Assembly: GCF_000002425.4 (NCBI RefSeq)
Contig: NC_037253.1
Location: forward strand, 2,259,039-2,323,038
Reading direction: 5' to 3'
Source of the DNA: Physcomitrium patens
Taxonomy: Eukaryota; Streptophyta; Bryopsida; Funariales; Funariaceae
Length of the DNA stretch: 64,000 bases
Part shown: piece after piece, positions 1 through 64,000 of the stretch
Layout of the letters: each line of letters opens with the position of its first letter
Position numbering within the stretch: the first letter of the stretch is position 1
Position numbers and translations under genes: made by a program
The notes under the pieces: generated by a model
Told to the model about the DNA's origin: nothing
What the model saw: only the letters and a program-made list of their open reading frames with translations
Database searches by the model: none

Positions 1-216
1 CATCAAATTGGTCCTTTTCTTTTCTGCTGACTCCTGTTATTGGAATCAAACGGAGCATTTCAGTATGCCCTAGCTGACTATAACGAGGTGACCGACCCTG
101 GCCTCTCAGTATTTGCACTGGAATTGGTCGTTGCTTCCAATATTTGAGGTAACTGAACATTAATAAAAATCCCCTTTCTTTATATTTTCACGGTATACTC
201 GTGTTACAACACGACA
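1..216 (-). repeat. E1 3' LTR (partial, cut by window start)
   Basis: This stretch matches the last 216 bases or so of the right LTR (about 7000-7215) and of the solo LTR ending at 44670. Shared features are the GGAGCATTTCAGTATG block and the TATTTTCACGGT block, ending GTTACAACACGACA. The inner edge at 216 is followed by a pyrimidine-rich run, as expected for a minus-strand element. Confidence 0.85.
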
Positions 217-231
217 TCTACCCCCTCTGAA
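217..231 (-). other. E1 polypurine tract
   Basis: On the minus strand this reads GGTTCAGAGGGGGTAGA directly before the 3' LTR. A purine run here is the expected plus-strand primer site of an LTR retrotransposon. Confidence 0.7.
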
Positions 232-299
232 CCTGTGCATCCTCCGGTATGCACCAATTTATCCAGTTACTCTTTGATTTAAAATATATTCTCTACGTC

Positions 300-1562
300 T
301 TTGTCTAGTTTGTCTTCGTCGCCTTTATTATCCAAACCACTTTCTTCTTCTTGCTGCAAAATCTCTATACCTTCATTAAGGTCTTCCATATTCATCTCCA
401 CGTGTCTTCATTTAAATATTTTTACTCGCTTCCCTGCAATTGGTATTTTCAATTTTGTACCATCTAACTCCCATAATGAGTAAATCGCATTATCATGAAC
501 AGTTGTTACTACATATGGTCCAAACCAACGTTCTGAAAATTTCCGCAAAGTACTATATTGATTATCCAGACTATTGTCATAAACAAGTACCTAGTCACCT
601 TCCTTGATTGCATTAGGTCTCGATCAATGTTGCTTATCGAATCGTGCCATATTTTGTAACCTTGTTCTTTTTAACCTTTCCAATGCTATCTGCACATCTT
701 CCGATCTTTGCTCCAATTGTTGAATCCTAATAGCCAAAAGTTCTTCTCTTGTTAATCCATCTTCCCATGGTGGCATACTCCAAGTAAGTACCTTTTCTTC
801 AATCGGCATAATTGGTTTTCAAACTGTCATAAGTTCTACTGGCATATATCCCGTCACTGAACTATGTGTTGTTCGATCAGTCCATAATGTAAATGACAAA
901 AGCCGTGGCCACTCTTTAACTTTCCCATTACAAGCTTTAACTAATGCTTTCACAATTGGTGGGTGACTACGTTCGCTTTTTGCATTCCCTTCCGGATTAT
1001 AAGCAGTAGTCAGTGATAGTTTAACTCCACATCTTTCAAAGAACTTATGAGCTTCTTGTGCATTTAATTCTCCAAGATTTGCAGTGATTTTTCCTATGCA
1101 TCCGTAGCGGCAAATGACATCTTCAAGCAAAAACCTACAAATCCCCTCTGTAGATTTTGTCCTCAATGCTCTTCCTTCTACTTGATTTGATAAATCTTCA
1201 CGAGCTAAAATCAAATATCTCATCTGCCATAACCCAACTGGCATAATAACCAAATCAACAATCCATTTAAAATGAATAGCCAGAGGATACGTAGGATGAA
1301 GACCATCTCGATGTCAGATATTAGAATACGATTGACAAATTTCACATGACTCTACAAATGAGAGTACATCTCGATACATATTTTTCCACCAATATCGTTC
1401 CTTGAGTTTAGCAAAAGTAGCCCAGATTCCTCTATGCCCTACCCATAAACTATCATGAAACTCTTTTAATAATTTTAGTTTTTCTTCCTTTTTGCCTATC
1501 ACTCGTTGTGGCATCCCAATTCCTTTCTTCAGTCTCTTCCATAAGAATCCATCTCGAAGCAA
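300..1562 (-). pseudogene. E1 integrase, broken
   Basis: The zinc-binding N-terminus lies at 1314-1562 (HDSLWVGH ... CEIC, an H-H-C-C arrangement). The catalytic core follows at 819-1253, with the region CRYGCIGKITANLGELNAQE around the second acidic site and AYNPEGNAKSE in the place of the usual final acidic motif. The C-terminal part continues at 624-809 (LTREELLAIRIQQLEQRSED) and down to about 300 in shifted frames, including ERWFGPY, a typical post-integrase beta-barrel motif. Several stops separate these pieces. The usual D before the second site is replaced (N-L-G), a further sign of inactivation. The style differs from chromoviral integrases in this same window. Confidence 0.8.
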
Positions 1563-1619
1563 AAATCCATATACTTTTTTTCTTATTTATTTGAATTTTT
1601 CTGTAGACTAATTTTTGTG

Positions 1620-2238
1620 CTTAGTCAAGGTATTCAAGTAATGACCAATATCTAATAATTCTCCTTCATAAGATTCTTCAAAGAAATAGCTTGTCTTCTC
1701 TGTTGAGATTTGATATTGAATAGAATTTCAATTCGACGTCATCAATGTCTTCAACCATTTTGTCCTCCCTCTCGTATCTTACTAGAGATAGCATGTCTGC
1801 TACTAAATTATCCTTCCCAGTAACATGCTTAAATTCTGGATTTAGTGACTTAATATAAGCAATCTATCTCAACATTGTAATATCTGGCGTTGAACAGTTA
1901 ATAATCATTCCAAGCAATGGCAAGCAATCTGTTTCAATTACTACTGTTGCCTCAATCAAATAGTCCTTTTCAGCTTTCATAGCCGAAACAACTCCCCAAA
2001 GTTCTCTTTTAACTTGCGAATATGCACGTTGACAAATACTTAAAACTTTAGCTCCAAATCGAACTACGAATCTATTTCCACTTGAATCATCTTGACCCAC
2101 AACCCATGCAAAGGCAATTGGACCAGTGACCACAGTAAGAATCACTGGTCTATTACACTTATAATCAACCTTCCTTAATATTGAAGGTGACATCAATAAT
2201 TTTTTCAATCTTTGCATTGCTTGAATATGCCTTTCTTC
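1620..2238 (-). pseudogene. E1 RNase H domain, broken
   Basis: The frame at 1864-2217 has a Ty3-type RNase H: a strand-turn-strand with GNRFVVRFGAKVLS, then SQVKRELWGVVSAMKAEKDY and VVIETDCLPLLGMI. After a stop it continues into SLNPEFKHVTGKDN and LVADMLSL (about 1760-1830), matching the C-terminal end of RNase H domains (HVxGxxNxxADxLSR). The first catalytic D of the usual VDAS motif appears altered (VVTGP). Confidence 0.75.
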
Positions 2239-3679
2239 CTATTTAAATCGGTAGCCCCTGCATAACAGTTTATATAATGGATCTGCTATGTGAGCATAAT
2301 GAGGGATCCAGATTCGATAAAATACACATGCACCTAAAAACCTGCAAACCTCTATTAAAGAATCACAATCCTCTTTCATCCTTCCAATTGCATCAACTTT
2401 AGTTGGATCTGGTTTTCTTCCGTAAGATCTACATAAATATCCAAAAATCACAACCTCTCATACTATAAATATGGACTTCATATCTGATAATGTAAGATGA
2501 ACTTCTCGAAGCCGAGTTAAAATCTTTTTATAATCTTGTATATGATCAACAACATATTTGCGACACCCCCTCTTGTCTAGAGTTTCATCCTTGTCTCCTT
2601 CTTTGCTCCTTTTTATAGAAACATCATCCAAAAAAGGCATAGTCTTCTCCGGAATAAAATCTCTCAATACCTTATTCATTCCATTCATCATATGCACAAC
2701 TGAGTTGGTTGCACCTTGAGGAAGAGTGCACATTCTAATCAATCTAAGTGTTGTCTTCATCATCGTTATATCTCTACTTCCTTCGGCAAGTTGAAATTGA
2801 TCATAACCTAAATACAAGTCACCCATTGAATAGATCGCCCTTCTTGCAAATGCCTCAGTAAATTCATCCACAATAGGTCCAATTCCTGTGTTCCTGACAG
2901 TTATTGCATTCACCGGTTGCATATCTTGAATAAACCATAGTGACCCATTCTTCTTAGGTATCGTAAACCATCGACTAGAATACGGCACAAATGAGGGTTC
3001 CAATATTTTTCATCTTTATCTTTTTTCTTAATAGTTCCACCAATTTAGGTAAATGTGTCTTCGATACTGGAATCGGTCTTTGATTCCAAGGTACATGTAG
3101 TATAGTGAAGATAACCATAGGTGTTATAATATTCGGATCCACACACTCAATTTCATGAGATTCGAAGGTAAACGATCTACCTTGTTTAGCCAACATCTTT
3201 TTGAAGCAAGTAATTTCCTTCAGCAATAAAGAACCATCAAAACCAATCTTCAATTCTTCAAAATTCTCTTTAGTAAACTGATGTCCAATACTCATTGGAT
3301 CTATTAAACTTGCTTCTTTTGATGCTTCTCTCATTTGTTCCTTAGAATCTTCTGATAATCGTTTGGCAACAGGCTTTACCTTCTTATCTACCATTTTATA
3401 TCTTGTCTCTACAGTGACTTTTGGTGCTTGAAAAGATTCAAGTATGGTATAAACCTCTCTTGAATGAATCTCAACAATCTTATCATTATCTCCTAACCCA
3501 ATAGATGTAATCAATTCCAATGAATCTTCCAGTCCATTTTCTTCATAAACACCTAAAATCCTCTCATCATCTTGCAATGTACCTAATTTGTGTAATTCTC
3601 CTTCAATATTATATAATCTTTTTCTTTCTTTTCTTTTAAAATCATCAACTTTCTTATACATAATATTTCCATTCTCCAA
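2239..3679 (-). pseudogene. E1 reverse transcriptase, broken
   Basis: Three pieces follow each other on the minus strand. 2975-3679 covers the linker and the N-terminal fingers (HVPWNQRPIPVS). 2458-3003 has WFTIPKKNGSLWFIQDM, NAITVRNTGIGPIVDEF, DLYLGYDQFQ and PFLDDVSIK; FLDD is the YxDD-type catalytic site. 2239-2451 has GRKPDPTKVD and FLGACVFYRIWIPHYA, the thumb and connection. The NAITVRNTGI and LGYDQF style is one that I associate with Ty3-like elements of fungi and seed-free plants rather than with common seed-plant families. Frames change at about 3000 and 2455. Confidence 0.82.
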
Positions 3680-3756
3680 TATACCAATAAAACTCGCATC
3701 AAAGGCACCTTTATCTTGCGAGAGTACCTCCTCTTTTGTACCTCCATAATCTCGCT

Positions 3757-4260
3757 TTATAGTGGTACCTCCCCAAAATCCTTAAATCCTTCAACAATCT
3801 TTGGCAATGGTTTCTCCCTCAACCTATCTCGATTCCATTCATGGTTAGAAGATACTGTTAGAAATTGTACAGCTTTCTTTCCCATCTTTGCTACGTACCC
3901 TGCATAAGCAAAACCATCGCCAAGTACTTTTGTTTCCATCCGTGTTGCCGTAATATAAGGTTGTCTTAAAATCAACGGATAAGATGTTGTATCTTGAACA
4001 AAAAAATATTACTCCATTGCAACATCCCCAATCCGAATTTTGACATTTGGACAAGCTCCATATAATTCGCCCCATGTGTTATTAGTTACTCGTATTGCCC
4101 ATCCATGTTCCATATCAATTGGCTATTTTTGCTTCTTATAAAGATCTTTAGACATAAGATTTATTTCAGAACCATGGTCGACTAAAGCAACAATTGGTTC
4201 TTCTATATCTCCTACTTTCACCAATACCTCAGTAGTTGCCCTTGCCCAATACTTTTGAGT
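3757..4260 (-). pseudogene. E1 retroviral-type aspartic protease, broken
   Basis: Around 4160-4240 the minus strand encodes EPIVALVDHGSEINLMS, the D-x-G-S active-site pattern of retropepsins, followed by ELYGACPNVKIRIGDV and then, at 3757-3975, ILRQPYITATRMETKVL. Stops and a frame change separate the parts. It lies between the zinc-knuckle region and RT, the expected order. Confidence 0.75.
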
Positions 4261-4269
4261 ATAATGGCT

Positions 4270-5250
4270 CTAAGTTTTCATTTCCTTATCACTATAATCT
4301 TCGAAACGTACTCGTTGATTATACCCATTCTTTTCATTTGTTGATTGCTTGTAACCAATATCAACCTCTTCTTTATCTTTATATATTCTTGCATCAATAG
4401 CATGACTCATTCCAATTTCACCCATTAATTGCCTCTTTTGCTTAATGCTGTCAATAATAACATCATGAAACTCTTTCTTTCCAATTTCCAAAACTTCTTT
4501 CAATGTGAATTCCATCTTAGCATTTAATATACGTTCTTCCAACTCTCTTTTCAAATTTGTTGCCGCTTCAATGTCAGAAAGTAGCTTATAAGCAATTGAT
4601 TTGCCCTTATCTTTTGTCTATCTTATTTTTTCTTCTAATGATGCTGAGGTATCCTTTACAGGCAATTCTTGTGAAGCTGCCTCCCGAGCCTTGTCTCCTC
4701 GAATTTGCCTCTTAGAAGAATTTTCTTCTCTCGTATCATCAAAATTTCCTCGTCTCTTTTCTTCCATCAAAGCTTCATGTTGGCTCTTAGCAATATATGC
4801 ATGAACTGAAAGAGATTAAACAGGATCCTCCCAACCTATTGCACCTCATATTGTAGCTGCAGTCCTCAATAGCGCTTCTCGAGATAATTTCCCTTCTTTC
4901 ATTGTAGAAATGGCAGAAGCCCAAAATTCACTAGTTTTCGTACTTCCACCAAGGTCATCATCTACTCTAGCACCATAACTTGCACTTTCTCGTGTTGCTG
5001 TTTTGCGCTCTTTTAGGTAATCTTGAACCAACGCTCTCATTCTTCCCTTACCAAAATTGGTTTGAAGAAGATCCTCCCTATCTTTTAATGCTATCTTTCC
5101 ATCTTTCCAGCAAATAATTCCTTGTCGTATCATATTATTAAATTCATTGCAATCTTTCCTAGTGTATGAAGCGTCATGACATCAAATGCATCTTCGTATA
5201 TATCTTTGTTTTGAAACATTCTTTGAATTATTTTTAGAAGTATTCTCTTC
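4270..5250 (-). pseudogene. E1 gag C-terminal/nucleocapsid linker, broken
   Basis: Near 5170-5200 the minus strand has a damaged zinc knuckle: C, a stop in place of one residue, C, then Y where H is expected, and TRKDC. Downstream are KDGKIALKDREDLLQTNFGK (4846-5133), a charged K/E-rich segment and FTLKEVLEIGKKEFHDVIID (4270-4554), regions that link gag to protease in this family. Stops interrupt it at several points. Confidence 0.65.
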
Positions 5251-5283
5251 AAGTCTTGCCAATTTGATTTGAAGATCTTGCAT

Positions 5284-6129
5284 TCATTGCATAATTTCTT
5301 CCATCCCCATATCTGCTTTCTTTGATAAGGATGTCGAAGGTTGAACAGTAGGTATTGTTGGTGGTGTTGTATGTACTGGAGCTTTGGGTGCTTGTATTGT
5401 TTTTGGAATATTGCTCCTATCCTTCCTCCTTTCTCCTTTTGTAAACAATCCCACTACATCTTCAACGTTCTTCCACTTTGTTGTTAATCCTTCATCTTCT
5501 TCTTTGTCTTCAAGAAGGAGTTCTAATTTCCCTTGCAATTCTCCATCAGCAGCTTGAAGAAATAGATCAACTTTGTTCGGCTCCAATGTCAATTTTTCTA
5601 CCTTCGATAATTGAGAGTACTGCCTCTCAAATTCCCTTAGTAGCTATGTTGCTTGCAAATTCTTATTAGGCCGTTCAATCCATTCTAGAAATAGCTTCTT
5701 AGTAACGCAATCAACATCTTCTAAGAAATATTTGACTTTCAATGCATGTGAGAAAACCTCCCATGAATTCCCATAATGATCCGTAATCGATGTAATATGG
5801 TCTCTTATCTCTAGTATCGTAGCAAGTCCAAATAATTCAACCATTTTCTTCTCAGAAACCTGATTAAATTCCATTTCACGAACATAACATCTTAAATACT
5901 TTGAAATATTCCTTCCATCAAATTGATCAATTTTATTGACCACTGCTTGCAATGCTTTGGTTGCCAAAGCTTCTTTTCGATCATTGCTTTGTTGTTGCTG
6001 CATTGATAATGAGAAGGCTTGAAACATACTAGTAATAGACGGATCCATGTGCATACCTTCTCCTTTAAAAGAACCCCCACAAGAAACTCTTCCCAAAGAT
6101 CCTTCAAAATTTTTATTTTCATTTTCCAT
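5284..6129 (-). pseudogene. E1 gag, broken in two
   Basis: The start at 6129 (MENENKNFEG) lies 70 bases inside the PBS, the right place for gag. Residues 60-160 form a gag-like fold: KIDQFDGRNISKYLRCYVRE, MVELFGLATILEIRDHI and FLEWIERP. The second part, 5284-5592, continues with KVDLFLQAADGELQGKLELL and then a proline/threonine-rich stretch. A stop or frameshift separates the two at about 5600-5640. Capsid role is inferred from position and similarity to Ty3 gag. Confidence 0.75.
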
Positions 6130-6180
6130 AAAAATAAAAATAAAATCAAACGAAATCCAATACCTTCCATTTCAAGCTTT

Positions 6181-6196
6181 CACGTCAGATTCACCA
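6181..6196 (-). other. E1 primer binding site
   Basis: Four bases inside the 5' LTR the minus strand reads TGGTGAATCTGACGTG. It begins with the TGG that pairs with the CCA end of a tRNA. I could not assign the tRNA. Confidence 0.6.
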
Positions 6197-6200
6197 CTTA

Positions 6201-7215
6201 TGTCGTATTACATGCTTTCCTGCTCGAGAACGCACTGGGCGTCTGGTTGTAGAAGGTAGTATGGAGATTCGCTAATATTCAAGCAGTCTATCAGTTTTTG
6301 ACTGTTGAAATATAAACAATTACAAGAATATATTGTAAATCTATACGGATGTCCTTCGACTGCTCGCCAAAGTCCTTTTTGCCCTAGCCGATAGGTCTCT
6401 AGACATTACAGAGAACCCCGAACAACCCAAACTACTAATCTTCGATACCGCTTTATACTCACGATCTTCTATCCACTGACTGTCTCATTAGATTAACCCA
6501 ATAAATTTCATTCACTCCGCACACTCAATCCCACAGATACCTTTTTAATTCTTCAATCATAGACGTAACTTCGATTTCACAAAACATTCAAGAGTTATCA
6601 CATCCACTTCATTAAAAATCCCGATTCACAAATACAATACCGACTTTAGCAACGATTGCCTTAGACTTCACAAAACCCTATGAAGAAAAAAAACCTCAAT
6701 TTTTTATCTTTTTTTCCCTCCCAAAGCATGAAGCTAGCTCTCCGACCCTTCTAAAAAAATCTTATTCTCTCTCCCTTCATTTCTTAATCTATCCTCTCTT
6801 TTAACCCTAATTCTCTCCTTTTTCAAATCCTAGCCTCTAAATTTCTTCAATCTTTCGTCTTGGATCCGGAATTGGCTCCCGCCGTCAGCGCTTTCTCTGA
6901 CCAATTCAGGTCTCATATTGGCTAAGAGGCCCGTAGTAAGATTTGGATTGGATGTCTTGAAATTGGATCCAATTGGCTCTTCGAACCAAGTTCACCTGTC
7001 ATTGAATTGGTCCTTTTTCTTTCAGCTCATTCTTGTTATTGGAATCGAACGGAGCATTTCAGTATGCCCCAACTGACTGTAACGGGGTGACTGACCCTGG
7101 CCTCTCAGTATTTGCACTGGAATTGGTCGTTGCTCCCAATATTCGAGGTAACTAAACATTAATAAAAGTCCTCTTTCTTTATATTTTCACGGTCTACTCG
7201 TGTTACAACACAACA
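6201..7215 (-). repeat. E1 5' LTR
   Basis: About 1015 bases bounded by TGTCGTATTAC at the left and ACAACACAACA at the right (plus-strand reading). The right third matches 1-216, and the whole matches the solo LTR at 43313-44670, which is longer because of an internal duplication. Confidence 0.85.
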
Positions 7216-7883
7216 ACGATTAAAATCTTGAGAATCAAGGAAAAGTATATAGGAGTTGTAGAGGTTAATTAAGGTGCCAGACTGTGATAGTCATGAGCCG
7301 AGGGCCATCGCTGTGATAGTGTGAGCCGGGGTAAGCTTGGTGCTACCTCTTTTCTTTTGTTTGTTATTTTCTTTGAATAAGAAGATTGAGAGTTTTTGAA
7401 TATTGTGAAGTGTATTATGGAATGGAAATGTGATTGGTATTATTTGAGAAGAAGAAAGATTGAATGCTGAAATCTGATTGTAGTTCAGTAGATAGAATGA
7501 GTCTGTGTTTATGTGAAATACTGTAATGTGAATGGCAGTTCTGTGTGAAGAATTCCAGTGATTGGAGTAAAGGTAATTGTGTGCTGAAAGCTGTGAAGGT
7601 GCAATATTACAGTTGAAGATTATGAAGGTGAATATATTGGTGGAAATAGCAGTTATTGGTATGACTGCATTGTTGTAAGGAAGAGATCGATAAGGTGAAG
7701 GAAGAGATTATAGTTTCCTTGAGTATTCAGATATTGAAAATAGAGACGATACATTCAGGAGGTAATTGATTGTGTGACCCTAATGTGAATGCTTAAGCAA
7801 CTAGTCATTTTCTGTATTCGAATCCCCCTATACAGGTTTATTCTTGGAGTTTTTTTTCGAAATAAGTAAAATAAGCAATCACA
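7216..7883 (+). repeat. LTR X, 5'-truncated copy
   Basis: This matches, in inverted orientation, 47488-48070 plus 46119-46213. Shared landmarks are GAGAATCAAGGAAAAGTATA, GTGAGCCGGGGTAAGCTT, GATTGTGTGACCCTAATG, GCTTAAGCAACTAGT and the end AATCACA. E1 cut it at 7215/7216, so its true start is missing. It runs without a gap into the reverse transcriptase of family Z. Confidence 0.8.
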
Positions 7884-8860
7884 AGGTGTCTCAGTACAAA
7901 GATTTAATTATGGAATTTAGGAATGTCTTTACATGGTCTTATTTAGATCTAAGAGGGATTCTAGCATACATTGTGGAACATCACATTCCTTTATTTCCTA
8001 GTACTATTTCCATTAGACGAAAAGAACGCATGATGAATCCAAAATTGTACATATAGTAAAAGTAGAATTGGAGCGACTTTTCAAGTTGGATTCATTAAAC
8101 CAGTAGAAATCACAAGTTGGATGTCTCCAATGGTATTGATAAAGAAGAAAAATGGAAAATTCCATATATGCATTGATTATAGAGCCTTGAACAAGTATAC
8201 TTGTAAAGATCACTTCCCTCTTCCATTCATGAATACCATTCTAGATGAAGTGGCTAGACACGAGCTCTATACTTTTATGGATGGTTACTCAAGCTATAAT
8301 CAAATTTCAATAGCACCAAAAGACTAGCATAAAATAGCCTTTATCACACTATGAGGAACATTCATTTATGTAGTCGTGCCTTTTAGTCTTTGCAATGCAC
8401 CATCTGCATTTCAACGAGCAATGACATATGCATTCTCGGACCTCTTATACAAGTCAATGATGGTTTTTATTGATGACTTTAGTATTCAATTTAAGGCTAT
8501 AGACCACTTAAGTTGGGTAAAAGAGGCATTAACTCGATGTCATCAAATTGGTATAGCCATTAATCTTGAAAAATTTTATTTGGTAGTACGACAAGATGCA
8601 TTGCTTGGTTATATTGTATCTCAAGCAAGGAAAGAACCAAACACTGAGAAGGTTAAAGTGATAGTAGAATTACATCCACCAAAAGATGTGAATGGAATAC
8701 GGAAGGTTTATGGTCATATAGGTTGATATAGAGATACCATGAAGGACTATGCAACTTCAATAGCCTCCATCACTAACCTAATGAAGAAGGGGACTAAATT
8801 CTAATAGATAGAGGAGTGTCAAAGAGGATTTGATGAGTTGAAGGATAAACTCACTAGTTT
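7884..8860 (+). pseudogene. Z-family Ty3 reverse transcriptase, broken
   Basis: The frame opens with SQYKDLIMEFRNVFTWSYLD, the usual lead-in to RT. It continues with WMSPMVLIKKKNGK, YRALNKYTCKDHFPLPF, LYTFMDGYSSYNQISIAPKD, CNAPSAFQRAMTYAFSDLL and VFIDDFSIQ (the IDD of the catalytic site). In-frame stops sit where conserved W, Q or R codons are expected, for example TGA before GTFIYV. No chromoviral features are seen. The upstream gag-protease half is missing here; a matching half lies at 48137-51363 on the other strand. Confidence 0.85.
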
Positions 8861-9345
8861 TTCAGTTCTGAGACCTCCAGATTGGTCCAAACCATTTCAT
8901 ATATACTATGATGCTTGAGTAGTAGCATTAGGAAGCGCGTTATATCAACCAACTAATGGAAGCAAGGTATACTATCCTATAGCATTTGCTAGTAGGTAAT
9001 TATCAGCAGCAGAGAGAAATTACACTACTACAGAACAAGAATGTTTGACAATGGTATTTTCGACAAAGAAATTTTGACATTACTTGATAATGAATCGTGT
9101 AGTCATTTTTGTAGACCACATGGCTATCAAATATTTGGTGAATAAGCCAGACTTAAATGCAAGACTTGCATGATGGGTACTACTGCTGGCAGAGTTAGAT
9201 TATACAGTTCATTACAAGCCAGGAAAGATGCATCTCCAAGCAGATCATTTGTCAAGAATTTCTAATAAATTGAGAATGAAGGATGTAGATGATGAGTTTT
9301 CAGATAGTAAATTATTCATGATAAAGGCCATTCCTATATGATACA
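8861..9345 (+). pseudogene. Z-family RNase H, broken
   Basis: Readable motifs are LRPPDWSKPFHIYYDA, IAFASR followed by a stop and LSAAERNYTTTEQECLTMVF, then VIFVDHMAIKYLVNKPDLNA and YKPGKMHLQADHLSRIS. These are the standard Ty3 RNase H strands and the ADHLSR tail. At least three stops interrupt it. Confidence 0.8.
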
Positions 9346-10585
9346 ACCACTTGACAAAAATTTTATCATCTCAAACTTATCCTAAAAGATTAGACAAAGA
9401 AGAGAGGCGAAAGATTAGGGTGAACAGTACACATTTCATCTTATTAGGTGGAAAGCTCTACAGGAGGGGCATTGATGGAATTCTAAGAAGATGCATGATA
9501 TATGAAGAAGTTCCTATTATCCTAGAAGCTTGCCATGATAGTGCTTGTGGTGGTCATTTTTCAGGAAGACTCACCTCACAAAAAATCTTAAGAGCAGGGT
9601 ATTTCTAGCCCACTCTCTTTACAGATGCAGAGGCCCACGCTCGATGTTGTGATACATGCCATGGATATACACATAATGGTCTACACATGCAATTGCCTTT
9701 GCATCCACTACTGCCATTAGCACCTTTAGAACAATGAAGAATTGACTATGTTGGACCTATAGTATCCACTTCTTCAAAGAGAAACCAATTTATTATAGTG
9801 GCCATAGAATACTTGACCAAATGGGCTGAAGCCAAGGGAGTGAAGTGTTTAGATAGTAAACAAACTATAATTTTTTTATATGAAAATATCATTGTAAGAT
9901 TTGGAAGCCCAAAAATCTTAATAAGTGATAGAGGAACTCATTTCCTCAATGAGAATGTCAAAGAAATCACATCTATCTTTACCATCTAACATCGAAAAAC
10001 TACACCTTATCACCCTCAAACCAGTGGAAGAGCAAAATGAATGAATCAAACGTTAGTAAGGATTTTACACAAAACTGTAGTAGACAACAAGAAGGATTGG
10101 GATGTGAAGCTCACAGCAGCTCTTTGAGCATATAGATTCACATATAAGGTAACTACAAGTACTACACCATTTGCATTGATGTATGGAATAGAAGCCATTT
10201 TACTCATTGAGCTTGAAATACCTTCATTACGGATTGCAAACCAGGAAAGGTTGGACTGGTCGAGATCAGTGAAAGATAAGATGGAACAATTAGAAGCTTT
10301 GCATGAGTTTAGAAAAATGGCAATCCAAAATATTGAGGCCATTCAATGCCAAAGAAAGGTAACTTTTGATAAAAAGATTAAAAAGAGGGCATTGGAGCTT
10401 GGTATGTGAGTCATACTTCAAGATGTACAAAAAATGGAATTCTCAAGAAAATTTGATGCTGTATGGATTCGCCCTTATATTGTGGTGGATGTCTCCACCA
10501 ACAACTCTATACAATTGAAGACCTTAGATGGCTCATTATTTCCTACACGAACAATAGGAGAACGGTCTAAAGAATACAAAGTGTG
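9346..10585 (+). pseudogene. Z-family integrase, broken
   Basis: 9351-9608 holds the zinc-binding domain (CHDSACGGHFSGRLTSQKIL, later CDTC after a stop). The core follows with DYVGPIV, EYLTKWAEAKG, ILISDRGTHFLNENV and PYHPQTSGRAK, where the expected final acidic residue region is damaged. The C-terminal part (10176-10409) has VTFDKKIKKRALELGM, and the frame ends at 10585 with FPTRTIGERSKEYKV and a stop. Stops interrupt it at 9606, about 9735, 9988 and elsewhere. Confidence 0.82.
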
Positions 10586-10830
10586 ACGATAGGAACAAAA
10601 TTCTTTTATAGATTATATTTTTTTAATATCAAATAGTATGTTGGAGAGCAAAATAGAAGCTATAAAAGATCAATATTAATCAACCCTCAAAGACGGTTGA
10701 TTGGAGATTTATTAGCAACCACAAAGGTGAAATACTAGCTAAGTGCCTCTTTTTATAATATTCTTATTATATCTCAAATTTTTCTTCTTCTCTTATTCTT
10801 TTTTTATTTCTTTATAGTTCCAAGAGAGGA
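10586..10830 (+). other. Z 3' untranslated leader to polypurine tract
   Basis: No coding frame. It ends in CCAAGAGAGGA just before a TGTTAATATT start, which would serve as a polypurine tract. Confidence 0.4.
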
Positions 10831-13022
10831 TGTTAATATTATGAAGTTAAGCGAGATAGTATGATTTATAGGGCATTCACACATTTATTAAAAATACATA
10901 AAATTAAAATATAATATGAATATTCTTCCATGTGTTAGGCCCAAGATATAGTGTAGACGGCATTGAGTGAGTAATTTTCATCTTTTGCTCTTATTATTCA
11001 ATCTTATTTCACTTTCTTAACTTGTATTAGATGATTTACATAGATTAGGTCCAAATTGCTAAGAAAAAGACATTGCTTCTCATGTAGTAATTAACAACTT
11101 CTTATTTTATTATTCTTCTTCCGTTTTCACTTCTTTTTTTTAAATCAAAATCCACTTTGATGGAGGAGGGAGGCCAATTGAATTAATTTATTATTTATAG
11201 GTTAGAATTTGCTCTAAGAAGGGAGGATATGGTTATTTTTATTTTCAACTTTTTAACTTCTAATTATTTTTCTATAGTACTCCAAATTGACATTATTTGA
11301 GGAAGAAGGATGAGTTCCAATATTTTAATTTATAATATTAATAAATGGATATTAGAGTTGAGAGGATTTGATATCGGATTTTATATTATGATTTTATTAT
11401 TTTTAAGAATCTTATTCTTCGAATTTCAATTGACCATGTGCCCTTGGAAAAGACACTACCTTCACTTGTAAGAGACTCAAGGGTCCATTCTATTTGCATG
11501 GCAAATAGCCCACAGATGGTGCACCACATGTTAGCTCTCAATTATACTCTAAAATTTAAATTTTTATTATTTTCCTATTTTATAATAATTAAACATGTTA
11601 GATTAGGATTTATATAAGTAGAATTCAATTTTATAGAATTTTTAGGATTACAATCCCTCATGATATAAATCATAGCCTAATTTTTTGAATTAGATTAATT
11701 AGGACTAAAGTGACAAGAGTTAGAAAATTAGAATAGCAACTTAGTTAGTTTAATAATTTAAAGGTTGTTGGTCATTACTATAAGGGTTGACTAAAAGCCA
11801 ATGAGTTCGTCTATAATAATTCACATGATTTAGGGGTTGGAATTATAATTCTCTAAAAGATTTAGGAAAGTTAGCAATGGTAATTTTGGATTTTTCCTCC
11901 AAATTCGGCAAATTTAAGCGGCATGGTGGTTCTTCTACTTAATGGGAGTCTCTTTAATGCAATGGTGGCACCGGATTTACTTCGTGGAGTGAAGAAAACA
12001 AGATCAGCAACCTCTCCTTCTAAATACAAGAGAAGCAATGAAATTCTCATTTTGAAGAATTTCACAAAAAAATTGCCAAGATCCTTATAAGTAAAAACTT
12101 CCATGGAAATTATAATTGAGCATGGATTGGGGCATAAGAGTAGTCGATCTTAGCTTAAAAAGGTGTTTTGAACACAATAGTGAAGTTAGATTTGCAAAAA
12201 AAATGCCTTCTTAACTACTTACAAGGGCTATCAGCCTTGGTAACGAGATTTGGTCTTGGATGAATGAAGGCCATAGATCTAGATTAGGAATCTGAAAAAT
12301 CAAGGGTGGAGATGTAGCCACCCTTCTACGAGCCTCCACTCAATTGTATAAGAGAGGCTTGATTTTCCAAGCCCTCTCTCTCTTCTCTTTTGGTGAAGGA
12401 TGAAGCCATGCTAAAATTTGGCCAAAAATCCTAATTTTAATTTCATTTAGATTTTAAATCTCATTATGAATTTTATGGGTGGATGTGGATGGATTTCGAG
12501 TTGCGAATGATAGTCATTGGGTCTTAAAACACGTTTCATTGTGGTGAATAGCTCCTTTGGCCTCTCAATTACTCCAAGGATTTCAAGAGCCTCAGATTTC
12601 CCTCCATCAGTCATTCAATTATTTTAGTTCTAATGTGATTTTTTTTGTGGTTTTAGCTTTTGTTGTTAGCTTTTTGACAAAGAAGTCTCGCTCCATTCAG
12701 AGTTGAATTAAATTTTTGGTGAAATTTTGAGTGTGAGGGGGTTGACAACCTTCGCAGTTTGGATTAATCGAGTTTAGGAAGACATTTATCAGTGCTTGAT
12801 TGCTGGATTCATTTGAAATTTCGGAAGCATCAAGATTTATAAGCTAAGCTTTGAAGGGCATAAGTTTCGCTGGATTTGAAGATAATTTGAATTTTTAGCA
12901 AATTTCTAAGTGAAGGGGGTTGGTCGCCGCGGTAGTTTGGATCACTCAACTTCAAAGGAGCAATTTTCACGACTGGATCTATAGATTGCAATGAGATTTG
13001 TTGCAGCAAGGGTGTTGTATTA
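10831..13022 (+). repeat. Probable Z 3' LTR
   Basis: It starts TGTTAATATTATG after a purine run and ends near GTATTATAAC. The length (about 2.2 kb) and the position directly after a Ty3 integrase support an LTR. No second copy is in the window, so the borders are inferred. No gene is seen inside; an open frame at 11871-12104 on the minus strand has no recognisable content. Confidence 0.45.
12700..12995 (+). repeat. Imperfect tandem duplication, about 180 bases per unit
   Basis: The block GTGAGGGGGTTGACAACC ... CAGTTTGGAT near 12730-12765 recurs in diverged form near 12912-12945 (GAAGGGGGTTGGTCGCCG ... TAGTTTGGAT), each followed by a GACTGGAT/GCTGGATT-type tail. It lies at the end of the probable Z LTR. 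Confidence 0.5.
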
Positions 13023-13109
13023 TAACTTATTCTATTTTTATTTTTATTTACTTATTTTAATACTCTTACTTTTCTATTGGTCAAAGGCTTTCAATCCTAA
13101 TTCTTTTAT

Positions 13110-14230
13110 TAACATGCAATGCCTATCCTTTACTAATGTCTTTGTCAACAAATCAACAAGTATGTCTTTTGTTGCATAATACTTTATATTAATCACTCTC
13201 ATTTCAATCTTCTCACTTATGAAGTAATGTTAAATGACAATGTACTTGGTCTTTGATGATGCTTTGGATTCTTTGTAAGCGCAAAACATCCTTGATTGTC
13301 ACATTCTATTGTTGTTTCTATTTGTACTACTCCAATGCCCTCCAAAAGTTGTCTAAGCCATATTATCTCCATTGTATCATAATTTACTACTATGTATTCT
13401 ACCTCCATTATTGATCTTGCAATTGTTGCTTGTTTCTTGCAATTTCATAAAACTGCTTTCATTCCAAGAAAGAAAACATACCTCGTTATTGATCTTCTAT
13501 CATTTGCAACTCTAATCCAATCCGCATTACAATAACTATGCAAAGTAATGTTATTACTTTCAAGATATAATTTAAAATATAAAATACCTTTTAAGTATTT
13601 CATAATCTTTTTAATGGTTGCCAAAGGGATTGCTCTAGCCTTTGATATGTATTGGCTCATAATACTCACTACATATGCAAGATCCACCCTTGTGCCAACC
13701 ATTGCATACATAAGTGAGTCTATTGCTATCTAATATGGAATATCTAACATTTGACCTTCAACTTTAGCAAATTCTTCATCTATGAGCTTCATCAACATCA
13801 AATTGGCCTCCAAAGGTTTATATGTAGGCTTACATTTCTTCATGTTAAATCGTTTCAACACATCTTCAATGTACTTGCTTTGGATTATTATTATCATCTT
13901 TTTAGCATAATCTTTCACAAATTCCATTCCTAAATAATAGTGAAGCTCTTTCAAATCAATCATCTTATACTTCTTTTTTAACTTTATTTTCAACAAATCT
14001 ATTATCTTTAAGATATTGGTTAAGATGATTAAATCATCAACATAAAAGTTAAAAATTAATATAAATTCATTAGATTGTACTGCTTCAATATTACAACCAT
14101 ATGATCCCAATCTTTCATGTATACTTGACATTGAAGCTTCCAACTTTGCTATTGGCACAGTTCTTCAATAAGACTTTGGTATGAGCCTTCAACATGTGGC
14201 ATATGAATTGTGCAAGGTCAAAAAGATAGA
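13110..14230 (-). pseudogene. Ty1/copia RT-RNase H 3' fragment
   Basis: On the minus strand 13730-14158 has FYVDDLIILTN (YVDD catalytic site) and KELHYYLGMEF. 13445-13711 has YAMVGTRVDLAYVVSIMSQY and KKIMKYLKGILYFKLYLES, the copia connection, with DW replacing part of the ADWAGD block. 13217-13408 has EVEYIVVNYDTMEIIWLRQL and CDNQGCFALTKNPKHH, the RNase H end, and 13110-13216 gives EKIEM and DLLTKTL. Frames shift between the blocks, and gag, protease and integrase are absent. Copia is the only superfamily that places RT and RNase H last, which fits. Confidence 0.88.
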
Positions 14231-14284
14231 AAACAATTTATTTAGAGGTTTATCTATTTTTATTATAGTATTTATATTATGTAA

Positions 14285-14848
14285 GATTTATATATTTAGT
14301 ATAAAGCTTAAGAAAAGGTTGGAGTCTAAAGATGAAAGTCTAAACTATAAGGAGGCTTATTGGAAAGGATGAAAGCAAAGTATGGTTAAATGAAGGCAAA
14401 GAAAAAAGATTTTCATCCCTATTAGTTGAATGTCATGGCCAATGGACTTTAAGGAGGCTACTCAAGTCCTTATTAGGGATAATGATTTCTCTTCCAAGGT
14501 CATTTGAACTTTGGAGGTTAGGATCAGCAAGTTTAGGTTTTTGGATATGGATTGGATGCAAATTTTGTGTGATTTGGAGTTTTTATGAAGGAGTTATAGG
14601 TGTTCAAAACTAAAGTGTCAATTTTGTACCTATTGTCATTCTTTGAAGCAAAACATATGCTTACAAAGAACAATGAAGGGCAGCGATTAGGATTAGAGAG
14701 AGCACTTTCTAAGCTATACTGTTCATATACTGTTTGATAAATTCTAAGTCTACATGAAGGAATTATAAGACATTGAAGATATCTTATGTAATTCAAAGAA
14801 AGTAAGTTATTTTGTTGTTAGTAATGATTGGAGTTGTATCATGAGTTT
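14285..14848 (+). repeat. LTR Y fragment
   Basis: It matches, with divergence, the interior of the Y solo LTR at 41700-42250: shared order of GATGAAAGTCTAAACTA, CATCCCTATTAGTTGAA, CAATGGACTTTAAGGAGGC, GAGTTATAGGTG and TGATTGGAGTTGTATCATGAG. Both ends of the LTR are missing. It abuts GC-rich sequence. Confidence 0.65.
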
Positions 14849-15115
14849 CCTAATCCCCCGCTTTTTCCATCATGGAACCCCCCCCCTCCCCCCACCTCTG
14901 ATGGTACTCCTCTCGTAGTCCATGGAGCTCGTGTTGTCCGCAACTCCGATGATCTACACGGAGCTTACTCCGTGTACACTACTTCGAACCTTGACTGCTT
15001 GCGACAGCATCGTGTTCACCGCCGACGGGGTTTTCAAAGTGGATGTCCAACTTTGCCCTCTTTGAGAAGAGCTCTAAATCCTACTTCTGATCTCTTTATT
15101 TGCTACACCATTTAA
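14849..15115 (+). other. GC-rich orphan segment, unidentified
   Basis: Base composition rises sharply between two AT-rich regions and resembles the HMA5 gene island. An open frame at 14828-15115 encodes a proline-rich start and no known domain; another frame reads TVFTADG-like and VFKVDVQLCPL segments but has stops. It could be a displaced exon or UTR piece. I do not recognise it. Confidence 0.3.
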
Positions 15116-15937
15116 AGCTTCATTACGAGTATTGCGGGTTGTGTTAAAAAATTGCTGAAATTGCTAACATTTTTGCCTAGAATGGTATGGCATTGCTAGA
15201 AGATGCTAGGTGGTTGTACCAAGTGTGTTCACACTTTGAATCTTAACAGGTAATACTGTAACCTTGTCCATAGGGAAACAGAAAATGTGTACTCTTCTCA
15301 TATATATATGTAGATACATACAAACATGTATGTATGTATGTATGTATGTATGTATGTGTGTGTGTGTGAATTGTATGACAAACAAATTAAACATGTTTTC
15401 TTTATATGTTTTTTAAAATGACAATTTGCTAAAAAGCCATTTCGTTGTTAAGGATTTAGAGTGTGGAGCTTGATGATATTTGTTTTCAAATTGATTTGAT
15501 GTGATATAGAATGGACTCTTGAAATAGTTATATAAAGAGAAACATTTTAAGTATATCTGGATTTTTACTCAAGCAATACCATTTTTAAACTGTTTTCCTT
15601 TTCAAAGTAGCTTATGTAGTAAGATTTGTTCACTTTAGAAAACATAAAATTAGGCGATAACAATGTAAATGCACATAGTCAAAAGAATCGAAATTGAACA
15701 AGAAAAATTGTATTAAATTACAAGTATCTGTAGATGAATCCCATTTAATTCGAATTATATAATGATTTGAGTATCAATTACTAGAATTTTAAGATACATA
15801 AAATATTCAAAATAAAATCATCAATAAAAATGCCCACAACAAAATAAACTAATGAATGAATAAAAAATCCTACCCTAAAATTATCAAAGGTGAACACAAA
15901 TACTATAAAATGAAAAAAAAATATATCTATTTACATG
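15116..15937. other. AT-rich intergenic region
   Basis: No gene or element is recognised apart from the microsatellite at 15327-15368. It lies downstream of the HMA5 stop codon and may contain its 3' end. Confidence 0.5.
15327..15368. repeat. (TATG)n/(TG)n microsatellite
   Basis: About seven to eight TATG units are followed by a short TG run. An ATATAT stretch lies just upstream. Confidence 0.9.
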
Positions 15938-16086
15938 TCACCCAGAGCGCTGTGTTTGAGGCGACACCCGCCCCTGAGCCCAGGCACGAGCGGGCGCCGC
16001 CTGAAATACAGCTCCCCGAAGACGCTGTGCAAAACTGATCTGCTTCGCAAAACTGTGAGAAGGCACTGGAACGTGCTCCGCGCCTA

Positions 16087-19000
16087 CTACCGCTGTACAC
16101 TCGTGTCTATCTCCTCCACCACCTTCGGCCTTTTGTAGCGTTTCAGCCACAGCGACGAACATACTACCGACACCGATGACGCCGCCATGGCTGCACCCGC
16201 CACCCACGGAGGCAACCGGAACCCCGTGCTTGGGAACAGCGCCCCCGCAGCTATGGGGATGCCCAGCACATTGTACCCCAACGCCCACACGTAGTTCAGC
16301 CAGATCCTGAAGAACGACTTCCGTGACAAGTCTATCCCTGTGATCACGTCCTCCAGGTTGCTCTTCATCAGCACGATGTCCGCCGCCTCGATCGCGATGT
16401 CCGTCCCCGCTCCTATCGCCATCCCCACGTCCGCTGCGACCAACGCTGGCGAATCGTTGATGCCGTCCCCCACCATGGCCACCGACGTCCCTGCCGCCTG
16501 CATCCCACAAACCTCAGCGTCAGCATGCTTGTTCACCAAGCGTCCTCATCACTCGCCTCTGCTTCCCCCATTACGCAATCCAATCCCACCCCGGCGCTCG
16601 CGTTCCCTCCCCAGGTCAAACTCCCCCCGCAGCCCCCACGCATGCTCGTGCACCAGGCAAACCACGAACCTGCATTTCTTCCACGATCCTGGCCTTGTCT
16701 TCTGGCAACGACTCTGCGTGCACGCATGGCCTCTCGATTCCCAACTCCCTCGCAATCGCCACGGCTGTGCCCCAGTTGTCCCCCGTGACCATCATGCTGC
16801 GCACGCCCATTGACTTGAGGATGCTGATTACTCTGGCTGCTTCCGGCTTCACTGGATCCGCGATGGACACCACCCCCACCAACTCCCTCTCGATGGCAAC
16901 CATCACTCCCGTCCTGGCCAAAGTCTCCACATCGCGCAAGTGCTCCTCCGCTTCTTCCGATATGTGGATCCCGTGCTCCTTCATCAGTCGCATGTTCCCC
17001 ACCAGGGTCGCCTTGCCGTCCACCACGGCGCGCACTCCCTGCCCTGGAATGGCCTCGAAATCACGCACCTCGTGTTGCTGCTGACCATGGGACGAATGCT
17101 CGCCGCTGATCTTCCTGGAGTACGCGACGATCGCTTTTCCCAGTGGGTGCTCGCTGTTGACCTCCGCTGCTGCGATTGTGTCGTAGAACACGTGCAGAGG
17201 AATGTTCGTGAGCAGCTTGGTGTGAACGACGATGGGCTTCCCGATTGTCAGCGTCCCGGTCTTGTCGAAAACCACCGTCTTCACCTTGTGTGCAGCCTCC
17301 AGTGCCTGACCCCCTTTGATCAGGATCCCCTGCGTCGCGCCCTTCCCTGTGGCAACCATTATTGCGGTGGGTGTGGCCAGGCCGAGGGCGCAGGGGCACG
17401 CGATGACGAGCACTGATATCCCGAACTGAAGTGCCAGCTCGAACTCGTCCATCGCAGCCGGAATCCATGACTTTGGGTACGAGCGTGCTTTGCCTCCAAC
17501 GTACCAAGCCAGCCACGTGACGAACGCCGCGACCACCACGGCGGGGACGAAGTAAGTGGAGATGCGATCCGCATACTTCTGGACCGGGGCTTTGCCCATT
17601 TGGGCGGCTTCCACCAGCCGCACAATTTGTGCCAATGCGGTCTCCGCCCCTACGTGTGTGGCTCGAATGTGTATCACGCCGTGGTCGTTCATGGTGCCTC
17701 CTATCACCTTGTCCCCTAATTTCTTCGGTACGGGGCGGGCTTCGCCTGTTATCATGCTCTCGTTCACGAAGGATTGTCCCCACACCACCACACCGTCCGT
17801 GGGCACTTTCGAGCCCGGTACCACCTGCGCAAGCCAAAACGACTTTTCATTGCAAGAACGGGCACAACTACAATCATGGCTGCCACGCTACCCACTAGGA
17901 CCGCTTCACGGGAACGACACGCACCGCAACTCTCTAGCACAAGCTTCTACAATGGCCCACATACAAACCCGACTCTGTTTCCAACCGTCCGACTCTCCGA
18001 ATCGGTATGGACAGCCGCATCCAACAACCCCCAGCGAAAGCCCAAGCCTGAAACGTAGCACCTACAACACCAGCGCGTAGGCCTACCTTGATGATGTCTC
18101 GCCGCTGGATGAGCTCGGCCCCGATTTCCCTCTCTCCTGCCACGTCCCCCTCCTCGTCCAGAGTGAGCAGAGTCGCCTTGTCCGGAGCGAGGTCCATCAG
18201 CTTGGCAACGGCTTCCGAGGTCTTCCCCTTGGCCATTACTTCCAAATACTTTCCCAGGATGATAAACGAAATGAGCATCGCGCTCGTTTCAAAAAAATCC
18301 GTGCCCTTGAACGTAGGAGACGTAGCCGCCCGCAACACTATGTACACAGAATAAAAGTACGCTGCGTTCGTGCCCATGGCAATTAGCACGTCCATGTTCG
18401 ACGACCCTCGCCGGAGCGCCTTGTACGCTCCCACGTAGAACCTTCTCCCGATAACGAACTGCACCGGAGTCGCAAGAATCCACCGCAGCAAAGCTCCGAT
18501 CGACAAGCCGTTCAGCCTGCCGTGCTCCAGACCCTCCATAATGCCTGGTATGTACATAAACACCATGGACAAAAAGAACACTGGGACCGTGAACACCAAG
18601 CTCCAAAGGAAGTACTTCTTGTGGTGCTGGATCTCCAAGCCCCTGTCGTGACTCCCACGACCACGAGGTGCCTCCAACTTCGCTGTGAAAACTCCCGCCT
18701 GCTCGATGGTCTCTATGAAAGTCCTCGGCCCAGCCCTGTCGGGCTCGTACGATACTGTGACCATCGCATTGCTGAAATCCAAATCCACCGATGTCACGCC
18801 GGACAGAGCCACCAGCATCTCTTTCACGAGCTGGAAGTCCGCTGCAGCCGTCACGCCTTCCAGCTGCAGACGGATTCTGTTCGTCTCTTCACCTGCGATC
18901 AGAAGCTCGGCCTCGTAACCCAGGTCATCTATGGCGGCGGCAAGCTGGACGTGAGAAATCACTCCAGCATCGTGCCTCACCTCGCACTCCTCCGTGGCGA

Positions 19001-20300
19001 GGGCTACTACGGCCTTTTGCACTCCATCCAGCTTTTTCAGCGAAGACTCTATGGAGTTTGAGCAAGAGGTGCACGTCATGCCCTTGATACGAAAACGGCT
19101 GATGCTCCCGCTCCGTTGACCGGCATCGTCCACAATTGCTTCCGCCTCGAACCCCGCGTCCTCGATCGCCTCCCGAATGCTTTCCTCCTGGATTCCACTT
19201 TCCCCGTGTAAGATTCAATGCCTTCCAATTCCACCGCTGCCCACATCCATCTTACTTCTGAGCTCCTAGCTGCCACGGTCCATCTGGCGGATTGCTAAAT
19301 TGACCCTCTCACCACATGCAAAGTTTTGGAGCACCCCTCACTGCACACCTTTCAAGTCGTTTCCTACAACATTGCTACAAGCATCTTCTTGCCGTCCGCA
19401 TTGCACCGCGTGCTGCGCGAACGATCCCCGCTTCACTGGTCCCGACGGAATTCTGAACAACACGGAGTGGGAGGAATTGTACCTGTACGAAGGCGGGCCT
19501 GTACACAACTTGAGCCCGGTTCTGCAATACTGACACCGTTGCTTCCTCGATGCCGGGCAACCTCTTCACGGCTTTCTCGATGGACCCCGCACACGCTGCG
19601 CACTCCATCCCTGTAACCTGTACACCCAATCAACACATACATATGAAATGACGACCCCGTGGAATCAATTGCCAAACCACACATGTCCCATTTGAACCAG
19701 CCCCACGCACGTTCTACCACTGGATCAGAAAGTCGAGCGGCGCCGCTAAACGTTGCTAGCACGATCCGCTTTCGGCCCCTGGGGTTCTCCTATGCAACAG
19801 ACCTTTGAGGAATTCTGCTCCCATTCATCGCTCTCATGTTCAAGTGCTCATCACTGCTTTTCTCGCGAAATCCCCGACTTATTCCAGCGCCAAGCACTTT
19901 CACCACGACCGTTCCTACTGGAATTTAACAGGGACTCACAACAGAGATCTCCCCTCCTCCCAGGCCGGGCGATAACCTGCCCAGATATGGCGTAAACAAG
20001 AAGGCAAGAAAATCACTCCAAAACAACTCCACAACCACGCCACTCCGGCGTTTCAATGCCGCTGCTAAACCCGCACTTTGTGAGGGTTGCATTACAGACC
20101 TTCAAGTTTGCTTTGCGAATCTCCGAGACGTCAACTTCGCCATGCAAGGGCGACAGCGGGTACCGCGGCATTGACGGATACCGAGTTGAAGACGACAAAC
20201 TGCGCTCCAGCAAAACATCCTCCTTCTTCTTCTTTCTCCTCTCGCTCTCCGTCGCCGACCCCGTTCGAGGTGCAAGCACAACTTTCATCAGCGACTGCAT
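16087..20300 (-). CDS. HMA5: Copper-transporting P1B-type ATPase, HMA5-like, five exons
   Basis: Exons on the minus strand are 20100-20300, 19483-19617, 18087-19187, 16670-17824 and 16087-16497. All are multiples of three with GT/AG borders in phase 0, giving 1000 residues, close to the family size. An in-frame TGA precedes the ATG at 20300. Metal-binding domains carry CAAC (73-76) and CTSC (151-154); a third ferredoxin-like repeat lacks the cysteines. The actuator TGE is at about 505-507, CPC at 622-624, DKTGT at 666-670, SEHPLGKA after it and GDGINDSP at 874-881. CPC and the C-terminal YN...MAASSVSVV helices indicate Cu(I) transport. Similarity by eye is closer to HMA5 ([39 protein letters not shown]) than to RAN1/HMA7. 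Family role: copper export and detoxification at a membrane. The first exon is inferred from its donor site and frame and is less certain. Confidence 0.9.
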
Positions 20301-21400
20301 CGCTCCACAACCACCTCAATCCAGCTCTCACGCTCTTCAACTCTCTTCTGCTCCCTCTCTCTCTCCCTCTTTTACGAGCCTCTCAAGAAATCCTCTACAA
20401 CCTCTTCTACCTGCAATCACGACCGTCCCCGCTCCGAAGCTTACCGCAATTCTCACGCCTGCGCTCTCAATTCCCGCCCACGCTAATCCCAACGACACAA
20501 GGTCCTATTCAAACAAGCGGCTGATGCGACACCAGGTCCTCCCCACGTCACGTTCCCCGTCATGCAACTCAGACAGCAGCGCGAATAGGCGCAACACGAA
20601 CCGTATCCAATTTCAATCCCTACGCTGACTCTACTCCACCACTCTCTCCCACCCCTCCTAATATACCTCACGAAATCGCTGCGCCGTCACCACGGAACGA
20701 ATTCCTTGTGTCGCACTTTCATGGTGGATCCCAGGATCTCGAATAAGTTCTCGAGGTCTCGAGAGCTGCAGGACCCTTGCGTTGTTCATGAAGGTGGGCC
20801 CCACTGTCAATGCCGTGCTCGGCAGGCTTGTCTATTAACAGCTGTCCAATGAAACAAAGCGAACGATCCCCCAACACCCAAGCAAAATATACTCGACCAG
20901 AAGCTTCATGCCCAGTTTCGACCCCAACCCACTCACGGCATCAGGGCATGTCCAGATAGACGTCGGAGGGGTCGGGACAGGAGGCCGCGAAAGCATCGCA
21001 GACGGCTCACGTTCACTGATGTCTCGCGGATGTCGCCATTCACGATTTCCAATGGTTCATGAACACACTCATCTACTGCAGTGCCGCATTGCGATGCCGT
21101 TGCGAACACAGTTGCGAACGCAGATGCGGAGCAACCCGATGACGAACACTTCTGTCCGGGTATCTGCGTCTTGCGGACGAATCCTGGTCGTTGTCAAGGA
21201 GTAGCTCCACCGCTTGGCCTTCAATCTCCTCAGCAGTGCTCAATTTCAGTGTTGCTGTCACACCGACATCTCTGTGTTGTATCCATTGAGCGCATGCACG
21301 CCGGCTGATGGTGATGGGGCTCCTTTGCTGTGCGTAAGGTAGACAACCCATTTCAGATAACTTAAGCATTTCAGCATATATGCAGTAGGTGCATAAATGG
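20301..21400 (-). other. HMA5 upstream region, GC-rich
   Basis: It holds the probable 5' UTR and promoter of the copper ATPase. Open frames here (for example 20908-21204 plus, 20483-20671 minus) have no known domain. From about 20371 on it is repeated in inverted orientation at the right end of the window. Confidence 0.5.
20659..20666 (-). promoter_or_regulatory. Possible HMA5 TATA element
   Basis: The minus strand reads GTATATTA about 360 bases upstream of the proposed ATG, inside GC-rich sequence. The same motif is in the right arm at 63705-63712. Position alone supports it. Confidence 0.25.
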
Positions 21401-21437
21401 AAAAAAAAAAAACAAAACAAAACAAAAAAAAAAAAAA
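21401..21437. repeat. Poly(A)-rich tract
   Basis: A run of A with three CAAAA interruptions, at the boundary between GC-rich and AT-rich sequence. The mirror copy at 62930-62970 differs slightly in run length. Confidence 0.9.
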
Positions 21438-21578
21438 CGGGAAAGATCCGGCAAGCTCCTCCTCACTGGCGCTTGGATTACTGCGAGGATGTGTAATACC
21501 ACATATCTGGCCTGCGAGCTATTGCGAGGTCCAATGCTCAATACCCTGACACATTGTGTTAGGATTTGATAAATTTAT

Positions 21579-22189
21579 ATACAATAATTTAAGCAAGTAA
21601 GATATCAATTGAGGATAGGACTTTTTTAGGATTAGGGTTTTAGTTGAGCCTAGCAGTGGAGGTTGCACTAAAGTGAGTCATAGTGCCTATAGTACCATTT
21701 GTAGTGGGATTGTAATAGTGTGAGGAGACAACATGACGATAACCACGACCTATGCTGTGATACTAAAAAGCAAGTTGACACATGCATCCCTGTCTCTTAC
21801 AACATTGAAGGTGTAGTACAAGAAGAATAGATCTAAGAAAGAATAATTGGAATTTGAATTGGTTGCTACTATTGAACAAATGGAGCGGCTCATAGATATC
21901 CATCCCATGCGAGCATCACCAACTAAGATCCTTTCTAAAAGATTTTTTTGTAGCAAAAAAGATTTCATACTAACAAAATGTGTTGTTTGGGTGATATTAA
22001 ACGAGGCCAAAGTACCAAAAGAAATGGATTATTTTTAAAAGAAAGTCATAATAGCATATATTGTGGAAGACAATCAATTACCAAAAATCATATAAGACTA
22101 TGTGACAAGTATCTCAAAAGAACTTGGAAAAGAATTGAATTTAAGTCGCAAATTAGATCATGGCTTCTTCTAGGTCATAGGAAAGGATG
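21579..22189 (+). other. Unidentified coding-like remnant
   Basis: Two overlapping frames read like eroded protein (MERLIDIHPMRASPTKILSK, FCSKKDFILTKCVVWVILNE, then GRQSITKNHIRLCDKYLK), with a frame change near 22035. I do not recognise a family. An LTR fragment ends it at 22190. The mirror copy is at 62178-62790. Confidence 0.3.
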
Positions 22190-22690
22190 TGTCAAGGACA
22201 TGAATCTCAAAGAAAGAAAACTCAATACACTCTTGTATCACTCAAAAAGATTAAAAAATCACTCAAAGATAGTAATATATTGAACTAGAATGGCTATTGC
22301 TAAAGACAAGAATATTAAAAAGTCTTAAAACAAGACTAAGGACTATAAAAGCAATGACAACAATGAAGAAGGCTTTACTCTTGCTTCTATATTTACTATC
22401 TAACAAGGAGCTATATGACAATGTTCTATAGGATCTCCAATACGTGTTCATTTTATAAAGCATATGTTTTAATTTGCAAGACAAGTTTCTTATATATGCA
22501 CCATATTGTTGCCATATTGTAACACAACTATATGGTAAAAATATAATCAAAAATAAAATTTTAATTAATATTTAATCATCTTAGTTCAATAGTAATTCAA
22601 GACATTTAAGCATGGCTTTTATAAAAATCTCTTAGTTTATTTTCTTATCTTAATAGCTAGTAGATTCAAGGTTGGTTAATAATTTTACCT
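22190..22690 (-). repeat. LTR fragment of the E2/E7 chromovirus family
   Basis: Read on the minus strand it matches the second half of the E2 LTR: ACACGTATTGGAGATCCTAT, a TTAGATAGTAAATATAGAAG block, GCAATAGCCATTCTAG and the terminal GTCCTTGACA. The upstream half is too degraded to follow. Its orientation is opposite to E7 next to it, so it is a separate insertion, probably a solo LTR. Mirror copy at 61677-62177. Confidence 0.6.
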
Positions 22691-23079
22691 TCTAAACTAT
22701 TAAATTTCTTTTATTGGCTTAGAAAGGCCATAAATTGATAAAAAAAAAAATAGTAAAAAAAGATAAATAATTAATATAATTGATACTAGACTTAAGTTGA
22801 AGATAAGATCAAACTAAAAAATCCCTAGGATAGATTGGATTGATATCCGAGGATTAACCATTTGTGGAACATACTTGAAATCAAACCTCCAGTCACTAAA
22901 ATGGCTGCCTAGAGCAAAATAGGGATTCATTTGAAGATCGGCAATTGGAGTTTGTAAGCTAACTTCAAGCTTATTCCAAAGTTCTAAGTCTTGTTTTCTT
23001 AGGATTTGGAATGAATTTTTAATTGTTGTTCAAAATCAAGATTTGTATCAATAATTTGGAATTTATGCAATATAATCAG

Positions 23080-23760
23080 GGCTAGCACTCTTCACTACTT
23101 CATGCAATTGATGTCACTGCTCAACATTGTCCAAAGAAGCGATACAATTACAAAATGAGGAATACTACCATCAAAGAAAATAGTATGTCAAAAAATAAGT
23201 TTGTCTAGCTACAATAGGGACAGTGTAGCTAGAACCTTATACAATATCTAATGAAGGTCTTATTCTCTCCTCAGAACCTTCTCTTTATTTTACAATAAAT
23301 ATTATTTTAGGACCTTAACATTACAAAGCCTCTACCTTATTAGATTCAAGAGCCTCAGCTTGTTTCTTAGATGAAGAATTTGCTAAAAGATATAGCATAT
23401 CTTTAATGAAGAAAACTAAACATATTCATATAGAAGTCACAGATGGTCGTCCATTGTCTTCAAAAAATTTTATTCATGAAACTCTTCCTATAGAAGCAAT
23501 AAATAATAATTATAGTAGCTTTGTAATATTTAATATGATTAAATCTTCTTCTAATTGAATAATTTTAGATTTATCATTGCTAAAAAATATAATCCAAAAA
23601 TAGATTGAATTTCTTGTAGTCTTGATTTATTTGAAAGTATAACTAAGAATATAATTGATCAAGTAGAAAGACATAAGTCTACTATAATTAAATCTATATT
23701 TGTAGGTGCAAAAGCTTTCTTGCATGTTAGAAAAAAAAGATTATCTTATGTCATTCATAT
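23080..23760 (+). pseudogene. E7 gag end and protease remnant
   Basis: It corresponds to E2 36380-37000: AQHCPKK (end of a zinc knuckle), then a decayed match to the E2 protease region ([10 protein letters not shown] in E2, heavily mutated here) and ILDLSLLKNI in place of [11 protein letters not shown]. Several stops. Confidence 0.55.
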
Positions 23761-23859
23761 TGTATCCATTTCAAATAGTAGAAAGACTTCAAGCGACATT
23801 CTAAGCCAATATTAAGATTTTCAAGATGTATTTGAGAGAAAGAATGCTGATACTCTACC

Positions 23860-25180
23860 AAAATATTATCCCTATGATTATTCAATTGACCTTTAAGAAG
23901 GAACTCAAGTGCCATTTGGACCAATTTATAATTTATCATAAAATAAATTGGCTAAATTCAAAAAGTATATTGAAGAAAATCTAGCCAAGAACTTTATATG
24001 CCATTCCAAATTTTCGACAAGAGTTCTAATTTTATTTGTAAAGAAAAAAGATGGATCATTGCAAATATGTATCGATTATCAAGGACTCAATAAAATCACC
24101 ATCAAGAATAGATATCTACTACCTTTGATATCAAGACTTCTTGATTAATTATATCAATCTAAGATCTATACAAAAATAGATCTATAAGGGGCATACAATT
24201 TGGTATGCATCAAAAAAGGAGATGAATAGAAGACTACATTTTGAACAATGTATAAACATTTTGAATATAATGACATGCCTTTTGGACTTATAAATGCACC
24301 AATAGCTTTTGAATATCTAATGAATGATGTTTTTTGAGAGTTTTTAGATGACTTTGTTGTTTGTAACCTAGATGATGTCTCAATCTATTCTAATAATATA
24401 TAAGAATATGAATTTTATGTTTGTTGTGTATTACAAAAACTAAGAAATACAGGACTTTATGCCAAGATAGAAAAGTGTATATTCTACACTACTCAAGTCG
24501 ACTTCTTAGAATACATCATTTCAAATGATGGATCCTAAAAAATTTCAAACTATTATAGTTTGGAAGATTTCAAAAATGGTAAGAAATGTCCAATGTTTTG
24601 TGGAATTTGCCAACTACTACCAGATCTTCATCAAGAACTTCTCTCAAGTTGCAACTCCACTTATCCATTTGACTTATAAAAACAAACTTTAATGAAATCA
24701 AGAAGTAAAAGTAATATTTAAAGCTTTGAATAAAACCTCTATTTTTACACCAATCTTATATTACATTGACTCTTGTAAGATATTTTGTTTCAAAATAGAT
24801 GCATCAAACTTTACTTTGGATGCCATATTATTATATATAGAAATAGATAATAAACTTCATCTAATAGCTTTTCATTCAAGAAAATTTCTAATAGCCAAGA
24901 TCAGCTATAAGATTTGTGTCAAAGAACTTCTTGCAATTATAATTTTTTTTGAAGAATGATGCAATTATCTAAAAGGTGCTTCTAATCCAATATTTATTTA
25001 TTCCAACCATAAGAATCTTAAATATTTTATATAAGAACCTGTTTTGAATCATGGCCAAGTCAATTGGAGTATGTCTTTATCAAGATTTGATTTTAAGATT
25101 ACTTATCGACCCAAAAAATACTAAAGTTTGTTAGACGCCTTTTTTAGATATTTTTTTCTTGTATCATAAGAAGAAAATAC
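23860..25180 (+). pseudogene. E7 RT and RNase H, broken
   Basis: 23948-24148 reads [15 protein letters not shown] and [20 protein letters not shown], as in E2. Further motifs are MPFGLINAP (about 24270), LDDVSIYS near 24370 and, at 24726-24959, FKIDASNFTLDAILLYIEID and [20 protein letters not shown], the RNase H. Stops occur at many CAA/CAG/CGA/TGG positions of E2. Confidence 0.78.
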
Positions 25181-25379
25181 ATCTTTTCATCAACAAAGCA
25201 TGATTCTCTTGATGTTGGAGCATTTTCATCTTCAAGCAATAAAATCAATATTGACTATTGATTCAACTCTTGTCAAGTAGTTTTGATCAAGTATATCCTC
25301 TGATCCTTTCATTTATGATACCAAGAATCTTTCTTCTAAGTCTTATGATGCTTCCAAGTTCAAGTTCAAAAAAAACCTA

Positions 25380-26488
25380 CTCTATTTTAAAAGACACTTA
25401 TACATTCTAGAAGGAAAAGCATGTTTATGTATTTTGTAAATATGTCATAACTTTCCAACGGCTTGACATTTTGGATACAACAAGACTTTAAAACTTATAT
25501 CTAGAGATTTTTAGTAGTCACAAGTATGAAAGGGAGTGAAAGACTTTGTTTAGTTATGTAACATTTTTTCAAGGTCAAAAACTCTTTATTATTGACTTTA
25601 TTGACTTTTCCAATTGTTACCTATTCAAGAACAACCATGGTCTTTTGTTTCTATGGATTTTATCAAGGATCTTTGAGTCTCAAATTCTTATGACTCTATA
25701 TTTATGATAATAGATCATTTCACCAAGATGGCACATTTTGTACCATGTACAAAAGCTATTATATATAAAAAAGTAGTCAAGCTTTTTCTTGATAATATCT
25801 ATCGATATTATGGATTACTTAAGTTAATTTAGTTTGTATCAAGATTTTAAAAAAATCTTTTCAAGATTCTAAAAGTAGACATAAAACTATATTTGGCTTT
25901 CTATTCTCAAATTAATGGACAAATAGAGTGTATAAATCAAGCTTTAGAATACTATTTAAGGTGCACCATCAATTACCAATAAGATGATTAGACAACTCTT
26001 TTGCTATTGACAAAGTTTGTTTATAATAACATAGTATATTTTTCTATATAATAAATATATATATATATAATTTTTTGCTAATTATGGTTATTATCCACAA
26101 CTTAATGGTTTTAATTTTTGAAAAGTTGATAATCATGTGGTGGAAGATTTGGCAAAATATTTATTTGAATTACATACAATAATGAAGGGACGTCTAAAAG
26201 ATGCTAAAAAACAATAAAAGAGCAATGTGGATGCTTATCATAAGGAACAACCTCATTTCTACATTGGTGATAAGGTATGGTTACTTTGTCATATTATTAA
26301 AATTATTTGTTCTTATGACAAGTTGAATTATCATAGATTTGGACGATTTCCTATTTGTGAACAAGTCAATTCAGCTGCTTATCAATTATATCTATCATAG
26401 TTTATGAAAATCTATTCCATATTTCACATGTTTTTTTAAAAGCCATATAAAACAATGAATATCCTAGGAAGAAGACAAATACCATCGT
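25380..26488 (+). pseudogene. E7 integrase, broken
   Basis: Fragments match E2 38650-39760: SMDFIKDL near 25650, VDHFTKMAHFVPCTKAI-type reading near 25720, YSQINGQIECINQALE near 25910 and YQ*DD*TTLLLL. The catalytic E region is partly kept, but long stretches are out of frame or missing. The frame ends at the Y LTR insertion. Confidence 0.65.
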
Positions 26489-27394
26489 TGTCGTACTGTA
26501 AATGCTTACAATATGTAAAAATTAATTAAAATATATTATATGTTAATAAATCTAGATGTGTGTTCGAGTGGCTAATAGATTAAATTAAAAGGAGTTGGTA
26601 TAAGAAACTTTACTTTGTTTCTTTACTTGTTTTGATTTTGACATTAAAAATAAAAAAATATAGGACCTAAATGTTTAGTATGAAGCCTTGGGAGAAGGTG
26701 GAAGCTTAAGGATGAAAATCTAAACTAGAAGGATGCTAATTGGAGGAATGAAAGCAAGTCATGGTGAGATGAAGGCAAGGAATGTGAAGGAGTTATAAGG
26801 AGTTGAAGGCGGCGCTTTCAAATCAAAGGTAGTAAGTAAGCGATTTTGTTTGTAGTAATGGTTGGAGCCATAACTTGAGTATTCGAACGAATTTTTGACT
26901 CAAACTTTTTGGAGAATGTACATTTTTGTGTTAAAAAGCTATACATATAAATTTCGTAGCATTTGAGCTTATATTTTGTGAGATATGAAGAAAATTGCAT
27001 GCGGGTATATAAAGACAAAGATTTGAAGCGGTTGTTAGGGTTTTCAAGATATCTCAAGATCCGCAATGAATTTAAAATTAAAAGTTGTTATAAAAGTTAA
27101 TAAGAATACATCAGTACCTCATGTAAAATTTGAGTTTGTTTGGACGGTCGGATTAGGAGATATGAGGTGTTGAAGTTTGGAAAAATCTCCACATAAGAAT
27201 ATATAAGGTTTTAGAGGATTTTATCATATTTTGGATGTTGTTGGTTACTTGAGGCTTGTGTATTTGGTATAATTGCTCAAAAGAGAAAATTTATATATAA
27301 ACTTAGGGCTTCCTTTATTTTGAAGCTTGATTGAATGATTAGTGACAGCCAGAAGTCTAACATTTTCTTAAGGCAAATTCTCTCTACCCCGACA
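26489..27394 (+). repeat. Solo LTR Y, copy A, inside E7
   Basis: About 906 bases from TGTCGTACTGTAAATGC to CTCTACCCCGACA. It splits the E7 reading between the RRQIPS segment and the IEVGSNQKFEVEEVLD segment, which are adjacent in E2 (39760-39815). No internal domain and no second Y LTR is present, so it is a solo LTR. A clean TSD was not found. Confidence 0.82.
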
Positions 27395-27610
27395 CTGCCC
27401 TCTATAGAAGTGGGTAGTAATCAAAAATTTGAGGTGGAAGAAGTTTTAGACTGAAGGTGGCACCGACATAGGTTGGAATATCTTATTCATTGGCTCAGAT
27501 ACAATATTAGTAAATAGACATGGGAGCCAATAAAAAATCCTACAAATGTAGTAGAGAAGGTCAAAGCTTTTTATCAATGACATCCATCAAAATTAAGATA
27601 AGAGTTAGTA
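27395..27610 (+). pseudogene. E7 chromodomain, broken
   Basis: It reads EVEEVLD, stop, RWHRHRLEYLIHWLRYNISK, stop, TWEPIKNPTNVVEKVKAFYQ, matching the E2 chromodomain (LEYLVHWRGYDISERTWEPS) and the chromo fold in general. Confidence 0.75.
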
Positions 27611-27699
27611 AACCTTTACTATAAAAGAATTACAATTTATGAAAGATTACATTCTACCTCCTATCCTTGTTTGTAATTTCTATATAATTGTGGTGTTAA

Positions 27700-28090
27700 G
27701 GATATGGAGAATCAATAGCCAACGAATTTAACTCAAGAGCCATCATTTACTAACTTATTAGATGAGATATTGCAACTATCAAAGCCTTTAAGACAAGATA
27801 ATAAGGGTGAAGACTTTCAAGAATGACATGTTTTTTTTCAAATAGATGGCAAGATACAATGTGTTTAATTTCATGACCTAGGAAGAGTCTTTCAATGTTT
27901 GTTGGTTTTATTGGAGGTAGAAACAACTCTTGATGGTATAACAAATATTTTATTTGAAAGAAATTTTGAAAGTTTTAACAATGATTAAATAATAGGGTGG
28001 TCTTTTTGCATTGAAATAGGACATTACCGATAGCCAAGAGGACCTATCAACTACCTTCAAAGAAAACAAATATTAAAAAATATGATAAAT
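27700..28090 (+). pseudogene. E7 post-chromodomain conserved region, broken
   Basis: Starting at NQ*PTNLTQEPSFTNLLDEI it follows E2 40080-40440 residue by residue: LVLLEVETTLDGITNILFER and GHYR, stop, PRGPINYLQRKQ. Two in-frame stops. The function of this region is unknown. Confidence 0.7.
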
Positions 28091-28167
28091 ATATTTTGCC
28101 GCATCTTAGACTTCTTCAATATGTAATTACTCTTTTTTGTAGAACTTATCTTTAGAAGGGGGAGTAA

Positions 28168-28314
28168 TGTCATAGATATATATCTACTATAATTATTATT
28201 TAGATAATATGAATAAATAGAAGTAGATAAAAATAGATTAATTTTATAATATCTTCTAAAATAACTTTTTAAAAGCTTTTTAGATATTATTTTGACTTTA
28301 TATGTATTTATAGA
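28168..28314 (+). repeat. E7 3' LTR, truncated
   Basis: It begins TGTCATAGATATATATC after the purine run AGAAGGGGGAGTAA, matching the E2 LTR start (TGTCACGGCCATAATC) and its AGTAGATAAAA block. It ends where E4 begins. Confidence 0.75.
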
Positions 28315-28699
28315 TGTGTCACGAATTTAGAATACTGATTGGAAATAAGAAGCTCAAGAAGAATTGGCAAGAATTAGATTAATGAGATGAATACAAGAAC
28401 AACACTAGAGAGGTGAGGTAGAGCTCGAAGAGGTGTATTGTCGAGAGTGAGGATCTCCTCAGTTCTAGCTCCTATATATACTACCAGCTAGGAAGCTTCT
28501 CAAGTAGCTTCCACAAACTAGGAAGCTTTTCAAGCAGCTTCTACGAGTTAGGAAGCTTCTCAAGCAGCTTCTACAATCTATAAAACTTCTCAAGGAGCTT
28601 CCATGAGCTAGGAGGCTTCTCAAGCAGCTTCCACTAACTATAAAGATTTTCTAGAATCTTCTAAAATCTTCTACAACTTCCTAGTATATGTCCTTAACA
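28315..28699 (-). repeat. E4 3' LTR with 30-base tandem repeat
   Basis: Minus-strand reading starts TGTTAAGGACATA and contains five to six imperfect 30-base units (28491-28640) built around GAAGCTTCTCAAGCAGCTTC, then GTATATATAGGAGC, a TATA-like element, before the R-U5 part. It ends near GTGTCACGAATT. Confidence 0.8.
28491..28640 (-). repeat. 30-base tandem repeat in E4 3' LTR
   Basis: Units begin TAGGAAGCTTCTCAAG and are exactly 30 bases apart. Each has a GAAGCTTC dimer, the core of a heat-shock element. Mirror copy at about 55725-55875. Confidence 0.85.
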
Positions 28700-28716
28700 T
28701 CACTCCTCCCTTTAGC
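28700..28716 (-). other. E4 polypurine tract
   Basis: The minus strand reads GCTAAAGGGAGGAGTGA just upstream of the 3' LTR. Confidence 0.7.
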
Positions 28717-28764
28717 TTCGAGGTCTTTGAGAAGCACTCCTATTGCGAGTTAGTACCAATGTAA

Positions 28765-29005
28765 GAAGTTGAAAATTTATCGCATAGTATCTGTAATATA
28801 CTCCAATTGTTGTTTGAGCGATAAATAGTTCATTGATCCTTGTAACCAACGATAGTGTCCTACGCCTTTGATTTTTGACCAGGCATGAACTTCCGTGTCT
28901 TCATTGTAAAAATGCCTTACAAATATTCCTTTGGAAAGATCATCCTAGGTAGGGTCTACCTCAAACACAATCATTAGTGACTTGTTACTATGTATCTTTT
29001 GTCGT
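28765..29005 (-). pseudogene. E4 post-chromodomain conserved region, broken
   Basis: The frame reads LMIVFEVDPT, stop, DDLSKGIFIRHF and then KGVGHYRWLQGSMNYLSLKQ. It aligns with E2 GMGHYRWLRGPINHLRRE and the E7 version, with strong divergence elsewhere. The downstream end is near the LTR. Confidence 0.65.
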
Positions 29006-29279
29006 CTTTGTAGTACAGGTAATTCTTCATCTCGGGGTCATTTTTGTGAGATATTCGGTTGACAAGACATAACTGGTATGGTATCTATCTCTTATCTATT
29101 CATATCACACCAAAAAATATAAGCACTAAACATAGAAGAATGGGCTCAGGTTACAGATTTATAGTCTCTAACTATGTCTTTTAGAGGTTCCTTCTCTCCT
29201 TTCTTTGTAAGACCGAGGATTAAGAGGCTTCAAGGAGAAGGAACTTCACTGTAAAACTTTCATCGAAAGGGCTTAGGTT

Positions 29280-30520
29280 TCTGAGGATAGTACGAGTGAA
29301 ACTCATGTACCTTTTGCGATGCATTGATAAGATTTTTCATTGGTTCCCATGTATGCTCATTGATATCATAGCCGCTCTAATGCACTATGTACTCCAATTT
29401 TTCTACTTACGTCGTAAATCTAGTACCTTTTTTACCTCGTATTCCTCGTGGTTCTCAATTTCAATACTAGGTGGCGGACATTGTACTCTTCTAGAATAAT
29501 CTGACTCTCGATAAGGTTCCAACAAAGAAACATGAAAGAGTAAGTGTACCTTCATAGCAACTGGTAATCCCAAATGATATGCCACTGGATTGATTTACTT
29601 CTTGATGACAAATGGTCCCAATCTCCGGTAGTCCAATTTATGACATGGTTGCTTGGTTTTGATATTCAGTTGAAGCAGCCATACTTTATCTCCAATTTTG
29701 AAAGAAGGTGCCTGATTCTGAAATTTGACTATGGACGCCTTGTAAGCTTCTTGGGCGGTTTGCAATTAAAGCTTCAACATAGTTTGAAGCTCCGATAGTT
29801 GTTTTGCAAATCCTTTAGTTGCCGAATTGTTATTGGTTGATGGTCTCAACAAATCAAGCTTCGGATGATATCCATAGTTGAAAAAGAATGGTGTTTGTTG
29901 AGTCGACGCATGAAGGGTGTTGTTGTATGAAAACTCAGCTAATGATAGATATGCAGTCCAATCATCTTGCTGATAGTTGATGCTGCATCGTAAATACTGC
30001 TCCAAAGTTTGATTCAACCATTTCATTTGGCCGTCAGTTTGAGGATGGAAAGCCAAAGAAAGCTTGATATCTACCTTCAATATCTCAAAGAGAGATCTCC
30101 ACAACTTTGATACGAATTGGATTCCTCAATCCGACACGATATCATCTAGTAAACCATAATATTGATATATACTATCAAGAAAGAGCCTTGATGTATCTTT
30201 GCTTATCGATGTTTTCTTGCAAGGAACAAAGTGTGCTATCTTTGTAAGCCGATCTACCACAACAAGGATGCTCTCAAATGAATTCGATGGCGGCAAGTTT
30301 ATAATGAAGTCCATGGAAACTGAAGATCATGGTCGATGTAGAATAGGCAATGGCTAAAAAAGACCATAAAGAGGATGCCAAGGGTTCTTGGATCTTAAAC
30401 AAATGTCACAAGAGAGGACAAAATCCTTGACATCCTTCTACATTTGGGGCCACCAAAAATCTCGAGAAATAAGTTTCAAGGTCTTATTGAATCCAAAATG
30501 TCCTACAGCAGGAAAGTCGT
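29280..30520 (-). pseudogene. E4 integrase and chromodomain, broken
   Basis: The zinc-binding part (about 30340-30520) reads FVLSCDIC. The core has MDFIINLPPSNSFESILVVV and DRLTKIAHFVPC (30126-30314), then WRSLFEILKVDIKLSLAFHP and QTDGQMKWLNQTLEQ (29766-30104); K-W replaces the E-R after QTDGQ, so the catalytic glutamate is lost. 29403-29585 has VHLLFHVSLLEPYRE. The chromodomain follows across a frameshift near 29400, as GYDINEHTWEPMKNL. Confidence 0.82.
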
Positions 30521-30527
30521 ATCGAGA

Positions 30528-31230
30528 TTAGAGAACTTGGAATCGTGTTGGTCTCTTTGGAATATACAACCGCTCCTCAATGTGTAAAAGATCTCCTTCT
30601 ATCTTGAACTTGTCATTATTTACACGTTGCATGATATTGAAGGCTACAGAATCTCCAATAATCACAATACGTACTTGGTTGAGGAAGTCAACATCAATTG
30701 GCATTATAGTAGAGCAAAGCTTGAATTGTTCTGACTTCAACAATGTTGTATACTATTGATCAAACGCTGCCTCTCCAGCCTTTGGCGCTAGATACGATCT
30801 CTTTGATAATACATTGGATAGTCTTTGTTGCTTCCTAAGCCAATAACTAATAATAAAATCAAATTTGGATAGCAGTATATTCTATCAAGCTTAACAACGA
30901 TTCAAAACCCGAGCCGACATGAAATACTCCAAATTCTTGTGATCCGTGTATACGGTCACCGGATGTGCAGCTCCTTCGAGAAAGTGACGCCACTCTTGGA
31001 AAGAATCTACTATCGCAAGAAGTTCTTTATCATGGATTTCATTAATGATCTCGACAGCACAAAACTTTCAAAAGTAGAACGCAACCAGATGAAGCTTCTC
31101 GTCTATGCCTATCTGTGAAAGTATAACTCTTATAGCAAACTCTGAAGCATCGATCTCCAAATAGAAGGCCTTTACAAAGTTCGGATGTATCAAGATTGGA
31201 GCCATAGTAAATGCCATCTTAAGATCTTAA
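30528..31230 (-). pseudogene. E4 RNase H and following linker, broken
   Basis: The minus strand reads [40 protein letters not shown] and [20 protein letters not shown], typical RNase H. A stop follows, and then the linker at 30528-30743 (LKSEQFKLCSTIMPIDVDF). It parallels E2 38067-38600. Confidence 0.78.
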
Positions 31231-31239
31231 AATACTTTT

Positions 31240-32060
31240 TTCGCTAGAAATCTTTATTCAAGCTTGTCTTTACATGTCAATCAAGTGAACGGAGCAGCAA
31301 TTTGAGAGCAATTCTTGATGAAGATCTGATAGAAGTTAGCAAAGCTAAGAAAGCATTGTACATCTCTAATCGTTTTTGGGACTTCCCATGATACAATTGC
31401 TTCCACCTTCTTAGGGTCCATCTTCAAACCTTCCGTAGTTGCAATGAATCCCAACAATTCCATCTCAGTTTGGTTAAACAAGCACTTCTCCAATTTGGCG
31501 TAAAATCCTTGCTTGCAAAGTTTTTCAAGGACCAGATAAATGTATTTTTCATGCTCTTCTAATTTTTTGGAAAATATCAAAGTATCATCTAGATAGATGA
31601 CAACAAAATCGTCAAGGTGCTCCTGAAAGATATCATTCATCATATGTTGAAAGATCACCGGAGCATTGATAAGACTGAAAGGCATGACATTATATTCAAA
31701 ATGGCCATACCTTGTACAGAAAGCTGTCTTCCATTCGTCTCCTTCCTTGATTCGTACAAGGTTGTAAGCTCTTCTTAGATCAATCTTTATAAAGATCTTT
31801 GCATGCCTAAGTTGCTCTAGAAGACTGGATATCAAGGTTAATGGATAATGATTCTTCTTTGTCACCTTGTTGAAACCTCAATAATCCACACACATTCATG
31901 GCGAGCCATCTTTCTTCTTCACAAATAAGTTTGGTGCCCCAACTAGTGACTTTGAATGACAAAAGAAGTTCTTGGCTAGATTCTTATCAATATACTTTCA
32001 CAACTCCGCTAATTCCATCTCCGAAAAATTGTAGATTGGGCCAAAAAGTGATTGTGCTTC
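31240..32060 (-). pseudogene. E4 reverse transcriptase, broken
   Basis: The longest frame, 31281-31865, carries [60 protein letters not shown] (YLDD catalytic site) and [19 protein letters not shown]. The fingers region upstream (FVKKKDGSP, stop, MCVDY, stop, GFNKV) is interrupted. The last G of IDLRG is R here, but G in the right-arm copy. Confidence 0.85.
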
Positions 32061-32236
32061 TTCTTGTAAGTCTATGACACAATCATATTATGGATGCTCC
32101 GGTAGCATGTTGACATTCTTCTTTTGAAACACGTCTTTAAAATCCATATATTGCTCCAAAATACTTGTTGTCAAAATCTTCTCTCCGCTAGTTGGAGTCA
32201 CATAAATGACAAACGGTGTACCTTCTTGGGACGATG

Positions 32237-32735
32237 TTAGAAATGTTCTTGCTCCAATAAATAAAGATTTTTGATTCGAGATCTTCTAACAGGCTTACTC
32301 TCAGGATGTTTTATAGAAAATGTCATCTTTTGTAACCTCCAATCTACGGATGGATTATGCATTTCTAACCAAGAAAGACCAAGAATAACAGGGTTTGATG
32401 GGATTCTAATAATATTGAAAATAATATGACTACTATGGCCCTTAAATGTCACTTCTATAGGTTCTGATTCATGGATGACACTACCAGACAATAAAGGTCG
32501 CCCATCTATGACCTCAACGTGAACAGGTTTGGATTTTTATACTAAACGGATCTTATGATGCTTTGCAAATTCTTCATGTAAGAAATAAGCAGATGCTCCT
32601 GAATTTAATAATACTAAGGTTCTTAGTTTCTGAGGGCCAATAAACAAAAGGATTCTAAAACAAAGGGCAGATTGAGCGGAAAGAAAAGAACCTGGTTGTT
32701 GTTGCAATATTTTACTGTCCAGCTGCAAGGTTCTT
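32237..32735 (-). pseudogene. E4 protease, broken
   Basis: 32537-32728 reads LRTLVLLNSGASAYFLHEEF; the active-site D of the LLDSGAS motif is N, so the protease is inactive. After a stop, 32237-32491 gives [20 protein letters not shown], the second half. The inverted-repeat identity drops sharply inside this segment, near 32430. Confidence 0.8.
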
Positions 32736-32736
32736 A

Positions 32737-33760
32737 TTGTGGCTAGGCATCCTCATTTTTTTGAGTAAACACACCTCTAGTCTTGACAATACGTCGATTT
32801 TGCTTCTTGGGATAGTTTCCAACTTTGTGGCCTTCTTCACCGCAATACAAGCATAGATCTTCCTCCATACGTCACTTTTTTTCTTCTAGAGTAAGGAATT
32901 TGACATGTACCGCATCAATTTACATGTCTTCTACCTCTGAATGTGAATTCACATTGCTTGCTGACATAGTTGGGGTGTGGCCAACTGTATGTTGTCTTAA
33001 ACGTTGGTCTTGGCAGCGTTAGTATAGGCAGTTATCATACTTCACAGCTTGGCTAATAGCTTCATTGAGCATTTGTGGATCAGGAAGAGTTAACAGCAAA
33101 TCCTTCACATCGTCTCTTTAATCCCAATAGAATTGACTCATCAACGCTTCTTCGTCCCAATTGATGTCGCATGTTACTTGCCTGAAGTCCGATGCATAGA
33201 CTGATGTAGAGCGCATCTCTTGTCATAGTGACCGGATCTTTGTTATAGCCCATCAAACCTTGTCGTGTTCACCAAATGTTTCCCCAAATTCCTCCAAAAA
33301 GGTTTCAAAGTTGTTTAGTATGGACGATCATTTCTCAAACAAAGGAGCAAACCATGATAGAGCTTATTCTGTAAATAAGGTTCCAACAAGCCCAACAAGT
33401 GACTCCTCCGTTGAATAGCGTTCGGGCTCTAAAACTGTTATCAACCTGATTTGATTGACGAATCTTCGAAACTTAGAATGCATACCATTGAACTTGTCCG
33501 GAAGGCTAACTCGGGACTCTTTATGTTATAGAATCAGCGGTGCTTGTCGAACCTGAGGCAAAGTTGCTTCTCCAAGTGCAGTAGTTTGAGGCTGGTGCAA
33601 CTTAGATTGTACCATCCCAAATACTCCATCATTATGAAGCCTTGCCACGACTCCTTCAATCACTGCAGTTCTTAGCGATAACGTAGAGAAGGCATCATGA
33701 TAGCATCTAACTTGAACTCCGAACTTTCCGTCATACTAATGTCTTAACCCCCGGCCATTC
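32737..33760 (-). pseudogene. E4 gag, heavily broken
   Basis: A zinc knuckle at about 32830-32875 reads CLYCGEEGHKVGN followed by Y where the last C is expected. The upstream capsid region is readable only as short pieces with many stops (LEEFGETF, NQFYWD-type motifs). There is no counterpart of most of this region in the right arm. Confidence 0.6.
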
Positions 33761-34000
33761 TAAGCGAACGACAAACATGACTCTACAAGAAGATAATATT
33801 GGTTTAGAGGACGATACTCCCCAATCTCAAAAATGCCTTAAGAGCTTCAAGAGAAGGAGTAATCCATTCATTCTAAGAAGAATAAGACTCCAATATTCTA
33901 ACAAAAGAAGTATCAATTTAGAGGAGGGTAATCCGCAACCTCTAAAATGCTAGTACACTTCCAAACAGAGGGGTAATCCACACTCTAATAAAGAAAAACT

Positions 34001-34012
34001 AGCTCTGATATC
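34001..34012 (-). other. E4 primer binding site
   Basis: The minus strand reads GATATCAGAGCT just inside the 5' LTR, close to the initiator-Met tRNA complement (TGGTATCAGAGC) used by many plant elements. Confidence 0.6.
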
Positions 34013-34191
34013 TGAGGTGAGTGTAGTCTCGATAAACTATCATGGACACAGAAATACAGACTCGAGAACTAACAAGAAGTTTAAAAAGAACTGATAAGAA
34101 CTAAATTAATCAGATGAGAACAACACCAGAGAGATGAGCTAGAGCTCCAAGAGATGTGTTGTCGAGACTGAAGAACTCTTCAGCCTCGATT

Positions 34192-34201
34192 CTAATATAT
34201 A
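34192..34201 (-). promoter_or_regulatory. TATA-like element of E4 5' LTR
   Basis: The minus strand reads TATATATTAG, about 40 bases downstream of the heat-shock-element array. The equivalent in the 3' LTR is GTATATATAGG (right arm 55884-55894). Confidence 0.55.
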
Positions 34202-34242
34202 CTCCTATTTAGGAAGCTTCTCAACCAACTTCTATCAACTAG

Positions 34243-34358
34243 GAAGCTTCTAGAAGGTTCCAGAGACTTGCTTCTAGAAGGTTCTAGAAACTTGTCTCTA
34301 GAAGGTTCTAGAAACTTGTCTCTAGAAGGTTCTAGAAACTTGTCTCTAGAAGGTTCTA
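34243..34358 (-). promoter_or_regulatory. Tandem heat-shock-element array in E4 5' LTR
   Basis: 24-base units carry TTCtaGAAggTTCtaGAA, that is alternating TTC and GAA trimers with two-base gaps, the exact heat-shock-element rule. At 34243-34260 the pattern is GAAgcTTCtaGAAggTTC. There are about 4.5 units upstream of a TATA-like element. HSF binding is inferred from the motif. Confidence 0.65.
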
Positions 34359-34375
34359 AGGATTATGTGCCTAAC

Positions 34376-34722
34376 ATGGACTTGAAATTGGAACAACAGT
34401 CGGGCTTCTTTGGAATTTCTACCACGTAGAAGATCTTTCAACGGATAGGACGTTTCTTGGAACTGCATAGAGATCAGAATTGCTTAGAACGGAACCGAAG
34501 CCTCCGTAATTGGGACCTCTTTGGGTTGTGCTACTGAGTTGGGTCTTATACTAGGTACGAAGCCCATAACAGGACCAGGATTGGATGGTCGTGACCAATT
34601 GGTATGTGGAACCAAATTAGGTTCCTCAGTCTGTTGAAGTCTCAATATTGGGATACGTTCCAATACTGATATTGATTCATTTAGTCTCATGGACGGCGCT
34701 ACTTGCTCTCTTGCGATTTGTT
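34376..34722 (-). pseudogene. E3 polyprotein fragment, between E4 and E2
   Basis: The minus-strand frame 34484-34690 (LNESISVLERIPILRLQQTE, PHTNWSRPSNPGPVMGFVPS) continues the E3 reading that E2 interrupts at 41087. No domain is recognised; it should lie between the E3 zinc knuckles and protease. The fragment stops abruptly at the E4 border. Confidence 0.5.
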
Positions 34723-35269
34723 GTCACGGCCATAATCATGTAAGCTAATAATTACATATAGAAATAGGTAGAAGTAAGTAAAAGTAGATAAAAGTAAGTT
34801 AATTCTATAATATTTAATATAGAAGCTTCCTAGAAACTTTTTAGACGCTGCTTTGACTTCATAGGTGTCTTTAATTGACTTTTTGGATTAGAAACGTGGA
34901 CAACAAGTTGGCCATGTGCCACACATGTTGTTAGCTTGAAGATCAAGCTAACTATGTGGCCCTCACGCAAAACAACTTGCCTTGTAAGTCAAGGCATGTG
35001 TCCTACAAAGTCAACACATATTGGAGGTCCTGTAGAACGTTGCCACGTAGCCCCTAGTTAGATAGTATACAAAGACAAGAGTGAAGGCTTCTTCACACTT
35101 GTCAACTCCTTTCTTGGTTCTAGTCTACGTTCAAGAGTCTTTAGTTTCTTGTCTTGTGGCAATAGCCATTCTAGTTTCCTTTTAATATACCTACTTGTTT
35201 ATATTTTGACTTATTATATCGAGATAGCTTTTTTGTATATTTTCCCTCATCGAGTCTTTGTCCTTGACA
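34723..35269 (+). repeat. E2 5' LTR
   Basis: 547 bases. It contains TAGAAGCTTCCTAGAAAC (alternating GAA/TTC trimers) near 34822 and a damaged TATA position (GTATACAAAG near 35069). Confidence 0.92.
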
Positions 35270-35287
35270 GATTGAGAAGAGTACTCT

Positions 35288-35303
35288 TACAATATTAGAG
35301 CTT
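35288..35303 (+). other. Possible E2 primer binding site, degraded
   Basis: ACAATATTAGAGCTTTG resembles the initiator-Met tRNA complement TGGTATCAGAGC with substitutions. It lies about 20 bases inside the LTR, farther than usual. Confidence 0.35.
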
Positions 35304-35479
35304 TGTTTTTCTTGAGTGAGAGTGGATTACTCCTTTCTCTTGACAAGACATAAGCGTATTAAAAGTTTGCGGATTACTCACTTCTAACTGATATTGTTCT
35401 TAGTATCTTCTTTGTTATCAAGTCTTTCTTTTTTTTTGTCTTGAGCAATATCAAACAAATTTTTCTTTTTAGTGTCATT

Positions 35480-36410
35480 ATGGCAGAGCTTGTTGAAATG
35501 AAGAGTGCAATGGCACAAATGCAAGAGCAAATGAGGGAGTTAATGCTTGCGATGCATCAACTCAATTCTCCAACACAGGAAAGAACAAGAATAGCAGAAA
35601 GTGGCGATATAGAGATGATCGGAGCTGCTTCAACATCTACAACAAATCACGTTCCTTCTCCAATTGTAAAACACCCTATAAGCACTAGAGAACCAAGAAT
35701 TGCCTTACTTGAGAAATTTGATGGTACGAGATCAAAGTTTCAAGGGTTCAACAATCAAGTACAATTGGCAATTGAACTTCAACCGCAAAGCTATCCAACT
35801 CCAGGATCACAAGTCAGATTTATTGGCACTCTACTTTCTGATTCTGCATTATCGTGGTTTTCGTCTTTTCTTGAACAACGAAATCTAATATTGGACAATT
35901 TGGAAGCATTTTTGGCGGAGTTTCGATCTATGTATGGTGAACACGATGTAATTCGTGTTATAAAAAATAAGATCCGAATTGTGGGACAAAGAAATCGCTC
36001 AGTTACAATATATGCTTCACAATTTCGACAACTTGCAATTGACATCAAGTGGGATGATGCTGCACTCATCAATCAATTTCTTTATGGATTGCAGTATGAA
36101 GTAAAGAAATTGATGCTCAACTTACCTGATCCTCAAACTTTGAGTCAAGCAATCGATTTTGCGGTAAAATGTGATAATCGACTTTTCGAATTTCGATCCG
36201 AGAATCATTCAGGAGAACCTCAACGTTATTAGTCAATGGCAACATCAACATCTTTGCCAAACGTACATTCAGAAGTAGAAGACATGCAAATTGACGCGGT
36301 ACGTTTTAAACCTCTAACTGAGCAAGAAAAGATTCATCGTCGTCAAGAAGGATTATGTTTATATTGCGGAGAACCTAAGCACACTGCTCAACATTGTCCA
36401 AAGAAATGAC
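35480..36410 (+). pseudogene. E2 gag with CCHC zinc knuckle
   Basis: The ATG at 35480 starts MAELVEMKSAMAQMQEQ, a coiled-coil-like N-terminus, followed by the gag core: FDGTRSKFQGF, SALSWFSSFLEQRN, FLAEFRSMYGEHD and QFLYGLQYEVKK. The frame stops at 36230 (TAG) and then continues in frame with FKPLTEQEKIHRRQEGLCLY and CGEPKHTAQHC, a CX2CX4HX4C zinc knuckle, to a stop at 36409. Apart from that TAG (probably from CAG) the gag is intact. It forms the capsid of the retrotransposon particle. Confidence 0.88.
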
Positions 36411-37000
36411 GCAACAATAAAATGAGGGGTACGATAGTCAAAGAAGACAACATGTCAGAAAATGGATTCGTTCAGCTACAATAGGGACGAGGCAGCTGGA
36501 ATCTTGTACAATTCCTTATGAAGGTCCTATCTTCTCCTCAGAACCCTCTCCTTGTTTTATAATAGACTTATATTTAGGACCTAAGAATTACAAAGCCTCT
36601 GCTTTATTAGATTCGGGAGCCTCAGCATGTTTTTTAGATGAACAATTTGTTAAAAGTCGTAAAATACCCTTTGTACAGAAACCTAAACCAGTATATGTTG
36701 AAGTCATAGATGGTCGTCCCTTGTCTTCTGGAGATGTCACTCATGAAACTCATCCTATAAAAGTAACAATAGACGGTCATGATAGCTACATAGCTTTTAA
36801 CATAATTAAATCCCCATCCAATCCAGTTATTTTAGGTTTATCCTGGCTAAAAAAATATAATCCTCGAATAGATTGGAATTCGCGTAAACTTGACTTTTTC
36901 CAAAGCGTTATTAATAGTTCTACCAACCAAGTAAAAAATTATAAGTCTATTATAGTAAAATCCGTACTGATAGGTACAAAAGCATTTATACACGCAGCAA
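36411..37000 (+). pseudogene. E2 protease
   Basis: The frame reads [20 protein letters not shown], with the DSGA active site, then ITFKGH-like [13 protein letters not shown] and [20 protein letters not shown] frame change and stop codons separate the zinc knuckle from it near 36480-36550. Confidence 0.82.
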
Positions 37001-37842
37001 AAGAAGGATCAACTTTTGCTATTTATGCTGCACCTATTTCTGAAAACATAAAAACTTCAAGTGGCATTCCAAGTCAATATCAGGAGTATCAAGACGTTTT
37101 TGAGAAAAAAAATGCAGACATTCTTCCTGAGCATCGTCCATATGATTGTTCAATCGACTTCAAGGAAGGAACTCAGCCACCATTTGGACCAATTTACAGT
37201 TTATCGCAAGATGAGATGGCTGAACTCAAGACATATATTGACGAGAATTTAGCGAAGAATTTCATACGCCATTTAAAATCTCCAGCAGGAGCTCCAATTC
37301 TATTCGTAAAGAAAAAAGATGGATCTTTACGAATGTGTGTTGATTATCAAGGACTCAACAAGATCACAATCAAGAACAGGTATCCATTACCTTAGATATC
37401 AAGACTCCTTGACCAGTTGAATCAAGCTAAGATCTATACAAAAATAGATCTAAGAGGAGCATATAATCTAGTACAGATCAAAGAAGGAGATGAATGGAAG
37501 ACTGCGTTTCGAACCAGGTATAGACATTTCGAATATAATGTCATGCCCTTTGGACTCACGAATGCACTAGCTGCTTTTCAACATCTCATGAATGATGTAT
37601 TTCGTGAATTTTTAGACAATTTTGTCGTCTGCTATCTAGACGATATCCTGATCTATTCTAAGAATGTCGAAGAATATGAAATACATGTTCTTCAAGTATT
37701 ACAAAAACTTAGAGATGCAGGATTGTACGTCAAGATGGAAAAGTGTGTATTTCACACTACTCAAGTTGACTTTTTAGGATACATCATTTCAAATGATGGT
37801 CTCATGATGGATTCTAAGAAAGTCCAAACAATCATGGATTAG
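37001..37842 (+). pseudogene. E2 reverse transcriptase
   Basis: Continuous with the protease frame: [40 protein letters not shown], then a TAG at about 37393 (probably from CAG, Q), [53 protein letters not shown] (YLDD) and [14 protein letters not shown] second stop follows at 37840 (TGG to TAG). All catalytic motifs are kept. Confidence 0.92.
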
Positions 37843-38600
37843 AAGATTCCAAGGACAGTAAGAGATGTCCAATGTTTCTTGGGATTTGCCAATTACTATC
37901 GGATCTTTATTAAAGATTTCTCACGAGTTGCAGCTCCACTTACACGCTTGACTAGTAAAGATAAATTGCAATGGAATCAAGAAGCGGAAGCAGCATTTGA
38001 AGCCTTGAACACATCGTTTGTCTCTGCACCAGTCTTATATCGTGTTGATTTTTCAAGGCATTTTTTATGGAAACAGATGCATCAGATTTTGCCTTGGGTG
38101 CAGTTTTATCACAAATGGGAACAGATGACAAACTTCATCCGATAGCTTTTCATTCAAGAAAATTCTCAGCAGCCGAGATCAATTATGAGATCCACGATAA
38201 AGAACTTCTTGCAATCGTGGATTCCTTTCAAGAATGGCGTCATTATCTAGAAGGCGCTTCTAGTCCAGTCACTGTGTATATAGATCACAAGAACCTCGAG
38301 TATTTCATATCAGCACGCGTGTTGAATCGTCGTCAAGCTTGTTGGAGTATGTCCTTGTCAAGATTCGAGTTCATTATCACTTATCGGCCAAGAAAACAAC
38401 AAGGTTTGTCTGATGCCCTATCTAGACGTTCTTATTTTGCACCAAAAGAAGGAGATGCAGCTTTTGAGCAACAAAGAACGTTCCTCTTGAAACCGGAGCA
38501 ATTTCATCTCCGAGCAATGAAATCAACATTGACTGTTGATTCAACTTTCTCAAGCAAATCTAGTCCAGTATATCCTCAGACCCTCTTGCTTATGATATCG
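37843..38600 (+). pseudogene. E2 RNase H
   Basis: The connection reads [20 protein letters not shown] and [17 protein letters not shown] frameshift near 38067 then leads to [58 protein letters not shown] and [22 protein letters not shown] and D catalytic positions are present. Confidence 0.9.
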
Positions 38601-38619
38601 AGAATAATTCTTCCAAGTC

Positions 38620-39493
38620 TCATGATCCTTCTAAGTTCGAGTTCAAGAATAATCTATTATATTTTGAAGGACGCCTATATGTTCCAAAAGGAGAAGCATG
38701 TTTACGTGTTCTTCAAGCACGTCATGACTTTCTAGCAGCAGGGCACTTTGGATATAATAAGACTTTGGAACTCATATCAAAAGATTTTTGGTGGCCACAA
38801 ATGTGGAAGTCAGTCAAAGACTTTGTACAATCATGTGATATTTGTTCAAGATCAAAAATTCCTCGTCATCGACCTTACGGACTTCTTCAGCCATTACCTA
38901 TACCAGAACAACCATGGTCTTCTGTTTCTATGGATTTCATCACAGATCTTCAAAGTTCAAGATCTTATGATTCTATATTTGTGATAGTAGATCGTTTCAC
39001 CAAGATGGCACATTTTGTGCCATGTACAAAATCTATCACAGGTGAAGAAACAGCTAAGCTTTTCATTGATAATATCTATCGCTATCATGGATTACCTAAA
39101 GATATCATATCGGATAGGGGAACTCAATTTGTGTCAAGATTTTGGAGGACCCTTTTCAAGATTTTAAAAGTGGACATAAAGCTATCTTCGGCTTTCCATC
39201 CTCAAACTGATGGACAAACAGAGCGCGTAAACCAAGTCTTGGAGCAATATTTAAGGTGTACTATCAACTACCAACAAGATGATTGGACAACCCTTCTGCC
39301 ATTGGCAGAGTTTGCTTATAATAATACAGTACATTCTTCCACGCAACAAACACCTTTCTTTGCCAATTATGGCTATCATCTACGACTTGATACTTTTGAT
39401 TTTTCAAAAGTTGATAATCCTGCAGCAGAAGATATGGCAAATCGGTTGTCAGAGTTAGCTGCAATAATGAAGATGCAATTGAAAGAAGCTTAA
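38620..39493 (+). pseudogene. E2 integrase
   Basis: The zinc-binding domain (ARHDFLAAGHFGYNKTLELI ... CDIC) starts near 38700. The core at 38765-39493 has MDFITDLQSSRSYDSIFVIV, DIISDRGTQFVSRFWRTLF and FHPQTDGQTERVNQVLEQYL, so the D, D and E residues are intact, followed by NYQQDDWTTLLPLAEFAYNN. A TAA at 39491 breaks the link to the C-terminal part (GDKVWLLRRNIKTTRP, 39548-39814). A frameshift precedes the domain near 38600. Confidence 0.92.
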
Positions 39494-39547
39494 GAACGAC
39501 AAAAGATAAACGCAGATCTATATCGTAAGGAGCAACCACAACTCAAC

Positions 39548-39953
39548 GTGGGTGATAAGGTATGGCTACTTCGTCGCAATATCAAGACTACTCGACCTTG
39601 TGACAAGATGGACTATCGTAGGCTTGGCCCCTTTTTTGTTTTTGAACAGATCAACCCAGTTGCATATCGGTTACATCTACCGGAGTCAATGAAGATCCAT
39701 CCTGTATTCCACGTGTCTCTTCTTGAACCATATAAGACAGCGGATATACAAGGAAGAAGACAAATGCCACCGCCTCCTATAGAAGTAGATAATAATGAAG
39801 AATTTGAGGTGTAAGAGATATTGAACTCAAGGCGGCGCCGAAATAAGCTGGAATATCTTGTGCATTGGCGCGGATATGATATTAGTGAACGCACATGGGA
39901 GCCATCTAGGAATCTAGCAAATGCATCAGCTAAAGTCAAAGTTTTTCATCAAT
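39548..39953 (+). pseudogene. E2 integrase tail and chromodomain
   Basis: It reads RRLGPFFVFEQINPVAYRLH and IHPVFHVSLLEPYKTADIQG, then a stop at 39812, then SRRRRNKLEYLVHWRGYDIS and ERTWEPSRNLANASAKVKVF, a chromodomain with the aromatic positions Y, W and W. Chromodomains steer integration of chromoviruses to particular chromatin. The frame ends at a TGA near 39953. Confidence 0.9.
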
Positions 39954-40080
39954 GACATCCATCGAAACCAAGATGAAAATCTCTCTTATAAAAGAGACAA
40001 GATTGAGACAAGATAACATTCAATTTCCTATTCTTGTTTGTAACTTCTTTGCATTTGAGATGCTAATTAGATAGAGAGCC

Positions 40081-40436
40081 AACAACCAACGGATTCAACT
40101 CAAGAACCTTCGTTTGCTAACCTATCGGACGAGATATTACGATTGTCACAACCTTCAAGACGACGCAATCGAGATGGAGATCTTCAAAAACGACTTGTTC
40201 TTCCTCGAACAGATGGTGAGATACAACGCGTTTGGTATCACGATTTGGAAAGGGACTCTCGATGTTTGGTGATTTTGCTAGAAGTAGGAACAACTCCTGA
40301 TGGTGTTTCGAATATTCTATTCGAAGGAAGTTACGAAGGCCTCAACAATGATCAAATAACTGGGTGGTCTTCCTGCCCTGGTATGGGACACTATCGATGG
40401 TTGAGAGGCCCTATCAATCATCTTCGAAGAGAATAG
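40081..40436 (+). CDS. E2 post-chromodomain conserved region, function unknown
   Basis: After the chromodomain stop and a TAG, an open stretch of about 118 codons runs to the TAG at 40434. It reads ESQQPTDSTQEPSFANLSDE, a basic stretch (SRRRNRDG), RCLVILLEVGTTPDGVSNIL and PGMGHYRWLRGPINHLRRE. E7 and E4 keep the same region, so it has been under selection in this family or is copied as part of it. It could be a C-terminal extension of the polyprotein or a separate small protein. No family is recognised. Confidence 0.6.
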
Positions 40437-40521
40437 AGATCAGAGTATGAGGCGAATACAATTTGTCGCATCATAGATTTCCTCAACATATGATGACCGC
40501 TCCTTGTGGAACTCGTCTCTA

Positions 40522-40534
40522 GAAGGGGGGGTAA
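40522..40534 (+). other. E2 polypurine tract
   Basis: AGAAGGGGGGGTAA lies just before the 3' LTR, the same arrangement as in E7. Confidence 0.8.
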
Positions 40535-41086
40535 TGTCACGGCCATAATCATGTAAGCTAATAATTACATATAGAAATAGGTAGAAGTAAGTAAAAGTAG
40601 ATAAAAGTAAGTTAATTCTATAATATTTAATATAGAAGCTTCCTAGAAACTTCCTAGATGCTGCTTTGACTTCATAGGTGTCTTTAATTGACTTTTTGGA
40701 TTAGAAACGTGGTCAACAAGTTGGCCATGTGCCACACATGTTGTTAGCTTGAAGATCAAGCTAACTTTGTGGCCCACACGTAGAAAAACTTGCCTTATAA
40801 GTCAAGGCATGTGTCCTACAAAGTCAACACATATTGGAGGTCCTAGAGAATGTCACCACGTAGCCCCTAGTTAGATAGTATATATAGAGACAAGAGTGAA
40901 GGCTTCTTCACTCTTGTCAACTCCTTTCTTGCTTCTAGTCCAGGTTTAAGAGTCTTTAGTTTCTTGTCTTGTGGCAATAGCCATTCTAGTTTCCTTTTAA
41001 TATACCTACTTGTTTATATTTTGACTTATTATATCTAGATAGCCTTTTGGTGTATATTTTCCCTCATCGAGTCTTTGTCCTTGACA
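40535..41086 (+). repeat. E2 3' LTR
   Basis: 552 bases, matching the 5' LTR. It holds GAAGCTTCCTAGAAACTTC, alternating GAA/TTC trimers, near 40636 and an intact GTATATATAGAG TATA-like element near 40878. Confidence 0.93.
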
Positions 41087-41487
41087 TTTGTTCATCCATG
41101 TCCTGAATTGGATTCTTCTCTTTTTGTTGGCTTCTAGTAAGCACTGGGTTCACCACCTCGATATGATGTACTGGTGTCTTGTTGAACAAGGCTTTTGTCT
41201 TCCGCCGGTTGGCTTGTTTGCATTTGCTAGTCTCGGTTATTATAATTAAAGGGCGCATTACACTATTGATAAGTGTGACCTGACTGCTTACAATTTCTAC
41301 ATATTGGAGCAAAGTCATCACTGGCCCTTGAATTAGGACATTCATTGGCATAATGACCAATCTATCTGCAATGGAAACAACGAAGTGGTCTTCTTCCACC
41401 CCCATTAGGCATATTGGGTGCCTCCATCGGTATATATCTACTAGGCTTGTTCCATGTAGGATTAGAAAATGATCTTGGTTGTCCCGT
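41087..41487 (-). pseudogene. E3 gag part with two zinc knuckles
   Basis: On the minus strand the frame reads RCFHCR, stop, IGHYANECPN and CRNCKQSGHTYQ, stop, C, two CCHC knuckles about 25 residues apart, each with one stop. Downstream is NPVLTRSQQKEKNPIQDMDE, then the TTTGT of the E2 target site. It continues at 34722 beyond E2. Confidence 0.75.
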
Positions 41488-42763
41488 TGTCGTACTGTAA
41501 ATGCTTACAGTATATAAAAATTAATTAAAACATATTATATGTTAATAAATCTAAATGTGTGTTAAAGTGATTTATAGGTTAAATTAAAAAGAGTTGGTAA
41601 AAAAAAAAAAAAAAAAAATTATTTTGTTTTCTTTATTTTGTTTTCTTTATTTAGTTTGATTATACTATATAAAAGTTATAGAACCTTAATGTTAAGTATG
41701 AAGCCTTGAGAGAAGATAGGGGCCTAAGGATGAAGATTTAAACTAATAGGAGGTTAATTGGGAGGGATGAAACCAAGGCATGGTTGGATGAAGGTAGAAA
41801 TAAGGATCTTCATCCCGATTGGTCGAAATCCATGCCCAATGGACTTTTAGGAGGCTACCCGCGACCTTGATAAGGGTTTCGGCGACTTCAAAGAAGCCAT
41901 TAGGAAATCAAAGGCAAGGGTTGTAAATTTTAGGGTTCTGGATACAATTTTTGTGCAAATTTTATAGGGTTTGGAGTTAGGGTGAATAAGTTATAGCCGT
42001 TTGAAGTTAAGGTGTCAATTTGAGACCTACTGTTACTCTTTTGAGTTTAAGAGGAGTCTTACGGAAGCTTTTGGAGATCGGAAGGTGCGGCTGGAAGGGC
42101 AACTTCAAGACATACATCTTTTGCGAAGGAAATTTTGCATTTGGAGTTTGTGTAAAGGAGTTATAGGGAGTTAAAGACAGCGCATTTAAATCAATGGCAG
42201 TAAGTGAACGGTTTTGTTCAAAGTAGTGTTAGGAGCCATAACTTGAGTTTTCGAACGAAATTTTGGCTCAAACTTTGCAAGAATTTAAAAATTTGTGTTA
42301 AAAAGCTATTTATATAAGTTTCGTGGCATTTGGACTTATGTTTTGTGAGATATGAAGAAAATTGCGCGCGAGTATATAAAGATTAGGGTTTGAAGCGACT
42401 ATTAGGGTTTTGAAGACATCTCAAGATCCGCGACGAATTTGCGATTGAAATTTGTTGTACAAATTAATAACAATATATCAGTACTTCATGTAAATTTTGA
42501 TCTTGTTTGGACGGTTGGATCAAGAGTTATGAGGTGTTGAGTTTCGGGAGAATTTCTACTCAAGGATATACAAGGTTTTAGAGTACTTCTACCATATTTT
42601 GGATGTTTTTGGTTATTTAAGACTTAAGTATTTGGTGTAATTGTCCCAAAAGGAGAACTTATATGTATAAAATTATGGTTTCCTTATTTTAAGGTTTATT
42701 GAGCAATTAGTGATAGCCAGAAGCCCAGCGCTTTTTTGAGGCAAAACTTCTCTATCCCAATAC
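41488..42763 (+). repeat. Solo LTR Y, copy B, inside E3 gag
   Basis: About 1276 bases from TGTCGTACTGTAAATGC to ATCCCAATA. The flanks CCCGT (41483-41487) and ACCGT (42763-42767) resemble a target-site duplication with one mismatch. The E3 gag reads on both sides. It includes a long poly(A) run at 41600-41618. Confidence 0.82.
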
Positions 42764-43312
42764 CGTTCGTACTAAGAGAACTTGGTTTAATGACGTCGGT
42801 GGAACATATTGCTGATACCTCTGCTGCTTCTTATCATAGTTCTGGGAGTTCGATACAGACCCTTGATTGAAATTGGAACTTTGAAAGTTATTGAATGCTC
42901 GATTTTGTCGATTGAATCGATTTCCATTCCATCCAAACGTATTTCATATTTGCACTTGATTGATGTCTCACTGGGTTGGTGGGAACATGGTCTGATTACT
43001 AAATTATTGTTGTTGTCTTTACCAATTCCAACAATTTGCTGTTAGGTGCTTTCCTTAACAAAATGTATATTGATCCATTATTTGTGAGGGTAAGGGGCAT
43101 TCTTTTACAGAATGACCATTGCCCTTACAATTACCGCACCATACATTGGTCCTAGTATTGGTAGACTTTTGCCTCTTTTCTTTATCTTTGACCATATTGA
43201 CGGCCATTTCCTCTATTTTCTTCATCAAATTCAATAACAAGATTTCATTGGAATCTTTTAGGCCTGACATTATTGGTATCTCTGCCGTAGTTAACGCTTG
43301 TTGTTGATATGG
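42764..43312 (-). pseudogene. E3 gag part with first zinc knuckle
   Basis: The minus-strand frame 43055-43312 reads YQQQALTTAEIPIMSGLKDS and CGNCKGNGHSVKEC, a perfect CX2CX4HX4C knuckle. Farther on, QNYDKKQQRYQQYVPPTS follows, rich in N, Q and Y. It is bordered by the E1-type solo LTR at 43313 and solo LTR Y at 42763. Confidence 0.75.
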
Positions 43313-44670
43313 TGTCGTAATACGTGCTTTCCTGCTCGAGAATGCACCGGGCGTCTGGTTGTAGAAGGTAGTATGGAGATTCGCCAATAATCAAGCAGTC
43401 TATCAGTTTTTCACTGCTGGAATATAAACGACTACAAGAATACTCCGTAAATCTATACGGATGCCCTTCGACTGCTTGTCAAAGTCCCTTTTGTCCTAGC
43501 CGGTAGGTCTCTAGACGTTACAGAGAATCCGAACAACCCAATCTGCTAATCTTCAATACCGCTTTGTACTTAGAATCTTGTATCCACTGACTGTCTTGTT
43601 AGATTAACCCAATAAATTTCATTCACTCCACATACTCAATCTTATAGACACCCTTTTAATCCTTCAATCACAGACGTAACTCGATTTCACAAACAGTCAA
43701 GAGTGATCACACCCACTTCATTAAAAATCCCGATTCACCATTACAACACTGACTTCAGCAACGATTGCCTCAGTCTTCCTAAAACTCTATGAAGAAGAAA
43801 AATCCAATTCTCCGTCTTTTCTTCCCCGACCCGAAGCATGAAGCTCCTCTCCAATCCCCTTAATCTTCAATGAAAACCGAACTAGTAAGCTTGAAAAAAA
43901 CTTGAAGCTAGCTCTTCGATCCAAAAAACCCCCCCTCTTCTGATCTGAAAAAAAAAAAACCTCTCTAAAACTTAATCTCCCCCTAACCTTATCCTCTAAA
44001 TTTCTTCAATCTTCCATCTTGGATCCGAAATTGGCTCCCATCGTCAGAGCTTAGATCCGAAATTGGCTCTCGCCATCAAAGCTTTCTCCTCCATTTTTAC
44101 CTTTAAGAGATCTATTTACTGAAAACAACGTTCCCTGAAATGGCACAGAGAATAGGACAGCCTGAAACAGAATCCAAACCCCATACTCGGGTCCACATTG
44201 AGTCGCCCGACCAATTCAGGTCTCATATTGGATAAGATGCCAGTAGTAATCTGGATGTTTGCGTAATTGGGTCCAATTGGTCTTCGCGTCAGATTGGCTA
44301 AGGTCCATAGTAAGACCTGGATTTTCCCGTAATTAGACTGCATTGGGTTGCCCGGCCAATTCAGATCTCATATTGGATAAGAGCCCAGTATTAAGACCCG
44401 GATTGGATTCTCAAAATTGGATCCAATTGGCTCTTCGAACCAGGCTCACCCATCGCGTGAATTGGTCCTTTCCCTTCCTACTGACTCCCATTATTGGAAT
44501 CAAACGGAGCATTTCAGTATGTCCTGGCTGACTGTAACGGGGTGACTGAACTTGGCCACTCAGTATTTGCACTGGAGTTGGTCGTTGCTCCCAATATTTG
44601 AGGTAACTGAACATTAATAAAAGTCCCCTTTCTTTATATTTTCACGGTATACTCGTGTTACAACTCAACA
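43313..44670 (-). repeat. Solo LTR of E1 family, inside E3 gag
   Basis: It starts TGTCGTAATACG and ends ACAACTCAACA, matching the E1 LTR (6201-7215), but is about 340 bases longer because a block (GACCAATTCAGGTCTCATATTGG and neighbours, 44205-44440) is duplicated. The hexamer ATATGG lies at both sides (43307-43312 and 44678-44683), probably the duplicated target. The E3 gag reading APY (right) and PYQQQ (left) joins across it. Confidence 0.88.
44205..44440. repeat. Internal direct duplication in E1-type LTR
   Basis: Two imperfect copies of a CGACCAATTCAGGTCTCATA ... TTGGCTCTTCG block that E1's own LTR has once (6898-7000). Confidence 0.6.
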
Positions 44671-46005
44671 ACAGAAAATATGGAGCATATGCTGTTGTCA
44701 CGTTCGGTGGTATAGCTTGCAATGGAGTGACATTAACTAGCCCCTGAATATTGGTATTGGAATTGGCCCATGTTTCTAACATCCATGGATAACTATCCAC
44801 TGATTCATTCCAAGTCAGATTTTGATATCTACCTTGAACTAAAATCATTGTGGCTCCCGAAGTTAAAAACTGATCATAATGGCGTTCCTCCCAAACCTTG
44901 GCTCTATTAAGGGATGCAGCCACCATAACAGTTTGAGCTTCCTTTACAAACATTTTTAGCTCTTGTGGGTGCAAACTATTGATTAATATGGATAAGATAA
45001 ATACCTCTAGCATTTGGTGATTCGGCCACTTACTGAGTATATCAACCACTCGACCATAGTACGATTCCATCGCCTCCCTAGGATCATTTTGTTGTTCATT
45101 AACCTCTCTCGAAGGCGGTAATCAAAACCAATTGGCCAAAATTGAGATAAAAATGTATTCTTCAATGCTTCCCAATTCGAAAATTGACCCACTGGTTGGC
45201 GGTTGTACCATTCAAACATCGTGTCTTTTAAGGTCGCTGGTAGCCATCGCAACCAAATATCTTCAGTTCTGCCATTATTAGCTATACATGCTGTAAGAAA
45301 TTGAGATAAATGTTGATCAAGATTTACATCCAAAAATCTCCGAACAGTAGGTAGTGGCGTGATACTAGTCGTACGATCACCTATTGCACCAATTTGTACT
45401 GCAATCGAAATGGCTGGTCCTCCTAACACCATTGAATTTCTTGTTTCGCTAAACTCCATTTTAAAATAATCTCTGCTTTTTTTTATTCTAATTTCTAAGC
45501 TCTTATTATTCCTTGATTTATTGTTATTTTCCGTAATTAGTTTTATTGATTGATCTGCAGGTAAAAACATCGGATTTTGAAATATAATATAGTTATATTT
45601 ATTGGCGACCAATTTGTGCCAATCTGACGAGCCATTATTGCTCGTTTCAGAAGTACCCCCTACTAGAAAAATATCCAATAGAGTACCAAATTCTTCTACG
45701 CCTCTTTCTCTTTCAGTTAACGGCCTCAAGATTTCCACTGGAATGTTAATAAAATTTCCCACAAGTGTTCTTGGCAGTTTTTCTAACGGTACATACGACT
45801 GTAGAATTACCTGTCTGTCCAATTCTTGATATGTTTGGATGCGTCGATTAGCTTGCAACCATGGTTTAATCCAATTCTGTCGATGCTTCCTTTTAAGATT
45901 ACGTTCTTGCTCATCTCTAAGCAATTTCCTTCCTTGCGCTCTTCCCTGTCTTTTTCTCAATTGATTTATTTTTCTCGATGCAATGCTCTCATTCTTATTA
46001 ACCAT
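44671..46005 (-). pseudogene. E3 gag, N-terminal part
   Basis: The minus-strand frame begins MVNKNESIASRKINQLRKRQ at 46005, about 100 bases after the PBS. The basic start is followed by RFLDVNLDQHLSQFLTACIA, LRWLPATLKDTMFEWYNRQP and FSNWEALKNTFLSQFWPIGF, the retrotransposon gag core (W-x(n)-F pattern). A frameshift near 45060 moves it to 44684-45070 (SYYGRVVDILSKWPNHQMLE, SLHPQELKMFVKEAQTV). It then runs into the solo LTR. Confidence 0.82.
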
Positions 46006-46102
46006 AATCTTGCTTCAAATACTATTGAAATCGCCTTCCATTGCCAATTTTAACACACATTTGGTAATTAATTCCTAACACTCAAAGCTATTATCACTCT
46101 TT

Positions 46103-46115
46103 GACAGTGGCGCCA
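46103..46115 (-). other. E3 primer binding site
   Basis: The minus strand reads TGGCGCCACTGTC three bases after the LTR X end (AATCACA), a standard TGGCGCC primer site. It shows that LTR X at 46119-48070 is the 5' LTR of E3. Confidence 0.75.
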
Positions 46116-46118
46116 AAA

Positions 46119-47295
46119 TGTGATTCCTTGTTTTACTTATTTTGGAAGAAACTTCCCAGAATAAATCCGTATAGGAGGATTCGAACATGGAAAATAACTA
46201 GTTGCTTAAGCGTTGTTGGGGTAGAGAGAGTTTGCCTCAAAAAAATGTTTGGCTTTTGGTTGTCACTAATTATTCAATCAAGCTTGAAAATAAGGGAAGC
46301 CTAAGTTTATATATAATTTTTCTCTTTTTGAGTAATTACACTAGATACACAATCCTCAAGTAACCCACAACTTCCAAAATATGATAAAATCTTCTAAATC
46401 CTTGTTTATTCTTATGTGGAAATTTTTCCAAACTTCAATACCTCATATCTCTTAATCCGACCGTCGAAACAAATTCAAATTATATATGAAGTACTGATGT
46501 ATTCTTATTAATTTTTACAACAGTTTTCAACCGCTAATTCATTGCAGATCTTGAGATATCTTGAAATCCCTAACAATCGCTTCAAACCCTTGTCTTTATA
46601 CATCCACATGCAATTTTCTTCATATCTCACAAAATATAAGCTCAAATGCTACGAAATTTATATGTATAGCTTTTTAACACAAAGTTTTACATTTTCTAAA
46701 AATTTTGAGCCAAAAATTCGTTCAAAAATTCAAGTTATGGCTCCAACCATTACTACAAAAAAAACCCGCTTACTTACTACTTTTGATTTGGAAGTATCGC
46801 TTTCAACTCCTTACAACTCTTTCATATGGACTCCAAAAGTAATAATTCTTGTATGCAAGATGTAGGCCTTGAAATCGCCGTTCCAGTCGCACCTTCCGAT
46901 CTTCAAAAGCTACTGTAAAACTCCTCGTACTTTCAAAAGAATAACAGTATGTCTTAAATAAACACCTTAACTTTAAATGGTTATAATGTTTTCATCCTAA
47001 GTCCAAATCCTCTAATTTTTGTACACAAATTGTTCTTCAAATCCTAAAATTTACAAACCTAGCTTCTAATCTCCGAATGCCTCCTTTAAAGTCGCCAAAA
47101 CCCTTCTTAAAATTACAGGCAGCCTCTTTAAAGCCCATTGGGCATTTTATTCGACCAATAGGAATGAAGTCCCCCATTCCTTGCCTTCATGCGACCATGC
47201 CTTGCTTTCATCCCTGCCAATTAGCTTCCTACTAGTTTAGATTTTCATCCTTAGGTTTCTACCTTTTCCTAAGGTTTCATACTAAACATTAAGGT

Positions 47296-47334
<39 letters not shown>

Positions 47335-48070
47335 GTCAAAATCAAAAGAAATAAAGAACAATGCAAAGTTTCTTATTCCAACTCCTTTTAATTTAATCTA
47401 CTAGCCACTCTAACATACATTTAGATTTATCAACATATAATATGTTTTAACTAATTTTTACATACTGTAAGCATTTACAGTACGATAGTGTTCACATTAG
47501 GGTCACACAATCAATTACCTCTTGAATGTATCGTCTCTTTTTCCAATATCTAATTATACAAAGAAACTATAATCTCTTCCTTCACCTTATCGGTCTCTTC
47601 CTTACAGCAATTCAGTCATACCAATAACTACTATTTCCACTAATATATTCACCTTCATAATCTCCAACTGTAATACTGCGCCCTCATAGGTTTCAACACA
47701 CAGTTACCTTCATTCCAATCACTGGAATTCTTCACATAGAACTGCCATTCACATTACGGTGTTTCACACAAACACATACTCATTCTCTCTATTGAACTAC
47801 AATCAAATTTCAGCATTCAATCTTTCTTCTTCTCAAATAATACCAATCACATTTCCATTCCATAATTCACTTCACAATATTCAAAAACTCTCAATCCTCT
47901 TATTCAAAGAAAATAACAAACAAAAGAAAAGAGGTAGCACGAAGCTTACCCCGGCTCACACTATCACAACGATGGCCTTTGGCTCATGACTATTACAATC
48001 TGGCACCTTAATTAACCTCTACAACTCCTATATACTTTTCCTTGATTCTCCAGATTCTAATCGTAATTCT
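46119..48070 (-). repeat. LTR X, 5' LTR of E3, split by a solo LTR Y
   Basis: The LTR X parts are 46119-46213 and 47488-about 48070; together they match 7216-7883 in inverted orientation. The outer border near 48070-48130 is not exact, because no second complete copy is present. Confidence 0.75.
46214..47487 (-). repeat. Solo LTR Y, copy C, inside LTR X
   Basis: About 1274 bases from TGTTGGGGTAGAGAG to TTACAGTACGATA, in opposite orientation to copies A and B. The flanks GCGTT (46210-46214) and GTGTT (47488-47492) look like a duplicated target with one mismatch. The uninterrupted site is seen at 7780-7800. It contains an (AT)n run at 47298-47330. Confidence 0.85.
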
Positions 48071-48136
48071 GTAATTAATTGCTTTTATGAATTAAATCAC
48101 TCATCCGTCCTCTTGAATTTCCTATTATATGGACTA

Positions 48137-49281
48137 TTAATATATTTTATCAATATCTTTCAAAAACGAATTAATATCTATTCTACATACCTCTTCATGT
48201 GTTAAATGAGAGCCAATCTTAATTAATTTGGGCTCTTTTCTCTTTAGTGCCATATCTATCTCTTGCCAATCAGAAGAACATACATGCACATGGTTTGTAG
48301 ATCCATGGTACCAATCCTTCGATACCGAAGAATAGATTGAGAGAGTATGGCCTACTTGGATGCCACTTGAAGTCTTTTTGAAGTTCAAAGGGAGTTGAAT
48401 GTCTTCATCTTGCATTAAAGCTTTAAACTCTTCTAATTGTGTATCATCTATTTCAAATCGGAAGGCTTCTTTTTCTTCCACCTCCTCAACCAACGTAGCC
48501 ATATTCCAACAAAAAGAATCTGGGGACTCTTCTATGATTGGTATTGCTTCTAAAAAGTGTACTGATTGTTCCTCTTCCAAATAGGGATTCTCTGCCAACT
48601 ATTGTGCAAAACTTCCATCATCTTCATAATCATATAAATCCGGTCCAATGCACTTAATAGATCCTAGGTCTGTGGAAGATCCTACCAACAAAGATCCAGA
48701 GCCTTTTTGTCTTACTACCATTTCTTCACCTCTCTTTATGAAGAATACAGGCTTAATTAATATGGTTGTTCTATTTTCTTGAGTTCCATAAATAAAGTAT
48801 GGTCTTTTTGATAACTAATTTACAATGCCTCTACATTTTATCAAAAACCTCCAGCCTAATAATAGTGGATAACTGCCTTCTTCTTCTTTCATCTTCACTA
48901 CTTCAAAATTGAAGATATAATCAACTCCACCGGTCCTAATTCTTAAGTTCTTAATCATACCCTTAAGTTTTTAATCATACCCAGTGGCTTGCAACTTCCT
49001 TAGTCTGCGGTCTTCAAATTGAAAATAGAACGGTGTGTGACTTGGAGTCTCAACTTCAACATTGTGGATAGGAGCATGATATTGACGTTACTACCATCAT
49101 CTACAATAGTACTTGATATGAATTTATCTGCAATCTCCACTTCTATTTCAACTGTATCATAATTTTCTTTTGAATTAAGCCAATCCAACTCTTCTTCTTC
49201 AATCCTTCGAGATTCTCCAAACTTCTTAGATTGCCTTGGTATTGTAGCAACTTCCTTCAATTGTTTTCGCAATAAAGGCAT
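48137..49281 (-). pseudogene. Z-family protease and linker to RT, broken
   Basis: 49000-49281 reads ISSTIVDDGSNVNIMLLSTM, a DDGS protease site, then LRLQVTHRSIFNLKTAD. 48137-48598 holds an acidic linker (VEEVEEKEAFRFEIDDTQLE), then RKEPKLIKIGSHLTHEEVCR and IDINSFLKDID, the usual lead-in to RT. RT itself is missing: the frame runs into LTR X. The RT half that would follow is at 7884-10585, also next to LTR X. Confidence 0.72.
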
Positions 49282-50149
49282 TAGTCAGATGAATTATCCA
49301 AAAGATATATTTACCTTTACACAGGCTAGGTCTTTCCACAAATCATAAAGGTCTGCTGGATTGTTCACCTTGGATTTCTTAGCTTTAGTCTTTGATAAGA
49401 AGGATGCTTTGAAATCATTGTTATTTACAAATTGAAATTCATCATGATCAGATAGCTCCATCTAATATGTATCTTCAAATTGCACCTCTTTTGTTGTTTC
49501 TTTAGCGGTCTTATTCAATTCTTGGATCTGAAGTGATTCTTCTGATGAAGATGGGGATTTCACGTCTTCCACTTCTTCTTCCCTCGGTCCTAAGGGAGTA
49601 GTTCTAGCACCTCCTCGTATAACCACCAAAGTTGGTAAGTGCAACTTGGATAATAAGTTCTCAATTGGTACTGCAGATATCAAATTGGTACCTTGTATTG
49701 GTAATTTTTGAGGCTCCATATAACAATTATCTTGAGAGTTTTGTCTATGTGATAAAGGAACCACACCTTGTAAAGTTTGCACAGCCATTGGTAGATGATG
49801 TGTTTGTTTATCACTCTTTCTATCATAATATAGATTAGGTGGTCTTTTTGGTTGTAATTCAGGCTCCAATTGCCTTATACCCTACAAATTTTCTACCGCT
49901 TGTCTTACAAAATCTATCGTTGGTGGTTGCAATGGAATGACTTTATTAAGTCTTGTGCATCGGTCTAATAGATGAATTCTTCTGTAAGTAGAATACTTAA
50001 TTCTATTTTCTATCTACCATGTATCAAGAATATGGAATTTTCCACATGTTCTACATAGTGGATATCTTTGTTTTTGTAGTTGAGAAGCCTCTTTGCCTTG
50101 GTGAAGATGTAGAGGCCTATAAGGTGGTAGTAATTGACTAGCTTACCTT
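49282..50149 (-). pseudogene. Z-family region between gag and protease
   Basis: The frame 49462-49869 (LQPKRPPNLYYDRKSDKQTH, LISAVPIENLLSKLHLPTLV) has a low-complexity S/E/K segment. No domain is recognised. Stops on both sides. Confidence 0.5.
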
Positions 50150-51363
50150 ACATCTTGAAATTGTCGAGCATAGGGACAATTTTGCATTGAATGACCTTGT
50201 TGTCTACAACTTGGATACCATAATAATGTTGTATGAGCTCCTGATTCATATTGAAATGATAGAGGCCTTCTTCCATCCTTCATCAAGCATGAAATCTATT
50301 CTTCCAAAGTTTCTATGGCCTTAAGCATTCTATCTTCTCGTGCTTTTCCAGCCTTGTCAATATCTAATCTCTCCAAAGTTACTACAAGATTATAAGTAGT
50401 AGGTGCTAAAAGAGGAGGTTCTCTTGAAGCCAAAGGTTGCACAAAATTAAGCTGTGGTACCTATGGATATGTATATTGACCATATCTTGAATCTTTCATA
50501 GGATTTTGTGCATAGCTTGCATGAGGGTCATATCTTATTGGAAGGTAGCTAGGAATTAGATCTTCTCTTCGATCCCTAGCTCTTTTATTTTCTTGTTCAG
50601 TCTCTTCAATGAATAGAGCAACTCCGATTGCATGATCCAATATTTGTGGCCTATGCGTCCAAATTTCTCAAGATACTAAGGACCGATTAAGTCATTTAAG
50701 AAAGTAATCTCTAATAGTAGTATCATGGAGCAAATCACTGACAAAGCTACTACAAACTTCTTTAAAATGCCTTATATATGCCAAAATTTCCTCTATGGGA
50801 TGCTGGCACATACTTGTTAAAGCAGCAACTACTTATTGTTGTCCCGTTGAAGGTTGGAATCGATCTAAAAATGCCATTAACAATTCATCCCATGTCTTGA
50901 ATGTTTGTGCATTGTAGGACATATACCATGCATATGGACCTTCTACTAATATGGTAGAAAACCAAATCAAATAATAACCATCGTTAGACACTATATAAGA
51001 GGTCATTAATTCCAAAAATCTTTCAACAAGGGCTATAGGATCTTCATGTCTAGAGCCTATGAATTGTGAAAAATTAAGAGGCATTGTCCTCTCAAGAAGT
51101 CCTCGAGGCACTACTATAGGTATTCCTCATGGTAGCATCCTTAGTTGAGAAGGTCGAGATAGTATAATAGTCAACACTGTTGGTAGAGAAGCTAGAGCTT
51201 GCCTCGAGTTATTTACCACATCCACAAGTAGAATTATAGATATATGTGATGGTTCAGCTTGTTGTATAAAATTTGGCATAGGTCGTTGAGTAGATATATG
51301 AGGCTGCACTTCTCCATTTGCCATTCTCGATGAATCTACTCCAAGTCCTTGTTCTAATTCCAT
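50150..51363 (-). pseudogene. Z-family gag, broken
   Basis: 51127-51363 gives the N-terminal part. 50833-51111 reads PRGLLERTMPLNFSQFIGSR, ALVERFLELMTSYIVSNDGY, GPYAWYMSYNAQTFKTWDEL and LMAFLDRFQPSTGQQ, the gag core. After two stops it continues with MCQHPIEEILAYIRHFKEVC. A knuckle near 50190-50215 reads CRQQGHSMQNC with its first cysteine changed to Y. No 5' LTR of Z is seen to the right; E4' follows within 200 bases. Confidence 0.75.
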
Positions 51364-51559
51364 TAAGTCTTGATTTCTTGTTGTAAACTTACTCTTGATC
51401 TAGTGAGCCTTCCTATTGATTCAATTACCAAAGTAGCAGGATTTGTCTTTGACATTTGAGGCCTATCGGTTCATCAAGGTTGCACTTTGATGAAATTGAG
51501 GTTAAATAGAAGATGGTGAAGATTAAGGCCTTACTTGATCTTTAGCAATAAACCACTTT

Positions 51560-51934
51560 AGAAGAAAAAGAAGGCTCAACTTGACCAGAGGTGTATTTGT
51601 TCAGAAAAATGAGGATGCCCAGTCATAATAGGGACCGTGCGGTTGGACAATTCATTACCACAACAACAATGAAGTTCCTTTCTTTTTGCTCAGCGTACTC
51701 ATTGCTTTACTATTCCTCTATCTTTTGGCCCTCAAAAACTAAAAACCTTAGTGTTATTAGATTCAAGAGCATCTCCTTATTATTTAGATGAAGAATTTAC
51801 TAAGCATCATGAGATACTTCTAGTATAAAAATGTAAACCCGTTCACATAGAAGTAATAGATGGATGACTTTTATTATCTAGTAGTATCATCCATGAATCA
51901 GAACCTATAGAGGTGATGTTTAAAGACCATAGTA
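51560..51934 (+). pseudogene. 5' end of right-arm E4', diverged gag-protease segment
   Basis: It aligns with E4 32430-32810 (reverse strand), but with many more differences than the rest of the arm. Readings are KTKNLSVIRFKSISLLFR-type out of frame and DSRASPYYLDEEF in the protease frame; here D is kept, while the E4 copy has N. Differences look mostly like C/T and G/A changes. Confidence 0.7.
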
Positions 51935-52299
51935 ATTATATTATTTTCAATATTATTAGAATCCCATCAAACCCTGTTATTCTTGGTCTTTCTTGGTTAG
52001 AAATGCATAATCCATCCGTAGATTGGAGGTTACAAAAGATGACATTTTCTATAAAACATCCTGAGAGTAAGCCTGTTAGAAGATCTCGAATCAAAAATCT
52101 TTATTTATTGGAGCAAGAACATTTCTAACATCGTCCCAAGAAGGTACACCGTTTGTCATTTATGCGACTCCAACTAGCGGAGAGAAGATTTTGACAACAA
52201 GTATTTTGGAGCAATATATGGATTTTAAAGACGTGTTTCAAAAGAAGAATGTCAACATGCTACCGGAGCATCCATAATATGATTGTGTCATAGACTTAC

Positions 52300-53080
52300 A
52301 AGAAGAAGCACAATCACTTTTTGGCCCAATCTACAATTTTTCGGAGATGGTGTTAGCAGAGTTGTGAAAGTATATTGATAAGAATCTAGCCAAGAACTTC
52401 TTTTGTCATTCAAAGTTACTAGTTGGGGCACCAAACTTATTTGTGAAGAAGAAAGATGGCTCGCCATGAATGTGTGTGGATTATTGAGGTTTCAACAAGG
52501 TGACAAAGAAGAATCATTATCCATTAACCTTGATATCCAGTCTTCTAGAGCAACTTGGGCATGCAAAGATCTTTATAAAGATTGATCTAAGAGGAGCTTA
52601 CAACCTTGTACGAATCAAGGAAGGAGACAAATGGAAGACAGCTTTCTGTACAAGGTATGGCCATTTTGAATATAATGTCATGCCTTTCAGTCTTATCAAT
52701 GCTCCGGTGATCTTTCAACATATGATGAATGATATCTTTCAGGAGCACCTAGACAATTTTGTTGTCATCTATCTAGATGATACTTTGATATTTTCCAAAA
52801 AATTAGAAGAGCATGAAAATTACATTTATCTGGTCCTTGAAAAACTTTGCAAGAAAGGATTTTATGCCAAATTGGAGAAGTGTTTGTTTAACCAAACTGA
52901 GATGGAATTTTTGGGATTTATTGCAACTAGGGAAGGTTTGAAGATGGACCCTAAGAAGGTGGAAGCAATTGTATCATAGGAAGTCCCAAAAACGATTAGA
53001 GATGTACAATGCTTTCTTAGCTTTGCTAACTTCTATCGGATCTTCATCAAGAATTGCTCTCAAATTGCTGCTCCATTCAC
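52300..53080 (+). pseudogene. E4' reverse transcriptase, broken
   Basis: 52500-52979 holds most RT motifs ([52 protein letters not shown]). Compared with E4: G instead of R after IDLR, K instead of E in GDKWKTAF, N instead of K after EEHE. It starts and ends at stops. Confidence 0.85.
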
Positions 53081-53147
53081 TTGATTGACATGTAAAGACA
53101 AGCTTGAATAAAGATTTCTAGCGAAAAAAGTATTTTAAGATCTTAAG

Positions 53148-53837
53148 ATGGCATTTACTATGGCTCCAATCTTGATACATCCGAACTTTGTAAAGGCCTT
53201 CTATTTGGAGATCGATGCTTCAGAGTTTGCTATAAGAGTTATACTTTCACAGATAGGCATAGACGAGAAGCTTCATCTAGTTGCATTCTACTTTTCAAAG
53301 TTTTGTGCTGCCGAAATCAACAATGAAATCCTTGATAAAGAACTTCTTGCGATAGTGGATTCTTTCCAAGAGTGGCGTCACTTTCTCGAAGGAGCTGCAC
53401 ATCCGGTGACCGTATACATGGATTACAAGAATTTGGAGTATTTCATGTCGGCTCAGGTTTTGAATCGTTGTTAAGCTTGATGGAATATACTGCTATCCAA
53501 ATTTGATTTTATTATTATTTATTGGCTTAGGAAGCAACAAAGACTATCCAATACATTATCAAGGAGATCGTATCTAGCGCCAAAGGCTAGAGAGGCAGCG
53601 TTTGATCAAAAGTATACAACATTGTTGAAGTCAGAACAATTCAAGCTTTGCTCTACTATAATGCCAATTGATGTTGACTTCCTCAACCAAGTACGTATTG
53701 TGACTATTGGAGATTCTGTAGCCTTCAATATCATGCAACGTGTAAATAATGACAAGTTTAAGATAGAAGGAGATCTTTTACACATTGAGGAGCGGTTGTA
53801 TATTCCAAAGAGACCAACACGATTCCAAGTTCTCTAA
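53148..53837 (+). pseudogene. E4' RNase H and linker, broken
   Basis: 53148-53474 reads [40 protein letters not shown] and [20 protein letters not shown]. The linker 53622-53837 matches the left copy with one change (V-T-I-G). Confidence 0.78.
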
Positions 53838-55090
53838 TCTCGATACGACTTTCCTGCTGTAGGACATTTTGGATTCAATAAGACCTTGAAACTTATTTCT
53901 TGAGATTTTTGGTGGCCCCAAATGTAGAAGGATGTCAAGGATTTTGTCCTCTCTTGTGACATTTGTTTAAGATCTAAGAACCCTTGGCATCCTCCTTATG
54001 GTCTTTTTTAGCCATTGCCTATTCCACATCGACCATGATCTTCAGTTTCCATGGACTTCATTATAAACTTGCCGCCATCGAATTCATTTGAGAGCATCCT
54101 TGTTGTGGTAGATCGGCTTACAAAGATAGCACACTTTGTTCCTTGCAAGAAAACATCGATAAGCAAAGATACATCAAGGCTCTTTCTTGATAGTATATAT
54201 CAATATTATGGTTTACTAGATGATATCGTGTCGGATTGAGGAATCCAATTCGTATCAAATTTGTGGAGATCTCTCTTTGAGATATTGAAGGTAGATATCA
54301 AGCTTTCTTTGGCTTTCCATCCTCAAACTGACGGCCAAATGAAATGGTTGAATCAAACTTTGGAGCAGCATATACGATGCAGCATCAACTATCAGCAAGA
54401 TGATTGGACTGCATATCTATCATTAGCTGAGTTTTCATACAACAACACCCTTCATGCGTCGACTCAACAAACACCATTCTTTTTCAACTATGGATATCAT
54501 CCGAAGCGTGATTTGTTGAGACCATCAACCAATAACAATCCGGCAACTAAAGGATTTGCAAAACAACTATCGGAGCTTCAAACTATGTTGAAGCTTTAAT
54601 TGCAAACCGCCCAAGAAGCTTACAAGGCGTTCATAGTCAAATTTCAGAATCAGGCACCTACTTTCAAAATTGGAGATAAAGTATGGCTGCTTCGACGGAA
54701 TATCAAAACCAAGAAGCCCTATCATAAATTGGACTACAGGAGATTGGGACCATTTGTCATCCAGAAGTAAATCAATCCAATGGAATACCATTTGGGATTA
54801 TCGGCTTCTATGAAGGTACACTTACTCTTTCATGTTTCTTTGTTGGAACCTTATCGAGAGTCAGATTTTTCTAGAAGAGTACAATGTCCGCCACCTAGTA
54901 TTGAATTTGAGAACCTCAAGGAATACGAGGTAAAAAAGGTACTAGATTTACGACGTAAGTAGAAAAATTGGAGTACATAGTGCATTAGAGCGGCTATGAT
55001 ATCAATGAGCATACATGGGAACCAATGAAAAATCTTATCAATGCATCGCAAAAGGCAAAGGAGTTTCACTCGCACTATCCTCAGAAACCT
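53838..55090 (+). pseudogene. E4' integrase and chromodomain, broken
   Basis: Motifs as in E4: FVLSCDIC, MDFIINLPPSNSFESILVVV and QTDGQMKWLNQTLEQ, with the catalytic E also lost, then FHVSLLEPYRESDFSRRVQC and, after a frameshift, GYDINEHTWEPMKNLINASQ. A GGA-to-TGA change follows the DDIVSD motif in both arms. Confidence 0.82.
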
Positions 55091-55359
55091 AAGCCCTTTC
55101 GATGAAAGTTTTACAGTGAAGTTCCTTCTCCTTGAAGCCTCTTAATCCTCGGCCTTACAAAGAAAGGAGAGAAGGAACCTCTAAAAGACATAGTTAGAGA
55201 CTATAAATCTGTAACCTGAGCCCATTCTTCTATGTTTAGTGCTTATATTTTTTGGTGTGATATGAATAGATAAGAGATAGATACCATACCAGTTATGTCT
55301 TGTCAACCGAATATCTCACAAAAATGACCCCGAGATGAAGAATTACCTGTACTACAAAG

Positions 55360-55595
55360 ACGACAAAAGATACATAGTAACAAGTCGCTAATGATTGTGT
55401 TTGAGGTAGACCCTACCTAGGATGATCTTTCCAAAGGAATATTTATAAGGCATTTTTACAATGAAGACACGGAAGTTCATGCCTGGTCAAAAATCAAAGG
55501 CGTAGGACACTATCGTTGGTTACAAGGATCAATGAACTATTTGTCGCTCAAACAACAATTGGAGTATATTACAGATACTATGCGATAAATTTTCA
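55360..55595 (+). pseudogene. E4' post-chromodomain region, broken
   Basis: It reads LMIVFEVDPT, stop, DDLSKGIFIRHFYNEDTEVH and AWSKIKGVGHYRWLQGSMNY, the mirror of 28765-29005. Confidence 0.65.
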
Positions 55596-55665
55596 ACTTC
55601 TTACGTTGGTACTAACTCGCAATAGAAGTGCTTCTCAAAGACCTCGAAGCTAAAGAGAGGAGTGA

Positions 55666-56050
55666 TGTTAAGGACATACACTAGGAAGTTGTAGAAGATT
55701 TTAGAAGATTTTAGAAAATCTTTATAGTTAGTGGAAGCTGCTTGAGAAGCCTCTTAGCTCATGGAAGCTCCTTGAGAAGTTTTATAGATTGTAGAAGCTG
55801 CTTGAGAAGCTTCCTAACTCGTAGAAGCTGCTTGAAAAGCTTCCTAGTTTGTGGAAGCTACTTGAGAAGCTTCCTAGCTGGTAGTATATATAGGAGCTAG
55901 AACTGAGGAGATCCTCACTCTCGACAATACACCTCTTCGAGCTCTAGCTCACCTCTCTAGTGTTGTTCTTGTATTCATCTCATTAATCTAATTCTTGCCA
56001 ATTCTTCTTGAGCTTCTTATTTCCAATCAGTATTCTAAATTCGTGACACA
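55666..56050 (+). repeat. E4' 3' LTR
   Basis: Mirror of 28315-28699, starting TGTTAAGGACATACACTAGG, with the 30-base GAAGCTTC repeats and GTATATATAGG. Preceded by the purine run AAAGAGAGGAGTGA. Confidence 0.82.
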
Positions 56051-56970
56051 TCTACAAATACATATAAAGTCAAAATAATATCTAAAAAGCTTTTAAAAAG
56101 TTATTTTAGAAGATATTATAAAATTAATCTATTTTTATCTACTTCTATTTATTCATATTATCTAAATAATAATTATAGTAGATATATATCTATGACATTA
56201 CTCCCCCTTCTAAAGATAAGTTCTACAAAAAAGAGTAATTACATATTGAAGAAGTCTAAGATGCGGCAAAATATATTTATCAAATTTTTTAATATTTGTT
56301 TTCTTTGAAGGTAGTTGATAGGTCCTCTTGGCTATCGGTAATGTCCTATTTCAATGCAAAAAGACCACCCTATTATTTAATCATTGTTAAAACTTTCAAA
56401 ATTTTTTTCAAATAAAATATTTGTTATACCATCAAGAGTTGTTTCTACCTCCAATAAAACCAACAAACATTGAAAGACTCTTCCTAGGTCATGAAATTAA
56501 ACACATTGTATCTTGCCATCTATTTGAAAAAAAACATGTCATTCTTGAAAGTCTTCACCCTTATTATCTTGTCTTAAAGGCTTTGATAGTTGCAATATCT
56601 CATCTAATAAGTTAGTAAATGATGGCTCTTGAGTTAAATTCGTTGGCTATTGATTCTCCATATCCTTAACACCACAATTATATAGAAATTACAAACAAGG
56701 ATAGGAGGTAGAATGTAATCTTTCATAAATTGTAATTCTTTTATAGTAAAGGTTTACTATCTCTTATCTTAATTTTGATGGATGTCATTGATAAAAAGCT
56801 TTGACCTTCTCTACTACATTTGTAGGATTTTTTATTGGCTCCCATGTCTATTTACTAATATTGTATCTGAGCCAATGAATAAGATATTCCAACCTATGTC
56901 GGTGCCACCTTCAGTCTAAAACTTCTTCCACCTCAAATTTTTGATTACTACCCACTTCTATAGAGGGCAG

Positions 56971-57875
56971 TGTCGGGGTAGAGAGAATTTGCCTTAAGAA
57001 AATGTTAGACTTCTGGCTGTCACTAATCATTCAATCAAGCTTCAAAATAAAGGAAGCCCTAAGTTTATATATAAATTTTCTCTTTTGAGCAATTATACCA
57101 AATACACAAGCCTCAAGTAACCAACAACATCCAAAATATGATAAAATCCTCTAAAACCTTATATATTCTTATGTGGAGATTTTTCCAAACTTCAACACCT
57201 CATATCTCCTAATCCGACCGTCCAAACAAACTCAAATTTTACATGAGGTACTGATGTATTCTTATTAACTTTTATAACAACTTTTAATTTTAAATTCATT
57301 GCGGATCTTGAGATATCTTGAAAACCCTAACAGCCGCTTCAAATCTTTGTCTTTATATACCCGCATGCAATTTTCTTCATATCTCACAAAATATAAGCTC
57401 AAATGCTACGAAATTTATATGTATAGCTTTTTAACACAAAAATGTACATTCTCCAAAAAGTTTGAGTCAAAAATTCGTTCGAATACTCAAGTTATGGCTC
57501 CAACCATTACTACAAACAAAATCGCTTACTTACTACCTTTGATTTGAAAGCGCCGCCTTCAACTCCTTATAACTCCTTCACATTCCTTGCCTTCATCTCA
57601 CCATGACTTGCTTTCATTCCTCCAATTAGCATCCTTCTAGTTTAGATTTTCATCCTTAAGCTTCCACCTTCTCCCAAGGCTTCATACTAAACATTTAGGT
57701 CCTATATTTTTTTTTTTTAATGTCAAAATCAAAACAAGTAAAGAAACAAAATAAAGTTTCTTATACCAACTCCTTTTAATTTAATCTATTAGCCACTCGA
57801 ACACACATCTAGATTTATTAACATATAATATGTTTTAATTAATTTTTACATATTGTAAGCATTTACAGTACGACA
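56971..57875 (-). repeat. Solo LTR Y, copy D (mirror of copy A)
   Basis: TGTCGGGGTAGAGAG to TTACAGTACGACA, reverse complement of 26489-27394. Confidence 0.85.
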
Positions 57876-59179
57876 ACGATGGTATTTGTCTTCTTTCTAG
57901 GATATTCATTGTTTTATATGGCTTTTAAAAAAACATGTGAAATATGGAATAGATTTTCATAGACTATGATAGATATAATTGATAAGCAACTGAATTGACT
58001 TGTTCACAAATAGGAAATCGTCCAAATCTATGATAATTCAACTTGTCATAAGAACAAATAATTTTAATAATATGACAAAGTAACCATACCTTATCACCAA
58101 TGTAGAAATGAGGTTGTTCCTTATGATAAGCATCCACATTGCTCTTTTATTGTTTTTTAGCATCTTTTAGACGTCCCTTCATTATTGTATGTAATTCAAA
58201 TAAATATTTTGCCAAATCTTCCACCACATGATTATCAACTTTTCAAAAATTAAAACCATTAAGTTGTGGATAATAACCATAATTAGCAAAAAATTATATA
58301 TATATATATATTTATTATATAGAAAAATATACTATGTTATTATAAACAAACTTTGTCAATAGCAAAAGAGTTGTCTAATCATCTTATTGGTAATTGATGG
58401 TGCACCTTAAATAGTATTCTAAAGCTTGATTTATACACTCTATTTGTCCATTAATTTGAGAATAGAAAGCCAAATATAGTTTTATGTCTACTTTTAGAAT
58501 CTTGAAAAGATTTTTTTAAAATCTTGATACAAACTAAATTAACTTAAGTAATCCATAATATCGATAGATATTATCAAGAAAAAGCTTGACTACTTTTTTA
58601 TATATAATAGCTTTTGTACATGGTACAAAATGTGCCATCTTGGTGAAATGATCTATTATCATAAATATAGAGTCATAAGAATTTGAGACTCAAAGATCCT
58701 TGATAAAATCCATAGAAACAAAAGACCATGGTTGTTCTTGAATAGGTAACAATTGGAAAAGTCAATAAAGTCAATAATAAAGAGTTTTTGACCTTGAAAA
58801 AATGTTACATAACTAAACAAAGTCTTTCACTCCCTTTCATACTTGTGACTACTAAAAATCTCTAGATATAAGTTTTAAAGTCTTGTTGTATCCAAAATGT
58901 CAAGCCGTTGGAAAGTTATGACATATTTACAAAATACATAAACATGCTTTTCCTTCTAGAATGTATAAGTGTCTTTTAAAATAGAGTAGGTTTTTTTTGA
59001 ACTTGAACTTGGAAGCATCATAAGACTTAGAAGAAAGATTCTTGGTATCATAAATGAAAGGATCAGAGGATATACTTGATCAAAACTACTTGACAAGAGT
59101 TGAATCAATAGTCAATATTGATTTTATTGCTTGAAGATGAAAATGCTCCAACATCAAGAGAATCATGCTTTGTTGATGA

Positions 59180-60500
59180 AAAGATGTATTTTCTTCTTAT
59201 GATACAAGAAAAAAATATCTAAAAAAGGCGTCTAACAAACTTTAGTATTTTTTGGGTCGATAAGTAATCTTAAAATCAAATCTTGATAAAGACATACTCC
59301 AATTGACTTGGCCATGATTCAAAACAGGTTCTTATATAAAATATTTAAGATTCTTATGGTTGGAATAAATAAATATTGGATTAGAAGCACCTTTTAGATA
59401 ATTGCATCATTCTTCAAAAAAAATTATAATTGCAAGAAGTTCTTTGACACAAATCTTATAGCTGATCTTGGCTATTAGAAATTTTCTTGAATGAAAAGCT
59501 ATTAGATGAAGTTTATTATCTATTTCTATATATAATAATATGGCATCCAAAGTAAAGTTTGATGCATCTATTTTGAAACAAAATATCTTACAAGAGTCAA
59601 TGTAATATAAGATTGGTGTAAAAATAGAGGTTTTATTCAAAGCTTTAAATATTGCTTTTACTTCTTGATTTCATTAAAGTTTGTTTTTATAAGTCAAATG
59701 GATAAGTGGAGTTGCAACTTGAGAGAAGTTCTTGATGAAGATCTGGTAGTAGTTGGCAAATTCCACAAAACATTGGACATTTCTTACCATTTTTGAAATC
59801 TTCCAAACTATAATAGTTTGAAATTTTTTAGGATCCATCATTTGAAATGATGTATTCTAAGAAGTCGACTTGAGTAGTGTAGAATATACACTTTTCTATC
59901 TTGGCATAAAGTCCTGTATTTCTTAGTTTTTGTAATACACAACAAACATAAAATTCATATTCTTATATATTATTAGAATAGATTGAGACATCATCTAGGT
60001 TACAAACAACAAAGTCATCTAAAAACTCTCAAAAAACATCATTCATTAGATATTCAAAAGCTATTGGTGCATTTATAAGTCCAAAAGGCATGTCATTATA
60101 TTCAAAATGTTTATACATTGTTCAAAATGTAGTCTTCTATTCATCTCTTTTTTTGATGCATACCAAATTGTATGCCCCTTATAGATCTATTTTTGTATAG
60201 ATCTTAGATTGATATAATTAATCAAGAAGTCTTGATATCAAAGGTAGTAGATATCTATTCTTGATGGTGATTTTATTGAGTCCTTGATAATCGATACATA
60301 TTTGCAATGATCCATCTTTTTTCTTTACAAATAAAATTAGAACTCTTGCCAAAAATTTGGAATGGCATATAAAGTTCTTGGCTAGATTTTCTTCAATATA
60401 CTTTTTGAATTTAGCCAATTTATTTTATGATAAATTATAAATTGGTCCAAATGGCACTTGAGTTCCTTCTTAAAGGTCAATTGAATAATCATAGGGATAA
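59180..60500 (-). pseudogene. E7' RT and RNase H, broken
   Basis: 60218-60418 reads [20 protein letters not shown] and [20 protein letters not shown]; 59407-59640 reads FKIDASNFTLDAILLYIEID. One residue differs from the left copy after CHSKF (L-A against S-T). Confidence 0.75.
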
Positions 60501-61676
60501 TATTTTGGTAGAGTATCAGCATTCTTTCTCTCAAATACATCTTGAAAATCTTAATATTGGCTTAGAATGTCGCTTGAAGTCTTTCTACTATTTGAAATGG
60601 ATACAATATGAATGACATAAGATAATCTTTTTTTTCTAACATGCAAGAAAGCTTTTGCACCTACAAATATAGATTTAATTATAGTAGACTTATGTCTTTC
60701 TACTTGATCAATTATATTCTTAGTTATACTTTCAAATAAATCAAGACTACAAGAAATTCAATCTATTTTTGGATTATATTTTTTTAGCAATAATAAATCC
60801 AAAATTATTCAATTAGAAGAAGATTTAATCATATTAAATATTACAAAGCTACTATAATTATTATTTATTGCTTCTATAGGAAGAGTTTCATGAATAAATT
60901 TTTTTGAAGACAATGGACGACCATCTGTGACTTCTATATGAATATGTTTAGTTTTCTTCATTAAAGATATGCTATATCTTTTAGCAAATTCTTCATCTAA
61001 GAAACAAGCTGAGGCTCTTGAATCTAATAAGGTAGAGGCTTTGTGATATTAAGGTCCTAAAATAACATTTATTGTAAAATAAAGAGAAGGTTCTGAGGAG
61101 AGAATAAGACCTTCATTAGATATTGTATAAGGTTCTAGCTACACTGTCCCTATTGTAGCTAGACAAACTTATTTTTTGACATACTATTTTCTTTGATGGT
61201 AGTATTCCTCATTTTGTAATTGCATCGCTTCTTTGGACAATGTTGAGCAGTGACACCAATTGCATGAAGTAGTGAAGAGTGCTAGCCCTGATTATATTGC
61301 ATAAATTCCAAATTATTGATACAAATCTTGATTTTGAACAACAATTAAAAATTCATTCCAAATCCTAAGAAAACAAGACTTAGAACTTTGGAATAAGCTT
61401 GAAGCTAGCTTACAAACTCCAATTGCCGATCTTCAAATGAATCCCTATTTTGCTCTAGGCAGCCATTTTAGTGACTGGAGGTTTGATTTCAAGTATGTTC
61501 CACAAATGGTTAATCCTCGGATATCAATCCAATCTATCCTAGGGATTTTTTAGTTTGATCTTATCTTCAACTTAAGTCTAGTATCAATTATATTAATTAT
61601 TTATCTTTTTTATACTATTTTTTTTTTATCAATTTATGGCCTTTCTAAGCCAATAAAAGAAATTTAATAGTTTAGA

Positions 61677-62177
61677 AGGTAAAATTATTAACCAACCTTG
61701 AATCTACTAGCTATTAAGATAAGAAAATAAACTAAGAGATTTTTATAAAAGCCATGCTTAAATGTCTTGAATTACTATTGAACTAAGATGATTAAATATT
61801 AATTAAAATTTTATTTTTGATTATATTTTTACCATATAGTTGTGTTACAATATGGCAACAATATGGTGCATATATAAGAAACTTGTCTTGCAAATTAAAA
61901 CATATGCTTTATAAAATGAACACGTATTGGAGATCCTATAGAACATTGTTATATAGCTCCTTGTTAGATAGTAAATATAGAAGCAAGAGTAAAGCCTTCT
62001 TCATTGTTGTCATTGCTTTTATAGTCCTTAGTCTTGTTTTAAGACTTTTTAATATTCTTGTCTTTAGCAATAGCCATTCTAGTTCAATATATTACTATCT
62101 TTGAGTGACTTTTTAATCTTTTTGAGTGATACAAGAGTGTATTGAGTTTTCTTTCTTTGAGATTCATGTCCTTGACA
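61677..62177 (+). repeat. LTR fragment of E2/E7 family, right arm
   Basis: Mirror of 22190-22690; ends GTCCTTGACA. Confidence 0.6.
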
Positions 62178-62790
62178 CATCCTTTCCTATGACCTAGAAG
62201 AAGCCATGATCTAATTTGCGACTTAAATTCAATTCTTTTCCAAGTTCTTTTGAGATACTTGTCACATAGTCTTATATGATTTTTGGTAATTGATTGTCTT
62301 CCACAATATATGCTATTATGACTTTCTTTTAAAAATAATCCATTTCTTTTGGTACTTTGGCCTCGTTTAATATCACCCAAACAACACATTTTGTTAGTAT
62401 GAAATCTTTTTTGCTACAAAAAAATCTTTTAGAAAGGATCTTAGTTGGTGATGCTCGCATGGGATGGATATCTATGAGCCGCTCCATTTGTGCAATAGTA
62501 GCAACCAATTCAAATTCCAATTATTCTTTCTTAGATCTATTCTTCTTGTACTACACCTTCAATGTTGTAAGAGACAGGGATGCATGTGTCAACTTGCTTT
62601 TTAGTATCACAGCATAGGTCGTGGTTATCGTCATGTTGTCTCCTCACACTATTACAATCCCACTACAAATGGTACTATAGGCACTATGACTCACTTTAGT
62701 GCAACCTCCACTGCTAGGCTCAACTAAAACCCTAATCCTAAAAAAGTCCTATCCTCAATTGATATCTTACTTGCTTAAATTATTGTATAT
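62178..62790 (-). other. Unidentified coding-like remnant, right arm
   Basis: Mirror of 21579-22189, with one residue different in the MERLIDIHPMR frame. Confidence 0.3.
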
Positions 62791-62929
62791 AAATTTATCA
62801 AATCCTAACACAATGTGCCAGGGTATTGAGCATTGGACCTCGCAATCGCTCGCAGGCCAGATATGTGGTATTACACATCCTCGCAGTAATCCAAGCGCCA
62901 GTGAGGAGGAGCTTGCCGGATCTTTCCCG

Positions 62930-62970
62930 TTTTTTTTTTTTTTTGTTTTGTTTTGTTTTGTTTTTTTTTT
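62930..62970. repeat. Poly(T)-rich tract, right arm
   Basis: Mirror of the poly(A) tract at 21401-21437 with small length differences. Confidence 0.9.
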
Positions 62971-64000
62971 CCATTTATGCACCTACTGCATATATGCTGA
63001 AATGCTTAAGTTATCTGAAATGGGTTGTCTACCTTACGCACAGCAAAGGAGCCCCATCACCATCAGCCGGCGTGCATGCGCTCAATGGATACAACACAGA
63101 GATGTCGGTGTGACAGCAACACTGAAATTGAGCACTGCTGAGGAGATTGAAGGCCAAGCGGTGGAGCTACTCCTTGACAACGACCAGGATTCGTCCGCAA
63201 GACGCAGATACCCGGACAGAAGTGTTCGTCATCGGGTTGCTCCGCATCTGCGTTCGCAACTGTGTTCGCAACGGCATCGCAATGCGGCACTGCAGTAGAT
63301 GAGTGTGTTCATGAACCATTGGAAATCGTGAATGGCGACATCCGCGAGACATCAGTGAACGTGAGCCGTCTGCGATGCTTTCGCGGCCTCCTGTCCCGAC
63401 CCCTCCGACGTCTATCTGGACATGCCCTGATGCCGTGAGTGGGTTGGGGTCGAAACTGGGCATGAAGCTTCTGGTCGAGTATATTTTGCTTGGGTGTTGG
63501 GGGATCGTTCGCTTTGTTTCATTGGACAGCTGTTAATAGACAAGCCTGCCGAGCACGGCATTGACAGTGGGGCCCACCTTCATGAACAACGCAAGGGTCC
63601 TGCAGCTCTCGAGACCTCGAGAACTTATTCGAGATCCTGGGATCCACCATGAAAGTGCGACACAAGGAATTCGTTCCGTGGTGACGGCGCAGCGATTTCG
63701 TGAGGTATATTAGGAGGGGTGGGAGAGAGTGGTGGAGTAGAGTCAGCGTAGGGATTGAAATTGGATACGGTTCGTGTTGCGCCTATTCGCGCTGCTGTCT
63801 GAGTTGCATGACGGGGAACGTGACGTGGGGAGGACCTGGTGTCGCATCAGCCGCTTGTTTGAATAGGACCTTGTGTCGTTGGGATTAGCGTGGGCGGGAA
63901 TTGAGAGCGCAGGCGTGAGAATTGCGGTAAGCTTCGGAGCGGGGACGGTCGTGATTGCAGGTAGAAGAGGTTGTAGAGGATTCTTGAGAGGCTCGAAAAG
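62971..64000 (+). other. Duplicated HMA5 upstream region
   Basis: GC-rich mirror of 20371-21400. If the arm continues, the plus strand would reach an HMA5 start codon near position 64071, just outside the window. No gene is seen within the segment itself. Confidence 0.6.

Follow-up and report, generated by a model that had tools for sequence, protein, structure and literature searches.

A stretch of 64,000 nucleotides from the moss Physcomitrium patens (positions 2,259,039 to 2,323,038 of contig NC_037253.1; hereafter, the window) was found to hold a giant inverted repeat, whose arms diverge unevenly, share the decay of their retroelements, and end inward in an element, gypsy2, of which the left locus has a complete copy and the right locus a truncated one. 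P. patens is a moss in which the haploid phase dominates and homologous recombination is exceptional. We favor, at slightly less than an even chance, the reading that the repeat is a genuine and young inverted segmental duplication in the nuclear DNA of P. patens, which would have formed by outward copying after annealing of gypsy sequences and would later have been altered by gene conversion.

Results

Extent and borders of the repeat

When the window was compared with itself by BLASTN, a single inverted match was obtained (20369-32782 versus 64000-51583; 12,422 columns, 98.374% identity, 190 mismatches, and 12 gap bases), by which outright chance was ruled out as the origin of the repeat. 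In a global alignment, the near-identical parts of the arms were 99.0% identical, with 116 mismatches and eight indels of 1–3 bp in 12,055 columns, and the paired coordinates summed to 84364-84371, in agreement with the 84365-84371 given in the original prediction. The giant inverted repeat described there is hence real and far beyond chance; namely, two copies of >1 kb with at least 90% identity lie in opposite orientation, as defines an inverted segmental duplication. The arms are still matching at the final base of the window, where the right arm is cut; because the window end, not biology, sets the outer border, the arms are at least 12 kb long. No arm-specific insertion was found in either arm over the 12.4 kb aligned, the largest indel being 3 bp, and the window contains no letter N.

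As for the inner border proposed in the original prediction, the near-identical part does end there, but the match continues inward for ~355 bp at 78.6% identity. The spacer is thus 19.5 kb, as proposed, if these divergent tails are counted in, and 18.8 kb if they are excluded (Table 1). Searches of the window for tRNA genes (ARAGORN) and for Rfam families at gathering scores gave no match.

Table 1. Positions of the features discussed in the text, counted from the first nucleotide of the window
Feature	Position	Strand	Remarks
Intact HMA5-type copper P1B-ATPase gene	16087..20300	-	5 exons, 4 GT..AG introns, 1000 aa
Left arm, near-identical part	20370..32427	+	HMA5 5' side, gypsy1, most of gypsy2; 99.0%
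CpG-rich stretch upstream of HMA5-type ATG	20370..21560		In both arms; partner about 62810-64000
gypsy1, dead Ty3/gypsy element	23115..28310	+	Left arm, mirrored in right; 27/27 stops in common
LTR-like insert within gypsy1	26486..27394		In both arms; right copy about 56971-57873
gypsy2, complete at left locus, two LTRs	28315..34376	-	Outer edges judged by eye
Difference cluster between arms	29555..29674		15 differences in ~120 bp; candidate ectopic conversion tract
Second difference cluster	31030..31088		8 differences in 59 bp
Left inner tail	32428..32782	+	gypsy2 protease region; 78.6% to right tail
Spacer, 18.8 kb	32783..51582		gypsy2 5' part (left side), gypsy3, further LTR-like fragments, decayed ORFs
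gypsy3, Ty3/gypsy element in spacer	34722..41086	+	LTRs 95% identical, K2P 0.045
Right inner tail	51583..51937	-	Left-locus homology ends at 51583
Right arm, near-identical part	51938..64000	-	Reaches window end; BLASTN and global alignment

The gene side of the arms

Next to the left arm, the HMA5-type gene has its ATG at 20300, 70 bp outside the first matched base of the arm, and its product fits P. patens proteins. The CpG-rich stretch upstream of the gene differs between the arms at two of 1,188 sites, a count that leaves out two columns judged misaligned. One HMA5-type gene is visible in the window, and a second is only presumed; two P. patens proteins in the database differ at residue 39, one of which has T39S and is missing a stretch of 37 residues. 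The T39S protein hints at a second copy of the HMA5 gene, with variation among accessions as an alternative source of the difference.

Retroelements and their shared decay

Across the two dead gypsy elements, 39 of the 44 premature stops scored (tail excluded) are common to both arms, namely all 27 in gypsy1 and 12 of 17 in gypsy2, and the duplication is therefore later than the death of both elements. The LTR-like insert within gypsy1 is also present in both arms and is probably the Y LTR of the original prediction. The shared decay and the shared Y LTR insertion that had been claimed were thus borne out, and the common stops and the lack of arm-specific insertions likewise uphold the claim that the inverted segmental duplication is younger than the insertions within its arms. 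Two independent insertions of one element were ruled out, since gene-upstream DNA, gypsy1, the LTR-like insert, and gypsy2 follow one another in mirrored sequence; an explanation by two mobile-element insertions fails on this order and on the stops in common.

At the left locus, gypsy2 has gag and two LTRs, which differ by a K2P of 0.27 over a 179-column core and of 0.39 over their full length, while neither a gag match nor a second LTR match was found in the right copy, cut at 51583. In a search of proteins only with the reverse transcriptase piece of gypsy2, the best match among the best 120 of 982 had 84% identity, such protein matches being of no help in polarizing the DNA differences.

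Uneven divergence between the arms

The divergence between the arms increases inward from 0.4% through 2.1% to 21%. Outside CpG and CHG sites and the three densest clusters, 42 of 3,588 sites differ in gypsy2 versus 24 of 7,532 elsewhere (P = 2e-7), the cut at 28344 for this comparison having been picked post hoc with the data already viewed. Differences in the inner zone are clustered, with 20 neighbor pairs within 5 bp versus 8.6 expected. A two-state HMM fitted along the arms placed no step at the edge of gypsy2, and a three-state HMM was better than the two-state one by only 3 BIC units. Gene conversion, which had been offered in the original prediction, is plausible because CpG and CHG sites do not fully account for the unevenness of the divergence, though this falls short of proof.

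Coding changes in the 2% zone (14 synonymous and 36 nonsynonymous) follow a neutral substitution pattern, which together with the 12 gypsy2 stops in common rules out that this zone arose from separate, young insertions of gypsy2. When polarized by outgroup at sites in 28301-32427 where gypsy1 equals gypsy3, 23 differences were right-derived, 13 were left-derived, and 17 matched neither arm, a result that is not decisive as the underlying alignment is only 55-71% identical in the counted zones. The inner 4 kb has 86 substitutions and no indels in the global alignment, and this scarcity of indels is striking by substitution counts. Its use as proof of a separate origin was dropped, since ~2.3 indels are expected from homopolymer runs of five or more (P of none, ~0.1), with nine outer indels taken where the global alignment has eight.

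The inner junction

The inner junction lies inside a transposable element that is present on both sides. Within gypsy2, a run of 227 identical bp (last difference at 32200, next at 32428) gives way abruptly to 79% identity; that is, identity switches at 32427/32428, and homology is gone past 32782. The tails contain no indels in 355 bp, and their divergence (K2P of 0.26) is near that of the gypsy2 LTR core, as would be expected of two copies from one burst. Decayed ORFs adjoin the right junction, one of them with a weak, below-cutoff match to gag.

Of the coding changes in the tails, 28 are synonymous and 42 nonsynonymous, an excess of synonymous changes with P of about 0.0008-0.0009 if all changes are equally likely; the excess falls to P = 0.06 once transitions and transversions are treated separately and was thereby weakened as proof of a second copy of the element. 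The synonymous fraction did not differ between the tail and the 2% zone (28 synonymous and 42 nonsynonymous versus 14 and 36; Fisher P = 0.24). One of three stops in the tails is common to both, as would be expected from an ancestor that was already dead. In the reading that we favor, the right tail would be a fragment of another gypsy2-family copy.

Discussion

In the explanation that we favor, the left locus, holding the complete gypsy2, would be the source of the duplicated sequence. At the right locus, a DNA end broken within an old gypsy2-family fragment may have annealed to the left gypsy2 in mirror orientation, and repair synthesis, by break-induced replication or template switching, would then have extended the copy outward, across gypsy1 and up to the promoter side of HMA5, and probably on through the copper-ATPase gene. 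The right arm would thus end inward in a hybrid element, in which ~355 bp of target-site sequence is followed outward by donor sequence. Uneven gene conversion might have acted later between the arms, so that the gene-side 8 kb stayed most alike, and/or have brought sequence of other gypsy2 copies into the inner 4 kb. Here, we infer that the tail belongs to a separate copy, which way the copying ran, how the break was repaired, and that a second gene exists. Such a history would suit P. patens, for which facile homologous recombination (PMC4990234) and near-identical arrayed genes (PMC3045890 and PMC3729371) are described.

A serious rival, although the less probable one, is that the inverted duplication is older and originally extended to 32782/51583, with arm-to-arm conversion having held all sequence outward of 32427 alike, so that the tail would show the true age. 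The uneven divergence, the single stop common to both tails, and the compatibility of the tail with neutral decay under transition bias all suit this scenario, and concerted evolution of arrayed genes by conversion has been suggested in this moss (PMC3045890); nonetheless, it has to account for 355 bp at 21% divergence without any indel and for the abrupt change from an identical run of 227 bp to that divergence. Also, the tail and the gypsy2 insertion would be of similar age (K2P of 0.26 versus 0.27-0.39 between LTRs), leaving little time for a duplication after the death of the element.

A palindromic-read or hairpin artefact with a near-zero spacer was ruled out by the 18.8-kb spacer and the divergence of the arms. 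The DNA sequenced was presumably that of the gametophyte. Another kind of assembly artefact, whether a misjoin induced by repeats or a duplicated contig, is unlikely and disfavored: while the inner border falls within a repeated element family and the right arm runs into the window end, the window is free of N, its structured divergence (86 substitutions without indels in the inner 4 kb) is unlike read error, the difference at residue 39 between the two proteins is what two loci would produce (variation among accessions being the alternative), and uncollapsed alleles are improbable if gametophyte DNA was sequenced, the haploid gametophyte dominating the life cycle (PMC13120521). That selection maintains the palindrome for some function, for instance dosage or the protection of the copper-ATPase gene through conversion, appears very improbable to us; the visible arm starts beside the intact gene and its gene-side 1.2 kb carries few differences, but youth alone accounts for the low divergence, and the second gene is outside the view. 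A non-recombining (sex) chromosome as the setting, raised in the original prediction, is unsupported; P. patens is monoicous.

An inverted segmental duplication with its inner end in a retrotransposon is a type of event already known, and it is seen here in some detail. If the outward-copying explanation is right, both the start of a large inverted duplication inside a retrotransposon and its later change would be readable from sequence alone, and a copper-transport gene may be present there in a second copy. Gene targeting in this plant relies on homologous recombination, and the locus would then offer a natural setting in which to test conversion between inverted copies. As a wider rule, which we advance as speculation and consider improbable, dead retrotransposons might seed outward-copying inverted duplications of neighboring genes in this moss; conversion beginning close to the promoter would hold the gene side of the arms together, and the element side would drift and be overwritten by other element copies, which would leave a readable gradient of divergence.

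Comparison with known systems

Among the literature matches listed, no title or abstract start was recognized as describing this moss locus. The near-identical gene arrays and the segmental duplications known from P. patens (PMC3045890 and PMC3729371) resemble the present repeat in their high identity and come from the same species, or nearly so, with conversion suggested; in contrast, the unit described here is inverted, has an arm filled mostly with transposable elements and a 19 kb spacer, and its second gene is presumed. The palindromes of the willow W chromosome (PMC7023750) are likewise inverted plant arms with LTR elements, their arms being ~20 kb with >99% identity on average and with evidence of gene conversion; they lie, however, in a sex-determining region, the first has a spacer of ~3 kb, and conversion was tested via a second species, whereas the moss arms come from one. 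Retroelements are found at the junctions also in Ty1-mediated rearrangements of yeast, one of them with an inverted duplication, for which break-induced replication or dicentric chromosome breakage is proposed (PMC3102749); that was an experimental system selected for rearrangements, while in moss the presumed seed is ~79% identical and we infer the pathway. Finally, the long inverted repeats of Caenorhabditis have near-identical inverted arms and gene pairs, with active maintenance suggested, but their intergenic arms measure 124 and 160 bp in the two main examples of PMC1803023, and the same structure is found in more than one species.

Results

Comparison of the window with itself by BLAST gave one very long inverted match (20369–32782 against 64000–51583; 98.374% over 12,422 columns), and the giant inverted repeat of the original prediction was confirmed by this comparison as well as by global alignment. 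The latter, which had been proposed along with the prediction, contained 192 mismatches and 8 indels of 1–3 bp in 12,410 columns, with paired coordinates summing to 84364–84371. The claimed near-identity holds for the arms proper; a further 355 bp at their inner ends, called the tails here, match less closely (Table). Inward of 32782/51583, no BLAST match between the two loci was found. The arms still match where the right one meets the window end, and 12 kb is hence a minimum for their length.

Table. Features of the inverted repeat and its surroundings (positions in the window)
Feature	Position	Orientation	Remarks
Near-identical part	20370–32427 / 51938–64000	inverted	12,055 columns, 116 mismatches, 99.0%
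Divergent tail	32428–32782 / 51583–51937	inverted	355 bp, 78.6%, zero indels
gypsy1	~23115–28310	plus	
LTR-like insert in gypsy1	26486–27394		
gypsy2	~28315–34376	minus	edges by eye
gypsy3	34722–41086		fairly young; LTRs 95% identical, LTR K2P 0.045
HMA5-type copper ATPase gene	16087–20300	minus	intact; 5 exons, 4 GT..AG introns, 1000 residues, 0 internal stops

From the outside inward, the arms are composed of 1.2 kb of CpG-rich DNA upstream of the start codon of HMA5, AT-rich sequence, and two Ty3/gypsy elements, gypsy1 and gypsy2. At the left locus gypsy2 is complete: LTR-like ends near 28.3–28.7 and 34.0–34.4 kb enclose matches to gag, protease, RT, RNase H, and integrase; the right copy has protease-to-integrase matches and the 3' LTR, and neither a gag match nor a second LTR match was found in it. 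In the scored frames, 27 premature stops of gypsy1 are common to both arms (0 private), while gypsy2, with the tail left out, has 12 common, 3 left-only, and 2 right-only stops. The predicted sharing of retroelement decay is thereby borne out, and because the stops are mostly common, both elements were already dead when the copying occurred. The gypsy2 LTRs are separated by a K2P of 0.27 in their core parts and 0.39 over the full LTRs with tandem repeats; these repeats differ (28481–28669 vs 34249–34358, units of 30 and 24 bp), and the divergence is thus partly repeat turnover.

Two pieces of one LTR type (22190–22510 and 28189–28310) lie in opposite orientations on either side of gypsy1, as if an older, small inversion had occurred inside the arm. 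The spacer between the tails contains gypsy3, with gag, protease, and integrase matches each in a separate open frame, and also a second, older inverted pair (41490–42760/46216–47485; 1.27 kb, LTR-like, 78%) resembling the insert in the arms. The left flank is linked to the spacer by an inverted LTR-like pair (7208–7789/47491–48072; 92%) and by direct matches (6201–7217 with 43313–44672), and a Copia-type reverse transcriptase remnant (RVT_2; 13733–14164) lies outside the arms. TE islands with the gypsy family RLG1 as the main component are described in P. patens (PMC7466625).

The HMA5 gene adjoins the left arm on its left side; its DNA is GC-rich (54–60% per kb) and the adjoining TE DNA AT-rich (mostly 26–41% GC). 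Domain matches (HMA, E1-E2 ATPase, and hydrolase) were obtained for two of its exon ORFs. The best named matches of the protein are from P. patens, namely UniProt A0A7I4BUW4 (96%, full coverage) and the shorter RefSeq model XP_024387168.1 (100% in its best local alignment), with Ceratodon purpureus next (86% and 82%). By direct comparison, XP_024387168.1 has no substitution, and A0A7I4BUW4 has a single one, T39S, with 37 residues absent. The DNA is accordingly assigned to P. patens or a near relative of it. Both annotations are presumably based on the same assembly. The two residue-39 versions recorded under one species name hint at two near-identical HMA5 loci; alternatively, they may reflect accession variation, and two archive-derived proteins do each differ from the window protein by one residue, at another site.

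Divergence along the arms is uneven: 30 of 7,971 columns are substituted in 20370–28343 (0.4%), 86 of 4,084 in 28344–32427 (2.1%), and 76 of 355 in the tail (21%). A three-state hidden-Markov fit placed steps at ~28.5 kb, inside a gypsy2 LTR, and at 32.42 kb, but was better by only 3 BIC units than a two-state fit, which gave the second step and short clusters only. With the cut placed post hoc at the gypsy2 edge after this fit and 8 columns judged misaligned excluded, the outer and inner zones still differed once CpG/CHG sites had been removed along with the three densest clusters (24/7,532 vs 42/3,588, P = 2e-7; transversions, P = 6e-5). Differences in the inner zone are clustered, with 20 neighbouring pairs ≤5 bp apart (mean 8.6, maximum 20 in 5,000 shuffles). 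Where gypsy1 and gypsy3, both distant outgroups, agree, 23 differences appear right-derived, 13 left-derived, and 17 neither. Polarity is mixed within the clusters, which, with outgroups this distant, would point to conversion by a further copy of the family rather than to a burst of mutation confined to one arm.

On the scale of PMC1952061, in which a synonymous distance of 0.85 is set at 45 million years and the rate is printed without its exponent, the rough orders of age are ~0.2 million years for the outer arms, 0.6–1.1 for the inner zone, ~2.4 for gypsy3 (LTR K2P), and ~14 both for the tails and for the core of the gypsy2 LTRs.

Discussion

We favor homology-directed copying as the origin of the repeat. 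At the right locus, a DNA end broken within a fragment of the gypsy2 family would have paired with the complete left gypsy2, and synthesis proceeding outward would have left a mirror-image copy together with a hybrid element. Subsequent conversion, either homogenising the outer 8 kb between the arms or overwriting the inner 4 kb from elsewhere, could account for the uneven divergence. Ty1-mediated rearrangements of this style, one of them an inverted duplication, are reported in yeast (PMC3102749), and facile homologous recombination in P. patens (PMC4990234).

The chief alternative is a duplication of greater age that reached 32782 and has since been re-homogenised by conversion. The K2P between the tails (0.26) is similar to that of the gypsy2 LTR core and below the full-LTR value, and one of the three stops seen in them is common to both. 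In the protease frame, synonymous changes between the tails number 28 and nonsynonymous ones 42 (dS 0.39, dN 0.17), a synonymous excess when all changes are taken as equally likely (P = 0.0009). When transitions and transversions were separated, however, 21.5 synonymous changes were expected (P = 0.06), which strengthens the older duplication and shifts the odds towards it, with conversion. The 2% zone has 14 synonymous and 36 nonsynonymous changes (14.2 synonymous expected under neutrality), and its synonymous share does not differ significantly from that of the tail (Fisher P = 0.24). These counts lean towards, rather than establish, the tails being two different insertions of one family. 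An assembly artefact is disfavored: the inner border does lie in a repeat, as is also seen in misjoins, but the window is free of gaps (N count 0), the divergence is structured, two HMA5 protein versions exist, and the life cycle is haploid-dominant (PMC13120521).

Of the non-recombining chromosomes mentioned in the original prediction, a sex chromosome has no support as the setting here. We class the locus with an already known type of structure. For P. patens, arrays of near-identical genes, possibly evolving in concert, have been published (PMC3045890, PMC3729371); the willow W palindromes are comparable in arm size and show conversion (PMC7023750); and inverted repeats are likewise known, and there maintained, in Caenorhabditis (PMC1803023).
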